DNA from: Curtobacterium sp. MCLR17_032
GTDB lineage: Bacteria; Actinomycetota; Actinomycetes; Actinomycetales; Microbacteriaceae
DNA: 64,000 nucleotides
Direction: 5' to 3'
Assembly (NCBI RefSeq): GCF_003234795.2
Contig: NZ_CP126268.1
Coordinates: 3,472,001 to 3,536,000 of the forward strand
In this document: in pieces, positions 1 through 64,000 of the stretch
Layout of the letters: each line of letters opens with the position of its first letter
Numbering within the stretch: position 1 is the stretch's first letter
The notes under the pieces: generated by a model
The model's database searches: none
Told to the model about the DNA's origin: nothing
What the model saw: the letters and a program-made list of their open reading frames with translations, nothing else
Made by a program: the position numbers and the translations under genes

Positions 1-998
1 AGCAGCGTGGTGATGTCACCGGCGGCCTCGACCGCACGGCCGGACATCGCCAGGACGTTGTGCTGCACGAGCCGGTCCATGCCGGCGATGCCGATCGCGG
101 AGAGCAGCGCCCCGATGGTGGTCGGGATGAGGCAGACGAGCAGCGCGATGAGCACCGTGATGCTGACCGTCGAGCCGACGAGCCCGGCGATCGGCTGCAT
201 GGTGAGGCAGACGATCACGAAGACGATCGACAGCGACGCGAGCAGGATGTTCAGCGCGATCTCGTTCGGCGTCTTCTGGCGGGCGGCGCCCTCGACCAGG
301 CGGATCATCCGGTCGATGAAGGTCTCGCCAGGGGTCGAGGTGATGCGCACCACGATCCGGTCGGACAGCACCCGGGTACCGCCGGTCACGGCACTGCGGT
401 CGCCGCCGGACTCGCGGATCACCGGGGCGGACTCACCCGTGACGGCGGACTCGTCGACCGAGGCGATGCCGTCGACGACGTCTCCGTCACCGGGGACCAC
501 CTCGCCGGCGACGACGACCACCAGGTCGCCCTTCGCCAGGTCGACCGAGGCGACGTCCTCCGTGGCGGTGGACAGTGCGGCCGGGTCGGACGCAGAGTAG
601 CCGACGACGCGGCGGGCGCTGGTCGTCGAACGGGTCTTGCGGAGCGTCTCGGCCTGCGCCTTGCCGCGCCCCTCGGCGACGGACTCGGCCAGGTTCGCGA
701 AGACGACCGTCAGCCAGAGCCAGACGGCGATCGCGATGGTGAAGGAGGACGGGACGGGCGCGCCGGAGTCGGCCGCGCCTCCCGACCGGGTGAAGGGCTC
801 GACGACGGCGGTGACCGTCGTCAGGGCGGCCCCCACCTCGACGATGAACATCACCGGGTTCTTCCACATCAGCCGGGGGTCCAGCTTGCGGAACGCACCC
901 GGGAGGCCCGCCGCCAGTTGGCGGGGTCCGAAGGCCGACGAGCGTCGGCCCGGCTGCTCAGCGGTGTGCTGCTCCGTCTCGGGAGTCAGGGTGGTCAT
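1..998 (-). CDS. kdpB: Potassium-transporting ATPase subunit B, 5' part (cut by window edge)
   Basis: Catalytic P-type ATPase subunit of the Kdp high-affinity K+ pump, which drives K+ uptake through KdpA in the cytoplasmic membrane. The start ATG (read as [10 protein letters not shown]) overlaps the kdpA stop as ATGA, so the two are translationally coupled. About 332 codons are visible; the reading at the edge, VEAAGDITTL, is the stretch that in KdpB comes immediately before the DKTGT phosphorylation site. The catalytic Asp, the nucleotide-binding domain and the expected kdpC therefore lie outside the window. Identity is firm from sequence and order. Confidence 0.97.
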   Translation of the reverse strand, partial: MTTLTPETEQHTAEQPGRRSSAFGPRQLAAGLPGAFRKLDPRLMWKNPVMFIVEVGAALTTVTAVVEPFTRSGGAADSGAPVPSSFTIAIAVWLWLTVVFANLAESVAEGRGKAQAETLRKTRSTTSARRVVGYSASDPAALSTATEDVASVDLAKGDLVVVVAGEVVPGDGDVVDGIASVDESAVTGESAPVIRESGGDRSAVTGGTRVLSDRIVVRITSTPGETFIDRMIRLVEGAARQKTPNEIALNILLASLSIVFVIVCLTMQPIAGLVGSTVSITVLIALLVCLIPTTIGALLSAIGIAGMDRLVQHNVLAMSGRAVEAAGDITTL

Positions 999-2680
999 CA
1001 GGACAGTCCTTCTGCGAGCGGGCCCAGTGCGAGCACCGGGAAGTACGTGAGTGCGGTGACGATGACGGCGACGCCGCCCAGGAGCACGATGAACAGCGGC
1101 CGGTGCGTGGGCAGCGTGCCGACGGTCGCCGGCACCTTGTCCTGCTTGGCCAGCGACCCGGCGAGCGCCAGGACGAACACCATCGGCACGAAGCGGCCGA
1201 GCAGCATCGCGACGCCGAGCGCGGAGTTCATCCACGTCGTGTTCGCGGTCAGACCGCCGAACGCCGAGCCGTTGTTGTTGCCGGCGCTGGTGAACGCGTA
1301 GAGCAGTTCGGACAGGCCGTGGTTGCCCGGGTTGAAGAGCGACGTGCCGAGCACCTGCTCCCGGACGCCGGGGATCAGGAGCGACAGGGCCGTGCCGGTG
1401 AGCACCACGGTCGGGGTGACCAGGATGTACAGCGCGGCGTAGGTCATCTCCTTGGCGCGGATCTTCTTGCCGAGGTACTCCGGCGTGCGGCCGACGAGCA
1501 GCCCACCGATGAAGACCGTGATGACGGCGAGCACGAGCATGCCGTACAGGCCGGACCCGACACCGCCGGGGGTGACCTCGCCGAGCATCATGTTGATCAG
1601 CGCCATCATGCCGCCGAGCGGGGTGAAGCTGTCGTGCATGGCGTTGACGGCACCGGTGGACGTCGAGGTCGTCGCGGTGGCGAAGAGCGTCGAGCCGAGG
1701 ATGCCGAAGCGGACCTCCTTGCCCTCCATCGCGGCTCCGGCGGCGTGCGTCGCGGATCCGCCACCGGCGAGTTCGGCGATCGACATCGCGGCCAGGGACA
1801 CCAGGAAGATGCCGCTCATCACGGAGACGATCGCGGTGCCCTGACGGGTGTCGCCGACCATCTTGCCGAAGGTGCGGGGCAGCGAGAACGGGATGACGAG
1901 CATGAGGAAGACCTCGAAGAGACTCGTCCAGGCCTGCGGGTTCTCGAACGGGTGGGCGGAGTTGGCGTTGAAGTACCCGCCGCCGTTCGTCCCGAGCTCC
2001 TTGATGGCCTCCTGCGAGGCGACGAAGCCGTGCGGGATGTGCTGCGTGCCACCGGCCAGTGTGCTGACGTCGGTGCCGGCGCCCCACGACTGGATGATGC
2101 CGCCCGCGACGAGCACGAGTGCGGAGACGAACGCCAGCGGCAGGAGCAGACGCCCGGTGCCGCGGACCACGTCGACCCACACGTTGCCGAGCGTGCCGGA
2201 CTTCCGACGGGCGAACCCGCGGACCAGGGCGACGGCGACGGCGAGACCGACGGCAGCGGACAGGAAGTTCTGCACCGCCAGGCCGGCCATCTGCACGGTG
2301 TACCCGACGGTGGCCTCGGGCGAGTACGACTGCCAGTTCGTGTTCGCGACGAACGACGCCGCGGTGTTGAACGCGAGCGCGGGGCCGACGGCGGGCAGGC
2401 CGAGGTCACCCGGCAGCACCACCTGGATGCGCTGGAGCAGGTAGACGAGCAGCAGTCCGGCGACGCTGAAGAGCAGCACGCCGCGGAGGTACGCGGCCCA
2501 CGACTGCTCGGCGTCGGGGTCGACACCGATCAGGCGGTAGACCCCACGCTCGATGCGACCGTGGTGGGTGCTCGTGAAGACGCGGGCCATCCAGTCGCCG
2601 AGCGGCCGGTGGGCCACGACGAGGAGCAGCACGAGGAGGGCGACCTGGGCGATGCCGGCCCAGGTCTGCGCGGCGCCCAT
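998..2680 (-). CDS. kdpA: Potassium-transporting ATPase subunit A
   Basis: K+-translocating channel-like subunit of the KdpFABC complex. At 560 aa it is full length for the family and very hydrophobic, with repeated membrane segments and the pore-type stretches typical of KdpA, for example [18 protein letters not shown] near residue 230 and [14 protein letters not shown] near 465. The start ATG shares one base with the kdpF stop (TGATG) and its stop overlaps the kdpB start, giving the order micro-ORF, kdpF, kdpA, kdpB. No kdpDE sensor-regulator pair is visible in this window. Confidence 0.98.
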
Positions 2681-2769
2681 CAGAACTTCTCGGGGCGGAC
2701 GAGCGCCCAGACGAGGTACACGACAGCGGCGAGGCCGAGGACGGCGGCGGCGATGGTGATGGCGATCAC
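2680..2769 (-). CDS. kdpF: KdpF small subunit of the Kdp pump
   Basis: A 29-residue single-span membrane peptide read as [20 protein letters not shown] followed by WALVRPEKF, matching the KdpF pattern of one hydrophobic helix and a C-terminal arginine-proline-glutamate motif. It stabilises the KdpABC complex in characterised systems. The GTG start overlaps the stop of the upstream micro-ORF (GTGA) and its TGA overlaps the kdpA ATG. A longer in-frame extension exists upstream but is arginine-rich, does not resemble KdpF, and would overrun the micro-ORF, so it was rejected. Confidence 0.92.
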
Positions 2770-2849
2770 AGCCGCTCCACCCCCTTGGCGATCAGTGCCA
2801 CCACGCCGAACACGGCGAGGACACCGGCGACGACGAAGACGTCGAACAC
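2766..2849 (-). CDS. 27-residue membrane micro-ORF leading the kdp operon
   Basis: Predicted peptide starts [20 protein letters not shown] and ends AKGVERL (start read as Met). It has one hydrophobic segment, a positively charged end, a GTG start six bases after a good AGGAG (2856-2860), and a stop that overlaps the kdpF GTG as GTGA. This coupling to a known micro-protein argues that it is translated. A comparable tiny ORF before kdpF is, to my recollection, common in other bacteria but usually left unannotated. Function unknown: it could be a further Kdp accessory peptide or a translational lead-in for kdpF. Confidence 0.7.
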
Positions 2850-3002
2850 GTGGGACTCCTGGAGATCGAGGTGCCCGCGGCAGCTGCCGTGGACCGCACC
2901 GGTTGTGGTGCAGTCCGATGGTGGCTCCGGTCGGGGTCGCGACCGACGGTCCTAACGGTTCCCTCACGGCCCCGTGGTTGACGCGTGCACCGCCCTAACG
3001 GC

Positions 3003-3980
3003 TCACTCCGGAGCGGCGGACCGGAGACGGTCGGCCACCTGCTGCACCGCGTCCCGCAGGGCATCGGGGCCGGTGACGACGAAGTCGGCGTCGAAGCCGG
3101 CGAACAGCGCCGCGAGGGCTGGCCACGACCACGAGCCGGCGGTGAGACGACAGCTGTGGTCGGGGAGGGCCTCCAGGACGGCGTCCTCGGTGAGGTACGG
3201 CGCGATCGTGCGCGCGTCCACCTGCAGCACGGCGGTACCGACGCACGGCCAGGCGGGCCCGTCGCCGGACGGCCCGGCGCCCCGGAAGCGGGCCGCGACG
3301 AACGCGGCCGGGTCGCCACCCGGGACGTCCCGTGGGACGAACGGGAGGCCCGTGGGCACCTTCGGCAGGATCCGGTCCACCCGGTAGGTGCGCCAGTCCC
3401 CCGCGTCGGTGTCCCAGGCGAGCAGGTACCAGCGGCCGTTCCGCGCGAGGAGTGCGTGTGGTTCGACACGGCGGGGTGGCCGGTCGTCCTCCACTCCCGG
3501 CGGCCAGGCGGGCGCGTACCCGAAGCGGAGGACCGTACGGGTGCGGACCGCCTCGCTCACGGCGACCAGCACGCCCGGGTCGACCACGACCGAACCCGGT
3601 GTGGTGACGACCTGGACGGCGTCGATGCGGTGGCGCAGCCGGGCCGGCATCACCTGCCGGACCGTCGTCAGGGCGCGGGTGGCCGCCTCGGCGATGTCCG
3701 CGCCGGACGCCGGGGCGACGGCGAGCGCGAGGGCGATCGCGACGGCCTGGTCGTCGTCGAAGAGCAGCGGCGGCAGGTCGGACCCGGCGGACAGCCGGTA
3801 GCCGCCGGCGGGTCCGCGCAGCGCGTCGACCCGGTAGCCGAGTTCGCGGAGGCGGTCGACGTCCCGCCGGACGGTGCGCGGGCTGACGTCGAGTCGCCCG
3901 GCCAGGTCGGGCCCGGACCACTCGCGGCGCACCTGCAGGAGGGACAGCAGCGCGAGCATGCGGGAGGACGGGGTGGGCAT
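3003..3980 (-). CDS. YafY-type transcriptional regulator, HTH plus WYL domain
   Basis: DNA-binding regulator of about 325 aa. Residues 1-60 form a DeoR/HTH_11-like winged helix (SGPDLAGRLDVSPRTVRRDV), followed by a WYL-type effector domain with HALLARNGRWYLLAWDTDAG and a C-terminal WCX-like segment. The start at MPTPSSRMLALL was preferred to an upstream ATG because helix-turn-helix homology begins there. It is divergent from the VOC protein gene with 98 bases between the starts, an arrangement often seen for WYL regulators and PhnB-like proteins, so it probably controls that gene and itself. The ligand is unknown. Confidence 0.9.
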   Translation of the reverse strand: MPTPSSRMLALLSLLQVRREWSGPDLAGRLDVSPRTVRRDVDRLRELGYRVDALRGPAGGYRLSAGSDLPPLLFDDDQAVAIALALAVAPASGADIAEAATRALTTVRQVMPARLRHRIDAVQVVTTPGSVVVDPGVLVAVSEAVRTRTVLRFGYAPAWPPGVEDDRPPRRVEPHALLARNGRWYLLAWDTDAGDWRTYRVDRILPKVPTGLPFVPRDVPGGDPAAFVAARFRGAGPSGDGPAWPCVGTAVLQVDARTIAPYLTEDAVLEALPDHSCRLTAGSWSWPALAALFAGFDADFVVTGPDALRDAVQQVADRLRSAAPE

Positions 3981-4078
3981 GCCCCGAGCATGCCAGGAGG
4001 AGCGGACACGATCTGACCGCATCTGCCGCGATGCTCCTCGTGACGAGGACGACCGGTCCTCGCAGACGAGGAGTCGAC

Positions 4079-4498
4079 ATGACCATCACCACCACGCCCC
4101 ACGTGAACTTCGACGGACAGGCCGCTGCGGCCCTGGCGTTCTGGGGCGAGGCCCTCGGCACCGAGCCGGTCCTCGTGACGTACGGGCAGAGCGGCGCCGT
4201 GGCGGACCCGGTCTGGGCGGACCGGGTCGTCTGGGGTCAGGTGTCCTCGGCGAGCGGCGTCCGCGTGATGGCGTTCGACGTGTGGCCCGGACAGCCCTAC
4301 GACCAGGGCACGAACAGTGCGTACGTCTACCTGTCCGGAACGGACGAGGACGAGATCCGCGCGGTGTGGGCCGGCCTGCAGGAGGGCGCCGAGGTGCGGC
4401 AGCCGCTCGGAGCCTCGGCATGGTCGCCGCTCGCCGGGCAGCTCCGCGACCGGTTCGGCGTCGTCTGGGCCCTCGACGTGCCGGCGCAGCAGGGCTGA
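4079..4498 (+). CDS. VOC family protein, PhnB-like
   Basis: A 139-residue vicinal-oxygen-chelate superfamily protein of the PhnB/3-demethylubiquinone-methyltransferase-like group: it begins with PHVNFDGQAAAALAFWGEAL, typical of the first beta-alpha unit, and ends with DRFGVVWALDVP. These proteins are small cytosolic dimers; many members have no known reaction, and metal ligands are not obvious here. The ATG follows GAGGAG at good spacing. It is transcribed away from the WYL regulator and followed by a strong hairpin, so it is likely monocistronic. Confidence 0.85.
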   Translation: MTITTTPHVNFDGQAAAALAFWGEALGTEPVLVTYGQSGAVADPVWADRVVWGQVSSASGVRVMAFDVWPGQPYDQGTNSAYVYLSGTDEDEIRAVWAGLQEGAEVRQPLGASAWSPLAGQLRDRFGVVWALDVPAQQG

Positions 4499-4524
4499 CC
4501 GAGCCCGAGCCGGACAGCGGGGCG

Positions 4525-4564
4525 GTACGGACCGTCGGCGGACGCACACGCCGACGGTCCGTAC
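4525..4564 (+). terminator. Strong hairpin after the VOC gene
   Basis: A perfect 16-bp stem, GTACGGACCGTCGGCG pairing with CGCCGACGGTCCGTAC, with an 8-base loop, starts 27 bases past the VOC stop and ends 10 bases before the next start. It lacks a clear U tract, as is common in high-GC actinomycetes. Confidence 0.75.
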
Positions 4565-4573
4565 GCTGACCGC

Positions 4574-5398
4574 ATGGGGACCACGATCACATCCGTGACC
4601 ATCGCCTTCGTCATCGCCGCCGTCGTCCCGGTGGTCGTGACGTCGGCCATCCGCCGGGGGGACCGGAAGCGGAAGCACCAGCGTGTGCTCGCCGGAGCAG
4701 CACCGGACGCACTGTTCACGGTGCGGCCGAGACGGTGGCAGCGGGTGATCCTGCGGACGGTCGGCATCCTCCTCGCGGTCGTCGGCGCGGTGCTCCTGCT
4801 CGCCGGGGTCACGTCGACCGACGAACCGGATGCGCTGCCCGTGGGGATCACGGGCGGGGTCGCCCTGCTCGCCGGTGTCGCGTTCGTCCTGCTCGCCAGC
4901 GCGCTGGCACGGACGCGGATCGACGCGCTGCCGGACCGGCTGATCGTACGGAAGGGCTTCCGGGCCGAACGCGAGGTGCACCACACCGCCATCGCGTCGA
5001 TCCGCCCCTGGACCGGCCCGTACGGGGGCATCCAGGCGCGGGACTCGAACAACGCCGTGCTGTTCGACACCGTGTCGATCGCGATCGGGTACCCCGACCT
5101 CGAGGCCTGGCTGGCCCAACGCGCGCCGTGGGCGTGGTTCGCCTACGCGGGTGCAGGCACCCCGGCTCCGAACTGGCCGGCAGCCAACGCGTCGGCACCG
5201 GGCTGGCCGGCACCGAATGCTCCGGCACAGAACGCTCCGGCACAGGGCGCTCCGTACCCGGCCGCTGCCACGCAGGGCTGGCCGGCACCGGGCGCTGCAC
5301 CGCAGGGCTGGCCCGCACAGCGTGGACCCGCCGAGCCGTGGCCCACGCCCGAGACGCCGGGGCCGAACGCGCAGGGCCCGGACGCGCCGAAGTACTGA
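4574..5398 (+). CDS. Membrane protein with PH-like domain and Pro/Ala/Trp-rich tail
   Basis: Unrecognised 274-aa protein. Residues 1-25 form an N-terminal membrane segment, followed by a basic stretch (RRGDRKRKHQR), two further hydrophobic segments around 60-115, then a cytosolic-looking region (LPDRLIVRKGFRAEREVHHT) that resembles the bacterial PH-type fold seen in many actinobacterial membrane proteins. The last 85 residues are low complexity with repeated GWPAP/NWPA units, probably a flexible tail. The ATG was chosen because it follows the upstream hairpin closely. No function can be assigned. Confidence 0.75.
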   Translation: MGTTITSVTIAFVIAAVVPVVVTSAIRRGDRKRKHQRVLAGAAPDALFTVRPRRWQRVILRTVGILLAVVGAVLLLAGVTSTDEPDALPVGITGGVALLAGVAFVLLASALARTRIDALPDRLIVRKGFRAEREVHHTAIASIRPWTGPYGGIQARDSNNAVLFDTVSIAIGYPDLEAWLAQRAPWAWFAYAGAGTPAPNWPAANASAPGWPAPNAPAQNAPAQGAPYPAAATQGWPAPGAAPQGWPAQRGPAEPWPTPETPGPNAQGPDAPKY

Positions 5399-5438
5399 CC
5401 GACGGTCCCGGGAGCGTCCGGACCGGCATGCTGGTGGC

Positions 5439-6338
5439 ATGGGGGACACGGGCGCCGCGGTGGGACCAGGACCGGAGCAGGAAGCCGCCCGGGCGCGGAA
5501 GCGCCGGAAGCGGCGCGACCTGCGCCGCGCGCTCCGGCTGCAGATGGACTGGCGCGGGCGGCCCGTCCCGCTGCTGGGGTGGTGGGTGGCGCTCGTCGCC
5601 GTCGCCTCCGGCCTGCTCTACGGCAGTGCAGCCGACCCCGGCGACCTCGATGTGGCCGGGCTCCCCGTCGCCCTGACCGGGATCGCTGGCGGTGTCGTCT
5701 GGGGCGCCCTGGTGGTGGCCGCCGCACCACCGCTCATCGGCGTCCCCGTCATCGTCGTGAGCTTCTTCGTCGCCGAGCTGACGTTCGGACCAGCTGTCCC
5801 CGGGGCCGTGTTCGCAGGGATCGTGGGCCTGGTCGCCGGGTGGATGGTCGGCATCCAGGTCCGCTGGCTCCTGGTCGGACGACGGCGTCAGTCCGCACCC
5901 CCGTGGCCACAGCAGCAGCTCGTCGACCGGAGCCGCCCCCGACGCCCGGCGCCGCTCACCCGGTCGGAACGGGCGTCCCTCGTACCGTCGGGTGTGGCCA
6001 GCGTCGGGCTGCTCGTCTTCTCCCTGCTGTTCTTCGTGCTGCCGGCGCCCAGCACGCTGCCCGCGTGGTTGCTGCTCGTCACGCTGGCTCTGGCATGGGC
6101 GGTGCCGACCGGGTGGTGGAACGGGATGGCGCAGAGCCGGTACGCGGTGGGCGGCGCGCCGGTCGCCGCCGCGCAGTGGGGCATCCTGTTCAACGCCTGG
6201 GGTGCGGCCGGTGTGCACGGGCAGCCCGTGTCCCTGACCGCGGGGATGGCGGGCGCGGGCCTCGGCTTCGTCGCACGTCGGCTGTACGAGGCCCGGGTCG
6301 GACGCCACCCCCGGCAGCGCCCTGGGTCGGCCGTCTGA
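5439..6338 (+). CDS. Hypothetical multi-span membrane protein
   Basis: A 299-aa protein with a basic cytosolic N-terminus (ARKRRKRRDLRRALRLQ) and two groups of hydrophobic segments, about residues 45-140 and 190-260, separated by a charged loop. It reads co-directionally 40 bases after the previous membrane protein gene and may share its transcript. No domain was recognised. The start used is the ATG giving MGDTGAAVGPG; an out-of-frame ATG lies 11 bases upstream. Confidence 0.75.
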   Translation: MGDTGAAVGPGPEQEAARARKRRKRRDLRRALRLQMDWRGRPVPLLGWWVALVAVASGLLYGSAADPGDLDVAGLPVALTGIAGGVVWGALVVAAAPPLIGVPVIVVSFFVAELTFGPAVPGAVFAGIVGLVAGWMVGIQVRWLLVGRRRQSAPPWPQQQLVDRSRPRRPAPLTRSERASLVPSGVASVGLLVFSLLFFVLPAPSTLPAWLLLVTLALAWAVPTGWWNGMAQSRYAVGGAPVAAAQWGILFNAWGAAGVHGQPVSLTAGMAGAGLGFVARRLYEARVGRHPRQRPGSAV

Positions 6339-6359
6339 CCGCGGACCGCAGCCCGCCGC

Positions 6360-7211
6360 TCAGGCCGTGGGCGCCCAGGTGCTGACGGTCACCGCCGCCG
6401 TCACCGACTCCGGCGCGAACACGGTGTCGGGTGCCACGTGGTGGTGACTCGGCCCCATGTGCACGACGTCGTGCACGTCCTCGGCCGTCAGCGCCATCGT
6501 CCACGTCAGGTCTTCGCTCGACCGCAGTGTGAACGCGGGGGTCAGGCTGTCGTGCAGACGCCGCTCCTTCTCCGGGTCGACGCTGATCGTCGCCGCCGCG
6601 AGCTCCGCCAGGTGCCCGGCCCGGGGCGTGACGACGACGAGCACACCCTCCGGGTGCAGCACCCGGGCGTACTCGTGCTGGTTGCGGGGTGCGAAGACGT
6701 CGAGCACGACGGCTGCGGCACGGTCGACGACCGGGAGGCGCTCGGTCACGTCCCCGACGACGGCCCCGACGCGCGCGTGGATGCGAGCCGCGCGGCGGAC
6801 GGCGACGGCCGACAGGTCCAGCGCGACCCCGAGCCTCCCGGCCGGACCGGCGGCGGTGTCGTCGCCGGCACCGTCGTCGCCGTCACCGTCGAGGGTGTGG
6901 GCGAGGTAGGTGCCGGGACCGGAGCCGACGTCGAGGACCACACCGGGCGCAGACGCCTCGCCGACCAAGCGGGTGAGCGCCCGCTCGACCGGGGCGTAGT
7001 GTCCACGGCCGAGGAAGCGCAGTCGCGCGTCGACCATCGCCGGGGTGTCCGCGGTGAGTGCCCGGCGCCTGGCCGGCAGCAGCGTCAGGTGGCCCTGCTT
7101 CGCCTCGTCGTACCGGTGCCCGTTCCCGCAGCCGGCCTGGCTCGGGGCGGTGCGGGCGAGCGGCTCGGCGCACACCGGGCACGCGAGCACGGGCAGCAGG
7201 TCGTCACGCAC
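6360..7211 (-). CDS. 23S rRNA (guanine-N1)-methyltransferase, RlmA/RrmA type
   Basis: A 283-aa SAM-dependent methyltransferase with an N-terminal zinc knuckle (CPVC, then CGNGHRYDEAKQGHL) followed by a Rossmann domain with motif I VVLDVGSGPGTYLA. This order matches RlmA(I)/(II), which methylate G745 or G748 of 23S rRNA; TlrB of this family gives resistance to tylosin-type macrolides. Which base is modified cannot be told here. The GTG start (VRDDLLPVLACPVC) was chosen because zinc-knuckle homology follows at once. It is convergent with the membrane protein gene and divergent from the maltokinase-cap gene. Confidence 0.88.
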   Translation of the reverse strand: MRDDLLPVLACPVCAEPLARTAPSQAGCGNGHRYDEAKQGHLTLLPARRRALTADTPAMVDARLRFLGRGHYAPVERALTRLVGEASAPGVVLDVGSGPGTYLAHTLDGDGDDGAGDDTAAGPAGRLGVALDLSAVAVRRAARIHARVGAVVGDVTERLPVVDRAAAVVLDVFAPRNQHEYARVLHPEGVLVVVTPRAGHLAELAAATISVDPEKERRLHDSLTPAFTLRSSEDLTWTMALTAEDVHDVVHMGPSHHHVAPDTVFAPESVTAAVTVSTWAPTA

Positions 7212-7247
7212 CGGTCCAGGGTACGGGCGTGCCGGTATGTTGCCGTC

Positions 7248-7862
7248 ATGGCCGTCATCCACGAAGCGACTCTCACCCCCGGCAAGCTCGACGCGATCAG
7301 CGCCTGGCTGCCCGGACAGCCGTGGAGCGCAGTCCCCGCCGGCACCACGGTCGAGCAGGTCGGGCGCTTCCGGTTCGACGACCCGGACGGTGAGGTCGGC
7401 GTGGAGACGTACCTCGTGCGCGCCGGCGACGGCCCCGTGCTGCACGTGCCGCTGACCTACCGCGGGGCGCCGCTCGCGGGTGCCGACGCGTTCCTCGTCA
7501 CCGAGATGGAGCACTCCGTCCTCGGCCACCGATGGGTCTACGACGCCGTCGGCGACCCGGTGTACGCCGACGTCCTGCGGCGGGCGATCGCCACCGGCGG
7601 CCACGAGGCGGAACTCGAGCGGGCCTCCGGGCCGGGCACCCTCGAGAAGGAGGGCCGGGCGTCCGGCGACGGCACCGAGCAGACGTCGCCGACGGTCACG
7701 ACGGCCGACGCCCGTACCGACGGCTCGGTCACCACCGTCACGACCGACCACGGGACGCTCGCCGTGCTGCGGGTGCTCGGGGGCGACGTCCCCGCCGGGG
7801 CGACCCTGACGGCAGGCTGGGGCGCCGACGGCTCGGCGGTCGTCGCGGTGCTGCTGCCGTAG
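7248..7862 (+). CDS. Maltokinase N-terminal cap-like protein (CG0192-related)
   Basis: A 204-aa cytosolic protein. Residues 1-110 match the stand-alone cap-like family of actinobacteria (VGVETYLVRAG, VPLTYRGAPL, TEMEHSVLGHRWVYDAVGDP). The C-terminal 80 residues are a separate beta-rich segment. In maltokinase this cap covers the kinase active site, but no kinase domain is present, so the function is unknown. The start ATG lies 36 bases from the divergent methyltransferase start. Confidence 0.85.
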   Translation: MAVIHEATLTPGKLDAISAWLPGQPWSAVPAGTTVEQVGRFRFDDPDGEVGVETYLVRAGDGPVLHVPLTYRGAPLAGADAFLVTEMEHSVLGHRWVYDAVGDPVYADVLRRAIATGGHEAELERASGPGTLEKEGRASGDGTEQTSPTVTTADARTDGSVTTVTTDHGTLAVLRVLGGDVPAGATLTAGWGADGSAVVAVLLP

Positions 7863-7880
7863 ACCGGCTGCGCTGGCCAA

Positions 7881-7914
7881 TCCACCCTGCGACAGCGGGG
7901 CAGTCCACCCTGCG
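7881..7914. repeat. Short direct repeat upstream of aldo/keto reductase
   Basis: TCCACCCTGCG occurs at 7881-7891 and again at 7904-7914, 23 bases apart, in the 109-base gap before the reductase gene. The spacing, close to two helical turns, fits an operator for a dimeric regulator, but no regulator is adjacent. Confidence 0.4.
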
Positions 7915-7971
7915 CTGGCGGGTACGGCCAGGGCCTGGCTCACCCGGGTGGCCGCTGGCAGGATCGGTCGG

Positions 7972-8910
7972 GTGAAGACACTGGAGTTGCCACAGACGGA
8001 CCTCACCGCATCCGACGTCGTCGTCGGCCTGATGCGGATCAACGACATGAGCGACGAGGACATCCGGTCGCTGTACGCCGCCTCGCGCGACGCCGGCGTG
8101 ACCATGTTCGACCACGCGGCCGTGTACGGCGGTTGGCACGGCTGCGAGGAGCGGTTCGGTGCGGCGGTCGCGCTGACCGCGGCGGAGCGCGCCGAGATCG
8201 TGCTGCAGACCAAGGTCGGCATCCGGCCGACGGACAACGGCGCGTACTTCGACTTCTCGTACGAGCACATCCTGTCCTCGGTCGAGGAGTCGCTCGCCGC
8301 CCTCCGCACCGACTACATCGACGTCCTGCTCCTGCACCGCCCCGACGCCCTGGTCGAGCCGGAAGAGGTCGCGAAGGCCTTCGACGAACTGCACGCGGCC
8401 GGCAAGGTGCACCACTTCGGTGTCTCGAACCACACCCCCGGGCAGGTCGAGCTGCTGAAGAAGTCCGTGCAGCAGCCGCTCGCGTTCAACCAGGTGCAGC
8501 TGAGCATCACGCACGCGAACGTCATCACGCAGGGCCTCGTGGCGAACATGGGCGGCCTCGACCAGGCGATCGACCGCGACAACGACATCCTGAACTACTC
8601 GCGGCTGAACGACGTGACGCTGCAGGCCTGGTCGCCGTTCCAGAAGGGCTTCTTCGACGGGGTCTTCCTGGGCGACCGCGAGCAGTACGCCGAGCTGAAC
8701 GACGTGCTCGAGGAACTGGCCGCGGCGCACGGCGTCACCCCGACCGGCATCGCCGTGGCGTGGATCACCCGGCACCCGGCGCACTTCCAGGTCGTCCTCG
8801 GCACGACGAACCCGCAGCGCGTCCGGGACTCGGCCGCCGGCTCCGACGTCGAGCTGTCCCGCGAGGAGTGGTACCGCGTCCTGACCGCCGCGGGGCACAC
8901 CGTCCCCTGA
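7972..8910 (+). CDS. Aldo/keto reductase, YdhF-like
   Basis: NADPH-dependent oxidoreductase of about 312 aa with the AKR catalytic set: Asp and Tyr in FDHAAVYGG, Lys in LQTKVGI, His in LLLHRPD, and a C-terminal cofactor-binding region VVLGTTNPQRV. Substrate unknown. The GTG start (VKTLELPQTDL) is eight residues inside a longer ATG form and has a closer AGGA; either start is possible. It is convergent with the toxin gene. Confidence 0.88.
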   Translation: MKTLELPQTDLTASDVVVGLMRINDMSDEDIRSLYAASRDAGVTMFDHAAVYGGWHGCEERFGAAVALTAAERAEIVLQTKVGIRPTDNGAYFDFSYEHILSSVEESLAALRTDYIDVLLLHRPDALVEPEEVAKAFDELHAAGKVHHFGVSNHTPGQVELLKKSVQQPLAFNQVQLSITHANVITQGLVANMGGLDQAIDRDNDILNYSRLNDVTLQAWSPFQKGFFDGVFLGDREQYAELNDVLEELAAAHGVTPTGIAVAWITRHPAHFQVVLGTTNPQRVRDSAAGSDVELSREEWYRVLTAAGHTVP

Positions 8911-8912
8911 GG

Positions 8913-9479
8913 TCAGCTCCCCCGAGGCCGTGACCAGTGTGCGGCGAGTCGCTGCTGTGCTTCCTCTTCCGAGAGGCTCGCGATCTGGTCCTCGGAGAGA
9001 CGGAGCACCTCGGCCAGGCCCCGCGCGAGCCACTCCGGCAGCGCGGGGCCGCGGATCGGCTCGGGAGCGGGTTCGACCCCCTCCCAGAGCCGCCCCATCT
9101 CCTGCACGACGGATGCGAGCGCCCTGACCCGGACGTCTCCGTCGCGCTGGGCGCGACCCACGCGACGGGTCAGTTCCGCGTAGACCTCGCCATCGGAGCG
9201 CGCACCGGCGGCCCAGACCTCGGCGATGTCGAGCACGGGCGTGTGTTGGTCGTCCTCGGTGACTCGCCAGACGATCCGCCAGTCTCGGTTCCCCGCGGTC
9301 AGCTTGCGGAAACCGACGAGCGCCCCGAGCAGCGGTTCACCGGCCTCCGGAGAGCGCTCGAGCAGCAGCATCTTGCGGACGAGCGTCCGGACGATGGCCG
9401 GGTCCTTCCGGTGCAGCCGGGCCACGTCGGCGACAGCATCGTCGGTGAGGCGGACGCGACACGGCCGGTCGGACGTCAC
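8913..9479 (-). CDS. RelE/ParE-type toxin with C-terminal extension
   Basis: A 188-aa protein. The first 90 residues fit a RelE/ParE toxin (RLTDDAVADVARLHRKDPA, then FRKLTAGNRDWRIVWRV), which in the family either cleaves mRNA at the ribosome or poisons gyrase. The remaining ~95 residues are an acidic, helix-rich extension ending in a low-complexity LSEEEAQQRL segment, about doubling the usual toxin length. The ATG overlaps the antitoxin stop by four bases, the standard antitoxin-first arrangement. Confidence 0.82.
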   Translation of the reverse strand: MTSDRPCRVRLTDDAVADVARLHRKDPAIVRTLVRKMLLLERSPEAGEPLLGALVGFRKLTAGNRDWRIVWRVTEDDQHTPVLDIAEVWAAGARSDGEVYAELTRRVGRAQRDGDVRVRALASVVQEMGRLWEGVEPAPEPIRGPALPEWLARGLAEVLRLSEDQIASLSEEEAQQRLAAHWSRPRGS

Positions 9480-9802
9480 CGTTCTCGTTCCGAGGAGTCC
9501 GCGTCGGAAGCGACTTCTGCGTCGAGCTCGAGCTCGAGTTCCGCGCGGGAGAACCCGAGCGAATCGATGAGGGCATCGAGCTCGGTGCGTCCGCCGTCGT
9601 CAGTGGCGAACCGTGCCATGACGAGCGCCGCGTCCCGGAGCACATCGCGGTCACGCCGCAAGTCGGCCAGTTCGTCGGAGCCGACCACCTCGGCGATCAC
9701 TCGGCCGTGGCGGGCCAGGGCGATGCCGTCCCCGCGTTGTGCAGCGGCGGCGAGCGCCGAGATGCCGGCGCGCGACGCTTCCGTGATGCTCATGGTGGTC
9801 AT
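9476..9802 (-). CDS. Phd/YefM-type antitoxin
   Basis: A 108-aa antitoxin: an N-terminal Phd/YefM fold that binds operator DNA (MSITEASRAGISALAAAAQR, ALARHGRVIAEVV) and an acidic C-terminus (ELELELDAEVASDADSSE) that would bind and neutralise the toxin. The stop overlaps the toxin start as ATGA. Autoregulation by the complex at the promoter just upstream is expected from the family. Confidence 0.85.
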   Translation of the reverse strand: MTTMSITEASRAGISALAAAAQRGDGIALARHGRVIAEVVGSDELADLRRDRDVLRDAALVMARFATDDGGRTELDALIDSLGFSRAELELELDAEVASDADSSERER

Positions 9803-9808
9803 GGTCCG

Positions 9809-9814
9809 AATCTA
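9809..9814 (-). promoter_or_regulatory. Candidate -10 element of the toxin-antitoxin operon
   Basis: TAGATT on the minus strand lies only 6 bases before the antitoxin ATG, in an unusually AT-rich patch of this sequence (TCAGTTTTCTGTGTAGATT). If used, transcription would start at or next to the ATG, giving a leaderless mRNA. The -35 is not clear. Confidence 0.35.
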
Positions 9815-9855
9815 CACAGAAAACTGACCAGACACCATGGGCCGCGACGCTGCGT

Positions 9856-10050
9856 TCAGTCGCAGTCCGGAGCCGCGATCCGGTCGGTCGGCATCGCGGC
9901 CGCCGCGGGGTCCGCCGTGCCGCCGGACACGACCTCGAACTGGATCCCGAGCACTGCCGGGTCCTCGTCGAGCTCGAGACCGTCGCCGGTGACCTGTTCC
10001 TCGGGGATGGCGAGACCCTTCGACGGGTCGAACGCGCTGCTCATCGACAT
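9856..10050 (-). CDS. Small acidic protein, paralogue 2
   Basis: A 64-aa acidic protein starting MSMSSAFDPSKGL with no recognised domain. The same MSMS-x-x-FDP start opens the neighbouring 89-aa protein, so the two look like tandem duplicates that diverged downstream of the first ten residues. Both follow the Ser/Thr kinase gene in the same direction with short gaps, suggesting one transcript. A five-residue longer start is possible. Function unknown. Confidence 0.55.
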   Translation of the reverse strand: MSMSSAFDPSKGLAIPEEQVTGDGLELDEDPAVLGIQFEVVSGGTADPAAAAMPTDRIAAPDCD

Positions 10051-10130
10051 CCGACGAGCATGCACGGCAGACCCGGGAGTCCCCGCAACGTCACCTGTCC
10101 AGCAGTCGAGCTGGCCAGCCGTCGAGCTGA

Positions 10131-10400
10131 CTAGCCGTCGAGGTCTTCCGCATGCAGCCGGTCGCCGGGCTGCGGGCGCCGGAACACCGGGCCACCGCCG
10201 GCCTCGTCCTCGTCGTCGTGCCGGACCGGGGAGTCGGCCGGGTCGCCGCTCGCGTCCGCTCCGGTCACGTCAGCTCCGGACGGCTCGGAGCCCGAGGCCG
10301 TCCCGCGGGACTCCTCCACCTCGAGTTCGTCCTGGTCGGAGCCGTCCACGGGGACGTCGCTGCCCGGCTGCTGGGGATCGAACGGTGCGCTCATCGACAT
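10131..10400 (-). CDS. Small acidic protein, paralogue 1
   Basis: An 89-aa, strongly acidic, probably disordered protein beginning MSMSAPFDPQQPGSDVPVDG and ending RPQPGDRLHAEDLDG. It shares its N-terminal motif with the next gene downstream and starts 34 bases after the kinase stop. Rich in Ser/Thr near acidic residues, it could be a substrate or partner of the kinase, but that rests on position only. Confidence 0.6.
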   Translation of the reverse strand: MSMSAPFDPQQPGSDVPVDGSDQDELEVEESRGTASGSEPSGADVTGADASGDPADSPVRHDDEDEAGGGPVFRRPQPGDRLHAEDLDG

Positions 10401-10434
10401 GGCTCGAGTGTGCTCCGCCGAGGTGAACGACAGG

Positions 10435-12057
10435 TCAGCCTGCGGGCTTGTTCTGCCCCGGAGCGTCGCCGGACATGCCGGGACCGGTCCCGCCGCCGGC
10501 ACCCGGGCCCTGCCGCGAGGTGGTGTCGACTCCGGTGTCCAGCGGGTCCTGCACCGGCAGGGTCGTGTCGTTGCCCGGCACCGGGTCGGTCGTCGGCAGT
10601 TGGTCGGTCGGGTCGCTCGACTCGTCCGTGGGCTCGGAGGGCTCGTCGGACGGCTGCTCCTGCGCCGGCTCGGAGGGCTGCTGGGACGGCTGCTCGGCCG
10701 GCTGGCTCGGCTGCTGCTGCGCCGGCTCGCTCGACTCGTCGGACGGCTCCGAGCTCGGCTGATCGTCGGTCGGTGCGGTCTGCTGCGTCGACTCGGTCGG
10801 GTTCGGCGTGCTGCTGTCGTCACGGTTGAACGCGAGGGCCGCCACGACGATGCCGGCGACCACGAGGACCGCCAGGACGATCAGCGGCAGCACCCATCGC
10901 TTCCGCCGAGGCTCGTCGGGGTCGGTGGCGAGCGGCCGGGCCGGGGTGGCGGTGCCGCCGGAGCGCCCACCACCACCGGCACCCGGACCCGCCGCTGCGG
11001 CTCCGGGTGTGCCGAGGATCGTGGTCGCCACGTCGTCGTCCGCGCTCCGCGACGGCTGGGACTGGGTCGGCAGTCGGCGCGTGGCGTCGTCCGGACGGGA
11101 GGCACCGCTCACCGGCATCTGACGCGTCGCCGCGTCCGCGGGGTCACCTCCGGCAGCGGCAGCTGCCGCGGCGGCACCGGCCACGCCGGCACCGCCGGCG
11201 GCGCGCGTGACGGCCCCCGGGCCTCCCGGCAGGAGTTGCGTGGCGGGCGCGACGTCGTCCCGGCCGAGGGCGCGGAGGCGTGCTGCTGCCTCGGTGGCGG
11301 ACGGGCGGTCTCCCGGGTGCTGCGCCGTCATGACGTGGAGCAGCGTGCGCCACGCCGTCGGCAGGTGCTGGTCGATCTCCGGCGCTCGGGCGAGTCGGGC
11401 GGTGGCGGCCTCGACCGCGCTGCCCGGGAACGCCTGCTTGCCGGTGAGGGCCTCGAGGAGCATCAGACCCAGCGCGTACACGTCGGCCTCGCCGGTGACG
11501 GGCTGGCCGAGGACCTGCTCCGGCGCCAGGTACGCGGCGGTGCCGATGACGGTGCCGGTCCCGGTGACGCGGGCGGCGTCGCGGAGCAGCGCGATGCCGA
11601 AGTCGGCGAGCTTGACGTGCTCGCCGTCCTGCTCGAGCAGGACGTTCGCGGGCTTCACGTCGCGGTGCACGATGCCCTGCGCGTGCACGGCGGCCAGGCC
11701 CTCGGCGACCTGGGCGCCCACGCGGGCGGTGGTCGTCGGGTCGAGCGGCCCCTCGCGCAGCCGGGTGGCGAGGTCGCTGCCCGGGACGAGCTCCATGACG
11801 AGGAACGAGTCGCCGTCGTCGGTGTCGAGGGCCGCGTCGAACAGGGTGACGAGGTTCGGGCTGCGGAGGCCGGCGAGCACGTGGATCTCGGCCTCGGCGC
11901 GCGCACGCTCACCGTGGTCGACGGGTCCGATGCGGAAGAGCTTGACCGCGACCTCTCGTCCGAGCTGCTCGTCGACGGCGCGGTACACCGATGCCATCCC
12001 CCCGTGCCCGAGGGTCCCGGTCACCCGGTACCTGCCGCCGATCAGCCGTTCTTCCAT
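10435..12057 (-). CDS. Membrane Ser/Thr protein kinase (PknB-like) with Pro/Ser/Glu-rich outer tail
   Basis: A 540-aa Hanks-type kinase. The N-terminal catalytic domain (about 1-265) has the glycine loop GHGGMASVY, VAVK lysine 39, catalytic HRDVKPANVLL, DFG and APEQ. A long linker with several short basic-Thr segments follows, then one transmembrane helix near residue 390 (WVLPLIVLAVLVVAGIV). The outer 130 residues carry no PASTA repeats but a low-complexity run of Pro, Ser, Gln and Glu, probably a wall-spanning stalk. It phosphorylates Ser/Thr of cytosolic targets; the outer part may sense the envelope. Confidence 0.93.
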   Translation of the reverse strand: MEERLIGGRYRVTGTLGHGGMASVYRAVDEQLGREVAVKLFRIGPVDHGERARAEAEIHVLAGLRSPNLVTLFDAALDTDDGDSFLVMELVPGSDLATRLREGPLDPTTTARVGAQVAEGLAAVHAQGIVHRDVKPANVLLEQDGEHVKLADFGIALLRDAARVTGTGTVIGTAAYLAPEQVLGQPVTGEADVYALGLMLLEALTGKQAFPGSAVEAATARLARAPEIDQHLPTAWRTLLHVMTAQHPGDRPSATEAAARLRALGRDDVAPATQLLPGGPGAVTRAAGGAGVAGAAAAAAAAGGDPADAATRQMPVSGASRPDDATRRLPTQSQPSRSADDDVATTILGTPGAAAAGPGAGGGGRSGGTATPARPLATDPDEPRRKRWVLPLIVLAVLVVAGIVVAALAFNRDDSSTPNPTESTQQTAPTDDQPSSEPSDESSEPAQQQPSQPAEQPSQQPSEPAQEQPSDEPSEPTDESSDPTDQLPTTDPVPGNDTTLPVQDPLDTGVDTTSRQGPGAGGGTGPGMSGDAPGQNKPAG

Positions 12058-12102
12058 GCGGGGAAACCTACCGGGCCGACCTGACGAGGGCGCGCAGCCG
12101 CG

Positions 12103-12957
12103 TCACGAGGGGGTCGGCTCCGCGCCCCGGTGCAGCGCCGTCAGGTACAGCCGGTGCGCCGTGACGACGAGCGCGAGCCAGGCCAGCCCGAGCGCCCACG
12201 CCGCCAGCACGTCGGTGGTCCAGTGGTGCCCGAGGAACACCCGCGAGACCCCGACCGACAGCACGAACAGCGTCCCGACGACGATCGTCCAGACCCGGGT
12301 CACCACACGGCTCTGTCGGAGGAGCAGCAGGTACACGATCGTGCCGACGACGACGGTCGCGTTGAGGGTGTGCCCGGACGGGAACGACGGCGAGTGCTCG
12401 AACGGCGGGACGGCGTCGGACAGCGGCGGCCGGGCGCGGCCGATGAGGTCCTTGCCGGCGATCGTCATGGCGAGGGAGCCGGCACTCGCGGCGACGAGGA
12501 GCACGAGCGGCGTCCACGCCCGGCGTTGGATCGTCAGGCCGACCAGGAACAGCACGGCGACGATCGGCATCCCGATGGTGCCGGCGATGTCGGTCCACCA
12601 CGTCACGCCCTGGTCGAGCGCCGGGGTGCGGTGCGCGATCATCCAGTCGAGCACGGGCCGGTCGAGCACGGCGACGTCGTCGGACTCGCGGACGGCGTCG
12701 TAGACCTCGGACGCCACCCACGTCGCGACCGCGGCGATGCCGATCCCGATGAGCAGGGTGATGAGCAGCAGCGGCAGCGCTCCGAAGCGGCGGCCGAGGG
12801 CGGCCCACGAGTCGGCGATCGTCCGGCCGGCACGGGTGCGCCAGCGGGTGAGGTCGACGTCGCCGACGGTCCGGTCGACGCGCTCGCGCTCGGCGCCGCC
12901 GATCGCGGGTGCGCGGCCGGGCACGGGTGGGCGACCGTCGGCGTGGTGCTGTTCCAT
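12103..12957 (-). CDS. PAP2-family membrane phosphatase
   Basis: A 284-aa integral membrane lipid-phosphate phosphatase. The three signature motifs are present in order: KDLIGRARP, PSFPSGH and SRVFLGHHWTTD, which carry the catalytic His pair and Asp. The six-helix core starts after a 50-residue cytosolic arm. The family dephosphorylates undecaprenyl pyrophosphate or phosphatidic acid at the outer face; which one is not clear. It lies 45 bases beyond the kinase start in the same orientation. Confidence 0.9.
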   Translation of the reverse strand: MEQHHADGRPPVPGRAPAIGGAERERVDRTVGDVDLTRWRTRAGRTIADSWAALGRRFGALPLLLITLLIGIGIAAVATWVASEVYDAVRESDDVAVLDRPVLDWMIAHRTPALDQGVTWWTDIAGTIGMPIVAVLFLVGLTIQRRAWTPLVLLVAASAGSLAMTIAGKDLIGRARPPLSDAVPPFEHSPSFPSGHTLNATVVVGTIVYLLLLRQSRVVTRVWTIVVGTLFVLSVGVSRVFLGHHWTTDVLAAWALGLAWLALVVTAHRLYLTALHRGAEPTPS

Positions 12958-13003
12958 CCGACCACCCTGCCCGTCCGCGGCTGTGCGGGGACGGCCGGGG
13001 TGG

Positions 13004-14719
13004 CTACTTCGCCTGGTCGTACGACCGGACCACCGCGACCGTCAGCGGGAAGGTGACCGGGAACCCGCCGAACATGATCCGCCCGGCGTCGACCGCCGCG
13101 GCCCGCACCTGCTCGGCAACCCACTCGGCGTCGGCGGCCGGCGCGTGCACCACGAGTTCGTCGTGCACGAAGAAGACCATGTGCGGGCCCGCGGTGACCG
13201 GTCCGTCCGTCCGCGCGGCCAGCCGGGTGCGCAGGCCGCCCATCCAGGACAGCGCCCACTCGGCCGCTGTCCCCTGCACCACGAAGTTCCGCGTGAACCG
13301 CCCCCAGCTCCGCGCTCGGGACTCGACGGCCCGCTGCATCGCCGGAGCGCCGTCCACCGAGTACGCGCGGTTCCGGGCTTCGAACCAGGACTGCTCCGGC
13401 ACCGGCGACGTCCGACCGAGCCGGGTGGTCACCGGTTCGCCCCGCTCCCCCGCCCGGGCCGCCTGCTCGACCAGGTCGAGTGCCCGCGGGAAGGCCCGGG
13501 CGAGCCGTGGGACGAACCGTCCGCCCTCGCCCTGGGTGGCGCCGTACATCGCGCCGAGCATCGCCATCTTCGCCTGCTGCCGGGTCTGCACCGCGCCCGA
13601 GGCCACGACCCCGTCGTACAGGTCCTGCCCGTCCCCGGCGGCGGCCATGTCGGTGTCGCCGGACATCGCCGCGAGCACCCTCGGTTCGAGCTGTGCCGCG
13701 TCCGCCACGACGAGCTCCCAGCCCGGGTCGGCGACCACCGCGCCGCGCACCTGCTTCGGCAGCTGCAGCGCGCCGCCGCCGTTCGCCGCCCAGCGTCCGG
13801 TGACGACCCCGCCGACGACGTACTCCGGGTGGAACCGGCCGTCCTGCACCCACTCGTCCAGCCACGTCCACCCGTTGGCGGTGAGCAGTCGGTAGAGGCG
13901 CTTGTACTCCAGCAGCGGTTCGATCGCCGGGTGCTCCAGTCGTTCGAGCTCCCACTTCCGGGTGCTGTCCACGACGAGTCCGGCCCGCCGCAGGGAGCGC
14001 AGGACGTCGGCGGGCGAGTCCGGGTTCAGGTCGGGGTCGTCGAGTCGCTGACGGAGGACGACGGCGAGCTCCTCGAGCTTCCGCGGCCGCACCCCGTACG
14101 GCACGCGCGGCCCGAGGGCGTCGGCGAGCAGCCGCTCGTGCACGTCGGTCCGCCAGGGCAGACCGGCGTGCTTGATCTCGGCGGCGACGAGTGCGCCGGC
14201 GGACTCCGCCGCCAGGAGCAGCCGCAGCGCTCCCGGCTCCGTCGCTCCCGCGACCGCTTCGAGTTGCGCACGCAGTTCGGCGACCGGGTCGAGGTCGTCG
14301 TCGGCCGGGGCGATCGTGAACAGGTCGTCGTCGAAGAGCGAGGCCTGCGTGACGGGCGCTGGTCGGGCCTCCGGAGCGGCGGCGGCGTCCCACGCACTGA
14401 CAGGCGCCTGCGCGAGTGCGGACCCGCGGGTGGCGAGCGCGGTGCGGAGCAGACGGTGCCCGAGGCGCAGGTCGACGCAACGAGCCACGCGTCCGCCGGC
14501 CGCCAGCACGGCCGGGTACCAGCGGGCGGTGTCGGACCACACCCAGCGGACGCCGGGGCCGTCGTGCACGGCGACGAAGGCCGGGAGGCCCGACTCGTCC
14601 AAGCGCGTCGGCTGACCGTCCGGCGCTCCCGCGTCCGTCAGCGGCGTCGCGGTGAGGCCGCCGTCGACACGGGCGAGGACGAGGTGCACGCCGTTGATTC
14701 TGCCGTGCGCCGCCGTCAC
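13004..14719 (-). CDS. Bifunctional 3'-5' exonuclease/DNA polymerase-like protein (family A)
   Basis: A protein of about 571 aa related to DNA polymerase I but shorter, with a divergent exonuclease-like N-terminal half and a C-terminal family A polymerase half. Motif A appears as VADAAQLEPRVLA in place of the usual DYSQIELR, the O-helix region as RQQAKMAMLGAMYG, and motif C as FFVHDELVV. There is no 5'-3' exonuclease domain. This is the actinobacterial accessory polymerase type, of uncharacterised role, probably in repair. The GTG start at 14719 is provisional; a GTG at 14689 (read MHLVLARVDGG) is equally plausible. Confidence 0.82.
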   Translation of the reverse strand: MTAAHGRINGVHLVLARVDGGLTATPLTDAGAPDGQPTRLDESGLPAFVAVHDGPGVRWVWSDTARWYPAVLAAGGRVARCVDLRLGHRLLRTALATRGSALAQAPVSAWDAAAAPEARPAPVTQASLFDDDLFTIAPADDDLDPVAELRAQLEAVAGATEPGALRLLLAAESAGALVAAEIKHAGLPWRTDVHERLLADALGPRVPYGVRPRKLEELAVVLRQRLDDPDLNPDSPADVLRSLRRAGLVVDSTRKWELERLEHPAIEPLLEYKRLYRLLTANGWTWLDEWVQDGRFHPEYVVGGVVTGRWAANGGGALQLPKQVRGAVVADPGWELVVADAAQLEPRVLAAMSGDTDMAAAGDGQDLYDGVVASGAVQTRQQAKMAMLGAMYGATQGEGGRFVPRLARAFPRALDLVEQAARAGERGEPVTTRLGRTSPVPEQSWFEARNRAYSVDGAPAMQRAVESRARSWGRFTRNFVVQGTAAEWALSWMGGLRTRLAARTDGPVTAGPHMVFFVHDELVVHAPAADAEWVAEQVRAAAVDAGRIMFGGFPVTFPLTVAVVRSYDQAK

Positions 14720-14783
14720 CGGCGGACGCGGGCTCCGCGCAGTGGACGAAGGCCAGCTCGCCGGTGTCGGTGCAGGGAGGTGC

Positions 14784-14978
14784 TCAGTCGCCCGGTCGGA
14801 CGGCCGCGCTGTCGGCGACGTCGATGCGCACGTCGCCGGACTCGGTCTCCTCGACCTCGACACGGGGTGCCTCGTCGTGCTCGTCCGACCCGGACATCCG
14901 GCGGAACGTGTCGTGGCGACGCTCCTCGAAGGTCATGTCGACGCCGTCGTCCAGGTGGTCTCGGTCGGGTGCGCTCAT
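14784..14978 (-). CDS. Small acidic protein ending the sugar-import operon
   Basis: A 64-aa acidic protein (MSAPDRDHLDDGVDMTFEER, then DEHDEAPRVEVEETESGDVR) with no recognised domain. Its ATG overlaps the acyltransferase stop as ATGA, making it the last gene of the import operon rather than a stray ORF. Function unknown. Confidence 0.6.
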   Translation of the reverse strand: MSAPDRDHLDDGVDMTFEERRHDTFRRMSGSDEHDEAPRVEVEETESGDVRIDVADSAAVRPGD

Positions 14979-15769
14979 GTCCGGAACGGTACGCCGACCG
15001 GGGCGGTCCCGGTGCGCTCGGACCAGTGCCCGCCGGCCGCCCACCGCTCCTGGACGGCGTGCTGCAGTCGGCCGACGGGGACGGCCTGCCGTGCCGCGGC
15101 CAGGTCGGTGCCGAAGACGAACTTCGCCATCGACTCGTCACCCTCGTTGACCTCGTCGGGGTCGTCCGACTCCGGCAGCAGCGTGAACCGTGCTGCGAAC
15201 CGCGCCGTGTTCGACGACGGCCCGAGGACGGCGGTCACCTGGGGGTCGAGCAACCACGACGAGCACACGAACGTGTCGACCGCCAGGTCGGGGTCGAGCC
15301 GCCGGAGCACCGCGGGTGCCGCCGCGAAGGACCGGTCGCAGGCCGCCGGGTCGAGCGGACCCGCCTCCGGCACGTGCACGCCCCACGCGGGCGTCCCGTC
15401 CGGCAGGTGGGCGGCCCGCTCGAACTGGAGGCGCCCCACGGCCACCACACGACCGGTCGCGACCTGCGCCAACCAGTCCAGCCCGGTGCCGTCGAGCCCG
15501 TAGTGGTCGGCCTTCCGGTCCACGTCCGCGACGCTCGCGGCGGCGTCCTCGGCGCTGCAGCCGTGCGTGACCAGCCACCGCTCGGTGACCGGGAGCACCG
15601 CGCGGAGGGCGGCGAGCAGCGCCGCCTCCCGGCCCGCCGGGCCGACGTGCTGCACGGCCGCCTCGAGCGCCGGGGCCAGCCCGGCGGGCTCGTCCCGCGA
15701 CCCGACGGCGGCGGTGAGGAGCGCGACGGGGTCGGGGCGGGCCTCCCGGCCGACGGCTGCCGGACTCAC
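14975..15769 (-). CDS. Acyltransferase domain protein (GNAT_C-like) in sugar-import operon
   Basis: A 264-aa cytosolic protein that resembles the actinobacterial acyltransferase domain proteins with a C-terminal GNAT-like half; recognisable stretches are ADHYGLDGTGLDWLAQVATG, VGRLQFERAAHL and WGVHVPEAGPLDPAACDRSF. The GTG start overlaps the permease stop (GTGA). Such proteins often lie with carbohydrate transporters or glycosidases; the acceptor is unknown. In this operon it might acylate an imported sugar or a protein, which is inference. Confidence 0.7.
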   Translation of the reverse strand: MSPAAVGREARPDPVALLTAAVGSRDEPAGLAPALEAAVQHVGPAGREAALLAALRAVLPVTERWLVTHGCSAEDAAASVADVDRKADHYGLDGTGLDWLAQVATGRVVAVGRLQFERAAHLPDGTPAWGVHVPEAGPLDPAACDRSFAAAPAVLRRLDPDLAVDTFVCSSWLLDPQVTAVLGPSSNTARFAARFTLLPESDDPDEVNEGDESMAKFVFGTDLAAARQAVPVGRLQHAVQERWAAGGHWSERTGTAPVGVPFRT

Positions 15770-16674
15770 TTGAGACCCGAGGAGGCGAGCCCGTCGATCA
15801 CCCGGCGCTGGAGCACGATGAACATGATGAGCACCGGCGCCATCGCCATCAGGCTGGCGGCCATGAGCACGGGGTAGTTCACGGTCCGGTCGCTCGAGAG
15901 CGTCGCGAGCCCGGCGGCCAGCGGCATCGCCTCGGCCCGGGTGGACACCACCAAGGGCCAGAGGAGCTCGTTCCACGACCAGAGCACCGTGGTGATCGCG
16001 AGTACGCTCATCGACGGCCGGGCCAGGGGCAGCATGATCCGCCAGAACGTCTGGAACGGGTTCGCACCGTCCATGCGCGCGGCCTCCTCGAGCTCGGCCG
16101 GCATGCTCAGGAACGCGGTCCGCATGAGGAAGGTGCCGAACGCGCTGAACAGGCCCGGCGCGACGATGCCGGCCAGGGTGTCGAGCCAGCCGAGCCCCTG
16201 CACGATCTGGTACTGCGAGATCAGGTACACCTGCGACGGCACCAGCAGGATCGACAGCACGATCCCCAGGATGAGTCCGCGACCCCGGAAGCGCATCCGC
16301 GCGAACGCGTACCCGGCCAGGGTGCAGAGCACGATCTGTGCTGCCGTGCGGATCAGGGTCACCCAGATCGACGTGCCGAGCTGGCTCAGGAAGGGCAGCC
16401 GCTCGAACACCTGCGCGAAGTTCTGCCACTGCAGCTGGCCCGGCCAGAACACCGGCGTGGGCGACGTCACCTGCGCGTTGGTGGACAGCGCCATGATGAT
16501 CTGCCAGAGGAACGGGAACGCCATCACGAACCCGCCGACGCCGAGCACCACGTGGATCCACCAGTGGCTGCCGCCGCGACGACCGGGACGGACCTGGCCA
16601 CGGACACGGGTGCGGCTGGCGGCCTTGGTCGCCGCGGACAGCTTGCTGCCGTGCGCTTCGATGATGCCGGTCAT
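15766..16674 (-). CDS. Sugar ABC transporter permease, MalG-like
   Basis: A 302-aa membrane permease of the CUT1 class with six spans after a basic N-terminus. The EAA loop that contacts the ATPase reads EEAARMDGANPFQTFWRIML, close to consensus. It partners the upstream permease and the lipoprotein binding protein. The ATG overlaps the upstream permease stop. No ATPase is encoded in the operon, so a shared MsiK-type ATPase elsewhere is likely. Confidence 0.93.
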   Translation of the reverse strand: MTGIIEAHGSKLSAATKAASRTRVRGQVRPGRRGGSHWWIHVVLGVGGFVMAFPFLWQIIMALSTNAQVTSPTPVFWPGQLQWQNFAQVFERLPFLSQLGTSIWVTLIRTAAQIVLCTLAGYAFARMRFRGRGLILGIVLSILLVPSQVYLISQYQIVQGLGWLDTLAGIVAPGLFSAFGTFLMRTAFLSMPAELEEAARMDGANPFQTFWRIMLPLARPSMSVLAITTVLWSWNELLWPLVVSTRAEAMPLAAGLATLSSDRTVNYPVLMAASLMAMAPVLIMFIVLQRRVIDGLASSGLK

Positions 16675-17630
16675 GACTGCACCCACTTCTTCTGGACACG
16701 GAACTGGATGACCGTGATGATGCCGATGAGCAGGAAGATCACCATCGCGATGGCCGCCGCGAAGCCCTTGTCGCCGTCGACGAACCCGGAGTTGTAGAAG
16801 TAGAAGACGAGGGACATCGTCTTCGGGATCACCGGGTTGAGGGGGCCCAGGATCGCGTAGAGCAGGTCGAACAGCTGGAAGCTCGAGATCGTCGTGACGA
16901 TGAGCACGAAGAAGATGCTCGGGCTGAGCAGCGGCACGGTCAGCGAGCGGAACTGCCGCCACCGGCTGGCACCGTCGAGCTCGGCTGCTTCGTACAGCTC
17001 CGGCGGGATGTCCTTGAGCCCGGCGCCGAGGATGATCATCGAGAAGCCGAGGGACGACCACAGGCCGACGAGCGAGACCGCGACGAGGGCGAACCCCGGG
17101 GTGGAGATCCAGTACGGGCCGGCGATGCCGAACAGCCCGAGGAACGAGTTCACGATGCCGAAGTCGCCGTTGAACATGATGCGCCAGACCAGCGCGATCG
17201 CAGCGGGCATCGCCACGTAGGGCAGGAAGAACAGCACCCGGTAGAACTGGGCGAAGCGCAGGCCCGGCGTGTTCAGCAGGCTGGCGAGCCAGACCGCGAT
17301 CGGGATGCCGAGCAGGACGATCACCGTGTAGATGATCGTGTTGAGCAGCGACTGGTACAGCTGCGGGTCGGCGATCAGGCGGGTGTAGTTCGCCAGCCCG
17401 GTGAAGCTCGAGCCACCGAAGACGCCCCAGCTCGTGAACGAGTAGTAGAACGTCTGCAGGATCGGCCAGATGAAGAACGTGCCGACGCCGATGAGCAGCG
17501 GCAGGACGAACAGCCACGGCCAGAAGCCGTCGGTGCGCGGGGCCTGCGTCGGTCGCGAGCGGTCGGCGGGGCGGGTCTCGGGCGGTGGGGACGCCTCGGC
17601 GGCGTCGGGTCGCTGGGTGTGGATCGTCAT
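16671..17630 (-). CDS. Sugar ABC transporter permease, MalF-like
   Basis: A 319-aa CUT1-class permease. It has a hydrophilic N-terminus of about 40 residues, six spans, and an EAA loop YEAAELDGASRWRQFRSLTV. It forms a heterodimer channel with the MalG-like permease. It starts 108 bases after the binding-protein gene across a strong hairpin, the only sizeable gap in the operon. Confidence 0.93.
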   Translation of the reverse strand: MTIHTQRPDAAEASPPPETRPADRSRPTQAPRTDGFWPWLFVLPLLIGVGTFFIWPILQTFYYSFTSWGVFGGSSFTGLANYTRLIADPQLYQSLLNTIIYTVIVLLGIPIAVWLASLLNTPGLRFAQFYRVLFFLPYVAMPAAIALVWRIMFNGDFGIVNSFLGLFGIAGPYWISTPGFALVAVSLVGLWSSLGFSMIILGAGLKDIPPELYEAAELDGASRWRQFRSLTVPLLSPSIFFVLIVTTISSFQLFDLLYAILGPLNPVIPKTMSLVFYFYNSGFVDGDKGFAAAIAMVIFLLIGIITVIQFRVQKKWVQS

Positions 17631-17698
17631 CAGGTCGCTCCTCGGCCAGGGCGGTCGGATCGGGTGGTCCGGGCGGTGCGGATGGTGGACGTGCGACG

Positions 17699-17732
17699 GC
17701 CGGCCGGTCGGGCGGGTGCCCGACCGGCCGGC
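17699..17732 (-). terminator. Intra-operon hairpin after the binding-protein gene
   Basis: A perfect 15-bp stem (GCCGGCCGGTCGGGC with its complement) and a GGGT loop, 6 bases past the binding-protein stop and before the first permease. Such hairpins either end part of the transcripts or protect the upstream mRNA 3' end, giving more binding protein than permease. Confidence 0.7.
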
Positions 17733-17738
17733 TCGTCG

Positions 17739-19049
17739 TCACTCCTTGGCGAGTGCTGCGTCCATCTTCTGGGCGAGTTCCTTCGCGACCTGGTCGACCG
17801 GCTCCGAGCCGTCGAACGCGCTCGGGAGCAGGTTCGTCTCGAGGGTGTTCCACGCGGCGGTGTTCTTCGACACCGGCAGCGGCTTGGCGTACTCGACCGC
17901 GTCGAGGAAGACCTGCAGGTCGGCGTCCGGCATGGTCTTCGTGAAGGCGTCCTGCGTGCCCGTGTAGGCGGGGATGACCGCACCCATGTCGCCCTGCTGC
18001 TGCTGGGCGGGCTTGCTGGCCAGGTACGCCTGGAGTGCCTGCGCGGCGGCCTTGTCCTTCGAGCCCTCGGCGACGACGTTCGAGACGCCGTGGATGACCG
18101 TGGCCTGCTCCTTGCCCTTCGGCAGCGGGTAGGCGACGACGTCCTTCTCGATGTCGGAGCCGATCAGCGCGGAGCGGAACCAGCTGCCGCCCTGGTACAT
18201 CGCGACCTTGCCGGAGGTGAACCACTGGTCTGCGGTGGTGTCGGTCAGCTGCTTGATCGAGGGCGAGGCGCCGGACTTGATGAGGTCGGTCCAGTAGGCC
18301 AGCCCGGCTTCGGCGGCCTTCGAGTCGTACTCCGACTTCTCGCCGTCGATGACCGAGCCGCCGGCCTGGAAGATCGTGTCGTAGTAGGTCGTCTGGCCGT
18401 CCATGCCGGCCGCGGCACCGTAGGCGCCGTCGGACTTCAGCTTCTGGGACAGCTCGGCGCCGGTCTTCTGGAAGTCGCTCCAGGTCCAGTCCTTCGACGG
18501 CATGGGCACGCCGGCCTTCTCGAACAGGGCCTTGTTCATCCAGACGCCGATCGTGTCGAAGTCCTTCGGGACGCCGTACTGGGTGCCGTCGTACGTGTAC
18601 AGCTTGTTGAGCGCTGCCGAGTAGTTGTCCGGGTCGATCGCACCGGACTTCACCTCGTCCGTGATCGGGGCGATCTTGCCGTTGGCTGCGTACAGCTGGA
18701 AGTTCGGGCCGTTCATCCAGAACAGGTCGGGCAGCGTGTTGCTCGAGCCCTGCGTCTGCAGCTTCGTGAAGTAGCTGGCGTACGGGGTGACGTCGACGTT
18801 GACCTTGATGTCGGGGTACTCCTCGTTGAACCCCTTGATGTTGGCCTTGATGGCCTTCACCTGGTTCTGGTCCCAGACGGCGTACGTCAGGTTCGCCTTG
18901 GTGTCCTTCGCGACCTCGCCGGAGCCGCCGGAGCTGCCGGAGGACGAGGTGCTGCAGCCGGCGAGCAGCGCGACGGCGCTGACAGCGGCGGCGAGACCGA
19001 GCAGTGCGCGGCGGCGGCCGTGGCCCGGGCGGGCGGTCGGAGCGGTCAT
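17739..19049 (-). CDS. Sugar ABC transporter substrate-binding lipoprotein
   Basis: A 436-aa CUT1-type extracellular solute-binding protein. The signal peptide ends in lipobox LLAGC (Cys about residue 32), followed by a Ser/Gly linker and a two-lobed fold (TYAVWDQNQV, PDLFWMNGPNFQLYAANGKI, MYQGGSWFRSAL). It would be anchored outside the membrane and deliver a sugar to the two permeases. The ATG overlaps the stop of the Gfo/Idh gene. The substrate is probably an amino sugar or a glycan containing one, inferred from the divergent catabolic operon. Confidence 0.93.
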   Translation of the reverse strand: MTAPTARPGHGRRRALLGLAAAVSAVALLAGCSTSSSGSSGGSGEVAKDTKANLTYAVWDQNQVKAIKANIKGFNEEYPDIKVNVDVTPYASYFTKLQTQGSSNTLPDLFWMNGPNFQLYAANGKIAPITDEVKSGAIDPDNYSAALNKLYTYDGTQYGVPKDFDTIGVWMNKALFEKAGVPMPSKDWTWSDFQKTGAELSQKLKSDGAYGAAAGMDGQTTYYDTIFQAGGSVIDGEKSEYDSKAAEAGLAYWTDLIKSGASPSIKQLTDTTADQWFTSGKVAMYQGGSWFRSALIGSDIEKDVVAYPLPKGKEQATVIHGVSNVVAEGSKDKAAAQALQAYLASKPAQQQQGDMGAVIPAYTGTQDAFTKTMPDADLQVFLDAVEYAKPLPVSKNTAAWNTLETNLLPSAFDGSEPVDQVAKELAQKMDAALAKE

Positions 19050-20287
19050 CGGGTGGTCCTTTCGGGAACGTCGTCGCGGTCGGGAGTGGTCGCGAAGTGT
19101 CGGAGGGTGGCCTCGGGGAGGGGCGGCACGTCGATGGGGACCGAACCGTTGCGGAGCGAGCGGGTGGCGAGTGCCCCGGCGGCGACCGCGGCGCGGGCCG
19201 CGATCGGGGACAGGGTGGTGGGCTCGCCGAACGCCAGCGAGCGGAGGAACTCGGTCATGGTGAGCAGGTCGGCGTCGGCGTGCCCGTCCTCGACGCCGTC
19301 GATCGGGTACTCGACGTCCCCGGCGACGTCCCAGTTGCGGCGGTGGTTCCAGACCTTCACCACGCCACCACCGGTGTCCCCGATGTTCTCGAGACGCCCG
19401 TGGGTGCCGATGACCGTGTAGTTCCGCCAGTAGTCGGGCGTGAAGTGGCACTGCTCGTAGCTGGCCTGCACGCCGTTCTCGAGCGTCATCATGACCATCG
19501 ACACGTCCTCGACGTCGACGACGGGGTTCAGGCCCGTCTGCTCGGCGGGTGGCCAGTTGTCGAACGAGAACCAGTCGGTCATGAGCTCGTCGCTGCGGTC
19601 GCGACGGTCGGTGACGTCCCCGTAGACCGAGAGCGACCCCATGCCGACGACCCGGCTGGTGTAAGCACCGGCGAGGGCGTGCACGACGTCGAGGTCGTGG
19701 CTGGCCTTCTGCAGCAGGAGCGAGTTCACCCGGCTGCGGTCGGCGTGCCAGTCCTTGAAGTAGTAGTCACCGCCGTTGCCGACGAAGTGGCGGACCCAGA
19801 CGGCCTTGACCTCGCCGATCTCGCCGCGGGCGATCACGTCGCGCATCAGGCGGACGACGGCCGCGTGCCGGAAGTTGTGGCCGACGTAGAGCGGGGTGCC
19901 GGTCTCGGCGGCGGTGTTGAGGACCGCGTCGGCGTCCTCGACCGTGATGGCGAGGGGCTTCTCGAGGTAGACGGCGATGCCCGCACGGAGCAGGTCGATC
20001 GCGATCTCGGCGTGGGTCCAGTCCGGGGTGGTGACGATGGCGGCGTCCACGAGGTTCGGGGCGCCGTCGGTGCCGATCAGTGCGTGGTGGCCGTCGACCA
20101 CCGTGGCGTCGGGCCAGGCCTCGGCGGCGCGCTGGCGGCCGGGTCCGGTGACGTCGGCTGCGGCCACGATCCGGGCGTCGACCCCGTCGGCGTCGAGTCC
20201 GGCGGCAGCGACGTGGTCCGCGATGTAGGACCGCTGGCCGATGCCGACCACGCCGACTCGGAGTGTGCGCGTGCTCGTGATGCTCAT
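19046..20287 (-). CDS. Gfo/Idh/MocA family NAD(P)-dependent protein, first gene of the import operon
   Basis: A 413-aa cytosolic protein: Rossmann N-terminus (VGVVGIGQRSYI), the EKPLA motif of the family (VYLEKPLAITVEDAD), and a C-terminal catalytic domain with QKASHDLDVVHALAG and ENGVQASYEQCHFTPDYW. The ATG follows GGGAGCGAG and fits better than an upstream ATG. Members oxidise sugars or act as NAD-dependent glycosidases (GH109 releases GalNAc by this chemistry). Which applies here is open; the operon context makes a role on an imported GalNAc-containing glycan worth testing. Confidence 0.85.
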   Translation of the reverse strand: MSITSTRTLRVGVVGIGQRSYIADHVAAAGLDADGVDARIVAAADVTGPGRQRAAEAWPDATVVDGHHALIGTDGAPNLVDAAIVTTPDWTHAEIAIDLLRAGIAVYLEKPLAITVEDADAVLNTAAETGTPLYVGHNFRHAAVVRLMRDVIARGEIGEVKAVWVRHFVGNGGDYYFKDWHADRSRVNSLLLQKASHDLDVVHALAGAYTSRVVGMGSLSVYGDVTDRRDRSDELMTDWFSFDNWPPAEQTGLNPVVDVEDVSMVMMTLENGVQASYEQCHFTPDYWRNYTVIGTHGRLENIGDTGGGVVKVWNHRRNWDVAGDVEYPIDGVEDGHADADLLTMTEFLRSLAFGEPTTLSPIAARAAVAAGALATRSLRNGSVPIDVPPLPEATLRHFATTPDRDDVPERTTR

Positions 20288-20349
20288 CTCGCTCCCTTGC
20301 GTGATTGTGACGCCCATGATGCCAAACCGATCATGAATGCACAATATGC

Positions 20350-20369
20350 GCTCACGGATCGCTCACGGA
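20350..20369. promoter_or_regulatory. Direct repeat, candidate operator of the import operon
   Basis: GCTCACGGA at 20350-20358 recurs at 20361-20369 with an 11-base period, about 60 bases before the Gfo/Idh start. One helical turn of spacing fits a regulator binding side by side. The adjacent DeoR protein is the obvious candidate. Confidence 0.4.
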
Positions 20370-20412
20370 AGCGAGATACGAGGGTTTAACACGCCGGTAA
20401 CGTGACGGCGCT

Positions 20413-20434
20413 CGGACGGGAGGCACGAGGTGCG
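20413..20434. repeat. Degenerate half copy of the dispersed palindrome
   Basis: CGGACGGGAGGCACG followed by AGGTGC matches the left arm of the palindromes at 36490, 41170, 55002 and 61624 with one inserted base. No right arm follows. It lies past the 3' end of the DeoR gene. Confidence 0.5.
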
Positions 20435-20515
20435 CCCCCGGGGCCGGCCCGGCTGCCGACGCGGCTCGCCCGGGCACCCCGCGCAGGCTGACCCGCGCGG
20501 CGTGCGGCCCGGAGG

Positions 20516-21304
20516 TCAGTCCGCGACGACGAGCTCCACGCCGGCGGCGGCCAGGTCCGCGACGAACGGGGCCGGGACGTCGCGGTCCGTGACGAGCACG
20601 TCGATGCGGTCGAGCGGGCAGATCCGGGCGAAGGTGGAACGCTCGATCTTCGTCGAGTCGGCGACCACGATCACCCGACGCCCGACCGAGGCGAAGTGTC
20701 GACTGACCTCGGCCTCGCCCTCGTGCATGGTCGTGGCCCCGTACTGCCCGGTCAGCCCGTCGACGCCGAGCACGACGACGTCCAGGGCGAACTCGTCGAG
20801 CGTGTCCCGGACCAGCGGCCCGATCAACTCGTAGGACTGCCGGCGTGCGACACCGCCGGTCACCACGATCTTCACGTTCGCCCGGACCGACAGCTCGTAC
20901 CCGATGTTCAGCGCGTTCGTGACGATCGTGATGCCGTACTCGCCGTCCGCGCGGATGAAGCGCTCGCTCTTGCCGAGCTCCCGCGCCACCTCGGTCGTGG
21001 TCGTCCCGCCGTTGAGGCCGACGGTGTCCCCGGGGGCCACGAGTGCGGCGGTCGCGCGGGCGATCGCGGTCTTCGCCTCGGCCTGCCGCGCGATCTTGTA
21101 CTGCAGCGGCAGCTCGTACCCGGCGCCGAGGGCAGCGGCACCGCCGTGGGTCCGGGTGACCAGCCGCTGGTCGGCGAGGGTGGCGAGGTCGCGGCGGGCG
21201 GTCGCGGCGGAGATCCCGAGCTCGTCCCCGATCTCGGTGATCGAGACGTTGCCGCGGTCGCTCACCAACTCGAGGAGGGCGTTGAGCCTCTGCTGCGGGG
21301 TCAT
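20516..21304 (-). CDS. DeoR-family regulator of the amino-sugar locus
   Basis: A 262-aa repressor-type regulator: N-terminal winged helix (VSITEIGDELGISAATARRD), then a DeoRC sugar-phosphate sensor domain (GLNGGTTTTEVARELGK, VTGGVARRQSYELIGP). It resembles AgaR/GlcR-type regulators, which respond to sugar phosphates. It sits between the import and catabolic operons, divergent from the catabolic one with 132 bases between the starts, and probably controls both. Confidence 0.9.
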   Translation of the reverse strand: MTPQQRLNALLELVSDRGNVSITEIGDELGISAATARRDLATLADQRLVTRTHGGAAALGAGYELPLQYKIARQAEAKTAIARATAALVAPGDTVGLNGGTTTTEVARELGKSERFIRADGEYGITIVTNALNIGYELSVRANVKIVVTGGVARRQSYELIGPLVRDTLDEFALDVVVLGVDGLTGQYGATTMHEGEAEVSRHFASVGRRVIVVADSTKIERSTFARICPLDRIDVLVTDRDVPAPFVADLAAAGVELVVAD

Positions 21305-21373
21305 GGCGTCATCCTACGGGCGCTCCTCCGGCCCGTGGATGATCGGAAATGACGTTTTGCACTTGCATCGAGC

Positions 21374-21385
21374 ACGATCGATCGT
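21374..21385. promoter_or_regulatory. Palindrome upstream of the SIS gene, candidate DeoR operator
   Basis: ACGATCGATCGT is a perfect 12-bp palindrome about 52 bases before the SIS-gene ATG in the gap shared with the DeoR gene. Short palindromes of this composition can arise by chance, so this is a candidate only. Confidence 0.35.
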
Positions 21386-21436
21386 CATGCTGGCCGATAT
21401 CCGATCACCAAGGATCGGTCCGACCGGAAGGACACC

Positions 21437-22315
21437 ATGTCCGACACCTTCGTGGGCGACGAGCTGGCATCGCAGCCGGCCTCCTGGCGCTCCGCCGCGG
21501 CCCTGCTGCCCTCGTTCACCGACGTCCTGCCCCAGCCCGGCGAGCGCGTGGCCGTCATCGGCTGCGGCACGAGCTGGTTCATCGCGATGAGCTACGCCGT
21601 CGCCCGTGAGTCCGCCGGCCTCGGGCAGACCGACGCCTTCGCCGGCTCCGAGTACCCCGCCGACCGGCAGTACGACCGCGTCGTCACCATCTCGCGCTCC
21701 GGCACCACCACCGAGATCATCGACCTGCTCCGTGCCCTGCCGACCCAGCGCACCGTGCTCGTCACGGCCGTGCCGGACAGCCCCGCCGCCGCGGACGCCG
21801 ACGACGTCGTCGCGCTGCCGTTCGCCGACGAGCGCTCGGTCGTGCAGACCCGCTTCGCCACCACCGCACTCGCACTGCTCCGTGCCTCGCTCGGCGAGGA
21901 CGTCGAGGCCCTGGCCGTCCAGGCCGAGACCGCGCTGACGCTGCCGATCGACGACCTGCTCGACGCCGAGCAGGTCACGTTCGTCGGCCGTGGCCCCGCC
22001 GTGGGCCTGACGTTCGAAGCCGCCCTGAAGACCCGCGAGGCCGCACAGTTCTGGGCCGAGTCGTACCCGGCGATGGACTACCGCCACGGTCCGATCGCGA
22101 TCGCACAGCCCGGCCGCCTGGTCTGGTCGCTCGGCCCCGTGCCGGACGGTCTCGCCGACGAGGTCGCCGCCACCGGAGCCCGCCTGGTGCACCACGACCT
22201 CGACCCGCTCGCCGGACTCGTCGTCGTGCACCGCTTCGCCGTCGCCCTGGCCGAGCGCCGTGGTCTCGACCCGGACCACCCGCGCTCGCTCACCCGTTCG
22301 GTCATCCTCACCTGA
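21437..22315 (+). CDS. SIS-domain sugar-phosphate isomerase/deaminase, AgaS-like
   Basis: A 292-aa protein with two SIS domains: VAVIGCGTSWFIAMSYAVAR and TISRSGTTTEIIDLL in the first, ALKTREAAQFWAESYPAMDYR and HGPIAI in the second. AgaS converts galactosamine-6-phosphate to tagatose-6-phosphate; the same fold is found in the isomerase half of GlmS, but the glutaminase domain is absent. Its place before deacetylase, PfkB and aldolase genes favours AgaS. First gene of a five-gene operon with overlaps throughout. Confidence 0.82.
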   Translation: MSDTFVGDELASQPASWRSAAALLPSFTDVLPQPGERVAVIGCGTSWFIAMSYAVARESAGLGQTDAFAGSEYPADRQYDRVVTISRSGTTTEIIDLLRALPTQRTVLVTAVPDSPAAADADDVVALPFADERSVVQTRFATTALALLRASLGEDVEALAVQAETALTLPIDDLLDAEQVTFVGRGPAVGLTFEAALKTREAAQFWAESYPAMDYRHGPIAIAQPGRLVWSLGPVPDGLADEVAATGARLVHHDLDPLAGLVVVHRFAVALAERRGLDPDHPRSLTRSVILT

Positions 22316-23271
22316 TGGCCGCGCGCGGGGCAGTGCTCGGGGTCGACGTCGGCGGCACGGGCATCAAGGCCCGACTGACCGGCACGGACGGACAGGTGCT
22401 CGACGAGCAGCGCGTCCCGACCCCGCGTGACGACCCCGCTGCAGAGTCCCTCGCCGTCGTCGTGGCCGAGCTCGCGGTGCACGCGCGCTCGGTCGCCCGA
22501 CAGCAGGGGACGACCCTCGACGCCGTCGGCCTGGTCGTCCCCGGCGTGGTCGACGAGGCCGCCGGTCGTTCGGTGCTGTCGGTGAACCTCGGCTGGCAGG
22601 ACGTCCCGGTCCGCCAGCGGGTCGCCGAGGCACTCCGGGCGACGGGCACCGACGTCCCCCTCGCCTTCGGCCACGACGTCCGCGCCGGGGCCCTCGCGGA
22701 GGTCCAGTCCGGTGGGCTGGACCACGGCACGGTCGCGTTCGTGCCGGTCGGCACCGGGCTCGCCAGCGCCCTGGTCGTCGACGGCCGGGTCGTCAGCGGT
22801 GACGGCTGGGCCGGCGAGATCGGCCAGGTGCGGATCCCCACCGGGCCGCACGCGGGCCTCCGGGTCGAGGAGGTCGCCTCGGCCGGTGCCGTCGCCCGCC
22901 GGAGCGGTGCCCCGTCCGCCCACGCCGCGATGCTCCGCGTCGTCGACGGCGACCCCGTCGCCCGACGGGTGTGGGACGAGTGCGTCGCCGTCCTCGCCGA
23001 CGCGCTCGCCTGGCTGACGGCGACCGCCGGCTGCCACACCCTGGTGATCGGCGGCGGGCTCGCGCAGTCCGGCACGCTCCTGCTCGACCCCCTCACCGTG
23101 GCCGTGACCGACCGTCTGGTGGGCGTCCGCGTCCCGGCGCTCGTCGGCGCGCGGCACGGCGACGCCGCGGGTGCGATCGGCGCGGCCCTCCTCGCGCAGG
23201 GGCTGCTCGCCCGCACCCACGAGCGCAACCACGACCTCGGCCTCGACCACCCGAGGGCGGTGTCCGCGTGA
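22315..23271 (+). CDS. ROK-family sugar kinase
   Basis: A 318-aa ATP-dependent sugar kinase: phosphate loop GVDVGGTGIKAR, catalytic Asp in FGHDVRAGALAE, and VGTGLASALVVDG. The Cys-rich zinc motif usual in ROK kinases (GCxCGxxGCxE) is missing; the equivalent region reads TGPHAGLRVEEVAS. In this operon it would phosphorylate GalNAc or GlcNAc on O6. The ATG shares a base with the SIS stop (TGATG). Confidence 0.85.
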   Translation: MAARGAVLGVDVGGTGIKARLTGTDGQVLDEQRVPTPRDDPAAESLAVVVAELAVHARSVARQQGTTLDAVGLVVPGVVDEAAGRSVLSVNLGWQDVPVRQRVAEALRATGTDVPLAFGHDVRAGALAEVQSGGLDHGTVAFVPVGTGLASALVVDGRVVSGDGWAGEIGQVRIPTGPHAGLRVEEVASAGAVARRSGAPSAHAAMLRVVDGDPVARRVWDECVAVLADALAWLTATAGCHTLVIGGGLAQSGTLLLDPLTVAVTDRLVGVRVPALVGARHGDAAGAIGAALLAQGLLARTHERNHDLGLDHPRAVSA

Positions 23272-24395
23272 CGACGCTCGTCCGCGCCCCCCGCGTCGTC
23301 ACCGCCTCGGCCGACCTCACCGACGGCTGGATCGCGGTCACCGACGGCCGGGTCGCCGCGGTCGGCACCGGCCCGGCTCCGGACCACGACGCCGTGGTCG
23401 AGGCACCCGGCACCGTCGTGCCGGGCTTCGTCGACCTCCACGCGCACGGCGCCCTCGGCCACGACTTCGCCTCGTGCTCGGCGGACGAGGCCCGCGCCGC
23501 CGGCGCCCACCACGCCGACCGCGGGACGGCCCACCTGGTCGCCTCGATCGCGACCGGCACGGTGCCGGACACGGTCGCCGCGCTCCACCGGCTCCGCCCG
23601 CTGGTCGCCGACGGCACGCTCGCCGGGCTGCACCTCGAGGGCCCCTGGCTCGCCCCCGCACGTCGAGGCGCGCACGCCGCCGCCCTGCTGCACCCGCCGA
23701 CCGCCGCCGAGGTCGAGCTCCTCGTCGACGCCGGCGGCCCCGCCCTCCGGATCGTCACGCTCGCCCCCGAACTCCCCGGCGCGGTCGACGCGGTCCGCCG
23801 ACTCGTCGACGCCGGCGTCATCGCGGCGATCGGCCACACCGACGCCGACACCGAGCAGGTGCAGCGCGCGGTCGACGCCGGAGCGACCCTGGTCACCCAC
23901 CTCTTCAACGGCATGCCGCCGCTGCACCACCGACAGCCCGGTCCGGTCGGGGTCGCCCTGACCGACGAGCGGCTGACCGTGGAGTGCATCGTCGACGGCC
24001 ACCACCTGGACCCGGTCGCCGTCGGCCTGGTCCGCCGTGCCGCCGCCAGCCGCCTGGTGTTCGTCTCGGACGCGATGGCCGCCACCGGCTGCGCCGACGG
24101 GGCGTACCGGATCGCCGGCTCCGACGTCGTGGTCGAGGGCGGGGTCGCGATGCTCGCCGACGGTTCCTCACTCGCCGGCAGCACGATCACGGTCGGCGAC
24201 GCCGTCGCCCGGGTCCTCGCCGCCGGTTCCTCCGCCAGCGCGGACCCCGGTGCCGTCCGGGAGGCCGTGGCCGCCTCGTCCGTGCACGCTGCGGCCCTGC
24301 TCGGCCTGCGTCCACCCCTGTCGGTCGGGTCCGCCGCCGACCTCGTCGTCCTCGACCCGGCGGGCCGCCCCACCGTCCTGGAGGTCCCCGCGTGA
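23268..24395 (+). CDS. nagA: N-acetylhexosamine-6-phosphate deacetylase (NagA/AgaA)
   Basis: A 375-aa amidohydrolase. Metal and substrate motifs seen: GFVDLHAHG (HxH), GLHLEGPWL, AIGHTDAD, THLFNGMPPLHHRQPG, and VSDAMAATG with the catalytic Asp. It removes acetate from GlcNAc-6-P or GalNAc-6-P. Because the operon has an AgaS-like protein and tagatose-pathway enzymes and no nagB, the AgaA reaction on GalNAc-6-P is the better guess. GTG start, overlapping the kinase stop. Confidence 0.9.
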   Translation: MTTLVRAPRVVTASADLTDGWIAVTDGRVAAVGTGPAPDHDAVVEAPGTVVPGFVDLHAHGALGHDFASCSADEARAAGAHHADRGTAHLVASIATGTVPDTVAALHRLRPLVADGTLAGLHLEGPWLAPARRGAHAAALLHPPTAAEVELLVDAGGPALRIVTLAPELPGAVDAVRRLVDAGVIAAIGHTDADTEQVQRAVDAGATLVTHLFNGMPPLHHRQPGPVGVALTDERLTVECIVDGHHLDPVAVGLVRRAAASRLVFVSDAMAATGCADGAYRIAGSDVVVEGGVAMLADGSSLAGSTITVGDAVARVLAAGSSASADPGAVREAVAASSVHAAALLGLRPPLSVGSAADLVVLDPAGRPTVLEVPA

Positions 24396-25339
24396 TCGTC
24401 GTCGTCACCCCGAACCCCGCCGTCGACGTCACCTACCGCGTCGCCGAGCAGACCGTCGGGGTCACCCAGCGTGTCCTGGAGGTCGTCCGTCGCCCGGGCG
24501 GGAAGGGCGTCAACGTCGCCCGGGTGCTCGCCGCCGCGGGCACGGTGACGACCTCGGTCCTGCCGCTCGGCGGGACGTCCGGGACCTGGGTCGCCACGGC
24601 GCTCCAGCAGGACGGCCTGACGACCACGCCCGTGCCGGTCGGCGGTGACACGAGGACCACCGTCACCGTCGTCGACGACCACGCGCACCCGACCATGTAC
24701 GGCGAGCCGGGGCCCGTCGTCTCGACGGACGAGTGGGCGGCCGTGACCGATGCCGTCCGGACCGCCCAGCGGCACGCGACCGCGCTCGTCGTCTCCGGGT
24801 CGCTCCCCCGCGGCACCGACCCCGGCGTGGTCTCGCCCTGGATCCGCGGCGCGGTCGACGCCGGGCTGCTCGTGGTCGCCGACCTGTCGGGTCCGGCGCT
24901 CCTCGGGGCCGCCGCGGCGGGCGCCACGGTCTGCAAGCCCAACCGCGAGGAACTGCTCGACGCCACGGGCGCGCCCGACGAACGCTCCGGTGCGCTCGAC
25001 CTGCTCGCGCGCGGCGCCGGGGTCATCGTCGTCTCCGCCGGCTCGTCGGGCATCACCGCGCACACCCGCGACGCCGTCGTGACCGTCCCCGCGGTGCCCG
25101 ACGTGCACGGCAACCCCACGGGAGCCGGGGACGCTGCCACCGCCGGACTCGTCCTCGCGCTGACCGGACCGGGCAGCCGTCCGACCGCAACCCTCGCCCC
25201 AGCCGATCTCCGCCACGCCCTGGTCGCCGCTGCCGCGTACGGCGCCGCCGCGGTCCTCCGCCCCGTCGCGGGCGAGGTCGACCTGGCCGCCGTCGACCGC
25301 TTCACCGCCCTGCTCGACCGAACCGGGAGCCCCACATGA
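24392..25339 (+). CDS. PfkB-family hexose-phosphate kinase (tagatose-6-phosphate/1-phosphofructokinase type)
   Basis: A 315-aa ribokinase-fold kinase of the LacC/FruK group: TPNPAVDVTYRV at the start, RRPGGKGVNVARVLAAAG, and the C-terminal anion hole and catalytic Asp in NPTGAGDAATAG. In the tagatose pathway it makes tagatose-1,6-bisphosphate. Fructose-1-phosphate is the main alternative substrate, but no fructose PTS is present here. GTG start overlapping the deacetylase stop. Confidence 0.85.
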   Translation: MIVVVTPNPAVDVTYRVAEQTVGVTQRVLEVVRRPGGKGVNVARVLAAAGTVTTSVLPLGGTSGTWVATALQQDGLTTTPVPVGGDTRTTVTVVDDHAHPTMYGEPGPVVSTDEWAAVTDAVRTAQRHATALVVSGSLPRGTDPGVVSPWIRGAVDAGLLVVADLSGPALLGAAAAGATVCKPNREELLDATGAPDERSGALDLLARGAGVIVVSAGSSGITAHTRDAVVTVPAVPDVHGNPTGAGDAATAGLVLALTGPGSRPTATLAPADLRHALVAAAAYGAAAVLRPVAGEVDLAAVDRFTALLDRTGSPT

Positions 25340-26172
25340 CCACCGCCCTCGCCCTCACCGGCCTCCTCGACTCCGCACGCACCGCCCACCGCGGTGTCGG
25401 CGCGTTCAACGTCGTCCTGCTCGAGCACGCCGAGGCGATCGTCGCCGGCGCCGAGCGGGCCGGGCTGCCCGTGGTGCTGCAGGTCAGCGAGAACTGCATC
25501 CGCTACCACGGTGGCCTGACGCCCATCGTCACCGCGACCCAGGCCGTCGCCCGTGCCGCCGACGTCGAGGTGCTCGTGCACCTGGACCACATCGAGGACA
25601 CCGCACTCGTGCACGCCGGCATCGACCTCGGTGTCGACTCGATCATGTACGACGGCTCGCACCTGGACTACGACGCCAACGTCACCGCGACGCACGAGCT
25701 CGCCGACCGCTGCCACGCAGCGGGCATCGCGATCGAGGCCGAGCTCGGCGAGGTCGGCGGCAAGGACGGCGTGCACGCCCCCGGGGTCCGTACCGACCCG
25801 TCCGACGCCGCGGCGTTCGTCGCCGCGACCGGGGTCGACACCCTGGCGGTCGCCGTCGGGACGTCGCACGCGATGCAGACGCGGGAGGCGTCGGTCGATC
25901 GCGACCTCGTGGGACGACTGCGGGCCTCCGTGCCGGTGCCCCTGGTGCTGCACGGATCCTCCGGGCTGTCCGACGAGGAGCTGCGGGGCGCGGTCCGTGC
26001 GGGCATGACGAAGATCAACATCTCGACGCACCTCAACGGGCTGTTCACCCGGGCGCTGCGGGACGTGCTCGACGAGCGACCGGACCTGGTCGACCCGCGC
26101 CGGTACGTGTCGGCGGGACGTGATGCGGTCGCGGCCGAGACCGACCGGCTGCTGACGCTGCTCGCCGGGTAG
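25336..26172 (+). CDS. Class II ketose-bisphosphate aldolase (GatY/KbaY-like)
   Basis: A 278-aa zinc aldolase that would split tagatose-1,6-bisphosphate into dihydroxyacetone phosphate and glyceraldehyde-3-phosphate. Zinc ligands and active-site segments are visible: VLVHLDHIED, SIMYDGSHLDYDANV, EAELGEVGGKDG, VGTSHAM, LVLHGSSGLSDEEL and MTKINISTHLN. Last gene of the catabolic operon; its ATG overlaps the PfkB stop. Fructose-1,6-bisphosphate cannot be excluded as substrate. Confidence 0.87.
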   Translation: MTTALALTGLLDSARTAHRGVGAFNVVLLEHAEAIVAGAERAGLPVVLQVSENCIRYHGGLTPIVTATQAVARAADVEVLVHLDHIEDTALVHAGIDLGVDSIMYDGSHLDYDANVTATHELADRCHAAGIAIEAELGEVGGKDGVHAPGVRTDPSDAAAFVAATGVDTLAVAVGTSHAMQTREASVDRDLVGRLRASVPVPLVLHGSSGLSDEELRGAVRAGMTKINISTHLNGLFTRALRDVLDERPDLVDPRRYVSAGRDAVAAETDRLLTLLAG

Positions 26173-26189
26173 CCGGGTAGCCGACCGGC

Positions 26190-28529
26190 TCAGCCTCGGG
26201 TGTGGCTCGCCCAGAGCGCGGAGCGGCCCTTCCGGAGCACGACGTTGCCGTCCGTCCCCATGCGCAGGGTCACCCCCGTGCCGCCCTTCCCGCCCGTACC
26301 GGTCGACCATCGCCGGTCGCCGAGGGGCCCGGCGAGCAGGAGGTCCCCGTTCGGCAGGAGCAGGAGGGATGCACCGGCGCCGCCACCCGCCTTGCGGAAC
26401 ACCGCGGCGCCGCGGACCGTGACGACGAGTTGTCCGTTCGAGCGGACGGCGAAGCGCCGGAGCCCGCTCGCGTCGTGGATCGCCTGGCCGGCGACGAGGG
26501 TGGCACCGGGGACGAGCTGGTCCGTACCGGGTGCACCGTTGCGCCAGAGGATCGCGCCGTCGCGCGCGGTGACCCGGACGTCGCCGGTGTCGTCGACGGT
26601 CAGGCGAGCGCCGCCGGTCGCGGTGCGGGCCGACGTCGACCAGAGGACCGTGCCCGACGGTGCGACCACCGCGAGCACCCCGCTCGCATCGAGGCGCAGG
26701 ACGGCGCCGTCGGCCGAGCCGGTGCTCCGCCAGAGACGGCGCCCGTTGCCCCACTCGACGAGCGAGCCGTCGGCCTGCAGGTCGAGCCAGTACTGCCCGG
26801 ACGGCGAGTGGATCGAGGTCCCGGCGGGGACGGTCCGGTTCCCCGAGGCGATCGCGGTCGCGGTCGCCCCGGCCGCGGCGGCCGTCGTGGTCGGTGCCGT
26901 GCAGTCCTTCGCCGTCGGGAGCAGCCGTCCGAGAGCCGACCAGTTCGGCGAGCCGAGACCGGTCGCCGCGTCCCACCCGCGGGCGGCCCGCGCCGTGCCG
27001 TTGCTGCCGGTGACGACGTCACGGAACGCAGCCGGGTTCCGGTACAGGGCCTGGTGCACGTCACCGACGCCGGCGGCGCACCCGCGGGCGGTCAGCGCGA
27101 CGGCGAGCTGTCCGGCGAGCACCGGGGATGCCAGGCTGGTCCCGCCGCCGAGCACGAACCCGTGTGCGGTCGACAGGTACACGCCGAGTCCCTTCGCCGG
27201 GTCGGCGAGTGCGGCGACGTCGGGCAGCTGGCGCTTCGTGCCGCTGGTCCCCGTCCCGGTCTGCCACGCGGGTCGGGCGTAGGCGCTCGAGGTCCCGCCA
27301 CCACCGGCACCGAGGGTGTTCGACCAGCCAGCCTCGGTCCAGCCGGTCTTCGTCTTCGTGAGCGAGGTGCCGCCGACGCCGACGACCGCGGGCGAGGACG
27401 CCGGGTAGGACACGTCGCGGATGGTCGTCCTCGGGCCCGTCGGGCAGCGTGCGCCGTCGTCACCGGTGGCGGCGAAGACCGTCGCGCCGGCGGCGACGAT
27501 CCGGGACAGGGCGGCGTCGAGGGCGGCCCTGGCGTCCGCCGGGGTCCGGGTCTCGCAGCTGCCCCAGGAGATGCTGACGGCGGTGATGCCGGCGCTCCGG
27601 ACCTCGTCCGCGATCCGGCTGTAGGCGTCGTAGCTGCCCTGGAACGAGTTCTCGGTGACGTACACGCGCTGCCGGGCGCCGGGCGCGACGGCGAGCAGGG
27701 CCTCCTGGTCGATCGCGACCTCGGTCTCGCCCTGGGAGCCGTCGCCGACGTGCGGGTCGACGCCGTCGACCGCGACCTGGTCGAGCGCGGGCAGCGGACG
27801 CCCGTTCGCGACGGCGTACGCGCTGAGGTCGTTGCGGTCCCACCCGGAGAACTGCACGGTGGCGATCGTCGCGCCGGCGCCCGCCGTGGCCGAGCCCGTG
27901 GACCGGTACGCACCGGCGAGGTCGGCGGGCGCGTACCCGGCGGGGACGGCAGCGTGCGCCAGGGCCGGACGGGTGTCGAGGCCGAGCACCGAGACGACCG
28001 CGCCACCGAAGGACTGCGGGACGACCGGTGCGGTGGTCGGGTGCATGCCGTCACCGGTGCCGACCAGGGTGACGCCGAAGAGCGCCTCGGCCTGGGCGGC
28101 GGTGCCGTGCGCCTCGACCTCCCACGTGTCGGTGTCGGTCACGGTGAAGCCGGCGCCGGTCAGCACCGATCGCGTGCGCGAGGGGGCGTCGTCGGCGGGG
28201 GCCACGGCCTCCACTGCGTCCGCGCGCTGCTCGGCGGTGTCGCCGGTGGTCGCCGTGGGCAGGGCGGCGAGGGCGGCCGGATCCGTCGGGCGGAGGACCA
28301 GCGTCAGGTCGACCGGGGCGTCACCGGGCGTCGCGCCGGCGGTGGGGTCGGCCGGTGCGGGGACGCCGGCGGCGGCCGGCACCGCGGTCGCGGGGGCGAC
28401 CGGTGTGGTCGTGGCAGCCACGGGCGCGGTCGCCGCGGGCAGCGCCTGCGCCGGCAGGCCCGTGCCGGTGACGGCGAGCGCCACGGCCACGGCGGTCGCG
28501 GCGAGGAGGGTCGGGGTACGGCGTGGCAT
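26190..28529 (-). CDS. Secreted S53 (sedolisin/kumamolisin) peptidase with lectin-like C-terminus
   Basis: A 779-aa acid-type serine peptidase. Signal peptide about 1-30, Ala/Pro/Thr linker, propeptide with DTWEVEAHGTAAQAEALFGV to about 215, then the S53 catalytic domain: Glu and Asp in ETEVAIDQE, oxyanion Asp in FAATGDDGARC, nucleophile Ser in GGGTSLASPVLAG. From about 555 a B-lectin-like domain follows (YWLDLQADGSLVEW, LWSTSAR, LWRNGAPG, LWASHTRG), suggesting binding to mannose-type glycans. It would act outside the cell. Convergent with the aldolase gene, 17 bases away. Confidence 0.9.
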   Translation of the reverse strand: MPRRTPTLLAATAVAVALAVTGTGLPAQALPAATAPVAATTTPVAPATAVPAAAGVPAPADPTAGATPGDAPVDLTLVLRPTDPAALAALPTATTGDTAEQRADAVEAVAPADDAPSRTRSVLTGAGFTVTDTDTWEVEAHGTAAQAEALFGVTLVGTGDGMHPTTAPVVPQSFGGAVVSVLGLDTRPALAHAAVPAGYAPADLAGAYRSTGSATAGAGATIATVQFSGWDRNDLSAYAVANGRPLPALDQVAVDGVDPHVGDGSQGETEVAIDQEALLAVAPGARQRVYVTENSFQGSYDAYSRIADEVRSAGITAVSISWGSCETRTPADARAALDAALSRIVAAGATVFAATGDDGARCPTGPRTTIRDVSYPASSPAVVGVGGTSLTKTKTGWTEAGWSNTLGAGGGGTSSAYARPAWQTGTGTSGTKRQLPDVAALADPAKGLGVYLSTAHGFVLGGGTSLASPVLAGQLAVALTARGCAAGVGDVHQALYRNPAAFRDVVTGSNGTARAARGWDAATGLGSPNWSALGRLLPTAKDCTAPTTTAAAAGATATAIASGNRTVPAGTSIHSPSGQYWLDLQADGSLVEWGNGRRLWRSTGSADGAVLRLDASGVLAVVAPSGTVLWSTSARTATGGARLTVDDTGDVRVTARDGAILWRNGAPGTDQLVPGATLVAGQAIHDASGLRRFAVRSNGQLVVTVRGAAVFRKAGGGAGASLLLLPNGDLLLAGPLGDRRWSTGTGGKGGTGVTLRMGTDGNVVLRKGRSALWASHTRG

Positions 28530-28670
28530 CGGCGATCGCTTCCGGGGATCCGGGACGACGACCGTCCCTGGCCGTCGGTCCGGGGTGCCGGACGGTGCAC
28601 GGTACCCCGGCGCACCCCACCCGCCGCAGCCCCAGTTCCGGGGCCTCGGCTCGGTGCGGGGACGTCCGCG

Positions 28671-30059
28671 TCAGCAGAGCGGGACGTTCACCGCGAGACC
28701 GCCCATCGCGGTCTCCTTGTACTTGTGCGACATGTCGGCGCCGGTCTGCCGCATGGTCTCGACGACCTGGTCGAGGGAGACGTGGTGCACGCCGTCCCCG
28801 CGCAGTGCCATCCGTGCGGCGTTCACCGCCTTGTTCGCGGCGATGGCGTTCCGCTCGATGCACGGGATCTGCACCAGGCCGCCGATCGGATCGCACGTCA
28901 GGCCGAGGTTGTGCTCCATCGCGATCTCCGCGGCGTTCTCGACCTGCTCCGGGGTGCCGCCGAGCAGTTCGGCGAGTCCGGCCGCAGCCATCGAGGCGGC
29001 CGAGCCGACCTCGCCCTGGCAGCCGACCTCGGCGCCGGAGATGGAGGCCCGCTCCTTGTAGATCGAGCCGACGGCGCCCGCGGTGAGCAGGAACCGGACG
29101 ATCGCGTCGTCCCGGCGGTCCGGGGTGATCGTCGGCACGTAGGTGAGCGCGTAGAAGAGGACGGCGGGGATGATGCCCGCGGCGCCGTTCGTCGGGGCGG
29201 TGACGACGCGGCCTCCGGAGGCGTTCTCCTCGTTGACGGCCATCGCGGTGAGGTTCGTCCACTCCATCGCGAAGAGGGGGTCGTGCCCGGGGTCGTCGCG
29301 GGTGAGCTGCGCGAACCAGTCGGCGGCGCGGCGTCGGACCTCGAGTCCGCCCGGCAGCGTGCCGGTGCGACGGACGCTGCGGTCGACGCAGTCCTCCATC
29401 ACGGCGTGGATGCGGAGCAGGCGGTCGCGGACCTCGTCCTCGGTGCGGGTCGCGGTCTCGTTGGCGAGGGCGACGCCGCTGACCGGGAGGCCCGTGGTCG
29501 CGCAGGCCGCCAACAGCTCGGCCCCGCTGGAGAACGGGTGGGGCACCGCGTCGGTCTCGACCGGGATCGCGGTGCTGGCGACGTCCTCGCCCGGCTCCTC
29601 GTCACCGTCACGGGCGATGAACCCGCCGCCGATCGAGTAGTAGGTCTCGACGGCGGTCTCGGTGCCGGTCGCGTCGAAGCTCCGCAGGCGCATGGCGTTC
29701 GGGTGCCGCGGCAGCATGGTCAGCGGGTGCAGGACGACGTCGCCGAGCCGGAAGGCCACGGTCGGGCCGTCCGCCAGGGTCAGGCGGCCGGTGGACTCCA
29801 GGGCGTCGAGCGCCGCCGTCATCACGTCGGGGTCGACGTCCTCGGGCCGGTGACCCATCAGCCCGATCGCGACCGCGCCGAGTGTTCCGTGCCCGTGCCC
29901 CGTCGAGGCGAGCGAGCCGTAGAGGTCGACGCGGATGCTCGTGACGGGCAGGTCGGCGACCCGTTCGGCGAAGTCGACGCCGGCGCGCATCGGGCCCACC
30001 GTGTGGGAACTCGACGGCCCCACACCGATGCTGAACAGATCGAAGACGGAGACCGGCAC
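28671..30059 (-). CDS. sdaA: L-serine ammonia-lyase (single-chain, iron-sulfur)
   Basis: A 462-aa L-serine dehydratase converting serine to pyruvate and ammonia. It has both the beta ([20 protein letters not shown]) and alpha parts fused, with [36 protein letters not shown] and C-terminal Cys, the ligands of the oxygen-labile [4Fe-4S] cluster. The GTG start ([12 protein letters not shown]) was taken because homology begins at once; an upstream ATG adds an unrelated stretch. It appears monocistronic. Confidence 0.93.
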
Positions 30060-30123
30060 GACATCGAGCCTACGCCGTCCGGACGGCAGGCTCAGTGGCC
30101 TGGTCGGGCCTGCCACCAGTGGA

Positions 30124-30795
30124 TCAGGGCCCGCCGAGCCAGTGGTCGATCCGGTGGTGGTCCGGGCTGAACCCGTTCGCGACGCCCCAGAGCACCGCCT
30201 GGGTGCGGCTGTCGGACCCGATCTTGCGGTAGACGGAACGGATGTGTGACTTGACGGTGTTCGGGCTGAGGTAGGTCAGTTGAGCGACTTCGGCGTTGCT
30301 CTTGCCCTGGGTGATGAGCGCGAGGACCTCGGACTCGCGATCGGTGATGCCGACGCCCTTGCCCGGCCAGTCCAGGCCGTCGGCGCTCGGGGCGCGACGT
30401 CCGGCGCGGCTGACCACGACCTCGCCGGCAGCGATCCGCTCGAGCGCGTCCACCAGGTCGGCGGCACCCAGCGTCTTCGACAGGTACCCGTGCACCCCCT
30501 CTGCGAGCGCTGCGTCGACGAGCTCCTGTTGGAGATTCCAGGTGTAGACGACGACGTGCCGTGCTCGTGGGTTCGCGACGAGTGCGGCGATCTCGACCTG
30601 GTCGGACTCCGGCTGCGCGAACGAGTCGTAGAGCACGATGTCGATCGAGTCGTCGAGCTCTGCGTTGGCGTCGATCTCGGCCACGACGATCCGGTCGCGG
30701 TGCGCGTCGAACATGTGCGCGAGGCCCTTCAGGACGACGTCGTAGTCGTCGACGAGCGTCACGAGGAGCGGAGTGGGGGGAGCGTCGACCGGCAT
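30124..30795 (-). CDS. LuxR/NarL-type response regulator, orphan
   Basis: A 223-aa regulator. The receiver domain has the acidic pair in TLVDDYDVV, a phospho-acceptor Asp in DIVLYDSFA and the Lys in GYLSKTLG. The C-terminal LuxR helix-turn-helix reads [20 protein letters not shown], then [20 protein letters not shown]. No histidine kinase gene is adjacent. The ATG ([11 protein letters not shown]) follows AAAGGTGG. It is divergent from a stress membrane protein across a 134-base gap with three palindromes that it may bind. Confidence 0.9.
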
Positions 30796-30808
30796 GGGGC
30801 CACCTTTC

Positions 30809-30876
30809 CACCCCAAGGGGTGAGACGGAACACCCCTGGGGGTGGAAGGGTTGTCGACGTCACCCGATCGGGTGAC
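30809..30876. promoter_or_regulatory. Cluster of three CACCC/GGGTG palindromes in a divergent promoter region
   Basis: CACCCCAAGGGGTG (30809-30822), CACCCCTGGGGGTG (30831-30844) and the perfect GTCACCCGATCGGGTGAC (30859-30876). Their centres are 22 and 30 bases apart, so all face a similar side of the helix for the first two. They occupy the promoter region between the response regulator and the GlsB-type gene and look like an operator array. Confidence 0.6.
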
Positions 30877-30929
30877 GGACGCGCTCGGCCCTTCTACCGG
30901 TCGTGCAGAACGCACCAAGGAGTCAGCCC

Positions 30930-31205
30930 ATGCTCGGTCTCATCCTCAGCCTCATCATCGTCGGCCTCATCGCCGGCGCACTCGCCCGTCTCATCGTCCC
31001 CGGCAAGCAGGACATCAGCCTCGTGATGACGATCGTGCTCGGCATCGTCGGCTCGTTCGTCGGTGGCTTCCTCGGCTTCTTGATCTTCCAGCACGACCCG
31101 ATGGACGGCTTCTTCCAGCCCGCCGGCATCATCGGCTCCATCATCGGCGCGATCATCGTGCTGCTCCTCTACACGCGCTTCGCCGGTGGCCGCAGCCGCC
31201 GCTGA
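30930..31205 (+). CDS. GlsB/YeaQ/YmgE family stress-response membrane protein
   Basis: A 91-aa protein with three glycine-rich membrane segments (LILSLIIVGLIAGALARLIV, VLGIVGSFVGGFLGFLIF, GIIGSIIGAIIVLLLYTRF), typical of the transglycosylase-associated GlsB family induced by envelope or general stress. The ATG follows CAAGGAG. It is transcribed away from the response regulator and ends at a very strong terminator. Confidence 0.9.
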   Translation: MLGLILSLIIVGLIAGALARLIVPGKQDISLVMTIVLGIVGSFVGGFLGFLIFQHDPMDGFFQPAGIIGSIIGAIIVLLLYTRFAGGRSRR

Positions 31206-31212
31206 GTGCCTG

Positions 31213-31261
31213 AACGACGAACAGGGTCCGGATGCGATGCGTCCGGACCCTGTTCGTCGTT
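31213..31261. terminator. Long bidirectional terminator hairpin
   Basis: A perfect 20-bp stem (left arm AACGACGAACAGGGTCCGGA) with a 9-base loop, 7 bases past the GlsB-type stop. The convergent PspC gene ends 47 bases further on, and the flanking A and T pairs make it usable on both strands. Confidence 0.88.
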
Positions 31262-31307
31262 CCCGTCCCGTCCGCGTCGCCGGACGGACCCGCGGGAGCG
31301 GGCGGGA

Positions 31308-31502
31308 TCAGCGGCGCCCGCCCTGCGTCGGCATCACGATCCAGAGCACGACGTAGGCGATCCAGAGCGGCCCGGGGAACAGGCTGAGCAGGACCCAGAG
31401 CACGCGGACGGCGGTGCGGGACCAGCCGAAACGGTCGGCGATGCCGGCACAGACCCCGGCGAGCAGGCGACCGGAGCGGGGGCGGTGGAGTGTGTTCGTC
31501 AT
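31308..31502 (-). CDS. PspC-domain membrane protein
   Basis: A 64-aa protein consisting of a PspC domain: RLLAGVCAGIADRFGW, then TAVRVLWVLLSLFPGPLWIA and YVVLWIVMP. In other bacteria PspC senses envelope stress; stand-alone short forms in actinomycetes have no proven role. The ATG (MTNTLHRP) follows GAGG. It lies beside the GlsB-type stress protein but is on the opposite strand. Confidence 0.88.
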   Translation of the reverse strand: MTNTLHRPRSGRLLAGVCAGIADRFGWSRTAVRVLWVLLSLFPGPLWIAYVVLWIVMPTQGGRR

Positions 31503-31637
31503 GTCCTCGACGCTACGGGTCGAGACTGCGTGGCGGCATCCGGCCAGGCCCCCACTCCGGGGTGGGGACAACCCCACCGAGGCGGGACGAGCCTGGCGGA
31601 CGGTGGTCGGGCCTCCCGGCCGGTCCGGCCCGCCGTC

Positions 31638-32576
31638 CTACGGCAGCAGGACGATCTTGCCGCGGGTGTGGCGCTCCTCGAGCTGGGCGTAGGCGTCCTG
31701 CACCGCGTCGAGCGGGAAGGTGGCGGCGATCGGGACCTCGACGGAGCCGTCGGCGACCATGTTCGCCAGCGCCGACAGGATCTCGGGGTCGGCCGTGTCC
31801 GCGCTGCCCGACGCCTTCGCGCCGACCTCGGCCGCGGCCTCGAAGGCGATGACGGTCTCGATGCGGTCGGCCGGGACGCCGAGCGTGATGCCGAGGTGCA
31901 CGTACTCGGCGCCGAAGGTGTCGATGACGGCGTCGATGCCGTTCGTGGCGAGCTCGCGGATGCGGTCCTCCAGGCCGTCGCCGTACGCGACCGGGCGGGC
32001 GTTCTTGGACTGCAGCCACTCGTGGTTCGACTCGGAGGCGATCGCGATGACGTCGATGCCCTCGTTCGTCAGCAGCTGGGTGACGAAGGAGCCGACACCA
32101 CCGGCGGCACCGGAGACGACGACGGTCTCGCCCGCGCGGGGGTCGACGGCGCGGACAGCGGCAGCGGCGGTCGTCGCGGCGACGTCCAGGCCACCGGCGG
32201 CCTCCCACGACAGCATGCGGGGCTTCGGGACGAGCTGGCCGGCGGGGACGGAGACGTACTCCGCCTGGCTCGAGCGCTCCCACGACCAGCCGAGGACCTC
32301 GTCCCCCTCCTCGAACCCGTCGACGTCGAGGCCGATCGCGGCGACGGTGCCGGCGAGGTCGGTGCCCTGGCCGGACGGCAGCTTCTCGGGGTCGTGGTCG
32401 TCGACGACACCCTGGCGGATGGCGGACTCGCCGGGGTTGATGCCGGCGGCGCGGACCTTCACGAGCACGCGGCCGGGCTCGACCTCGGGAACGGGGACCT
32501 CGGCGACGTGCAGGACGGAACGGTCGCCCCACTCCTCGAAGCGGACGGCGCGCATGGTGTCAGGGAGAGCAGTCAT
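31638..32576 (-). CDS. NADPH:quinone-type zinc-less alcohol dehydrogenase
   Basis: A 312-aa MDR-superfamily reductase: GroES-like N-terminus (VKVRAAGINPGESAIRQG), then a Rossmann domain with VVVSGAAGGVGSFVTQLL. Structural zinc cysteines are absent, as in quinone oxidoreductases. Substrate unknown. The start MTALPDTMRAVRF was chosen over longer forms. It is divergent from the AroE-like gene. Confidence 0.88.
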   Translation of the reverse strand: MTALPDTMRAVRFEEWGDRSVLHVAEVPVPEVEPGRVLVKVRAAGINPGESAIRQGVVDDHDPEKLPSGQGTDLAGTVAAIGLDVDGFEEGDEVLGWSWERSSQAEYVSVPAGQLVPKPRMLSWEAAGGLDVAATTAAAAVRAVDPRAGETVVVSGAAGGVGSFVTQLLTNEGIDVIAIASESNHEWLQSKNARPVAYGDGLEDRIRELATNGIDAVIDTFGAEYVHLGITLGVPADRIETVIAFEAAAEVGAKASGSADTADPEILSALANMVADGSVEVPIAATFPLDAVQDAYAQLEERHTRGKIVLLP

Positions 32577-32676
32577 CCCCGCAGACGGTACGCCAGGCCG
32601 GCCGCGGTCGTCGCACTCCACGCTGACAGCGGCGGTATGGACCGCTCCATCACACCGCTCGTGGGAGACTGACGAC

Positions 32677-33495
32677 ATGCCCATCCTCCACAAGGACATG
32701 CAGCTGTGCATCTCGCTGGCCGCCCGTCCGAGCAACATCGGCACCCGGTTCCACAACTTCCTCTACGACGAGCTCGGGCTGGACTACGTCTACAAGGCGT
32801 TCACCACGACGGACCTGCCCGGTGCGGTCGCCGGCATCCGTGCGCTCGGCATCCGCGGCTGCTCGGTGTCGATGCCGTTCAAAGAGGACGTGATCGCACT
32901 CGTCGACGAGCTCGAGGAGTCCGCCGCCGCGATCCGCTCCGTCAACACGATCGTCAACGACGCCGGGGTCCTGACCGCATCGAACACCGACTACGAGGCC
33001 GTCGCCGCCCTGCTCGACTCGCACGGGGTCGACCGCGACGCCCGGGTGCTGCTCCGGGGCTCGGGCGGCATGGCGAAGGCGGTCACGGCGGCGTTCCGTG
33101 GGGCCGGGTTCGCGCACCTCACCGTCGTCGCCCGCAACGAGGCGACCGGCAGCGCCCTGGCGGACCAGTACGGGTACGCCTGGGTCGGTGCCGAGGAGCA
33201 GGTCGGCGACGCGGACGTCCTGGTCAACGTCACCCCGCTCGGCATGCGCGGCGACCAGGAGGACGCGCTGTCCTTCGCCCCGGACCGCATCACCGCGGCA
33301 GGCACGGTGTTCGACGTCGTCGCGTTCCCGTCCGAGACCCCGCTCGTCCGGGCCGGCCGCGATGCCGGTGCGCACGTCATCACGGGCGCCGAGGTCATCG
33401 CGCTGCAGGCAGCGCGCCAGTTCGAGCGGTACACGGGCGTCGCGTTGACGGCCGACCAGGTCGCGCGAGCGAGCGCGTTCTCCCGCCAGGAGTAG
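32677..33495 (+). CDS. Shikimate 5-dehydrogenase-like protein
   Basis: A 272-aa AroE-family enzyme. Catalytic Lys in SMPFKEDV and Asp in SNTDYEA are kept, and the NADP loop is LLRGSGGMAKAVTAAF. The N-terminal substrate region (LCISLAARPSNIGTRFHNFL) differs from housekeeping AroE, which usually has SxS in a fixed place, so it may act on another substrate. ATG follows GGGAG. Its end runs into the duplicated repeat region. Confidence 0.87.
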   Translation: MPILHKDMQLCISLAARPSNIGTRFHNFLYDELGLDYVYKAFTTTDLPGAVAGIRALGIRGCSVSMPFKEDVIALVDELEESAAAIRSVNTIVNDAGVLTASNTDYEAVAALLDSHGVDRDARVLLRGSGGMAKAVTAAFRGAGFAHLTVVARNEATGSALADQYGYAWVGAEEQVGDADVLVNVTPLGMRGDQEDALSFAPDRITAAGTVFDVVAFPSETPLVRAGRDAGAHVITGAEVIALQAARQFERYTGVALTADQVARASAFSRQE

Positions 33496-33510
33496 GCGCG
33501 GCGGCGGCGC

Positions 33511-33589
33511 CGAGACGCCGCCGAGTCCGCGAGACGCCGCCACTTTCCGCGGCGCCTCGCGCAGAGCGCGGCGTCTCCCACAGACGGGG
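33511..33589. repeat. 79-bp repeat, copy 1
   Basis: A 79-base element with one difference from the copy at 33677. It contains GAGACGCCGC (33531-33540) and its exact complement GCGGCGTCTC (33568-33577), so it can fold into a hairpin. It lies between two convergent gene ends. Confidence 0.9.
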
Positions 33590-33676
33590 GCGTCTCGGGC
33601 CGGGAGGCGTCCCAGGCCGGGACGGTCGGGGCGGGCCCGCACCGACCCTCCCGTCCGCCACACACCGGCGCCACGG

Positions 33677-33755
33677 CGAGACGCCGCCGAGCCCGCGAGA
33701 CGCCGCCACTTTCCGCGGCGCCTCGCGCAGAGCGCGGCGTCTCCCACAGACGGGG
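33677..33755. repeat. 79-bp repeat, copy 2
   Basis: Second copy, 166 bases downstream, 78 of 79 bases identical to the first (one T/C change). It ends 5 bases before the SRPBCC gene stop. The spacer of 87 bases contains a CGGGAGGC...CCTCCCGTCC pair that resembles a degenerate member of the dispersed palindrome family. Confidence 0.9.
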
Positions 33756-33760
33756 CCGCC

Positions 33761-34204
33761 TCAGCGGCTGCGCGCGCGCCCCGCGGCGACCCAGCCGAGC
33801 CGCCGCGCGGTCTCGTGGTTCCGGAGCCAGATGCCGGGCTGCGCGAGGAACCCGGGGACGAGCGTGCCCGGACCATTCACGGGGTTCTCGCGCAGGGTGA
33901 TCCGGCAGCCGCGGGGGTGCGGCTCGACCTCGACCTCGACGCGGGCCTCCCCCACCGGCCACCCGCGGGCCTGGATCACCATCCGCCGGGGCTCGTCGTA
34001 CTCCAGGACGGTGGTGGTGTCGTTGATGACGAACGGCCAGACGCCGAACGAGTGGTGGATCTCGGTGCCGACCGCGGGCCACCCGGGGTCCTCGCCGCGC
34101 ATCCGCGACGCACCGACGACCCACGTGGGGTAGAGCCAGCCGTCGCGGAGGACGTCGAACACGTCCTCCGGGGTGCAGTGGATGATCCGGACGTTCTTCG
34201 CCAT
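33761..34204 (-). CDS. SRPBCC (START-like) family protein
   Basis: A 147-aa small cavity-forming protein: MAKNVRIIHCTPEDVFDVLR opens the fold and GWPAVGTEIHHSFGVWPFVI and VEVEPHPRGCRITLRE continue it. Polyketide-cyclase/dehydrase-like members bind hydrophobic ligands. It starts one base after the stop of the desaturase-like gene in the same direction, so the two are likely co-expressed and may share a lipid or carotenoid-like substrate, which is inference. Confidence 0.85.
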   Translation of the reverse strand: MAKNVRIIHCTPEDVFDVLRDGWLYPTWVVGASRMRGEDPGWPAVGTEIHHSFGVWPFVINDTTTVLEYDEPRRMVIQARGWPVGEARVEVEVEPHPRGCRITLRENPVNGPGTLVPGFLAQPGIWLRNHETARRLGWVAAGRARSR

Positions 34205-34205
34205 G

Positions 34206-35651
34206 TCAGCTCCTCGGTGCCAGGTCGACGTCCACCGGCAGCCCGTACGTGTGCCGGAGGGCGCTCTTCGCGGCGTGCCACCCGGCCATGCCGTGCACCC
34301 CGGGCCCGGGCGCCGCGGACTGCGACGCCAGGTACATCCCGCCGCCCATCCGCCACGGGTCGCTCGAGAGCACGGGCCGCTTGACCAGCTGCCAGAAGCT
34401 CGCGGCACCGGCGGCGATGTCCCCGCCGGAGTAGTTCGGGTTGTACTGCTCCATGTCGTGGGCGGTCCTGCTGTTCGTCGCGACGATGGTGTCGCGGAAG
34501 CCGGGGGCAAATCGTTCGATCTGCCGGATGACGCTCTCCTGGTGGTCGACGGTCGAGCCGGCCGGCACGTGGGCGTACGCCCAGAAGACGTGCCCGCCCT
34601 CGGGTGCCCGGCTCGGGTCGACGACGGTCGGCTCGGAGCCCAGCACGTAGGGGCGGTCGGGGTCCTGCCCGCGGGCGACCTGCGCCTCGGCCTCGGCGAT
34701 CTCGGCCCGGGTGCCGCCGATGTGCACGGTGCCGGCGCGGTGCAGCTCGGGGTTGGTCCAGGGCACCGGCTCGGACAGGGCGAAGTCGACCTTGGCGGCG
34801 GCGTTGCCGAACCGGAAGTGCCGCAGGGCTCCACGCTTGGGCGCCGGCAGCTGGTTGCCGGCGATCCGGAGCATCGACGGGACGCTGGTGTCGAAGAACA
34901 CCGCCTTGGCCGGGGTGAGGTCGCCGAGGGAGTGGACCTCCCGCCCGGTCTCGATCGTGCCGCCGTGGGCGACGAGGTCGGCGGCGAGCGCGTCGACGAT
35001 CGCCTGGCTGCCGCCGATCGGCACCGGCCAGCCGCGGGCGTGGGCGTAGACGCCGAGCGACAGGGCCGCGGCCGCGGTGGCGAGCGAGGGCATGTGCTGG
35101 ATCGAGTGCGCCGCGACGCCGCTGATCATGGCCGGGGCGACGTCGTCCCGGAAGCGGAGGTTCCAGGCGCGGGAGCCCTGCTCGAGCGCGCGGAGACCGA
35201 AGCGGGCGACCGTGACCGGGTGCCGTGGGACGTGCAGCAGGGCGTCGGTGGCGAAGTCGGAGACGCGGTCGGCGTGCTCGACCAGCGGGGCCATCAGCTG
35301 CCGGTAGGCGCGGCCGTCGACCCCCAGGGCATCGGCGGTGCGGTCGAGGTCCTGGTACGCGATGCCCGCCCGGCCGCCGTCGAGCGGGTGGCCGTACTGC
35401 ACCTCGGGCAGGCGGAGTTCGATGCGCCGCTCCATGCCGAAGGCGCGGAAGAACTCGGACTGCAGCGCCATCGGGTGCACGGCGGAGCAGACGTCGTGCA
35501 GGTACCCGGGCAGCGTGAGTTCCTTGGTGCGCGCACCGCCGCCGATGGTGTCGTTCCGTTCGACGACCTCGACACTGAGGCCGGCCCGAGCGAGGGTGAC
35601 CGCTGCGGCCAACCCGTTCGGTCCGGCTCCGACGACCACCGCATCAACCAT
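34206..35651 (-). CDS. Phytoene desaturase-like FAD-dependent oxidoreductase
   Basis: A 481-aa flavoprotein of the CrtI/NAD(P)-binding amine-oxidase-like group: N-terminal dinucleotide motif VVVGAGPNGLAAAVTLARAG with VEVVERNDTIGGGAR, and C-terminal GGGMYLASQSAAPGPGVHGM. No crtB or crtE gene is adjacent, so a carotenoid role is unproven; many actinobacterial homologues are uncharacterised. It precedes and is coupled to the SRPBCC gene. Confidence 0.87.
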   Translation of the reverse strand: MVDAVVVGAGPNGLAAAVTLARAGLSVEVVERNDTIGGGARTKELTLPGYLHDVCSAVHPMALQSEFFRAFGMERRIELRLPEVQYGHPLDGGRAGIAYQDLDRTADALGVDGRAYRQLMAPLVEHADRVSDFATDALLHVPRHPVTVARFGLRALEQGSRAWNLRFRDDVAPAMISGVAAHSIQHMPSLATAAAALSLGVYAHARGWPVPIGGSQAIVDALAADLVAHGGTIETGREVHSLGDLTPAKAVFFDTSVPSMLRIAGNQLPAPKRGALRHFRFGNAAAKVDFALSEPVPWTNPELHRAGTVHIGGTRAEIAEAEAQVARGQDPDRPYVLGSEPTVVDPSRAPEGGHVFWAYAHVPAGSTVDHQESVIRQIERFAPGFRDTIVATNSRTAHDMEQYNPNYSGGDIAAGAASFWQLVKRPVLSSDPWRMGGGMYLASQSAAPGPGVHGMAGWHAAKSALRHTYGLPVDVDLAPRS

Positions 35652-35718
35652 GCGGACGAGCCTACGGAGTGGCGGCTGGGCACGGGTCGAGGCGGTCCCG
35701 TGCGTTGACGGCCGAGCG

Positions 35719-36387
35719 TCAGCTCGTGGTGGTGTCCGCCTCGGCCGGGTCGGTGCCGTCGTCCGGTCCGTCGGCGTCCGGTTCGTCGGCGCCGACGGGG
35801 GTGCCGGAGCTGACCGGGTGCTCGGCGACCAGGGTCGCGAAGTCCTCGTCGAGGAGCTGCTGCACCCGCTCGTCACGCCCGATCTCGTAGTCGTCGGCCG
35901 GGCGCTGGGCCCACCCGAGACGCCCGACGACGGTGGTGCCGATGTCGTCCCACGCGCGGGCCCGGGCGGCCAGGACGATGCCGTCGACGAAGTGCTGGTC
36001 GTCGCGGCGGGCGTCGAGGCGCTTGGCCAGTTCTTCGTACGTGGCCTCGCGCGTGCGGAGCTTCAGGTCGTCCCCGCGTCGGTAGTCGTGCTGGTGCTGC
36101 GAGCGCCCACCCTGCTTGCTCGACCGGACCCGGATCTCCCGCATCCGCTCGGCGTCGCCGCGCTGCTCCTCGGCCATCCGGTGCAGTTCCTGCCGTGCGG
36201 CGTCGGCGATGAGCGCGTGGTCGAAGTACCCCTGGTCGCGCAGGGCGTTGGTGATGATCCGGTTCGCCACGGCGACGGTCACCGCCGCCTTGGCGATGAG
36301 GAACCCCTCGTCCACCGCGCGCTTCAGTTCGACCTGGCTGACGGGCCGATCGCGCACGTCGGGCTTGCGTCGTCCGAACAGTGCCAT
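35719..36387 (-). CDS. Hypothetical charged cytosolic protein
   Basis: Unrecognised 222-aa protein starting MALFGRRKPDVRDRPVSQVE. It is rich in Arg, Asp and Gln and mostly helical; the middle has QELHRMAEEQRGDAERMREI and SQHQHDYRRGD, and the last 40 residues are acidic and Pro-rich. No membrane segment or known motif. It lies upstream of the desaturase gene, 67 bases away, in the same direction. Confidence 0.75.
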   Translation of the reverse strand: MALFGRRKPDVRDRPVSQVELKRAVDEGFLIAKAAVTVAVANRIITNALRDQGYFDHALIADAARQELHRMAEEQRGDAERMREIRVRSSKQGGRSQHQHDYRRGDDLKLRTREATYEELAKRLDARRDDQHFVDGIVLAARARAWDDIGTTVVGRLGWAQRPADDYEIGRDERVQQLLDEDFATLVAEHPVSSGTPVGADEPDADGPDDGTDPAEADTTTS

Positions 36388-36436
36388 GCGTCGACGATAC
36401 CGGCGACCGGGTGCCGGCGGGCTGCGGGACCGACCC

Positions 36437-36472
36437 GCTGTGGAGGACCGGTCTGCTGTGGAGGACCGGTCC
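36437..36472. repeat. Tandem 18-bp repeat
   Basis: GCTGTGGAGGACCGGTCT at 36437-36454 is followed at once by GCTGTGGAGGACCGGTCC. Each ends in a (near) palindrome GGACCGGTCC. The shared word CTGTGGAGGA also occurs twice at 57357-57395. It lies about 50 bases before the hypothetical gene start at 36387. Confidence 0.7.
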
Positions 36473-36489
36473 GACGACCGTGGGACCGA

Positions 36490-36533
36490 CGGACGGGAGG
36501 CACGGTGCCAGCTGGCATCGTGCCTCCCGTCCG
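36490..36533. repeat. Dispersed palindrome copy A (probable terminator)
   Basis: Arms of 22 bases with no loop around the centre CCAGCTGG: left CGGACGGGAGGCACGGTGCC, right complementary except one G-T wobble. It lies 27 bases past the stop of the sugar ABC permease, where a terminator is expected. Confidence 0.88.
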
Positions 36534-36560
36534 GATCGGGTCGCGACGCAGGCCGTCGGC

Positions 36561-37829
36561 TCAGGCCGCTCCGTGGCTGGCGCGGCTGCGACGCGACAGC
36601 GAGTCGATGATGACGGCGAGCAGCAGGACCGCGCCCGTGATCATGTAGCGGATCGAGGAGTCGAGGCTGAGCAGGGTGAGCCCGTTCGAGATCGACTGGA
36701 TCACGATGATGCCGAGCAGCGCCGACCACGCGCTGCCGCGGCCGCCGAACAGGCTCGTCCCACCGATCACCGCCGCGGCGATCGCGTTGAGGTTCGTGTC
36801 GCCGGCACCCGAGGACAGGCTGGCCGAGTTGAGCCGAGCCGCCGCCAGGATGCCGCCGATCGTGGCGAACAGCGAGGTGAGCATGAACACCGAGATGTAG
36901 ATGCGGTTCACCCGGATGCCGGAGCGGCGGGCGGCCTCGACGTTGCCGCCGACCGCGAAGACCGAACGGCCCCAGCGGGTGCGCTTGAGCAGGAAGTTCA
37001 TGAGCACGACGAGCACGACGAAGAACACGAAGGACGTGCCGGTGCCGAAGTCCTGCGACAGGTACCAGACCATCACGGCGAGCCCGATGAACAGGGCGGC
37101 GGACTTCGCGATCGTCAGGGACATCGCCCCGGTGGACAGGCCGGCGCGACGACGACGGCCGGCGCGACGGACCTCGGTGACGAACAGGCCACCGGCGGCG
37201 ACCGCGGCGAACAGGTAGGCCAGCCACGGCGGCAGGTACGACGCCGAGGCGAACTGCACGATCGGCGAGTCGTACGGCAGGTTGATCGAGCCGTTCGGGC
37301 CGAGGATGAGCAGCTGCAGGCCGAGGAAGCCGAGCAGACCGGCCAGGGTGATGACGAAGCTCGGGACGCCGAAGCGGGTGAAGAGCAGGCCGTAGAGCAG
37401 ACCGGCTGCCAGACCGACCGCCAGCGCGACGACGATGACCAGCCAGAGCGGCCAGCCGAGGGACGTCAGCCCCTGACCGAGGATCGCGGCCGCCAGACCG
37501 CTGACGCTGCCGACGGACAGGTCGATCTCGCCGAGGAGCAGCACCAGGACGATGCCGATCGCGATGGTGCCGACGGCCGCGCACTGCAGGGCGAGGTTGA
37601 CGAGGTTGCCCGGGGACAGGAAGTCGGGCGAGAGCGCCTGGAACACCGCCCAGATGACGATGAGGCCGACGACGACCGGCAGCGAGCCGATGTCGCCGCC
37701 GCGGACCCGACGGATGAACGCCTTCGCGGCGCCGCCGATGCCCTGGTCGCGGAGCAGCCGCTCGTCCTGCAGGTCGGCCGCCGACGGGGTCGGGTTCGAC
37801 GCGGTGAGGGTCTCGTCGGTCTTGCTCAT
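36561..37829 (-). CDS. Sugar ABC transporter permease, XylH/RbsC-like
   Basis: A 422-aa membrane permease of the CUT2 class, with 10 or more hydrophobic spans after a 45-residue cytosolic arm; LLLGEIDLSVGSVSGLAAAI and NAIAAAVIGGTSLFGGRGSA are typical. It would import a pentose or hexose, most likely xylose given the ROK regulator and binding protein. The ATG overlaps the ATPase stop (ATGA). The last gene of the operon, followed by palindrome copy A. Confidence 0.92.
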   Translation of the reverse strand: MSKTDETLTASNPTPSAADLQDERLLRDQGIGGAAKAFIRRVRGGDIGSLPVVVGLIVIWAVFQALSPDFLSPGNLVNLALQCAAVGTIAIGIVLVLLLGEIDLSVGSVSGLAAAILGQGLTSLGWPLWLVIVVALAVGLAAGLLYGLLFTRFGVPSFVITLAGLLGFLGLQLLILGPNGSINLPYDSPIVQFASASYLPPWLAYLFAAVAAGGLFVTEVRRAGRRRRAGLSTGAMSLTIAKSAALFIGLAVMVWYLSQDFGTGTSFVFFVVLVVLMNFLLKRTRWGRSVFAVGGNVEAARRSGIRVNRIYISVFMLTSLFATIGGILAAARLNSASLSSGAGDTNLNAIAAAVIGGTSLFGGRGSAWSALLGIIVIQSISNGLTLLSLDSSIRYMITGAVLLLAVIIDSLSRRSRASHGAA

Positions 37830-38653
37830 GCGGTGGTCTCCTGTTCGGTCCGGGCCGCGGCACGACGGGTGACGGCGTTGTCAGTCGCGCCGGTGATGGC
37901 CGCGATGATCTCCTCGTAGGAGACGTCGTCGATGCGGAAGGTGCCGTTGTTCCGACCGAGTCGCAGCACCGCGACCCGGTCGGCGACGGCCTGCACGTCG
38001 GCGAGGTTGTGGCTGATGAGGACGACGCCGAGGCCGCGCTCACGGAGGCGCTCGACGAGGTTGAGGACCTCGGCGGTCTGCGCGACGCCGAGTGCTGCGG
38101 TCGGCTCGTCGAGGATGACGACCTGCGGGTCGCCGATCAGGGACCGGGCGATCGCGACCGTCTGCCGCTGGCCCCCGGACAGGGACGCGATCGGGATGCG
38201 CACGGAGGGGATCCGTGCCGCGAGCTGCTGCAGGAGCTCCCACGAGCGGCGTTCCATCTCCTCCTCGTCGAGGAAGGGCTTGGCGATCTCCCGACCGAGG
38301 TACAGGTTCGACACCACGTCGAGGTTGTCGGCGAGGGCCAGGTCCTGGAAGACGGTGGCGATGCCGAGCGACTGGGCCGCTGCCGGGTTCGGAACGGTGA
38401 CCTCGTCGCCGTTGAAGGTGATCGTGCCGCCGTCCGGTGTGTAGACGCCGGCGAGGATCTTCACGAACGTCGACTTGCCGGCGCCGTTGTCGCCGACGAT
38501 GGCGACGACCTCACCCGGGTAGACGTCGAAGTCGATGTCACTGAGGGCCTGGACGGCACCGAACCGCTTGTCGATGCCGCGGAGGGACATCACGGGTTCG
38601 GTGGTGGGGTGTGCTGCTGGGGGCTCGGTGCTCACGGTGTCGTCCTCGATCAT
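37826..38653 (-). CDS. Sugar ABC transporter ATPase, single-domain XylG-like
   Basis: A 275-aa ATP-binding subunit: Walker A GDNGAGKST, signature LSGGQRQTVAIARSL, Walker B VVILDEPTAALG, H-loop ISHNLAD. CUT2 ATPases such as XylG and RbsA usually carry two nucleotide-binding domains in about 500 aa; this one has a single domain, a form often seen in actinobacteria that would act as a dimer. It lies 57 bases after the binding-protein gene across a hairpin. Confidence 0.92.
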   Translation of the reverse strand: MIEDDTVSTEPPAAHPTTEPVMSLRGIDKRFGAVQALSDIDFDVYPGEVVAIVGDNGAGKSTFVKILAGVYTPDGGTITFNGDEVTVPNPAAAQSLGIATVFQDLALADNLDVVSNLYLGREIAKPFLDEEEMERRSWELLQQLAARIPSVRIPIASLSGGQRQTVAIARSLIGDPQVVILDEPTAALGVAQTAEVLNLVERLRERGLGVVLISHNLADVQAVADRVAVLRLGRNNGTFRIDDVSYEEIIAAITGATDNAVTRRAAARTEQETTA

Positions 38654-38667
38654 CGGAAGTGCGTGCG

Positions 38668-38698
38668 GGCCGCCCGGTCCGGATCGGACCGGGCGGCC
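38668..38698 (-). terminator. Intra-operon hairpin after the binding-protein gene
   Basis: A perfect 13-bp stem (GGCCGCCCGGTCC and its complement) with a 5-base loop, 12 bases past the binding-protein stop and 15 bases before the ATPase start. It parallels the hairpin at 17699 and would lower expression of ATPase and permease relative to binding protein. Confidence 0.7.
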
Positions 38699-38710
38699 GG
38701 GGGGTGTTGC

Positions 38711-39826
38711 TTACTCGATGCCGTTCTTCGAGCAGGCGCTGGCGTACTGCGAGGTGCAGACCTGCTTGACCGTGTAGAGGCCGTCCTTGATGACGGTGTC
38801 CTGCACGTTCTCGGTCGTCACGGCGACCGGGTCGAGGAGGGTGGACTGCACGCTCGCGCCGCCCGCCGTCTTCGTGGTGGTGTCGCCCTTCGGGGTCTCA
38901 CCCTTGGCGAACTGGATGGCCAGGTCGGCCGCCTTCGACGCCTCGGGCTTGAACGCCTTGTAGACGGTCATGTACTGCTCACCCGAGAGGATGCGTTGGA
39001 TGCCCGCGAGGGACGCGTCCTGGCCGGTGACGGGCGGGAGCTCGGAGACGCCGGCCGACTTCAGGGCCGCGATGACGCCACCGCCGGTGTCGTCGTTGGC
39101 CGCGTAGACGCCGGTGATCTTGTCGGCGCCGAGCTTGCTGATCTGTCCGGCTGCCCAGTCCTGCGCCTTGGCGGGGTCCCAGCCGGGGGTGTCGAACTCG
39201 GCCAGCACCTTGTAGCCGCTGTCGTCGATCGCCTTGTGGGCACCGGCCTTGAACTGCGAGGCGTTGTTGTCCGTCGGGGAGCCGTTCACCATGATGATGC
39301 CGGAGCCTTCGGGGACGTCCTTCGCCTTGAGGGCCTTGATGAGCGCCTCGCCCTGCAGCTGACCGACCTTCTCGTTGTCGAACGAGATGTAGTAGCTGAG
39401 GTCCGGGCTGTTGATGAGTCGGTCGTAGGAGATGACCGGCACCTTCTTGGCCTTGGCCTGCTGCACGATCGAGGCTGCGGCCTCACCGTCGAACGGGTCG
39501 AGGACCAGGACCTTGACGCCCTGCGTGAGCATGGACTGGGCCTGCTGCAGCTGCTTGGACGCGTCGCCGTCCGCGTTCGCGTAGACGACGGAGCAGCCGC
39601 TGCACTGCTTCTTGACCTCGGCGGTGAAGAGCGGGCGGTCGGCGCTGGCGTAGCGAGCCGTGACGGAGTCGGGCAGGAGCAGGCCGATCTTGGCCTTGGA
39701 GGCGTCGCCCCCGCCGCCGCCGGAGCCCGTTCCGGCACCGGCTCCGTTCGAACAGCCCGCCAGGGTGGTGATCGCGAGCAGCAGGGCGCCGACGCCCAGC
39801 ATGGCTCGTGTGGTGGCTTTCTTCAT
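38711..39826 (-). CDS. Sugar ABC transporter binding lipoprotein, XylF-like
   Basis: A 371-aa periplasmic-binding-protein-like lipoprotein. The signal peptide ends in lipobox TLAGC (Cys 25), then a Gly/Ser linker and a type I binding fold: KIGLLLPDSVTARYASADRP, VLVLDPFDGEAAASIVQQAK, VISYDRLINSPDLSYYISFD, GVYAANDDTGGG. This matches XylF-type D-xylose-binding proteins. Two Cys occur near each end and may form disulfides. The ATG follows GGAGGAC. First gene of the import operon. Confidence 0.92.
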   Translation of the reverse strand: MKKATTRAMLGVGALLLAITTLAGCSNGAGAGTGSGGGGGDASKAKIGLLLPDSVTARYASADRPLFTAEVKKQCSGCSVVYANADGDASKQLQQAQSMLTQGVKVLVLDPFDGEAAASIVQQAKAKKVPVISYDRLINSPDLSYYISFDNEKVGQLQGEALIKALKAKDVPEGSGIIMVNGSPTDNNASQFKAGAHKAIDDSGYKVLAEFDTPGWDPAKAQDWAAGQISKLGADKITGVYAANDDTGGGVIAALKSAGVSELPPVTGQDASLAGIQRILSGEQYMTVYKAFKPEASKAADLAIQFAKGETPKGDTTTKTAGGASVQSTLLDPVAVTTENVQDTVIKDGLYTVKQVCTSQYASACSKNGIE

Positions 39827-39887
39827 CGAAATGTCCTCCAACAGGTGGACCGCCCACGTTGGCGGTGACCTGAGTGTGCCAGTGGCG

Positions 39888-39910
39888 GTTCTTGGCTGCA
39901 AGAGTTGAAC
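39888..39910. promoter_or_regulatory. Inverted repeat, candidate ROK operator
   Basis: TCTTG-GCTG-CAAGA with outer GTTC/GAAC pairs, in the 126-base gap between the binding-protein start and the ROK regulator 3' end. It lies about 60 bases before the binding-protein ATG, in an otherwise less GC-rich segment that probably holds the promoter. Confidence 0.5.
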
Positions 39911-39952
39911 GCAAGGGTGCGGTGCCGTGACGGAATCGTTATCGAGCGATCG

Positions 39953-41119
39953 TCAGTGGCGGACGTCCACCGCTTCGATCGCGACCGCCAGCGCCCCGGT
40001 CACGGCGGCCTTCTCGCCGAGCTGGCCCTGCACGACGTCCGGGGTGCCGTCCGCGTCGACGATGAGCATCGACTCGAGCGCGTGCCGCATCGGGCCGAGG
40101 AGTAGCTCCCCCGCACGCGCGAACTCCCCCGTCACCACGAGCCGCTCCGGGTCGAGCACGTTGCAGAGCCCCACCGCCGCCGTCCCGATCGCCCGCCCCG
40201 CGTCCGCGATCGCCCGGATGCACACCGGGTCGCCCGACATCGCCCGGAGGATCAGGTCCGCCGTCTTCAGGGTCCCGACCTCGTCGCGGATGCTCTCGAG
40301 CACGGCGGGCGCACCGGCCACGGCCTCCAGGCAGCCGCGGTTGCCGCACCGGCAGATGGGGCCGTGCGGGACGACGGGCGTGTGCCCGAACTCGCCCGCG
40401 ACGCCGTGGTGCCCACGGAACAAGCGGCCGTCCAGGATCAGGCCCGCACCGATGCCGGTGCCGACGTCGAGCGTGATCGACGTGTCCCGCCCGCGGGCGG
40501 CCCCGCTCCGGTGCTCGGCCAGCGCGGACAGGTTCGCCGAGTTGTCCACCTGCACCGGCTTGCCGACCCGTCGCGCGAGCGACTCCCCGATCGGCAGTCC
40601 GTCCCAACCCCGGAAGATCCCGCCCCGCGCGGTCATCCCGGTCCGCCGGTCGATCGGCGCCGCCACGGCCAGGCCGACGGCCAGCACCTCGTCCATCGAG
40701 GACTCCACCGACTCGGCCATGTCCATCACGAGCAGCGCCGTCTTGTCGAGTTCGGCGTCCGCCCGGTGGTCGCGGGCCAGGGGCATGTGCCGCTCGGCCA
40801 GGACGGTCCCGTTGAGGTCGGACAGCGCCAGGCGCAGGTGCCGGGGCGAGACGTGCACGCCGGCGACCAGGCCGAGGCCGTGCGGCAGCGTCACCCGCAG
40901 CGCCCGGCGGCCGCTCGAGGTGCTCGGCGTCGCGTGCAGGGCACCGCTGGCGACGAGCTCCTTGACGATGTTCGACACCGTCGCGGGGCTGAGGCCGGTC
41001 GCGCCGGCCAGCTCGACCTGGGTCAGACCGCCGTGGCGCTTGACCGCTGCGACGACACGACCCCGGTTGGCTTCACGCAGTGAAGCTTGGCTGCCCGGAC
41101 TCCGTCGTGGCTCTGACAC
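39953..41119 (-). CDS. ROK-family transcriptional repressor, XylR-like
   Basis: A 388-aa protein: N-terminal MarR-like helix-turn-helix (GLTQVELAGATGLSPATVSN) joined to a ROK sugar-kinase-like domain with LDVGTGIGAGLILDG and the zinc motif CRCGNRGCLEAV. Such proteins repress pentose genes and release DNA on binding the sugar. It reads in the same direction as, and just upstream of, the XylF-like operon. The GTG at 41119 (VSEPRRSPGSQASL) is the likely start. Confidence 0.9.
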   Translation of the reverse strand: MSEPRRSPGSQASLREANRGRVVAAVKRHGGLTQVELAGATGLSPATVSNIVKELVASGALHATPSTSSGRRALRVTLPHGLGLVAGVHVSPRHLRLALSDLNGTVLAERHMPLARDHRADAELDKTALLVMDMAESVESSMDEVLAVGLAVAAPIDRRTGMTARGGIFRGWDGLPIGESLARRVGKPVQVDNSANLSALAEHRSGAARGRDTSITLDVGTGIGAGLILDGRLFRGHHGVAGEFGHTPVVPHGPICRCGNRGCLEAVAGAPAVLESIRDEVGTLKTADLILRAMSGDPVCIRAIADAGRAIGTAAVGLCNVLDPERLVVTGEFARAGELLLGPMRHALESMLIVDADGTPDVVQGQLGEKAAVTGALAVAIEAVDVRH

Positions 41120-41169
41120 GGGGACAGCGTAATGGGCCCGGTCCGAACGTCGACCGCGTCCCCCGGACA

Positions 41170-41217
41170 GACGGACGGGAGGCGTGGTGCCAGCTGGCAC
41201 CGCGCCTCCCGTCCGTC
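41170..41217. repeat. Dispersed palindrome copy B (probable terminator)
   Basis: A 48-base palindrome with 24-base arms, beginning GACGGACGGGAGGCGTGG, centre GCCAGCTGGC, and one wobble pair. It lies 30 bases past the stop of the osmoprotectant binding-protein gene. Confidence 0.9.
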
Positions 41218-41247
41218 AGCAGGTCGCGTCGCGACGCGACGTCGCGA

Positions 41248-42270
41248 CTAGGGCTTCGTGATGAAGCCCTCCTTGACCATCCACTCGAAGGCGACGTCCG
41301 CCGGCTCGCGGCCCTCGACGTCGACCTGCCGGTTGAGCTCCTGCAGCACCGCATCGGTGAGCTTCGGCGAGATCTGGTCGTAGATCCCCTCGAGCTGCGG
41401 GTACTTCTTCAGCGTCGCGCTCGAGAGCACCGGGGCGACGTTGTACGCCGGGAAGAACCCGCGGTCGTCCTGCAGCACCTGCAGCCCGAGCGACTTGATG
41501 CGGCCGTCGGTGGTGAAGACCTCACCGAAGTTGCACGTGCCGCGGTCGGTCGCCGTGTAGACGGTGCCGGTGTCGAGGATGTCGACGTTCCCCTTCGGGA
41601 TCGCCCCGTCGCCGGAGCCGCCGAGCGTCAGACCGTACTTCGCGAGCATCGGCTTGAAGCCGTCGGCGCGCGAGTTGAACTCGGACTCCACGCAGAACGT
41701 GCGCTGGTCGGCCGGCAGGTCGGCGATCTGCGACAGCTTCGTGATGCCGCCGAGGTCCTTGACCGCTTCCTTCCGCACCGCGAACGCGTACGTGTTGTTC
41801 ATCGGAGCGGGCTTCAGCCAGGTGAGCCCGTTGCCGGCGTCCTCGTCCTTGACGGCCTGCCACTGCTTCGTCTTGTCCGGGATCCCCTGCTTGTGCCCCA
41901 TGAAGGTCAACCAGGCGGTGCCGGTGTACTCGTACGTCATGTCGGCGTCGTGCCCGGTCATCAGCTGGCGGACGGCCACCGAGCCCGGCACGTTCGTCTC
42001 GTCGGTGACGTCGAAGCCCGCGGCGGAGGCGGCCAGCACCGAGATCTTGCCGAGGACCAGCTGCTCGGTGAAGTTCTTCGACGTGACGGTGAGCTTCGCG
42101 TCCTCCGGCAGGCCGTCGATGTGCTTGATCGTGCCGGGTGCCGCGGCGGGCACGAAGGCGGCAGCGGGCTGCAGACCGCAGCCGGCCAGGAGGCTCGTGG
42201 TCGCGCCCGCCAGGACGACGGCGGCGAGCAGACGGCGGGCGCGGCGGCCCGTGGTGCGCGTGCGGGTCAT
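41248..42270 (-). CDS. Osmoprotectant ABC transporter binding lipoprotein, OpuCC/ProX-like
   Basis: A 340-aa glycine betaine/choline/carnitine-type binding protein. Lipobox LLAGC follows a basic signal peptide. The type II fold shows VTSKNFTEQLVLGKISVLAA, DADMTYEYTGTAWLTF, TDRGTCNFGEVFTTDGRI and FFPAYNVAPVLSS, all typical of the OpuCC/OsmX group with aromatic and polar residues for quaternary amines. Its ATG overlaps the permease stop. It comes last in the operon and is followed by palindrome B. Confidence 0.92.
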   Translation of the reverse strand: MTRTRTTGRRARRLLAAVVLAGATTSLLAGCGLQPAAAFVPAAAPGTIKHIDGLPEDAKLTVTSKNFTEQLVLGKISVLAASAAGFDVTDETNVPGSVAVRQLMTGHDADMTYEYTGTAWLTFMGHKQGIPDKTKQWQAVKDEDAGNGLTWLKPAPMNNTYAFAVRKEAVKDLGGITKLSQIADLPADQRTFCVESEFNSRADGFKPMLAKYGLTLGGSGDGAIPKGNVDILDTGTVYTATDRGTCNFGEVFTTDGRIKSLGLQVLQDDRGFFPAYNVAPVLSSATLKKYPQLEGIYDQISPKLTDAVLQELNRQVDVEGREPADVAFEWMVKEGFITKP

Positions 42271-43031
42271 CGGAGTCCCTTCGGTCGGGCGAACGTCTCG
42301 ACGATGCGGCCGAGCCAGTCGATGGAGAGGGCGAGGAGCGCGATGAGGAGCGCCCCGGAGACGAGCACCTTCGGCAGGAACAGGTTCACGCCGGTGGTGA
42401 TCAGGAGGCCCAGGCCGCCGGCACCGATGAACGTCGCCAGGGCGGCGGACCCGACCAGCAGCACGAGCGCGGTGCGGATGCCGGCGAGCATCACCGGGAC
42501 GGCGAGCGGCAGTTCGACCTTGAGCAGGACGGCGGCGGCGCTCATGCCCATGCCACGACCGGCCTCGACCAGTCGGGAGTCGACGCTCTCGATGCCGATG
42601 ATCGTGTTCCGGAGCACCGGCAGGATCGCGTAGAGGACCAGCGCGACGACGGCGGCCCAGAACGTGAAGCCGAGCCAGAAGGCCAGCAACACGACGAGCC
42701 CGACCGCGGGTGCGGCCTGGCCGAAGTTCGCGACCGCCAGGATCGCCCCGCTCGCCTTCCGCAGCGGACCGCGGGTGAGCGCGATGCCGAGCGGGATGGC
42801 GATCACGAGCACGATGACCGTCGACACGATCGTGAGCATGATGTGCTGCCAGGTCAGGTCGAGCAGCCCCGAGGGGTTGAGGGTCGAGCGCTCGGAAGCG
42901 GTCAGGTCCGCGTTCGCCAGCCACAGGGCGAACGCGCCGAGGACCACGAGGATCGCGACGGGCTGGATGACCAGTCCGCGCCAGCTGGTCCGCTTCCCGG
43001 TGGCCGGGGACGCGGTGACGACGTCGCTCAC
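42267..43031 (-). CDS. Osmoprotectant ABC transporter permease, OpuCD-like
   Basis: A 254-aa BPD-type permease with five or six spans; the ATPase-contact loop reads RLVEAGRGMGMSAAAVLLKV. A pair of permeases in one operon is usual for OpuC-type transporters. The GTG start overlaps the ATPase stop (GTGA). Confidence 0.9.
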   Translation of the reverse strand: MSDVVTASPATGKRTSWRGLVIQPVAILVVLGAFALWLANADLTASERSTLNPSGLLDLTWQHIMLTIVSTVIVLVIAIPLGIALTRGPLRKASGAILAVANFGQAAPAVGLVVLLAFWLGFTFWAAVVALVLYAILPVLRNTIIGIESVDSRLVEAGRGMGMSAAAVLLKVELPLAVPVMLAGIRTALVLLVGSAALATFIGAGGLGLLITTGVNLFLPKVLVSGALLIALLALSIDWLGRIVETFARPKGLR

Positions 43032-44287
43032 TGGTCGTCCCGGGCGCCGACGGGCGAGCTCGGCAGCGTCTCGAGCGGGTTCGTGTTCGTGCCGACGGGT
43101 GTGTACGCCTGCTCCTCGGCCGCGGCGGCACGGGTGCGGGTGATCGCGTCCATCACCGTCTCGACCGTGATGACGCCCTGGAACGCGTCACGTCGACCGG
43201 TCACGAGGGCGGCGCCGGCACTCGAGACGAGCATGGTGTCGAGTGCGTCGTTGAGGGTCGAGGCCTCGGACACGACGGGCAGGTTCGCCTCGGTGCCGTC
43301 CGGGATCCGGTCGAGCCGCTCGAGCTGGCGGCGGGACGGCCACCCGATCGGACGCTGGCGCTGGTCGACGACCACGGCGTGACCGTGACCGCCGGCTTCG
43401 CGCATCCGCTGCAGCACGGCCTGGGCCTGCTCGCCGGGGGAACAGGTGACGGCGTCGGCGAGCCCGACCTCCCGCACACGGGTCAGGGTCAGCTGCTTGA
43501 GCCCGGCACCCGAGCCGATGAAGTTCTCGACGAACTCGTTCGCGGGCTCGGCGAGGATCCGCTCCGGGGAGTCGTACTGCACGATGTGCGCACCCTCGGA
43601 GAACACCACGATCCAGTCGCCGAGCTTCACGGCCTCGTCGAAGTCGTGCGTGACGATGACGATCGTCTTGTGCAGCTCTGCCTGGATCCGGATGAGCTCG
43701 TCCTGCAGGCGCTGGCGGGTGATCGGGTCGACCGCACCGAACGGCTCGTCCATCAGCAGGACGGGCGGGTCGGCGGCCAGGGCGCGGGCGACGCCGACGC
43801 GCTGCTGCTGTCCGCCGGAGAGCTCGCGGGGGTAGCGGTCGCGGTAGGTGTCCGGGTCGAGCGAGACCAGGTCGAGCAGTTCGTCGACGCGGGCGGCGAT
43901 CTTGTCCTTCGACCAGCCGAGTATCTTCGGCACCACGGCGATGTTCGCCGCGACGGTCATGTGCGGGAAGAGCCCGCCGGCCTGGATGACGTAGCCCATC
44001 CGGCGACGCAGTTCGTCGCCGTCGATCTTGGTCACGTCGTCGTCGCCGACGACGATCCGACCCTCGGTGGGCTCGATGAGCCGGTTGATCATCTTCAGCG
44101 TGGTGGTCTTGCCGCAGCCGGACGGACCGACGAGCATGACGATCTTGCCGGCCGGGATCTCGAGCGTGATGCCGTCGACCGCGGGCTTCGCCTGACCGGG
44201 GTACCGCTTGGTGACCTGGTCGAGCAGGATGCTCCGACCGGTGACGTCGGAGTCGGGCGCGGTGGTCGGGGAGTCAGTGCTGGACAC
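43028..44287 (-). CDS. Osmoprotectant ABC transporter ATPase with CBS domains, OpuCA/ProV-like
   Basis: A 419-aa ATPase: Walker A GPSGCGKTTTLKMINRL, signature ELSGGQQQRVGVARAL, Walker B VLLMDEPFGAVDP. From about residue 255 two CBS-type segments follow (EQAQAVLQRMREAGGHGHAV, VITVETVMDAITRTR), which sense ionic strength or cyclic dinucleotides in related importers. GTG start lying 14 bases inside the upstream permease gene. Confidence 0.92.
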   Translation of the reverse strand: MSSTDSPTTAPDSDVTGRSILLDQVTKRYPGQAKPAVDGITLEIPAGKIVMLVGPSGCGKTTTLKMINRLIEPTEGRIVVGDDDVTKIDGDELRRRMGYVIQAGGLFPHMTVAANIAVVPKILGWSKDKIAARVDELLDLVSLDPDTYRDRYPRELSGGQQQRVGVARALAADPPVLLMDEPFGAVDPITRQRLQDELIRIQAELHKTIVIVTHDFDEAVKLGDWIVVFSEGAHIVQYDSPERILAEPANEFVENFIGSGAGLKQLTLTRVREVGLADAVTCSPGEQAQAVLQRMREAGGHGHAVVVDQRQRPIGWPSRRQLERLDRIPDGTEANLPVVSEASTLNDALDTMLVSSAGAALVTGRRDAFQGVITVETVMDAITRTRAAAAEEQAYTPVGTNTNPLETLPSSPVGARDDQ

Positions 44288-44921
44288 GGATACCTCTCGA
44301 GGTGGTCAGGCGGCCGAGGCCGAGGAGCAGGAGGTCGAGCACCAGGGCGAGCAGGACGACGCCCACGGTGCCGACGACGACGGAGTTGAGGGAGTTCGCG
44401 CCACCGAGGCGGGAGAGTCCGGAGAAGATGAAGCTGCCGAGTCCCGGGCCGAGCGCGTACGCGGCGACCGCGGCGACACCCATCACCATCTGGGCGGAGA
44501 CCCGGACGCCGGTGAGGATGATCGGCCACGCCATCGGCAGTTCGACCTGCACGAGCGTGCGGAAGCGGCTCATGCCGATGCCCCGCGCCGACTCGACGAC
44601 CGCGGGCGGGATCTCGTTGAGCCCGACGACCGCGTTCCGGAGGATCGGCAGCGCGGCGAAGAACGTCACCGTGACGACGGACGGCACGACGCCGAAGCCG
44701 AGCGGGACGAGCAGGAGGCCGATGACCGCGAACGACGGCAGCGTCAGGCCGATCGTGGAGATCTCGTTCGCGGCGGATCGCAGCCCGGGCACCCGGTAGA
44801 CAAGCGCCGCGAGGACCACGGCGATGACGGTCGCGAGCACGACGCACTGGACCACCAGTGAGAAGTGCTGCCAGGACGAGAACCAGATCTGGTCCCATCG
44901 CTCGGCGATGTACTGGAACAC
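44274..44921 (-). CDS. Osmoprotectant ABC transporter permease, OpuCB-like
   Basis: A 215-aa permease with about five spans; contact loop VVESARGIGMSRFRTLVQVE. It opens the operon with a GTG start (VFQYIAERWDQIWF) after a GAGGGAG and overlaps the ATPase gene by 14 bases. With the second permease it forms the membrane channel for betaine-type solutes used against osmotic stress. Confidence 0.9.
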   Translation of the reverse strand: MFQYIAERWDQIWFSSWQHFSLVVQCVVLATVIAVVLAALVYRVPGLRSAANEISTIGLTLPSFAVIGLLLVPLGFGVVPSVVTVTFFAALPILRNAVVGLNEIPPAVVESARGIGMSRFRTLVQVELPMAWPIILTGVRVSAQMVMGVAAVAAYALGPGLGSFIFSGLSRLGGANSLNSVVVGTVGVVLLALVLDLLLLGLGRLTTSRGIRVQH

Positions 44922-45112
44922 CGGTTCTGCACTCCCTCGGGTCGGCAGTTCGACCCACGGATCGGGGCACGAACGGGCCCCAAGCTACGCAGATGCTCAG
45001 CCCACGCCGAATCCCGATCAGGAGAACGACGGTTCCACGGCGGATCCTGTGCGGCGAGAACCCCTGGTCAGCAGCACTTGGCCCGGTTGACCCTGGGAGG
45101 TCTGTAACGATC

Positions 45113-45748
45113 TCAGCTGAGGACGGGAACTCCTGCGCTACGGGACCGCAGTGCACCGGCCAGACCGGCGACCCGATCCGACTCGTGCAACGCCACCCGC
45201 TCCGCCGTGAGCAGCAGCCCGGAGACCTGCTCCGCGGTCCGTCCCGCGCTGTCGTTCCAGCGGGTCAGGTCCCGCACCCGGCCCATCCGGATGTCCGGCG
45301 CCGGGCACCACGTGACGGGCGACCCCTCGGCCGATGCGAGGGCGTGCCAGACGAGGTCCAGGGAACGCTGCACCGGCTGCGAGTGCACCGCGTGCGGCCC
45401 GCCCGCAGCGTCCACGACGGCCCCGACCAGGCACGCACCGACCAGGGGACGGCCGGCCACCTCGGTCGCGGCGGCACTCGACGCGGTCCGGGTCCGGCCC
45501 CGCTCGTCGACGTAGGCGAACCAGGCGTGCTGGATCCATCCACGGTCGACGACGGCCCGGGCCTCGGAGAGCACGCGCTGCAGGTCGGCGAGTTCGGCCA
45601 GGTCGGTGTCGAGCCGACGCAGGTGCGCAGCGGTCCGTCGGGCGGCGAGGTGCTCGAGGACCCGGCGCACCCGACCGCGTGGTGCGGTCCGGGGTGCGGG
45701 GTCGGCGTCGGTGGCGACGTCGTGCTGGACGCGGAACTCGAGGGTCAT
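45113..45748 (-). CDS. DUF6197 family protein
   Basis: A 211-aa protein whose conserved core matches the DUF6197 pattern: EARAVVDRGWIQHAWFAYVD, GACLVGAVVDAAGGP, QPVQRSLDLVWHALAS and CPAPDIRMGRVRDLTRWND. The family is of unknown function and occurs in actinobacteria and their phages. The ATG follows GGGAGGGG. It lies 78 bases after the bacteriocin ABC ATPase in the same direction but has its own strong ribosome site, so it is probably not part of that system. Confidence 0.82.
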   Translation of the reverse strand: MTLEFRVQHDVATDADPAPRTAPRGRVRRVLEHLAARRTAAHLRRLDTDLAELADLQRVLSEARAVVDRGWIQHAWFAYVDERGRTRTASSAAATEVAGRPLVGACLVGAVVDAAGGPHAVHSQPVQRSLDLVWHALASAEGSPVTWCPAPDIRMGRVRDLTRWNDSAGRTAEQVSGLLLTAERVALHESDRVAGLAGALRSRSAGVPVLS

Positions 45749-45826
45749 GAGGCCCCTCCCGATCTTCACGTGCACGGATGGTGTGGGGAGACGCTAACCC
45801 CGCCGTCGCGCTCGCGGTAGCCCCCG

Positions 45827-46510
45827 TCACCCCTCCTGCGGGAAGTGGAGCCCGGGTGCGGTCCCGTCGAGGGACAGGGTCCGGTCCGCCGCCCGGACGA
45901 CGTCGCCGTCGTGTGTCGCGACGATCACGGTCGCGCCCTCGCTCCGGAGGACGTCGATCGTCTCGATGACGACTGCGGTGGTACCTGCGTCCAACGCGGC
46001 GGTCGGCTCGTCGAGCAGGACGAGACCCGGACGGCGGACGAGCACCCGGGCGAGCCCGACCCGCTGTCGTTCGCCCCCGCTCAGGGCATGCACCGGCGTG
46101 TCCATGAGGGCATCGATGCCGAGCGACGCGCATGCCTGCAGCGGCGGAGCGGGTCGGCTGACCGGGCGGTCCGGCGTCGCTCGCTGCGCGAGTGCCAGGT
46201 TCTGGCGCACGGACCATGACGGGACGAGCCCCGCGTCCTGCGACATGAAACCGACCCGGTCGCGACGGAACCGCCGCAGCCGCCGGTCGGAGAGCAGGCC
46301 GAGGTCGTTGCCGTCGACCAGGACCACTCGGGGTACCGGACGTTCGACTCCGCCGACGAGACGCAGGAACGTCGACTTGCCGACACCGCTCGCACCGGTG
46401 ACCGCCGTCAGCGTGGACGGCCCGAACACCACCTCGGGGACGGCGACCAGCACACGCCCGTTCCGCGCATGCCGATGCGCCCGGACCTCCACCGTCTGCT
46501 CAGGTCGCAT
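45827..46510 (-). CDS. ABC transporter ATPase of the bacteriocin operon
   Basis: A 227-aa MacB/LolD-like ATPase: Walker A GASGVGKSTFLRLVGG, Q-loop FMSQDAGLVPSW, signature LSGGERQRVGLARVL, Walker B LVLLDEPTAALD, H-loop ATHDGD. It starts 11 bases inside the end of the large membrane protein gene, so the two are coupled and would form an exporter or an immunity pump for the bacteriocin encoded two genes upstream. Confidence 0.9.
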   Translation of the reverse strand: MRPEQTVEVRAHRHARNGRVLVAVPEVVFGPSTLTAVTGASGVGKSTFLRLVGGVERPVPRVVLVDGNDLGLLSDRRLRRFRRDRVGFMSQDAGLVPSWSVRQNLALAQRATPDRPVSRPAPPLQACASLGIDALMDTPVHALSGGERQRVGLARVLVRRPGLVLLDEPTAALDAGTTAVVIETIDVLRSEGATVIVATHDGDVVRAADRTLSLDGTAPGLHFPQEG

Positions 46511-48485
46511 CCGCGTCGCCTCCGACTCCGGCGTTCCGGACCACTGCCCCGACGACGGCTCCCGACGTCGCGCACGCGAGCACCGACGCCGCGAGGAGAG
46601 CAGGAGCCGACGCAGCTCCGAGTGCCAGCGAGACTGCCGCCGCGACCCCGACGGAGGTGACGAGGACGCCGCACTCGGCGACGAGTGTCCGCGCGTGGAC
46701 ACGGAGCGGGCGGAGGCCCAGAGCGGTCGCCTCCCGCACCCGCATCGCGTCCGACCAGCGGAGCGTCTGCGCGCGGGTGGAGACGGCCATGGCGATCACC
46801 GCCAGCACGAGCGCCACAGCGATCGCCTCCGCCAGGGCCGTCCGCAGGAGAGCGCTCCGATGAGCGGCTGTCACCGCCGGCCAACGATGCAGCGAACCGA
46901 CGGCGTCAGCCAGACCAGCGGCGCGGATGACCTGCTCCGGGTCGTCGACGTCGAGGAGCAGTTGACCGTTCGACGCAGCGGCCGTCAGGAAGTCGCCGCT
47001 CAGCAGCTCGGACGCCGCAGGGACGACAGCGATGACGGGTGCGTCCGCGAACAGGGGCGCTTCGTCCGTCGCCGCGCCGAAGGTGAAGACCGGGCGGGGG
47101 GCGTACTCGATGACCACCGGGGCGCGGGGTGCGGCGAGCGTCGGGTCGACCTCGCGCTGGAACGCGAACCACTCACGCCACTGTTCGACGACGCCCGCTG
47201 TCGACGGGACGCCGCGCTCCGGTACGAAGAGCGCCCACTCCCCGGACCTCGTGCTGGTCCGCCCCGGCCACGGCTCGGGGAGTGCGGGCTGCACACGGTC
47301 GAGGTACTCGCGGTTGACCACGAGCGTGTTGCCCACGTCCGGCTCCACGCCGCGCCCGACCGGCATGACGGGATGGCTCGCCAAGACCGACCGCCCGTCG
47401 TCGACCGTCCGGTAGAGACGAGCGAACGCCGGTGCCGCCGACTCGATCTCGTCGGGGAGCAGCGTCCCCGACAACAGCGGCGTCACGCACTGCGAGCAGT
47501 CGACGCGGGTCTCCCCCGCCAGGCGGTACTGGTCGAGCAGGACGATGCGGTCCACGAGCGGACCGGCCACGAGCGCAACACTCGTGACCGCCGTGATCCG
47601 GAGGACCGACGTGGCGAGCGCGGTACTGCCCCGCGGTCGCCAAGCGCTCCGACCGGCCCGCAGCCGTTCCGCCGCGGTGCGTGGCCAGCCCGTTGCCATC
47701 GCTCCGAGGAACAGGCCGGCGGAGGTCCAGTACGCACAAGCAGCGACCGCGAGGACGGCCGGCAGCTGTGAGCCGACCAGGACGAGCGCGGCGGCTGACC
47801 CGGCAGCGGCCGCAGCGAGCGCGACGACGATCTGACACCGCAGTGCTCGGGCGGTCTCCGCGTACCGCACCCGGGGCACACCGAGGACTTCCGCGACGCC
47901 CAGCCGACGAGCCGCCGATCTCCCACACAGCCGCCCGAGCATCATGACCGCGACGCCCGAGGCGCCGAGGGCGACCCCGACCCCGGGTCGGCCGATCGTG
48001 AACACGATCGCTGTCCACCAGCCAGCCGGTTCGTTCCGCGCGTCGACGCCCGCGCTGCGGAGCTCGGAGACGAACGCCGAAGCCTGATCCGACGACGCGG
48101 TCGAGAAGTACACACCACGCGTCGATGTCTCGCGCTCGCTGAGGACCACTGGCTGCTCAGCCACACCACCGCGGTACTCGCCGTCGCGGAAGACACGGGC
48201 GAACGCGCCCGGGTCCCCGACGACCGCGTGGACGAGCCGTCGGCCGACCCGGTCGGGGTCGGCCTGGACCCGGTAGAAGTCGATGTGGTCCTGGTCTGCC
48301 TGCTCCCGGAGCAACCGCGCGAAGTCGACGTCTTCCGGGACGTCGAGGACGACGACCACCGTGCGCGCGGTGGGGAAGGTCTGCTCGGACCGGTCGAGCG
48401 TCGCGAGCAGGGCGAGCGCGATGGCGACGGCGGCGGAGAAGGTCATCGCCACGAGGACGAGCCAGGAGGACCGATCAGGACGCAT
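46500..48485 (-). CDS. Bacteriocin-associated integral membrane protein (DUF1430/FtsX-like)
   Basis: A 661-aa membrane protein: one N-terminal span (LVLVAMTFSAAVAIALALLA), an outer domain of about 125 residues, three or four spans around 155-310, a second outer domain of about 250 residues containing VDCSQC, and three C-terminal spans. This layout with a partner MacB-like ATPase matches the membrane subunit found with lactococcin 972-type bacteriocins, thought to give immunity or export. Starts 27 bases after the bacteriocin stop. Confidence 0.8.
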   Translation of the reverse strand: MRPDRSSWLVLVAMTFSAAVAIALALLATLDRSEQTFPTARTVVVVLDVPEDVDFARLLREQADQDHIDFYRVQADPDRVGRRLVHAVVGDPGAFARVFRDGEYRGGVAEQPVVLSERETSTRGVYFSTASSDQASAFVSELRSAGVDARNEPAGWWTAIVFTIGRPGVGVALGASGVAVMMLGRLCGRSAARRLGVAEVLGVPRVRYAETARALRCQIVVALAAAAAGSAAALVLVGSQLPAVLAVAACAYWTSAGLFLGAMATGWPRTAAERLRAGRSAWRPRGSTALATSVLRITAVTSVALVAGPLVDRIVLLDQYRLAGETRVDCSQCVTPLLSGTLLPDEIESAAPAFARLYRTVDDGRSVLASHPVMPVGRGVEPDVGNTLVVNREYLDRVQPALPEPWPGRTSTRSGEWALFVPERGVPSTAGVVEQWREWFAFQREVDPTLAAPRAPVVIEYAPRPVFTFGAATDEAPLFADAPVIAVVPAASELLSGDFLTAAASNGQLLLDVDDPEQVIRAAGLADAVGSLHRWPAVTAAHRSALLRTALAEAIAVALVLAVIAMAVSTRAQTLRWSDAMRVREATALGLRPLRVHARTLVAECGVLVTSVGVAAAVSLALGAASAPALLAASVLACATSGAVVGAVVRNAGVGGDADAT

Positions 48486-48512
48486 GGTGTGGAGAAGCGG
48501 CGCGCTGGCGCG

Positions 48513-48845
48513 TTACTTCACGCCCCAGTAGGCGGTGTTGCCGCTCGCGGTCTTGTCCCGGATGGCGCTGGCGTACGCCCCCTTGGGCTTCCAGCCGCTG
48601 TACGCACAGCGGTTCTTGCCGTCGCAGGCGGTCGCCTTGTGGGTCTTGCTGGCGTGGCTGTAGAAGGACTGGACGAAGCCGTTCGAGGTGCCGTACTCCC
48701 AGTACCCACCGCCGACACGGACGATGGACCGGGTGGATGCAGGTGCGTCAGCATCCGCCGACCCGCCCTCGGCGGCGACAGCAGGCGACGAGAGGCAGAG
48801 CGCGGCGACCAGTGACAGGCCGGCGACGGTGAGGCGCTTGTTCAT
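48513..48845 (-). CDS. Lactococcin 972-like bacteriocin precursor
   Basis: A 110-aa secreted peptide. The signal peptide reads MNKRLTVAGLSLVAALCLSS then PAVAA, with cleavage likely before EGG, leaving about 85 residues. The mature part has the lactococcin 972 pattern: GGGYWEYGTS, FYSHASKTHKATA and C-terminal NTAYWGVK. Two Cys in ACDGKNRC could form a disulfide; the founding member, as I recall, has none. Lactococcin 972 blocks septum formation by binding lipid II. The ATG follows AAGGGA. First gene of a three-gene operon. Confidence 0.85.
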   Translation of the reverse strand: MNKRLTVAGLSLVAALCLSSPAVAAEGGSADADAPASTRSIVRVGGGYWEYGTSNGFVQSFYSHASKTHKATACDGKNRCAYSGWKPKGAYASAIRDKTASGNTAYWGVK

Positions 48846-48873
48846 GGTGATCCCTTCGTGAGCGGACCGTGCG

Positions 48874-48903
48874 AACATACCAACATTGCAGTTCTGGATG
48901 CCA
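48874..48903 (-). promoter_or_regulatory. Candidate promoter of the bacteriocin operon
   Basis: On the minus strand TATGTT (48874-48879) as -10 and TGGCAT (48898-48903) as a weak -35 are 18 bases apart, in an AT-richer patch 28 bases before the bacteriocin ATG. Confidence 0.4.
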
Positions 48904-48933
48904 GTAGGGATCTCGAGAGGCGCCGACGCACCG

Positions 48934-49267
48934 TCAGTCGTCGAGCACCGCGTCGATCGCCCGCCGCGCGACCGTGCGGAAGGACGGCTCGTCGCTGATC
49001 GCGAGCGCCGACGCGATCGACACCGCCCATCCGCGGGCACGTCCCCACGAGTGCTCGTCCAGGCTCGCATCCGCGGTGGTGACCCGGCGGCGGAAGTCGG
49101 CCCGGGCCTCCCGGTCGAGCGTCAGCCAGGCCGTCGCGAGGTCGACGGCGGAGTCCCCCGCGGTGACGTCGCCGAAGTCGACGACCGCCGACAGGTGGTC
49201 GCCCTGCGGGCCGGCCTCGACGAGCAGGTTGCAGGGGTGCAGGGGTGCAGGGGTGCAGGTCGCGATG
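48934..49267 (-). pseudogene. Remnant of an aminoglycoside-phosphotransferase-type kinase
   Basis: The C-terminal third of an APH-fold kinase can be read: HRDLHPC (catalytic loop) in one frame, then in another frame CNLLVEAGPQGDHLSAVVDF, GDVTAGDSAVDLATAWLTL to the end AIDAVLDD. The frames meet at an 8-base tandem repeat, where two extra units (16 bases) shift the frame. Everything N-terminal of the catalytic loop, including the ATP-binding lobe, is missing because a divergent gene starts there. Not functional as it stands. Confidence 0.75.
49231..49259. repeat. Octamer tandem repeat GCAGGGGT
   Basis: Three full units GCAGGGGT plus GCAGG. A single unit would restore the reading DLHPCNLLV of the phosphotransferase, so this is an expansion, probably by slippage. 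Confidence 0.85.
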
Positions 49268-49310
49268 GTAGCCGGGCGGTCGTCCGGGTTCGTGTCGTAC
49301 CGTTCCCGGC

Positions 49311-49742
49311 ATGCATGGATGGCGCACGCCCGCACGTTGGGCCAGGACCGGGCGGTGGCTGCTCGTGCCGATCGCCGTGCTCGACTGGTTCTCGCTCGTG
49401 CCGCAGCCCGTGTTCGTCGCGGCCTTCGCGCTCGCGGTCGTGGGGCTGGTCGGCATGGGGGCGGCACTCGTGGTCCGGATGCTCGGCGGACGCCGGGGTG
49501 CGATGGCTGCCCTCGGGGTCGTGCTGCTGCTCGGCGGGTTGGCGATGTTCGGGCTCGACCCGTTCCCGGGCTCGGTGCCGTTCCTGGACCCGTGGTGGCC
49601 GCAGATCGTCACGCAGCCGCAGCACGTCACCAGTGCGTACTGGCAGCTCGCGGGGCTCGGGGTCGTGCTCACCGGGTTCGGGATGCTCGCGACCCTGCTC
49701 GTCGCGGCGTTCGCCGGGAAGCCCGGCACGTCGTACCGCTGA
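49311..49742 (+). CDS. Hypothetical membrane protein with four spans
   Basis: A 143-aa protein with hydrophobic segments at about 18-32, 35-55, 64-82 and 112-135 and a short Pro/Trp-rich outer loop (GSVPFLDPWWPQIVT). No family was recognised. The ATG reads MHGWRTPARWART. It replaces what would be the 5' part of the neighbouring phosphotransferase remnant. Confidence 0.75.
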   Translation: MHGWRTPARWARTGRWLLVPIAVLDWFSLVPQPVFVAAFALAVVGLVGMGAALVVRMLGGRRGAMAALGVVLLLGGLAMFGLDPFPGSVPFLDPWWPQIVTQPQHVTSAYWQLAGLGVVLTGFGMLATLLVAAFAGKPGTSYR

Positions 49743-49765
49743 CGCGTCCGGCCGGGGTCCGGTGG

Positions 49766-50926
49766 TCAGCGCCGGGTGACGACCACGAGCGTCAGGTCCG
49801 TCGCCGGGTCGCCCTCGGGCAGCAGCGCGCGGACGTGCTCGACGGCCGCCGCCCCGTCCGGCTGCGCGGCGACGAGGGCTGCGATCGCCTCGGGCCCCTC
49901 GACTCCGGGCACGGTCGCCCAGGCATCAGAAGCCAGGACGAGCCGGTCACCGGCAGCGAGGTCGACCGACAGCGTCGAGCGGGACCCGGGTGCGGACGCG
50001 GTGCCGAGCCCGACGGGCAGCTCCGTGGAGCGGACCGGTCGGACACTGCCGTCGGCCGCGACCACCACCGCGGTGCCGAGTCCGGCGTCGACCAGGTCGA
50101 CGTGCCCGGTGGTCGGGTCGAGGCGCGCGTGCACCAGCTCGGCCACCGCGTCGGCGACCCGCAGGTCGGGGGCGACCTGGGCCTCCAGTCCGGCGATCGC
50201 CTCGGTGATCGGCAGTCGCGTCCGGGCGGCGAGGGCACCGCGCACGTCGGCGGCCAGGAGGGCCGACACACGTCCGGCGACCACCGCGCCGACCGTCAGG
50301 TGCAGGCTGCCGTCGGGGGCGATCCGCCAGTCGGTGAGGCCGCCACCGCCGTCCGGACGCTGGACAGCGAGCGTCGCCATTTCGTGCCCCGGGACGTCGA
50401 GTGGATCCGGCACCAGTGCCTCCCGTACCTTGGCGAGCCGGTCGCGTTCGATCGCGTAGCCGAGCTCGCGTTCGGCCCACCTCGCCAGGTCCCGGAGCAG
50501 CGCCAGGTCCGTCGCCGAGAACGTGCGCGGCTCGGCGTCCATGATGCAGAGCGTGCCGACGCGGGTGCCGTCGTGCATCGACAGCGGCGCTCCGGCGTAG
50601 AAGCGGATGCCGTGCTCGGCGACGGCCGGGGTGTGCGCGAAGCGGGGGTCGAGCCTGGCGTCCGGGATCACCATCGGCTCCGGCGTGAGCACGGTGGTGG
50701 CGCAGAACTGCTCGTTCGCCGGCACGCTCGTGCCCTGGTTCCACCCGTAGGTCGACTGCGTGGTCACCAGGTCGCCGTGCACCAGGTTGAGGAAGGTCAG
50801 CGGGACCCCGAACGCGTCGTGGGTCATCCGGGTGATCCGGTCGAAGCGCTCCTCGGGGCCGGCACCCAGGACGTCGAGCGCCTCGATGAGGGCCGTGCGG
50901 TGGTCGACGTCCTGCGGTCCGGTCAT
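49766..50926 (-). CDS. GAF-domain PP2C/SpoIIE-type phosphatase-like protein
   Basis: A 386-aa cytosolic protein. The N-terminal GAF domain (about 15-165) shows [20 protein letters not shown] and [20 protein letters not shown], as in stand-alone GAF sensors. The C-terminal half resembles SpoIIE/RsbU-type PP2C phosphatases ([37 protein letters not shown]), but the usual metal Asp pair is not obvious, so activity is uncertain. Its ATG overlaps the ThuA stop (ATGA). Confidence 0.75.
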
Positions 50927-51675
50927 CCCCCCTGTCTACGCGAAGCGTCGTCCAGGAACCAGTCCCTCGGGTGGGGGTCTGCGGTGAGCTGGCGGCGCGG
51001 ACCGGTCGGTGCGGCCCACCCGGCGGCGTTCGCCAGGACCCGCTGGATGTCGGGGTGGTGGTACACCGGGTACTCCTGGTCGCCGGGCGAGAAGTAGAAC
51101 ACCCGACCGAGTCCGCGGCGGTAGGCGACGCCGGAGCGGAACACCTCGCCGCCGGCGAACGTCGACAGGAAGACCTCTTCGTCCGGGCGCGGGATGTCGA
51201 AGTACTCGCCGTACATCTCCTGGCGGTCGATGACGATCGGGTGCGGGACCCCGGCGGCGATCGGGTGCTCGGGCGCGATCGTCCAGACCAGCTCGCGCTC
51301 GCCGTCGTTGCGCCACTTCAGCGAGCAGGTCGTCCCCATCAGCCGGGTGAACGGCTTCGAGTAGTGGCCGGAGTGCAGCACGACCAGGCCCATGCCGGCG
51401 TGCACGTGGCGGACGACCCGGTCGACGACCTCGTCCGCGACCTCGTCGTGGGCGATGTGGCCCCACCAGAACAGGACGTCGGTCGCGGCCAGACGTTCCT
51501 CGGTCAGCCCGTGTTCGGGTTCCTGCAGCGTGGCGGTCGTGACGGTGTCGGCGGAGGTGAGTCGTGCCTCCAGGCCGGCGGCGACCACGGTGTGGATGCC
51601 GTCGGGGTAGTGCTCGCGGACGGTCTCGTCACCGCGGGTCTCGTGGACGTTCTCGTTCCAGACGACGATGTTCAC
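50923..51675 (-). CDS. ThuA-domain (glutamine amidotransferase-like) protein
   Basis: A 250-aa protein with the ThuA fold: [80 protein letters not shown]. ThuA in rhizobia helps use trehalose, and pairs of ThuA with Gfo/Idh proteins are common. The GTG start overlaps the Gfo/Idh stop (GTGA). The precise reaction is unknown. Confidence 0.88.
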
Positions 51676-52790
51676 CGGACGACCTCCACTTCGTGACCGG
51701 CCTGCGCCGAGGCGTAGACGGCGTCGACGACCCGGGTGCGGTGCAGCGCGAACTCGCCGTGGTGGCCCTCGTGTGCACCCGAGCGGATGGTGGCGAGGAA
51801 CTCCTCGATGACCCGCTGGTGGTGGCCGGCCGGCACGTGCACGGCGGGACGGGTGACCGCGGGGACGCCGTCGATGTCGGAGTACAGCTCGACGGTGCCC
51901 TCGGTGGCGTAGTTCCGGACGAACAGCCGGGCGCCGCCGGTGGACCCGAGGAGCTCGACCTCGATGTCCTCGTCGTCCTTGGAGTACGACGCCCACGAGG
52001 CCTGCAGCTGCAGGCTCGAGCCGTCCTCGAAGCGGAGCAGGGCGTTCGCGAAGTCCTCGACGTCGAACGGGCGACCGGTCGCGTCGGAGACGGGGCCGCC
52101 GCCGGTGCTGCCACCGCGTCCGGCGGTGCCGAGTTCGTTGTACGCGACGGCGCTGACGGCCACGACCCGGGGTTCCCCCATCAGGTACATCGCGATGTCG
52201 AGCACGTGCGAGCCGAGGTCGATGAGCGGGCCCCCGCCGGCCGCGTCCTTGTTCGTGAACCACGACGTGATCCCGGGGATGCCGGCGCGTCGACGCCAGC
52301 TCGCGCGGGCGTGGTAGACGTGCCCGAGCGGACCGTCCTGCCCGTCGACGGGGCGGACGTGGTCGGCCAGGAACTGCACGTCGGCACGGCGGCGGTGGTT
52401 GTAGGCGACCTCGAGCACACGGTCGTTCGCGACGGCGGCGTCGACCATGGCCTGGGCCTCGGCGCCGGTGGTCGCCAGGGGCTTCTCGCAGAAGACGTGT
52501 TTGCCGCTCTCGAGTGCGGCGATGGCGATCGGGGCGTGCAGGGAGTTCGGCACGCCGATCGACACGATGTCCAGGTCGTCCCGGGCGACCAGGTCCTGCC
52601 AGTCCGGGTACGTGTGCGGCACGTGGCGGGACTCGGCGAGCTCGTGGAGCCGCTCGGTCTCCTTGCCCGCGAGTGCCACCACCTCGGTGCCGGGGAGTGC
52701 GGTGTAGGCGTCGAGGTGCGTCGTCCCGGCGTACCCGAGCCCGACCACCCCCACGCGCAGCGTCTTCGATGCGTCCGTCGTCTGCGACAT
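51672..52790 (-). CDS. Gfo/Idh/MocA family oxidoreductase, ThuB-like
   Basis: A 372-aa NAD(P)-dependent sugar oxidoreductase: [17 protein letters not shown]ossmann motif, [15 protein letters not shown] with the catalytic-type Lys, and [19 protein letters not shown] with the His used in catalysis in many members. With ThuA it would oxidise a sugar or polyol to a keto derivative. Likely start [14 protein letters not shown]; a second ATG lies nine bases upstream. First gene of a three-gene coupled operon. Confidence 0.9.
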
Positions 52791-52815
52791 GTCGACCACG
52801 CTACCGAGAAACGGG

Positions 52816-52829
52816 TCGAATCGATACGA
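52816..52829. promoter_or_regulatory. Near-perfect palindrome, candidate LacI-family operator
   Basis: TCGAATCGATACGA has arms that match except one pair and the central ATCGAT seen in many LacI-family operators. It lies 26 bases before the Gfo/Idh start in the divergent gap shared with the secreted DUF4832 protein. Confidence 0.45.
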
Positions 52830-52943
52830 GGAACCGGGGGTGGTGTTTTCTGATCGTTTGACCTACCTTCAGATCACATTCGCGCAGGTTCCGACACCAG
52901 GGGGTGTCGATCCGCACCTGCGCCGAGGTCAGGGGCTCGTCCG

Positions 52944-54383
52944 ATGCAGCACCGCACCATCACCACCGCCGCACTCGCGGCCGTGATCGCACTCGCCGTG
53001 CCGACGAACGCGTGGGCGTCGTCGTCACACAGCGACCACCACCCGGCGCCGACCAGCTCCACCGTGTCGTACACGGCGAGCGACGCCGTCATCCCGAACC
53101 CCCAGCGCGGGTTCGACCACACCACCGAGACGCACTACCGCGCCGACGGCAGCGGCTACACCCCGCTCGACGCCGGCACCCTGCAGGGCTACCGCGCCGA
53201 CGGCGTCACCCAGATCGTCCGGGTGTTCTACATGGAGGCGTTCGTCGACCAGCGGCGCCTCAGCCCCGCCTGGCTGCAGCTGGTGCAGCACGACTACGAC
53301 ACCGCGCGAGCCGCCGGCGTCAGCGTGATCACCCGCTTCGCCTACGTCCAGGGCGGCAGCTACCCGTACTCGGCTCCGTACGGCGACGCCGACCTGCCGA
53401 CGGTGCTCGCACACATCAAGCAGCTCACGCCGACCCTCCGCCGGAACGCCGATGTGATCCCGACCCTGCAGGAGGGCTTCATCGGCCTCTGGGGCGAGGG
53501 CTACTACACCGACCACTTCGCCAGCGACCCGGCCAACCCCGGCGTGCTGACCGAGGCGGACAAGGACGCCCGACGCCAGGTGATCCAGGCCGAGCTGGCA
53601 GCCCTGCCGTCCAGCCGCTCCATCCAGGTCCGCACCATGCAGATGAAGCAGGACGCGCTCCGCACCACCTCGGGCGCCGCCGGGGCACTCACGCCGCGGC
53701 AGGCGCACGACGGGTCGGCCGCGTCCAGGATCGGTCACCACAACGACTGCTTCCTGGCCTCGCCCGACGACTTCGGCACCTTCCTGACCGACCCGCTGTC
53801 GCTCGACCAGGACTACCTGGCCGCCGACTCGCGGTACGTCCCGGTCGGCGGGGAGACCTGCGCCGTGAACGCGCCGCGGTCCGAGTACCCGTCCGCCTCG
53901 GCCGAGATGGCGAAGTACCACTACAGCTACCTCAACCTGGACTACAACAAGGACGTCCTGTCGACCTGGGGTCAGGACGGCATGACCGACGCGGCGAAGA
54001 AGCTCGGCTACCGGTTCACGCTGACCTCGAGCACGGTGACCTCCGGCAAGCACGCGGCGGTCTCGGTGTCCGTGCGGAACGACGGCTGGGCAGCGCCGTA
54101 CAACCACCGCCCGGTCCAGCTCGTCCTGACCAACGGCCACCGACACGTCACCGTTCCCGTCCGTGCCGACGCGTCCTCGTGGCAGCCGGGCACGACGGCG
54201 ACCGTCACCGCCTCGCTCCGTGGGGTGCCGACCGGCAAGTGGGACGTCGCCCTCGCGATGCCCGCCGCCGAGCGGTCCGTCTCCCGCGACCCGGCCTTCG
54301 CGATCCAGACCGCGAACGTCGGCACGTGGGACGCCACGACCGGCGTGAACCGTCTCGGGCAGGTGGTGACCGTCCGGCGCTGA
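52944..54383 (+). CDS. Secreted DUF4874/DUF4832 protein
   Basis: A 479-aa exported protein with a Sec signal peptide (MQHRTITTAALAAVIALAVP, cleavage near NAWA-SSS). The middle has the DUF4874 pattern (NPQRGFDHTTETHYRADGSG, ITRFAYVQGG, LQEGFIGLWGEGYYTDHF), TIM-barrel-like, followed by DUF4832 with SIQVRTMQMKQDAL, HHNDCFLASPDDFGTF and a C-terminal beta-sandwich. Such proteins look like glycoside hydrolases but lack a proven activity. It is divergent from the Gfo/Idh-ThuA operon, which suggests joint regulation around one glycan. Confidence 0.87.
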   Translation: MQHRTITTAALAAVIALAVPTNAWASSSHSDHHPAPTSSTVSYTASDAVIPNPQRGFDHTTETHYRADGSGYTPLDAGTLQGYRADGVTQIVRVFYMEAFVDQRRLSPAWLQLVQHDYDTARAAGVSVITRFAYVQGGSYPYSAPYGDADLPTVLAHIKQLTPTLRRNADVIPTLQEGFIGLWGEGYYTDHFASDPANPGVLTEADKDARRQVIQAELAALPSSRSIQVRTMQMKQDALRTTSGAAGALTPRQAHDGSAASRIGHHNDCFLASPDDFGTFLTDPLSLDQDYLAADSRYVPVGGETCAVNAPRSEYPSASAEMAKYHYSYLNLDYNKDVLSTWGQDGMTDAAKKLGYRFTLTSSTVTSGKHAAVSVSVRNDGWAAPYNHRPVQLVLTNGHRHVTVPVRADASSWQPGTTATVTASLRGVPTGKWDVALAMPAAERSVSRDPAFAIQTANVGTWDATTGVNRLGQVVTVRR

Positions 54384-54411
54384 GCGTCGTGATCGTCGTC
54401 GGCCGTCGCTG

Positions 54412-54455
54412 ACGCCAGGACGCCCCGGGCACAACGGCCCGGGGCGTCCTGGCGT
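54412..54455 (+). terminator. Strong hairpin after the secreted DUF4832 gene
   Basis: A perfect 19-bp stem (ACGCCAGGACGCCCCGGGC and its complement) with a 6-base loop, 28 bases past the stop. Confidence 0.85.
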
Positions 54456-54505
54456 GCGGCGGCCGTCCACCCGTCTTCCACCCGGCGTCCGCCACGATGG
54501 GGGCC

Positions 54506-54964
54506 ATGACCCCTCGATCCCTGTTCCGCGGCCTCGCGATCGCCGAACTCGTGACCTGGACCCTGCTGCTGGTGGGCATGCTGCTGAAGTACGGCCTGGG
54601 TGCCGGTGACTGGCCGGTCCGGGTCGGTGGCGGAGTGCACGGCTTCGTGTTCCTGGCGTACCTCGTCGTCACGACGGTCGTCGCGGTGAACCAGCGGTGG
54701 TCGTTCGGCGCGACGGTCCTCGGCTGGGTGAGTGCGATCGTGCCGTACACGACGCTGCCGTTCGAGGTCGGTGTCGCCCGCCGCGGCATGCTCGACGGTG
54801 GGTGGCGTCGCGGCCCCGAGGCCGGGGAGCGCCCGGGTCCGCTCGATCGGCTGCTCTTCGTCGTGGTGGCGCACCCGTTCCTGGCCGCGGCGATCGGGGT
54901 GGTCCTGGTGGCGCTCGTCTTCGTGGTGCTGCTGACGATCGGCCCGCCGGTCCCGTCGCGCTGA
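54506..54964 (+). CDS. DUF3817 membrane protein
   Basis: A 152-aa protein with four spans and the DUF3817 pattern: LFRGLAIAELVTWTLLLVGM, VGGGVHGFVFLAYLVVT, WVSAIVPYTTLPFEVG. The last 50 residues add a charged loop and one more span. Function unknown; the family is widespread in actinobacteria and some firmicutes. An ATG nine bases earlier is possible. Confidence 0.87.
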   Translation: MTPRSLFRGLAIAELVTWTLLLVGMLLKYGLGAGDWPVRVGGGVHGFVFLAYLVVTTVVAVNQRWSFGATVLGWVSAIVPYTTLPFEVGVARRGMLDGGWRRGPEAGERPGPLDRLLFVVVAHPFLAAAIGVVLVALVFVVLLTIGPPVPSR

Positions 54965-55001
54965 CGGGTCGCGACCGGTTCGGTCGCGCGGCAGCACCAC
55001 A

Positions 55002-55049
55002 GACGGACGGGAGGCCCGGTGCCAGCTGGCACCGGGCCTCCCGTCCGTC
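55002..55049. repeat. Dispersed palindrome copy C (probable bidirectional terminator)
   Basis: A perfect 48-base palindrome: 24-base arms beginning GACGGACGGGAGGCCCGG, centre GCCAGCTGGC, no mismatch. Flanks ACCACA and TGTGGT extend the pairing after one bulge. It lies between the convergent ends of the DUF3817 and isocitrate dehydrogenase genes. Confidence 0.92.
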
Positions 55050-55061
55050 GTGTGGTCGCGC

Positions 55062-57272
<2,211 letters not shown>

Positions 57273-57334
57273 GCTGGCGGGTACTCCCTTGTTCGCGCGG
57301 TCCGTGCCCCCCACGCTACTCGCGGCGTGAGATG

Positions 57335-57348
57335 TCTCGACATCAAGA
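57335..57348. promoter_or_regulatory. Operator-like palindrome upstream of icd
   Basis: TCTCGACATCAAGA reads on the other strand as TCTTGATGTCGAGA, so it is symmetric apart from one Y/R pair and the two central bases. It lies 63 bases before the icd start where a promoter is expected (minus-strand TATCTTGATGTCGAGACATC). Confidence 0.5.
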
Positions 57349-57356
57349 TACCCGTC

Positions 57357-57395
57357 CTGTGGAGGAGCGCCAGTGATCCCCGGACCTGTGGAGGA
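57357..57395. repeat. Two copies of CTGTGGAGGA upstream of icd
   Basis: CTGTGGAGGA at 57357-57366 and 57386-57395, 29 bases apart. The same word occurs in the tandem repeat at 36437-36472. It reads TCCTCCACAG in the direction of icd. Confidence 0.5.
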
Positions 57396-57424
57396 AGCGA
57401 CCAGCCGTGTCCGCCGCGGAACGC

Positions 57425-57913
57425 TCAGACCGTCAGGCGGAACACCCGGAGCCCGGCCGCCCGCAGACCGGCCGTACCGAGCCGGGTGCGTAGGTTCCGG
57501 AAGGGCCGACGGAACCCCGACCAGGCCCTCGCCGCACCGAGCTGGTGCAGGACCTCGGCGGTCAGGGCGCGCTCGAGCTTCGGGGCCAGTCGGGTCACCC
57601 GCGACACGGTGATCACGATGCGCACCGCACCCGGCCGGAGCAGGGGTTCGAGGAGCTCGGCCGCTTCCTGCGCCCGGTGGAACGCGGGGTCCTCGCCGGG
57701 CCGGCGGATCGCGATGACCGCGAGCTCCGCATCGGCGGTCTCGTGCAGCTCCGGCACGTCGTCGACACCGACCACGCGCATCCGCGCTGCATCGACTCCG
57801 GCACGGACGGCAGCGGCCCGCAGGATCGGGAGCAGGTCCTGGGTGCCGGCGAGCACGACCTCCGCCGACCGCAGGTCGATGGGTTCGTGCCGCTCCCGCG
57901 GCGATCGGGACAT
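57425..57913 (-). CDS. Hypothetical cytosolic protein
   Basis: Unrecognised 162-aa basic protein starting [20 protein letters not shown]. The alternating alpha/beta pattern ([54 protein letters not shown]) suggests a small Rossmann-like or methyltransferase-type fold, but no motif is clear. It lies upstream of icd on the same strand, divergent from the M23 peptidase gene. Confidence 0.65.
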
Positions 57914-58060
57914 GAGGGGTCCTCTCCGTCGCTCGTCTCGACACTACTGATCCACAGCCGGGAGGCCCGGATCCCGTCGATCTGCGCACCCCCGACCGCA
58001 GTCGGCCGGGGAACGAGGGGCTGTACAACCGGACAGGTTCGTGCAGAATGGGCTCCGGCC

Positions 58061-59086
58061 ATGACTCTCCCTGACGCAGACCACCCCCGCAGCACGCCCG
58101 TCGTGCACCTGACGCGTCGTGCTGCCCTGGCGGCGGAGCGGGCTGCCCTGGCGGCGGAGCGGGCCGAGCAGGCCGCCGCGACGAAGCCCCGAACGCGTGC
58201 ACCGCGACCGGCACCCGAGCGCACGCCGACCGCGACGACCCCGGTCGTCACCGCTCAGGCGCGCACCACCCCGGTCGTCACCACGCCGGCCGCCGCGCAC
58301 GCCGACACCCGCATCCGCCGGGTCCCCCGCCGCGCGGTCGCCGTCGCCAGCAAGACGGCCGCCAACCCCGCCACCCCTGTCGCCCGCCGCCGCGGCCGCG
58401 GAGCCCGCGCCAGCCGCCTCACCCTGACGAGCGCCGCCGCCGCACTCGCGATGTTCGGCGCCGCCGCGATGCCCGCGCACGCCAGCACCGGCACCTCCGC
58501 CGCCATCGCGACCCTCGCCCCCGCCGTGAGCACCCAGGACTTCGCCGTCACCCAGGTGGCGCTGCCGAGCACCTCGCGCGACGGCTTCACGGTCGGCGGC
58601 GGTGTCGCCTCGACGGGCGCCGGTGCCGTGGCGGCCGGCGAAACGGTCACGTACGGCGGCGACGTCCGCTCGCCGTTCCCGGGCCCGGTGCGGATGAGCT
58701 CCGGCTTCGGGTACCGCGCCGCTCCGTGCGGCGCCTGCTCGTCCCTGCACCAGGGACTCGACTTCAACCCGGGCATGGGCGCTCCGATCGGCGCCGTCGC
58801 CGCGGGCACCGTGCGGGTGTCGGGGATCTACTTCTCGTACGGCGAGACCGTGATCATCGACCACGAGGTGGACGGCCGGAAGGTCTCGACCCTGTACGGC
58901 CACATGATCCCCGGTTCGTCGCCGCTCAAGGTCGGCGACCGCGTCGAGCCCGGCCAGTTCATCGGCAGCGTCGGGTCCTCCGGGGTCTCGACCGGGGCGC
59001 ACCTGCACCTCGAGGTCCTCATGGACGGCACGCTGCCGATCGACCCGGCCGCCTGGCTCGCCGCGCACACCGGCCGCGCCCTCTAG
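58061..59086 (+). CDS. Secreted M23-family peptidoglycan peptidase
   Basis: A 341-aa protein. About 120 residues of Arg/Ala/Thr-rich cytosolic or low-complexity sequence, with a duplicated ALAAERA unit, precede a membrane/signal segment ([20 protein letters not shown]). The C-terminal M23 (LytM) domain has zinc ligands in [11 protein letters not shown] and GAHLHLEV. It would cut peptide cross-links of the wall. The unusually long N-terminal arm is typical of actinobacterial members or could reflect a too-early start; the ATG at 58061 has no clear ribosome site. Confidence 0.87.
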
Positions 59087-59128
59087 CCACAGCGCATCCG
59101 GCAGCGCCGTGCCGGCGGAACCCGAGGA

Positions 59129-59173
59129 CGGACGGGAGGCGCGCCTCCGGACCGGTGCCGAGCCTCCCGTCCG
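59129..59173. repeat. Dispersed palindrome copy D, core replaced
   Basis: The outer 12 bases match the family (CGGACGGGAGGC and GCCTCCCGTCCG), but the central GGTGCCAGCTGGCACC is replaced by 21 other bases that form GGCGCGCC-like pairing. It lies 42 bases past the M23 stop. Confidence 0.8.
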
Positions 59174-59216
59174 ACGCCCGCAGCCGGGCACACCGACGGG
59201 CACGTAGCCTGGGCAC

Positions 59217-60125
59217 ATGGGTATCGACGTCCGCAACGAGATCCGCGACTTCCTGTCCAGCCGACGAGCCCGGCTCACCCCGGACCAGGCGGGCATGCCG
59301 TCGTTCGGCGGCGGTACCCGACGAGTCCCCGGGCTCCGTCGGCACGAGGTCGCGATGCTCGCGGGCGTCAGCGTCGACTACTACACGCGACTCGAACGCG
59401 GCACCCTCAAGGGCGTCTCGGAGGGCGTGCTCGACGGCCTGGCCACCGCCCTGCAGCTCGACGAGGCGGAGCGCGCCCACCTGGCGGACCTCGCACACCT
59501 GGCGAACGCGGGCGTGAAGACCACCCACCGGCCGGTGCCGACCTCGGTGCGGCCCGCGGTGCAGCGTCTGCTCGACGCCATCACCGGCGCCCCGGCGTGG
59601 GTGCGCAACGAGCGGCTCGACATCGTCGCCGCGAACACCCTCGGCCACGCGCTGTACGCACCGGTGTTCGCCGGTGCCGGGCGCCCGGTCAACACCGCGC
59701 GCTTCGCGTTCCTCGACCCCGCCGCCCGCGACTTCTTCCCCCGCTGGGAGCAGACCGCCCGCGACGCCGTGGCCGTCCTCCGCACCACGGCGGCCTCGAA
59801 CCCGTGCGAACCGGGCCTGATGACGCTGGTCAGCGAGCTCTCCGCGAAGAGCGAGGAGTTCCGCACCTGGTGGGCCGAGCACGACGTGCACGTGCACCGC
59901 TCGGGCCGGAAGCACCTGCACCACCCGATCGTCGGCGAGCTCGAGCTGACGTTCGAGGCGCTCGAACTGGTCGCCGACCCCGGGCTGACGGTGTTCACCT
60001 ACGGCGCCGATGCCGGGTCGGAGTCCGAACGGTCCCTGTCGCTCCTCGGCACCTGGGCCGCCACCGAGTTGGCGGAGCAGCGGGCCGCCGTGCGGTCGAC
60101 GGAGTCGGTCGACCAGGTCGACTGA
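59217..60125 (+). CDS. XRE-family regulator with MmyB-like sensor domain
   Basis: A 302-aa regulator: N-terminal helix-turn-helix (VPGLRRHEVAMLAGVSVDYY, then TRLERG), linker, then an MmyB-like PAS-type ligand-binding domain (PAWVRNERLDIVAANTLGHA, FLDPAARDFFPRWEQTA, HHPIVGELELTFEALEL), which in MltR/MmyB members binds fatty acids. Such regulators usually control a nearby short-chain or aldo/keto reductase; the reductase at 61687 is a candidate target. Confidence 0.9.
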   Translation: MGIDVRNEIRDFLSSRRARLTPDQAGMPSFGGGTRRVPGLRRHEVAMLAGVSVDYYTRLERGTLKGVSEGVLDGLATALQLDEAERAHLADLAHLANAGVKTTHRPVPTSVRPAVQRLLDAITGAPAWVRNERLDIVAANTLGHALYAPVFAGAGRPVNTARFAFLDPAARDFFPRWEQTARDAVAVLRTTAASNPCEPGLMTLVSELSAKSEEFRTWWAEHDVHVHRSGRKHLHHPIVGELELTFEALELVADPGLTVFTYGADAGSESERSLSLLGTWAATELAEQRAAVRSTESVDQVD

Positions 60126-60224
60126 GACGGACCCCGGACCGGAAGCGCGCTCGGCCCCGGCCCCGGCCCGAAGCCGCCTGCGACGGCCCGGTTGCCGTCG
60201 ACCTGCCCGCCGTAGGCTGACGAC

Positions 60225-60965
60225 GTGACGAGGACTGCGGACGGACCGGCTGGCGACGCCGAGCACGGCGGGGCCGACGGTGGCCCGAGCCCGTCCCGCC
60301 ACCGTCGTCCGGAACCGGTCTTCGAACGGGCGATCCGGGTGGCGCTCGGGCAGGCCCGCACGGTCCTCCACGTCACCGCAGGCCCCGGGGGCGTCCCGTA
60401 CGAACCGCGCGACCGGGATGTCACCGTCGTCGATCCCACCGCCGAGGCCCTGCCGTTCGCCGACGACTCCTTCGACGCCACCTCGTCGGCCTTCTCGCTG
60501 CCCGAGTGGCCCGAGTGGTCGGACCTCGAACGGGGTCTCGCCGAGGTCCGACGGGTCACCCGCGGCCCGGTCGTCCTGCTCACCCGCGACCCGGCCCGCA
60601 TCCCAGACCACTGGCTCGCCACCTACGCGCCCGAGGTCCTGGCCTGTGACGCCCGACGCTGGCCGACGCTCGACCGCATCGCCGATGCCCTGGGCGGCGA
60701 GGTCTCGACGACCCGCCTGCCGATCCCCTTCACGTGTGTCGACGGGTTCTCCGAGGCGTACTACGCACGACCGGAGCGCCTGCTCGACGCCGCCGCCCGC
60801 CGAGCCGACCCCGCCTGGGCAGCCGTCGACGAGATGACCGCGGCCCGGTCGGTCGCCGCCCTCCGCACCGCGCTCGAGGACGGCTCGTGGGACGCCCGGT
60901 ACGGCCGGCTCCGCGTGCAGCCGTCGTACGAGGGCTCGCTGGTGCTCGTCGTCGCGCAGCCGTAG
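60225..60965 (+). CDS. SAM-dependent methyltransferase-like protein
   Basis: A 246-aa class I methyltransferase-like protein. Recognisable parts are VLHVTAGPGGVPYEP in place of the usual glycine-rich motif I, VVDPTAEALPFADDSFDATS and SDLERGLAEVRRVTRGPVVL. Motif I is poorer than in standard enzymes, so SAM binding is plausible rather than certain. GTG start. It is followed by a short ORF and a hairpin. Confidence 0.72.
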   Translation: MTRTADGPAGDAEHGGADGGPSPSRHRRPEPVFERAIRVALGQARTVLHVTAGPGGVPYEPRDRDVTVVDPTAEALPFADDSFDATSSAFSLPEWPEWSDLERGLAEVRRVTRGPVVLLTRDPARIPDHWLATYAPEVLACDARRWPTLDRIADALGGEVSTTRLPIPFTCVDGFSEAYYARPERLLDAAARRADPAWAAVDEMTAARSVAALRTALEDGSWDARYGRLRVQPSYEGSLVLVVAQP

Positions 60966-60974
60966 GGTGCTGGT

Positions 60975-61028
60975 GTGAGCAACCGTTCCGAGGAGGTCGT
61001 CGGCGCCTGCGCCGGCATCAGGGCCTGA
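60975..61028 (+). CDS. Possible 17-residue leader peptide before the FBP gene
   Basis: GTG-initiated ORF read VSNRSEEVVGACAGIRA, with AGGG seven bases before the GTG, ending 6 bases before a hairpin and 104 bases before the EF-G-binding protein gene. The layout resembles translational attenuators ahead of ribosome-protection and antibiotic-resistance genes. It could equally be chance in a GC-rich gap. Confidence 0.35.
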   Translation: MSNRSEEVVGACAGIRA

Positions 61029-61034
61029 CGCCCC

Positions 61035-61056
61035 CGCCGTGTCATTCGACACGGCG
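61035..61056 (+). terminator. Hairpin between the methyltransferase and FBP genes
   Basis: A perfect 9-bp stem CGCCGTGTC/GACACGGCG with an ATTC loop. It could end methyltransferase transcripts or act as an attenuator for the FBP gene. Confidence 0.65.
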
Positions 61057-61132
61057 TCGTCGTCGAACCCTCCGAACGAACCGCACCCGTGACGCACCCT
61101 GCTGCGCCGGTGCCAGAACGACAGGCTCACCC

Positions 61133-61612
61133 ATGCTCCCGATCACCGTCGAGGCCCTCCGCGCCTCCTTCGTCAACGCCTCCCGCCGCGAGGTCACCGA
61201 GATGACCGTCCCCGACCTCGACGCCGTCCGCTGGGATGACCTCACCTTCCTGGGGTGGCGGGACCCGAAGACCCCGCGCCGCGCCTCCGCGGTCATCCCG
61301 ACCCTGGACGGCGAGCTGATCGGCGTCGTGTTCCGGCAGGCCGAGGCCTCGCCACGCTCCCGCGCCCAGTGCTCGTGGTGCCAGGACGTGAAACTGCCGA
61401 ACGACGTCGTCTTCTACAGCGCCAAGCGCTCCGGCCCGGCGGGTCGGAAGGGCGACACCGTCGGCACGCTGGTCTGCCAGGACTTCCAGTGTTCGCGGAA
61501 CGTCCGGAAGACCCCGCCGCCGGCGTACGAGGGCTACGACGTCGAGGCCGCCCGCCTCCAGCGGATGGACGACCTGCAGTTGCGGGTCGCGGCGTTCGCA
61601 GCTGAGGTCTGA
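61133..61612 (+). CDS. FBP-domain zinc protein (FusB-like, EF-G binding)
   Basis: A 159-aa protein: an N-terminal helical part (ITVEALRASFVNASRREVTE) and a C-terminal treble-clef zinc finger with four Cys (CSWCQ and CQDFQCSRNVR). FusB/FusC proteins bind EF-G and free it from the ribosome, giving fusidic acid resistance; actinobacterial homologues are widespread and mostly untested. It stands alone between hairpins, with palindrome copy E after it. Confidence 0.88.
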   Translation: MLPITVEALRASFVNASRREVTEMTVPDLDAVRWDDLTFLGWRDPKTPRRASAVIPTLDGELIGVVFRQAEASPRSRAQCSWCQDVKLPNDVVFYSAKRSGPAGRKGDTVGTLVCQDFQCSRNVRKTPPPAYEGYDVEAARLQRMDDLQLRVAAFAAEV

Positions 61613-61623
61613 CGCGACTCGAC

Positions 61624-61671
61624 GACGGACGGAAGGCACGGTGCCAGCTGGCACCGTGCCTCCCGTCCGTC
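61624..61671. repeat. Dispersed palindrome copy E (probable bidirectional terminator)
   Basis: A 48-base palindrome with 24-base arms beginning GACGGACGGAAGGCACGG, centre GCCAGCTGGC, one mismatch. It lies between the convergent ends of the FBP and aldo/keto reductase genes. Confidence 0.92.
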
Positions 61672-61686
61672 AGGTGGTGGCGTCGG

Positions 61687-62673
<987 letters not shown>

Positions 62674-62855
62674 GCGTGGTCCTTTCGTCTGCAGTCCCGG
62701 TCTACTCGCCCCGGCCGCGTCGGAGGGAGGCACTGACCGTGCCCGCCTGGTGGGAATGCCCGAGGCCGTCATCGGTCGGGGCCGCCACGGACGACGACGG
62801 ACCCGGTCCACGCGGGTGCGCGGTGCCGGGTCCGTCGAGTGGTGCGAGCTGGTGG

Positions 62856-63266
62856 TCAGCGCTTGCGGAAGTACGCGTTCGAGCTGGGGAGGAACATCAG
62901 CACGGCGGCGATGATGACGACGATGACGCCGATCGTGCCGACGATGTTGAACGCGGCTGCGATGCCGAGCACCTGCAGGATCGCGAGGACGAGCAGCACG
63001 ATGCGGGCCCAGTTGCGGCCGTCGCGCATCTTGAAGACGATGAAGAGCTGGACGAGCGCGATGATGATCGCGAACACGGCACCGATGGTGACGGCTGCTC
63101 CGATCGCGGCGCCCTGACCCTCGGCCTGCGCCTGGACCTGCGGCGACGAACCAGCACCGATGAAGCCGAGCACACCGCGGATGATCCCGAGGACCACCGT
63201 GACCAGCCAGAGGATGAACGAGACGGTGACGGGTGTCGGACGACCGGTGGCGGAGTTGGTGCTCAT
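62856..63266 (-). CDS. Small four-span membrane protein
   Basis: A 136-aa protein with four hydrophobic segments ([79 protein letters not shown]) and a short polar N-terminus. No specific family was recognised; similar small proteins in actinomycetes are uncharacterised. The ATG follows AAGGGAACCCTCCG. The 182 bases between it and the reductase start hold no clear feature. Confidence 0.8.
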
Positions 63267-63369
63267 CGGAGGGTTCCCTTCGTGGCTCGGTGAGCCGGTT
63301 GACAGCAGTGAACCTGAACGTAGTCTTCGAAACGGCTGATGTCCGTTCTCCGCGTGGTCGGATCGTGCC

Positions 63370-63906
63370 GTGAACCTGACCTTCCGGCTCCTGCTGCTCA
63401 CCCTGCGCGTGCGCCTGTCGCCGCGCCGCCGGCTGTCGCTCTGGGACGAGTCGCGGACCCCGTTCCGCGTGACGCTCACCGACCTGGACCCGCTCCGGCA
63501 CGTCAACAACGGCAAGTACCTGTCCCTGCTCGACCTCGGCCGCCTCGAGCTGCTGCTCCGCTCCGGCGCGTGGCACACGTACGCCGAGCGCGGCTGGTAC
63601 TCGGTGGTGTCCGCGCAGACGATCACCTACAAGCGGTCGTTGACGCTGGGGCAGCGCTTCGAGCTCCGGTCGCGGGTGCTCGGGGTGGACGAGCGCGCCG
63701 TGTACATGGAGCAGACGTTCGTCCGCCGCGGGGACGTCGTGGCGCGCGCGGTGGTGCAGGCCCGGTTCCTGCGACGGACGGGAGGCTCGGTGTCGCCCGA
63801 CGAGCTGCTCGCGGCGACCGGCGGGTCACCTCGTGACCTGACCCTGCCGGCCTGGGTGTCGGCGTGGGCCGCGTCCGTCCGGATCAGCAGCGACGACCGG
63901 GGCTGA
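63370..63906 (+). CDS. Hotdog-fold acyl-CoA thioesterase
   Basis: A 178-aa 4-hydroxybenzoyl-CoA-type thioesterase: [20 protein letters not shown] carries the Asp and the HxN motif of the family, followed by [20 protein letters not shown] and [19 protein letters not shown]. It would hydrolyse acyl-CoA esters. GTG start. The codons for RRTGGSV coincide with a half copy of the dispersed palindrome. Confidence 0.88.
63773..63792. repeat. Half copy of the dispersed palindrome inside a gene
   Basis: GACGGACGGGAGGCTCGGTG matches the first 20 bases of the left arm exactly at every conserved position, within the thioesterase coding sequence. No right arm follows. Confidence 0.6.
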
Positions 63907-63908
63907 GC

Positions 63909-64000
63909 GTGGCCGCCGAGATCGAGCCGTTCGTCGTCGCCGACGCCGCTGCCTGGCGTGCCTGGTTGGACGGGCACGAGGAGCTGTCCGACGGGGTGTG
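63909..64000 (+). CDS. YdeI/OmpD-associated family protein, N-terminal part (cut by window edge)
   Basis: About 30 codons are visible, read VAAEIEPFVVADAAAWRAWL then DGHEELSDGV, which matches the start of the YdeI/OmpD-associated family. GTG start two bases after the thioesterase stop, so the two are likely co-transcribed. The rest lies outside the window. Confidence 0.7.
   Translation, partial: MAAEIEPFVVADAAAWRAWLDGHEELSDGV

Follow-up and report, generated by a model that had tools for sequence, protein, structure and literature searches.

The window analysed here is a 64,000-nt stretch of the genome of Curtobacterium sp. MCLR17_032, to whose full length all positions refer, and it carries four palindromes and a degenerate fifth at the places reported in a preliminary description. 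By the calls of a simple in-house gene caller each follows a stop codon by 11–42 nt and, in agreement with that account, two of the five are flanked by convergent genes; the other three have tandem neighbours. The perfect copy at 55002..55049 separates a DUF3817 gene (37 nt away) from the convergent gene for monomeric isocitrate dehydrogenase (IDH, 55062-57272, minus strand, 12 nt away), and the copy at 61624..61671 sits between convergent FBP_C and aldo/keto reductase genes at 11 nt and 15 nt, respectively. Among tandem genes, the copy at 36488..36535 is 25 nt from the stop of a permease gene (36561-37829, minus strand), that at 41170..41217 is 30 nt from the stop of an OpuAC-domain gene (41248-42270, minus strand), and the degenerate copy at 59129..59173, with intact outer arms and a partial inner arm, begins 42 nt beyond a stop codon. 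All are inverted pairs and are assigned no strand.

The mismatches within these copies had been described as mostly compensated or wobble pairs, which is half right: the copies at 36488 and 41170 contain one wobble each, but the former also leaves its two outermost bases unpaired and the copy at 61624 has one A·C mismatch. Because this mismatch lies in an arm, the 61624 copy falls outside the 121 strict copies of the genome, which include the other four. In RNA folding, the four full copies exceed shuffled sequences in stability by 7 to 11 s.d. and the 59129 copy does so by 2.8 s.d.; a search of the whole window against Rfam at gathering scores gave no match.

The repeated unit is not the palindrome, as had been assumed, but an asymmetric half-site, GGMCKGGAGGCNCG, of which the palindromes are inverted pairs. 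Its core, GGAGGCNCG, is conserved, its 5′ flank (GGACG, GGCCG or GGMCT) is specific to the lineage, and a looser extension follows downstream. The sequence GGTGCCAGCTGGCACC, previously taken as the shared core, is not the invariant part, as the inner 20 nt vary among copies.

Half-sites also occur singly in the window. Within called genes they are found at 63776..63789 (GGACGGGAGGCTCG, plus strand, gene 63370-63906, plus), 15738..15751 (GGCCGGGAGGCCCG, minus strand, gene 14975-15769, minus), 6830..6843 (GGCCGGGAGGCTCG, minus strand, gene 6360-7211, minus) and, in the T dialect, 51563..51576 (GGCCTGGAGGCACG, minus strand, gene 50923-51675, minus). A further copy of GGCCGGGAGGCCCG at 14579..14592 (plus strand) is antisense in gene 13004-14719 (minus), whose ortholog in genome G028 has the motif at the same place, and the 11-mer core GGACGGGAGGC at 11093..11106 (plus strand), which lacks the NCG extension, is antisense in gene 10435-12057 (minus). 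Outside called genes lie GGACGGGAGGCACG at 20414..20427 (plus strand) and GGCCGGGAGGCCCG at 31608..31621 (minus strand).

Abundance, single sites and dialects

Genome-wide, GGMCKGGAGGCNCG occurs 659 times in Curtobacterium sp. MCLR17_032 compared to 4 times for the reversed control. In a 464-kb sample, GGACGGGAGGC has the highest z-score of all 11-mers present 10 or more times (70 seen versus 1.8 expected under a fifth-order Markov model), and the motif also ranks first in the G028 sample. Such strong over-representation of a short motif is expected of uptake sequences. The preliminary description had anticipated more copies than chance would give, and both its 14-mer (105 + 86 occurrences, control 0) and the paired pattern (121, control 0) bear this out. 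The paired pattern is counted 121 times on each strand, ruling out strand asymmetry. Chi- and KOPS-type signals carry replication-strand bias, and we rejected a polar motif of this type as no clear bias is seen over four genomes (93:92, origin assumed at the contig start); with any origin allowed, the largest strand excess is 11–15 of 35–52 sites per genome.

As in uptake-sequence systems, single sites are present within genes in both orientations. In Curtobacterium sp. MCLR17_032 they use all six frames, coding copies of GGMCGGGAGGCNCG number 21 versus 1.5 after synonymous shuffling, and in the 464-kb sample 17 of 20 unpaired 11-mers have the NCG extension. We set 17 of 52 listed coding sites against their orthologs; two lay outside the alignment, and none of the 15 alignable sites is an inserted element. 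Eight of these are in gap-free codon alignments and seven in or beside small indels. Four of the eight gap-free sites form two orthologous pairs with the motif in both species, and for the other four the ortholog lacks the motif, substitutions being the sole difference. The ComEC neighbourhoods of 30 species were unusable for this comparison, as they contain the motif only twice, each time with one mismatch.

The motif is abundant in 65 of 66 Curtobacterium genomes (265–866 copies; reversed control 0–10 per genome). C. ammoniigenes, with 41 copies of the genus motif, has its own dialect (GNTCN), and genome G044 uses GGCCG. Dialects agree among coding singles, noncoding singles and pairs, and the difference between our genome and G038 is significant in each class (Fisher p = 4e-4, 4e-9 and 6e-10, respectively). 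Lineage dialects surround a conserved inner core, as they do in uptake sequences. A count in related genera, which had been proposed earlier, shows enrichment in Frigoribacterium (GGAGGCGCGG, 59 versus 4 in named loci); the same motif in these loci suggests that the genus labelled g35 is Frigoribacterium. In the Frigoribacterium-like genome G357 there are 84 coding copies of GGAGGCGCGG versus 8.9 after shuffling, counted in the later 17 stretches; three of the first five had been picked near listed pairs. A third genus shows weak enrichment, in one genome, and in 1.0 Mb of Streptomyces and other Actinobacteria (50 loci) the 14-mer was found 0 times (control 3). The 55002 copy has no match among 50,697 phage records and the strict pair pattern none in viral contigs, where a relaxed pattern proved non-specific (inner pairing 0.53 among the matches listed, 80 loci, versus 0.79 in Curtobacterium).

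Paired sites at gene ends

Mapping the copies against gene ends, as had been suggested, places the pairs mostly at gene ends in both our own sample and that of G028. None of 32 pairs in our 464-kb sample lies between divergent genes, and by the relaxed pattern 18 of 26 are within 60 nt past a stop and one of 27 is inside a called gene. The corresponding values for G028 are 3 of 37 and 27 of 34, while in G357 one of five pairs is between divergent genes; terminator-like placement of inverted pairs is again a property of uptake sequences. Most pairs share one fixed spacing, a 20-nt interior with covarying arms. Between species 92.8% of the aligned cells are paired and 7 of 22 base pairs are doubly changed, a compensatory change that supports the earlier view that the fold is kept under selection; alignment A1 was made without two 49-nt Frigoribacterium rows (L154, L157). 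The family is more than a simple GC-rich stem, as had been argued; it is dispersed, mostly at gene ends and preserved in its fold.

The palindrome after IDH is found at the same place in 20 of 22 Curtobacterium and 4 of 5 Frigoribacterium loci examined, the comparison omitting L144 (half masked) and L139 (where the contig ends). In L162 its 3′ arm is degenerate, and in L159 and L168, from which it is absent, we read by eye an unrelated strong hairpin. No T-tract terminator site was found in window positions 45000-64000, where three of the five copies lie, and the scan thus gives no sign of classical intrinsic termination.

Function of the half-site

Together, the enrichment, the coding singles, the dialects, the restricted distribution and the gene-end pairs form the signature of DNA uptake sequences, which supports the resemblance to paired uptake sequences suggested earlier. 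From this signature we infer that the half-site probably acts as an uptake sequence and that gene-end pairs probably double as functional 3′-end hairpins. In such a model a pilus-borne or surface receptor would bind the half-site on free double-stranded DNA, leading to preferential uptake of kin DNA, and half-sites would arise by mutation and then be spread and maintained via biased transformation. At gene ends, where two half-sites face each other mostly at one fixed spacing, selection would also hold the intervening arms complementary, and the transcript would form a 3′-end hairpin, probably serving in termination or in mRNA protection. Several observations count against an uptake function: the modest density of about 180 half-sites per Mb in Curtobacterium sp. 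MCLR17_032, the few genus-type copies in C. ammoniigenes despite its ComEC and PilT, the small indels at seven of the 15 alignable coding sites, the greater frequency of strict arms in pairs than singly (32 pairs versus 20 singles in our own sample), and the occurrence of the palindrome on four plasmids, two from Curtobacterium and two from Microbacterium.

The foremost competing explanation, to which we give a minor but real chance, is that the half-site is bound by a chromosome-wide DNA-binding protein acting in nucleoid organisation, recombination or repair, with the gene-end pairs also insulating transcription. It would account for the excess of sites both within genes and at their ends, for both orientations and for dialects co-evolving with the protein, and it does not need competence. 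However, the sites lack a clear replication-strand bias of the Chi/KOPS kind, gene starts show no concentration of pairs, and we know of no protein class with such inverted site pairs at gene ends. That the pairs are nothing but lineage-specific terminators or 3′-end hairpins, maintained through selection for RNA structure, is unlikely, although like intrinsic terminators they are GC-rich hairpins shortly past stop codons, and their rarity between divergent genes, their compensatory changes and the unrelated hairpins in the two loci without the palindrome after IDH all favour it. It does not explain why unpaired half-sites occur within genes in all frames, why the outer arms keep their sequence or why singles and pairs have a dialect in common, and the T-tracts missing from positions 45000-64000 set the pairs there apart from intrinsic terminators.

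The earlier reading as a copied, REP-like element has fared worse, and we regard a REP- or MITE-like element copied in trans by a transposase as very improbable. REP elements are dispersed extragenic palindromes, and the near-identical full pairs, very few of which lie inside called genes, resemble them; the copies on plasmids also favour this reading. Yet half-sites occur alone in genes, so that confinement to extragenic DNA does not hold, and none of the 15 alignable coding singles is an inserted element. The palindrome after IDH changes in place and keeps its orthologous position across two genera, and the search for a REP-associated (RAYT) transposase (Y1_Tnp, PF01797) found none in any of the 66 genomes of Curtobacterium; its control was positive in 5 of 14 genomes. 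An artefact of high GC, codon usage or amino-acid pattern has a negligible chance. In its favour are the high GC content of the motif and one frame that encodes Gly-Arg-Glu-Ala-Arg (GREAR), but synonymous shuffles that keep amino acids and codon usage do not reproduce the coding count, the coding copies of our genome occupy all six frames, reversed controls give almost no matches, and the 14-mer is not enriched in Streptomyces and other Actinobacteria.

Returning to uptake sequences, we know of no such system in Gram-positive bacteria and of no uptake or competence in these genera, a search of titles on natural competence in Curtobacterium having returned nothing relevant. On balance, we favour an uptake-sequence system that evolved independently in Actinobacteria and in which Curtobacterium and Frigoribacterium have dialects of their own. 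Its reader would be a minor pilin of the type IV pilus or another surface receptor, and the system would shape gene ends into uptake-plus-terminator hairpins. According to a 2025 paper (PMC12616744), recognition of kin DNA through short motifs during uptake is known from no families other than the Neisseriaceae and Pasteurellaceae. If its function is confirmed, the half-site would be a kin-DNA tag in Gram-positive bacteria and a third, unrelated case, implying that such tags evolve repeatedly, also without an outer membrane. It would also lead one to expect natural competence in two more genera and offer a new system for matching receptor with dialect across 66 Curtobacterium species and Frigoribacterium.

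Neisseriaceae DUS are described as over-represented short motifs with singles in genes, terminator-associated inverted pairs and an inner core with dialects (PMC3630211, PMC12616744), all of which the Curtobacterium motif shares. It differs in phylum and envelope, in its unrelated GC-rich sequence, in its fewer copies, and in the mostly fixed 20-nt interior with covarying arms. As in Pasteurellaceae USS, a core is followed by a looser, discontinuous downstream extension, and the density falls inside the range quoted for USS (31–913 per Mb), whereas the USS core is unrelated and its extension AT-rich; the USS receptor, too, is described as predicted (PMC12616744).

As expected for an uptake system, competence machinery is encoded, though it is not specific to motif bearers. 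Of 85 genera sampled from the family, 48 have PilT relatives, and a type IV pilus confined to motif bearers was not found in this sample; because most PilT-bearing genera lack the motif, the machinery does not predict it. ComEC is present in 64 of 66 Curtobacterium genomes, Curtobacterium sp. MCLR17_032 has ComEA and a PilB-PilT-PilC-PilM-pilin operon (type IV pilus), and locus L276 contains candidate pilins.

Paired half-sites at gene ends in Curtobacterium

The five palindromes reported in the preliminary description (36488-36535, 41170-41217, the perfect copy at 55002-55049, the degenerate one at 59129-59173, and 61624-61671) are all present as described. The strict pattern GGACGGGAGGC-N2..30-GCCTCCCGTCC fits four of them (61624 has one arm mismatch) and matches 121 times across the genome, a single contig of 3.71 Mb, versus 0 for the reversed control. 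In a 464-kb sample of this genome (evenly spaced stretches plus the window, up to two mismatches allowed in the second arm) we found 32 pairs, of which 24 span exactly 42 nt. Their proposed placement at gene ends also holds: the 32 divide into 14 between convergent genes and 18 between tandem genes, leaving none between divergent genes, where 18% of the intergenic bases are found; no called gene contains a pair, and one weak copy overlaps gene ends. With a relaxed pattern 1 of 27 pairs in this genome falls within a called gene, and pairs between divergent genes number 3 of 37 in genome G028 and 1 of 5 in genome G357.

The repeated unit is the half-site. Unpaired GGACGGGAGGC occurs 20 times in the 464-kb sample, nine times within called genes and 17 times with an NCG continuation, and the profiles of unpaired sites reach about CGGMCGGGAGGC-NCGG-NNC, positions further out being weaker. 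Among 33 strict elements of this genome the near-invariant inner positions (2, 3 and 7, each with its partner) coincide with the ones conserved in singles, and the remaining inner positions are variable yet pair above the independence expectation; different positions are therefore constrained by sequence and by fold. The window also holds an 89-nt direct repeat (33508-33596 and 33674-33762, 96% identity, starts 166 nt apart), flanked by one called gene ending at 33495 and a next beginning at 33761.

Enrichment and origin of the copies

The sequence GGMCKGGAGGCNCG is present in 336 + 323 copies in this genome (control 4) and in 265-866 copies per genome in 65 of 66 Curtobacterium genomes, the sixty-sixth, C. 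ammoniigenes, having only 41 (control 4). Coding copies exceed synonymous shuffles in this genome (21 vs 1.5, maximum 5 in 40 shuffles), in G028 (13 vs 1.4) and in G044 (17 vs 1.9); in G038 the T form does the same (15 vs 2.0). Coding copies occupy all six reading frames here and five in G028 and G044, and with the origin assumed at the contig start the motif splits 93:92 between replication strands over four genomes. In loci L220-L224 of G009 a second word unrelated to the half-site, CTGGCCGTACT, is over-represented (12 vs 0.2 expected).

We compared coding singles with orthologs at 17 of 52 sites, 15 of which could be aligned, and found no inserted elements among these 15. Small indels contain or adjoin seven; the other eight lie in gap-free codon alignments. 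Four of these eight make up two orthologous pairs, both species having the motif, and the remaining four face an ortholog without it, substitutions being the only differences. At one of the latter the local amino acids, RASRPF, are the same in both species.

Palindrome 55002-55049 adjoins the isocitrate dehydrogenase gene (55062-57272, minus strand), whose nearest named relatives are in Curtobacterium species (98% identity in C. salicis). A palindrome follows this gene in 20 of 22 Curtobacterium loci and 4 of 5 Frigoribacterium loci examined; loci L159 and L168, which lack it, carry other hairpins in its place, as judged by eye. In several copies both arms have changed jointly (GGACTGGAGGC..GCCTCCAGTCC; GGACAGGAGGC..GCCTCCTGTCC). 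Across 23 aligned copies (22 distinct) pairing is kept in 92.8% of cells. Both sides have changed in 26 cells, where shuffles give 9.2 and none of 500 reached as many; a double change is seen in 7 of the 22 pairs, where shuffles give 4.1 and 5 of 500 reached that number.

Distribution and dialects

Strict pairs are present in 65 of 66 Curtobacterium genomes. Of 398 genomes sampled across the family Microbacteriaceae, 9 of the 10 from the same genus have them, and elsewhere there is one chance-like 26-nt match. Among 299 genomes searched with the relaxed pattern, all six sampled from genus g35, which we infer to be Frigoribacterium from the shared motif in named loci, have 32-79 pairs (control 0-2); outside these two genera one g55 genome has 10 and one g45 genome 6, four other g55 genomes have 1-2, and the remaining genomes 0-3. 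Reversed-control matches in genus g63 (7, 5, 2, 1 and 0 in G192, G291, G331, G244 and G127) are perhaps a different hairpin family.

The 10-mer GGAGGCGCGG, counted against its reverse in 120 genomes, gave 272 vs 119 in our genome, 688 vs 107 in G034, 673 vs 118 in G009, and 1378 vs 148 and 936 vs 106 in two g35 genomes, with weaker enrichment in the sole g55 genome of this set (G119, 399 vs 142), the one that also has 10 relaxed pairs. The other genomes with over 20 copies all stay within about 1.4 times their control, and G115 has 17 vs 5. Named loci agree in Frigoribacterium (n = 5, motif 59 vs control 4) and Curtobacterium (n = 21, 14-mer 108 vs control 1), and in 50 loci from Streptomyces and other Actinobacteria the 14-mer has no copy (control 3). 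A later 340-kb sample of the g35 genome G357 has 84 coding copies vs 8.9 shuffled, few of them paired. The palindrome is also found on two Curtobacterium plasmids; copies on plasmids of Microbacterium sediminis (NZ_CP038257.1:112635-112686) and M. paraoxydans (NZ_CP064874.1:123809-123860) may have come from Curtobacterium.

The 5′ flank of the core varies by species, being GGACG in our genome and G028, GGCCG in G044, and GGCCT and GGACT in G009, G020 and G038, with minor forms alongside each. Between our genome and G038 the G:T ratio moves from 23:6 to 4:13 in coding singles, from 25:4 to 4:28 in noncoding singles and from 42:5 to 20:43 in pairs. No other observation hints as strongly at a single trans-acting reader as this common shift. 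C. ammoniigenes, which has few copies of the genus motif, carries GNTCNGGAGGCNCG 23 times in a 400-kb sample, against one reversed copy.

Comparison with DNA uptake sequences

Neisseriaceae DUS have dialects, are over-represented and form inverted pairs at terminators (PMC3630211), and Pasteurellaceae USS reach 31-913 per Mb with a conserved inner core and a discontinuous extension (PMC12616744). The Curtobacterium motif resembles them in the genomic features tested, and we consider an uptake function reasonably likely without claiming the motif as a member of this class; our confidence in the motif, its dialects and its paired gene-end form is much higher than in this function. Within Actinobacteria natural transformation is known in Micrococcus luteus, via a Flp pilus, and the term 'uptake sequence' is absent from the available portion of that text (PMC4322843). 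Titles and opening abstract lines in an open-access library yielded no report of uptake sequences in Actinobacteria, Actinomycetota or Microbacteriaceae, none of such palindromes in Curtobacterium among the matches listed, and none of this under Curtobacterium natural competence or Microbacteriaceae transformation and type IV pili.

ComEC is encoded in 64 of 66 Curtobacterium genomes, the two without it being fragmented or incomplete assemblies. Our genome carries comEA-comEC-holA, where the last gene is presumably holA, from its position. Locus L276 of this genome encodes PilM, PilC, a prepilin peptidase and several pilins with an N-methylation motif, together with two T2SSE ATPases, one assigned as PilT and the other as PilB. 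This machinery is compatible with the uptake reading without discriminating for it, since 48 of the 85 genera sampled have a PilT relative. Two pilin-like L276 proteins, of 208 and 609 aa, have no Pfam match at E 0.001. The locus itself (G000:C1:3386001-3404000) contains a type IVa-like pilus operon in an actinobacterium, with the PilB and PilT ATPases adjacent.
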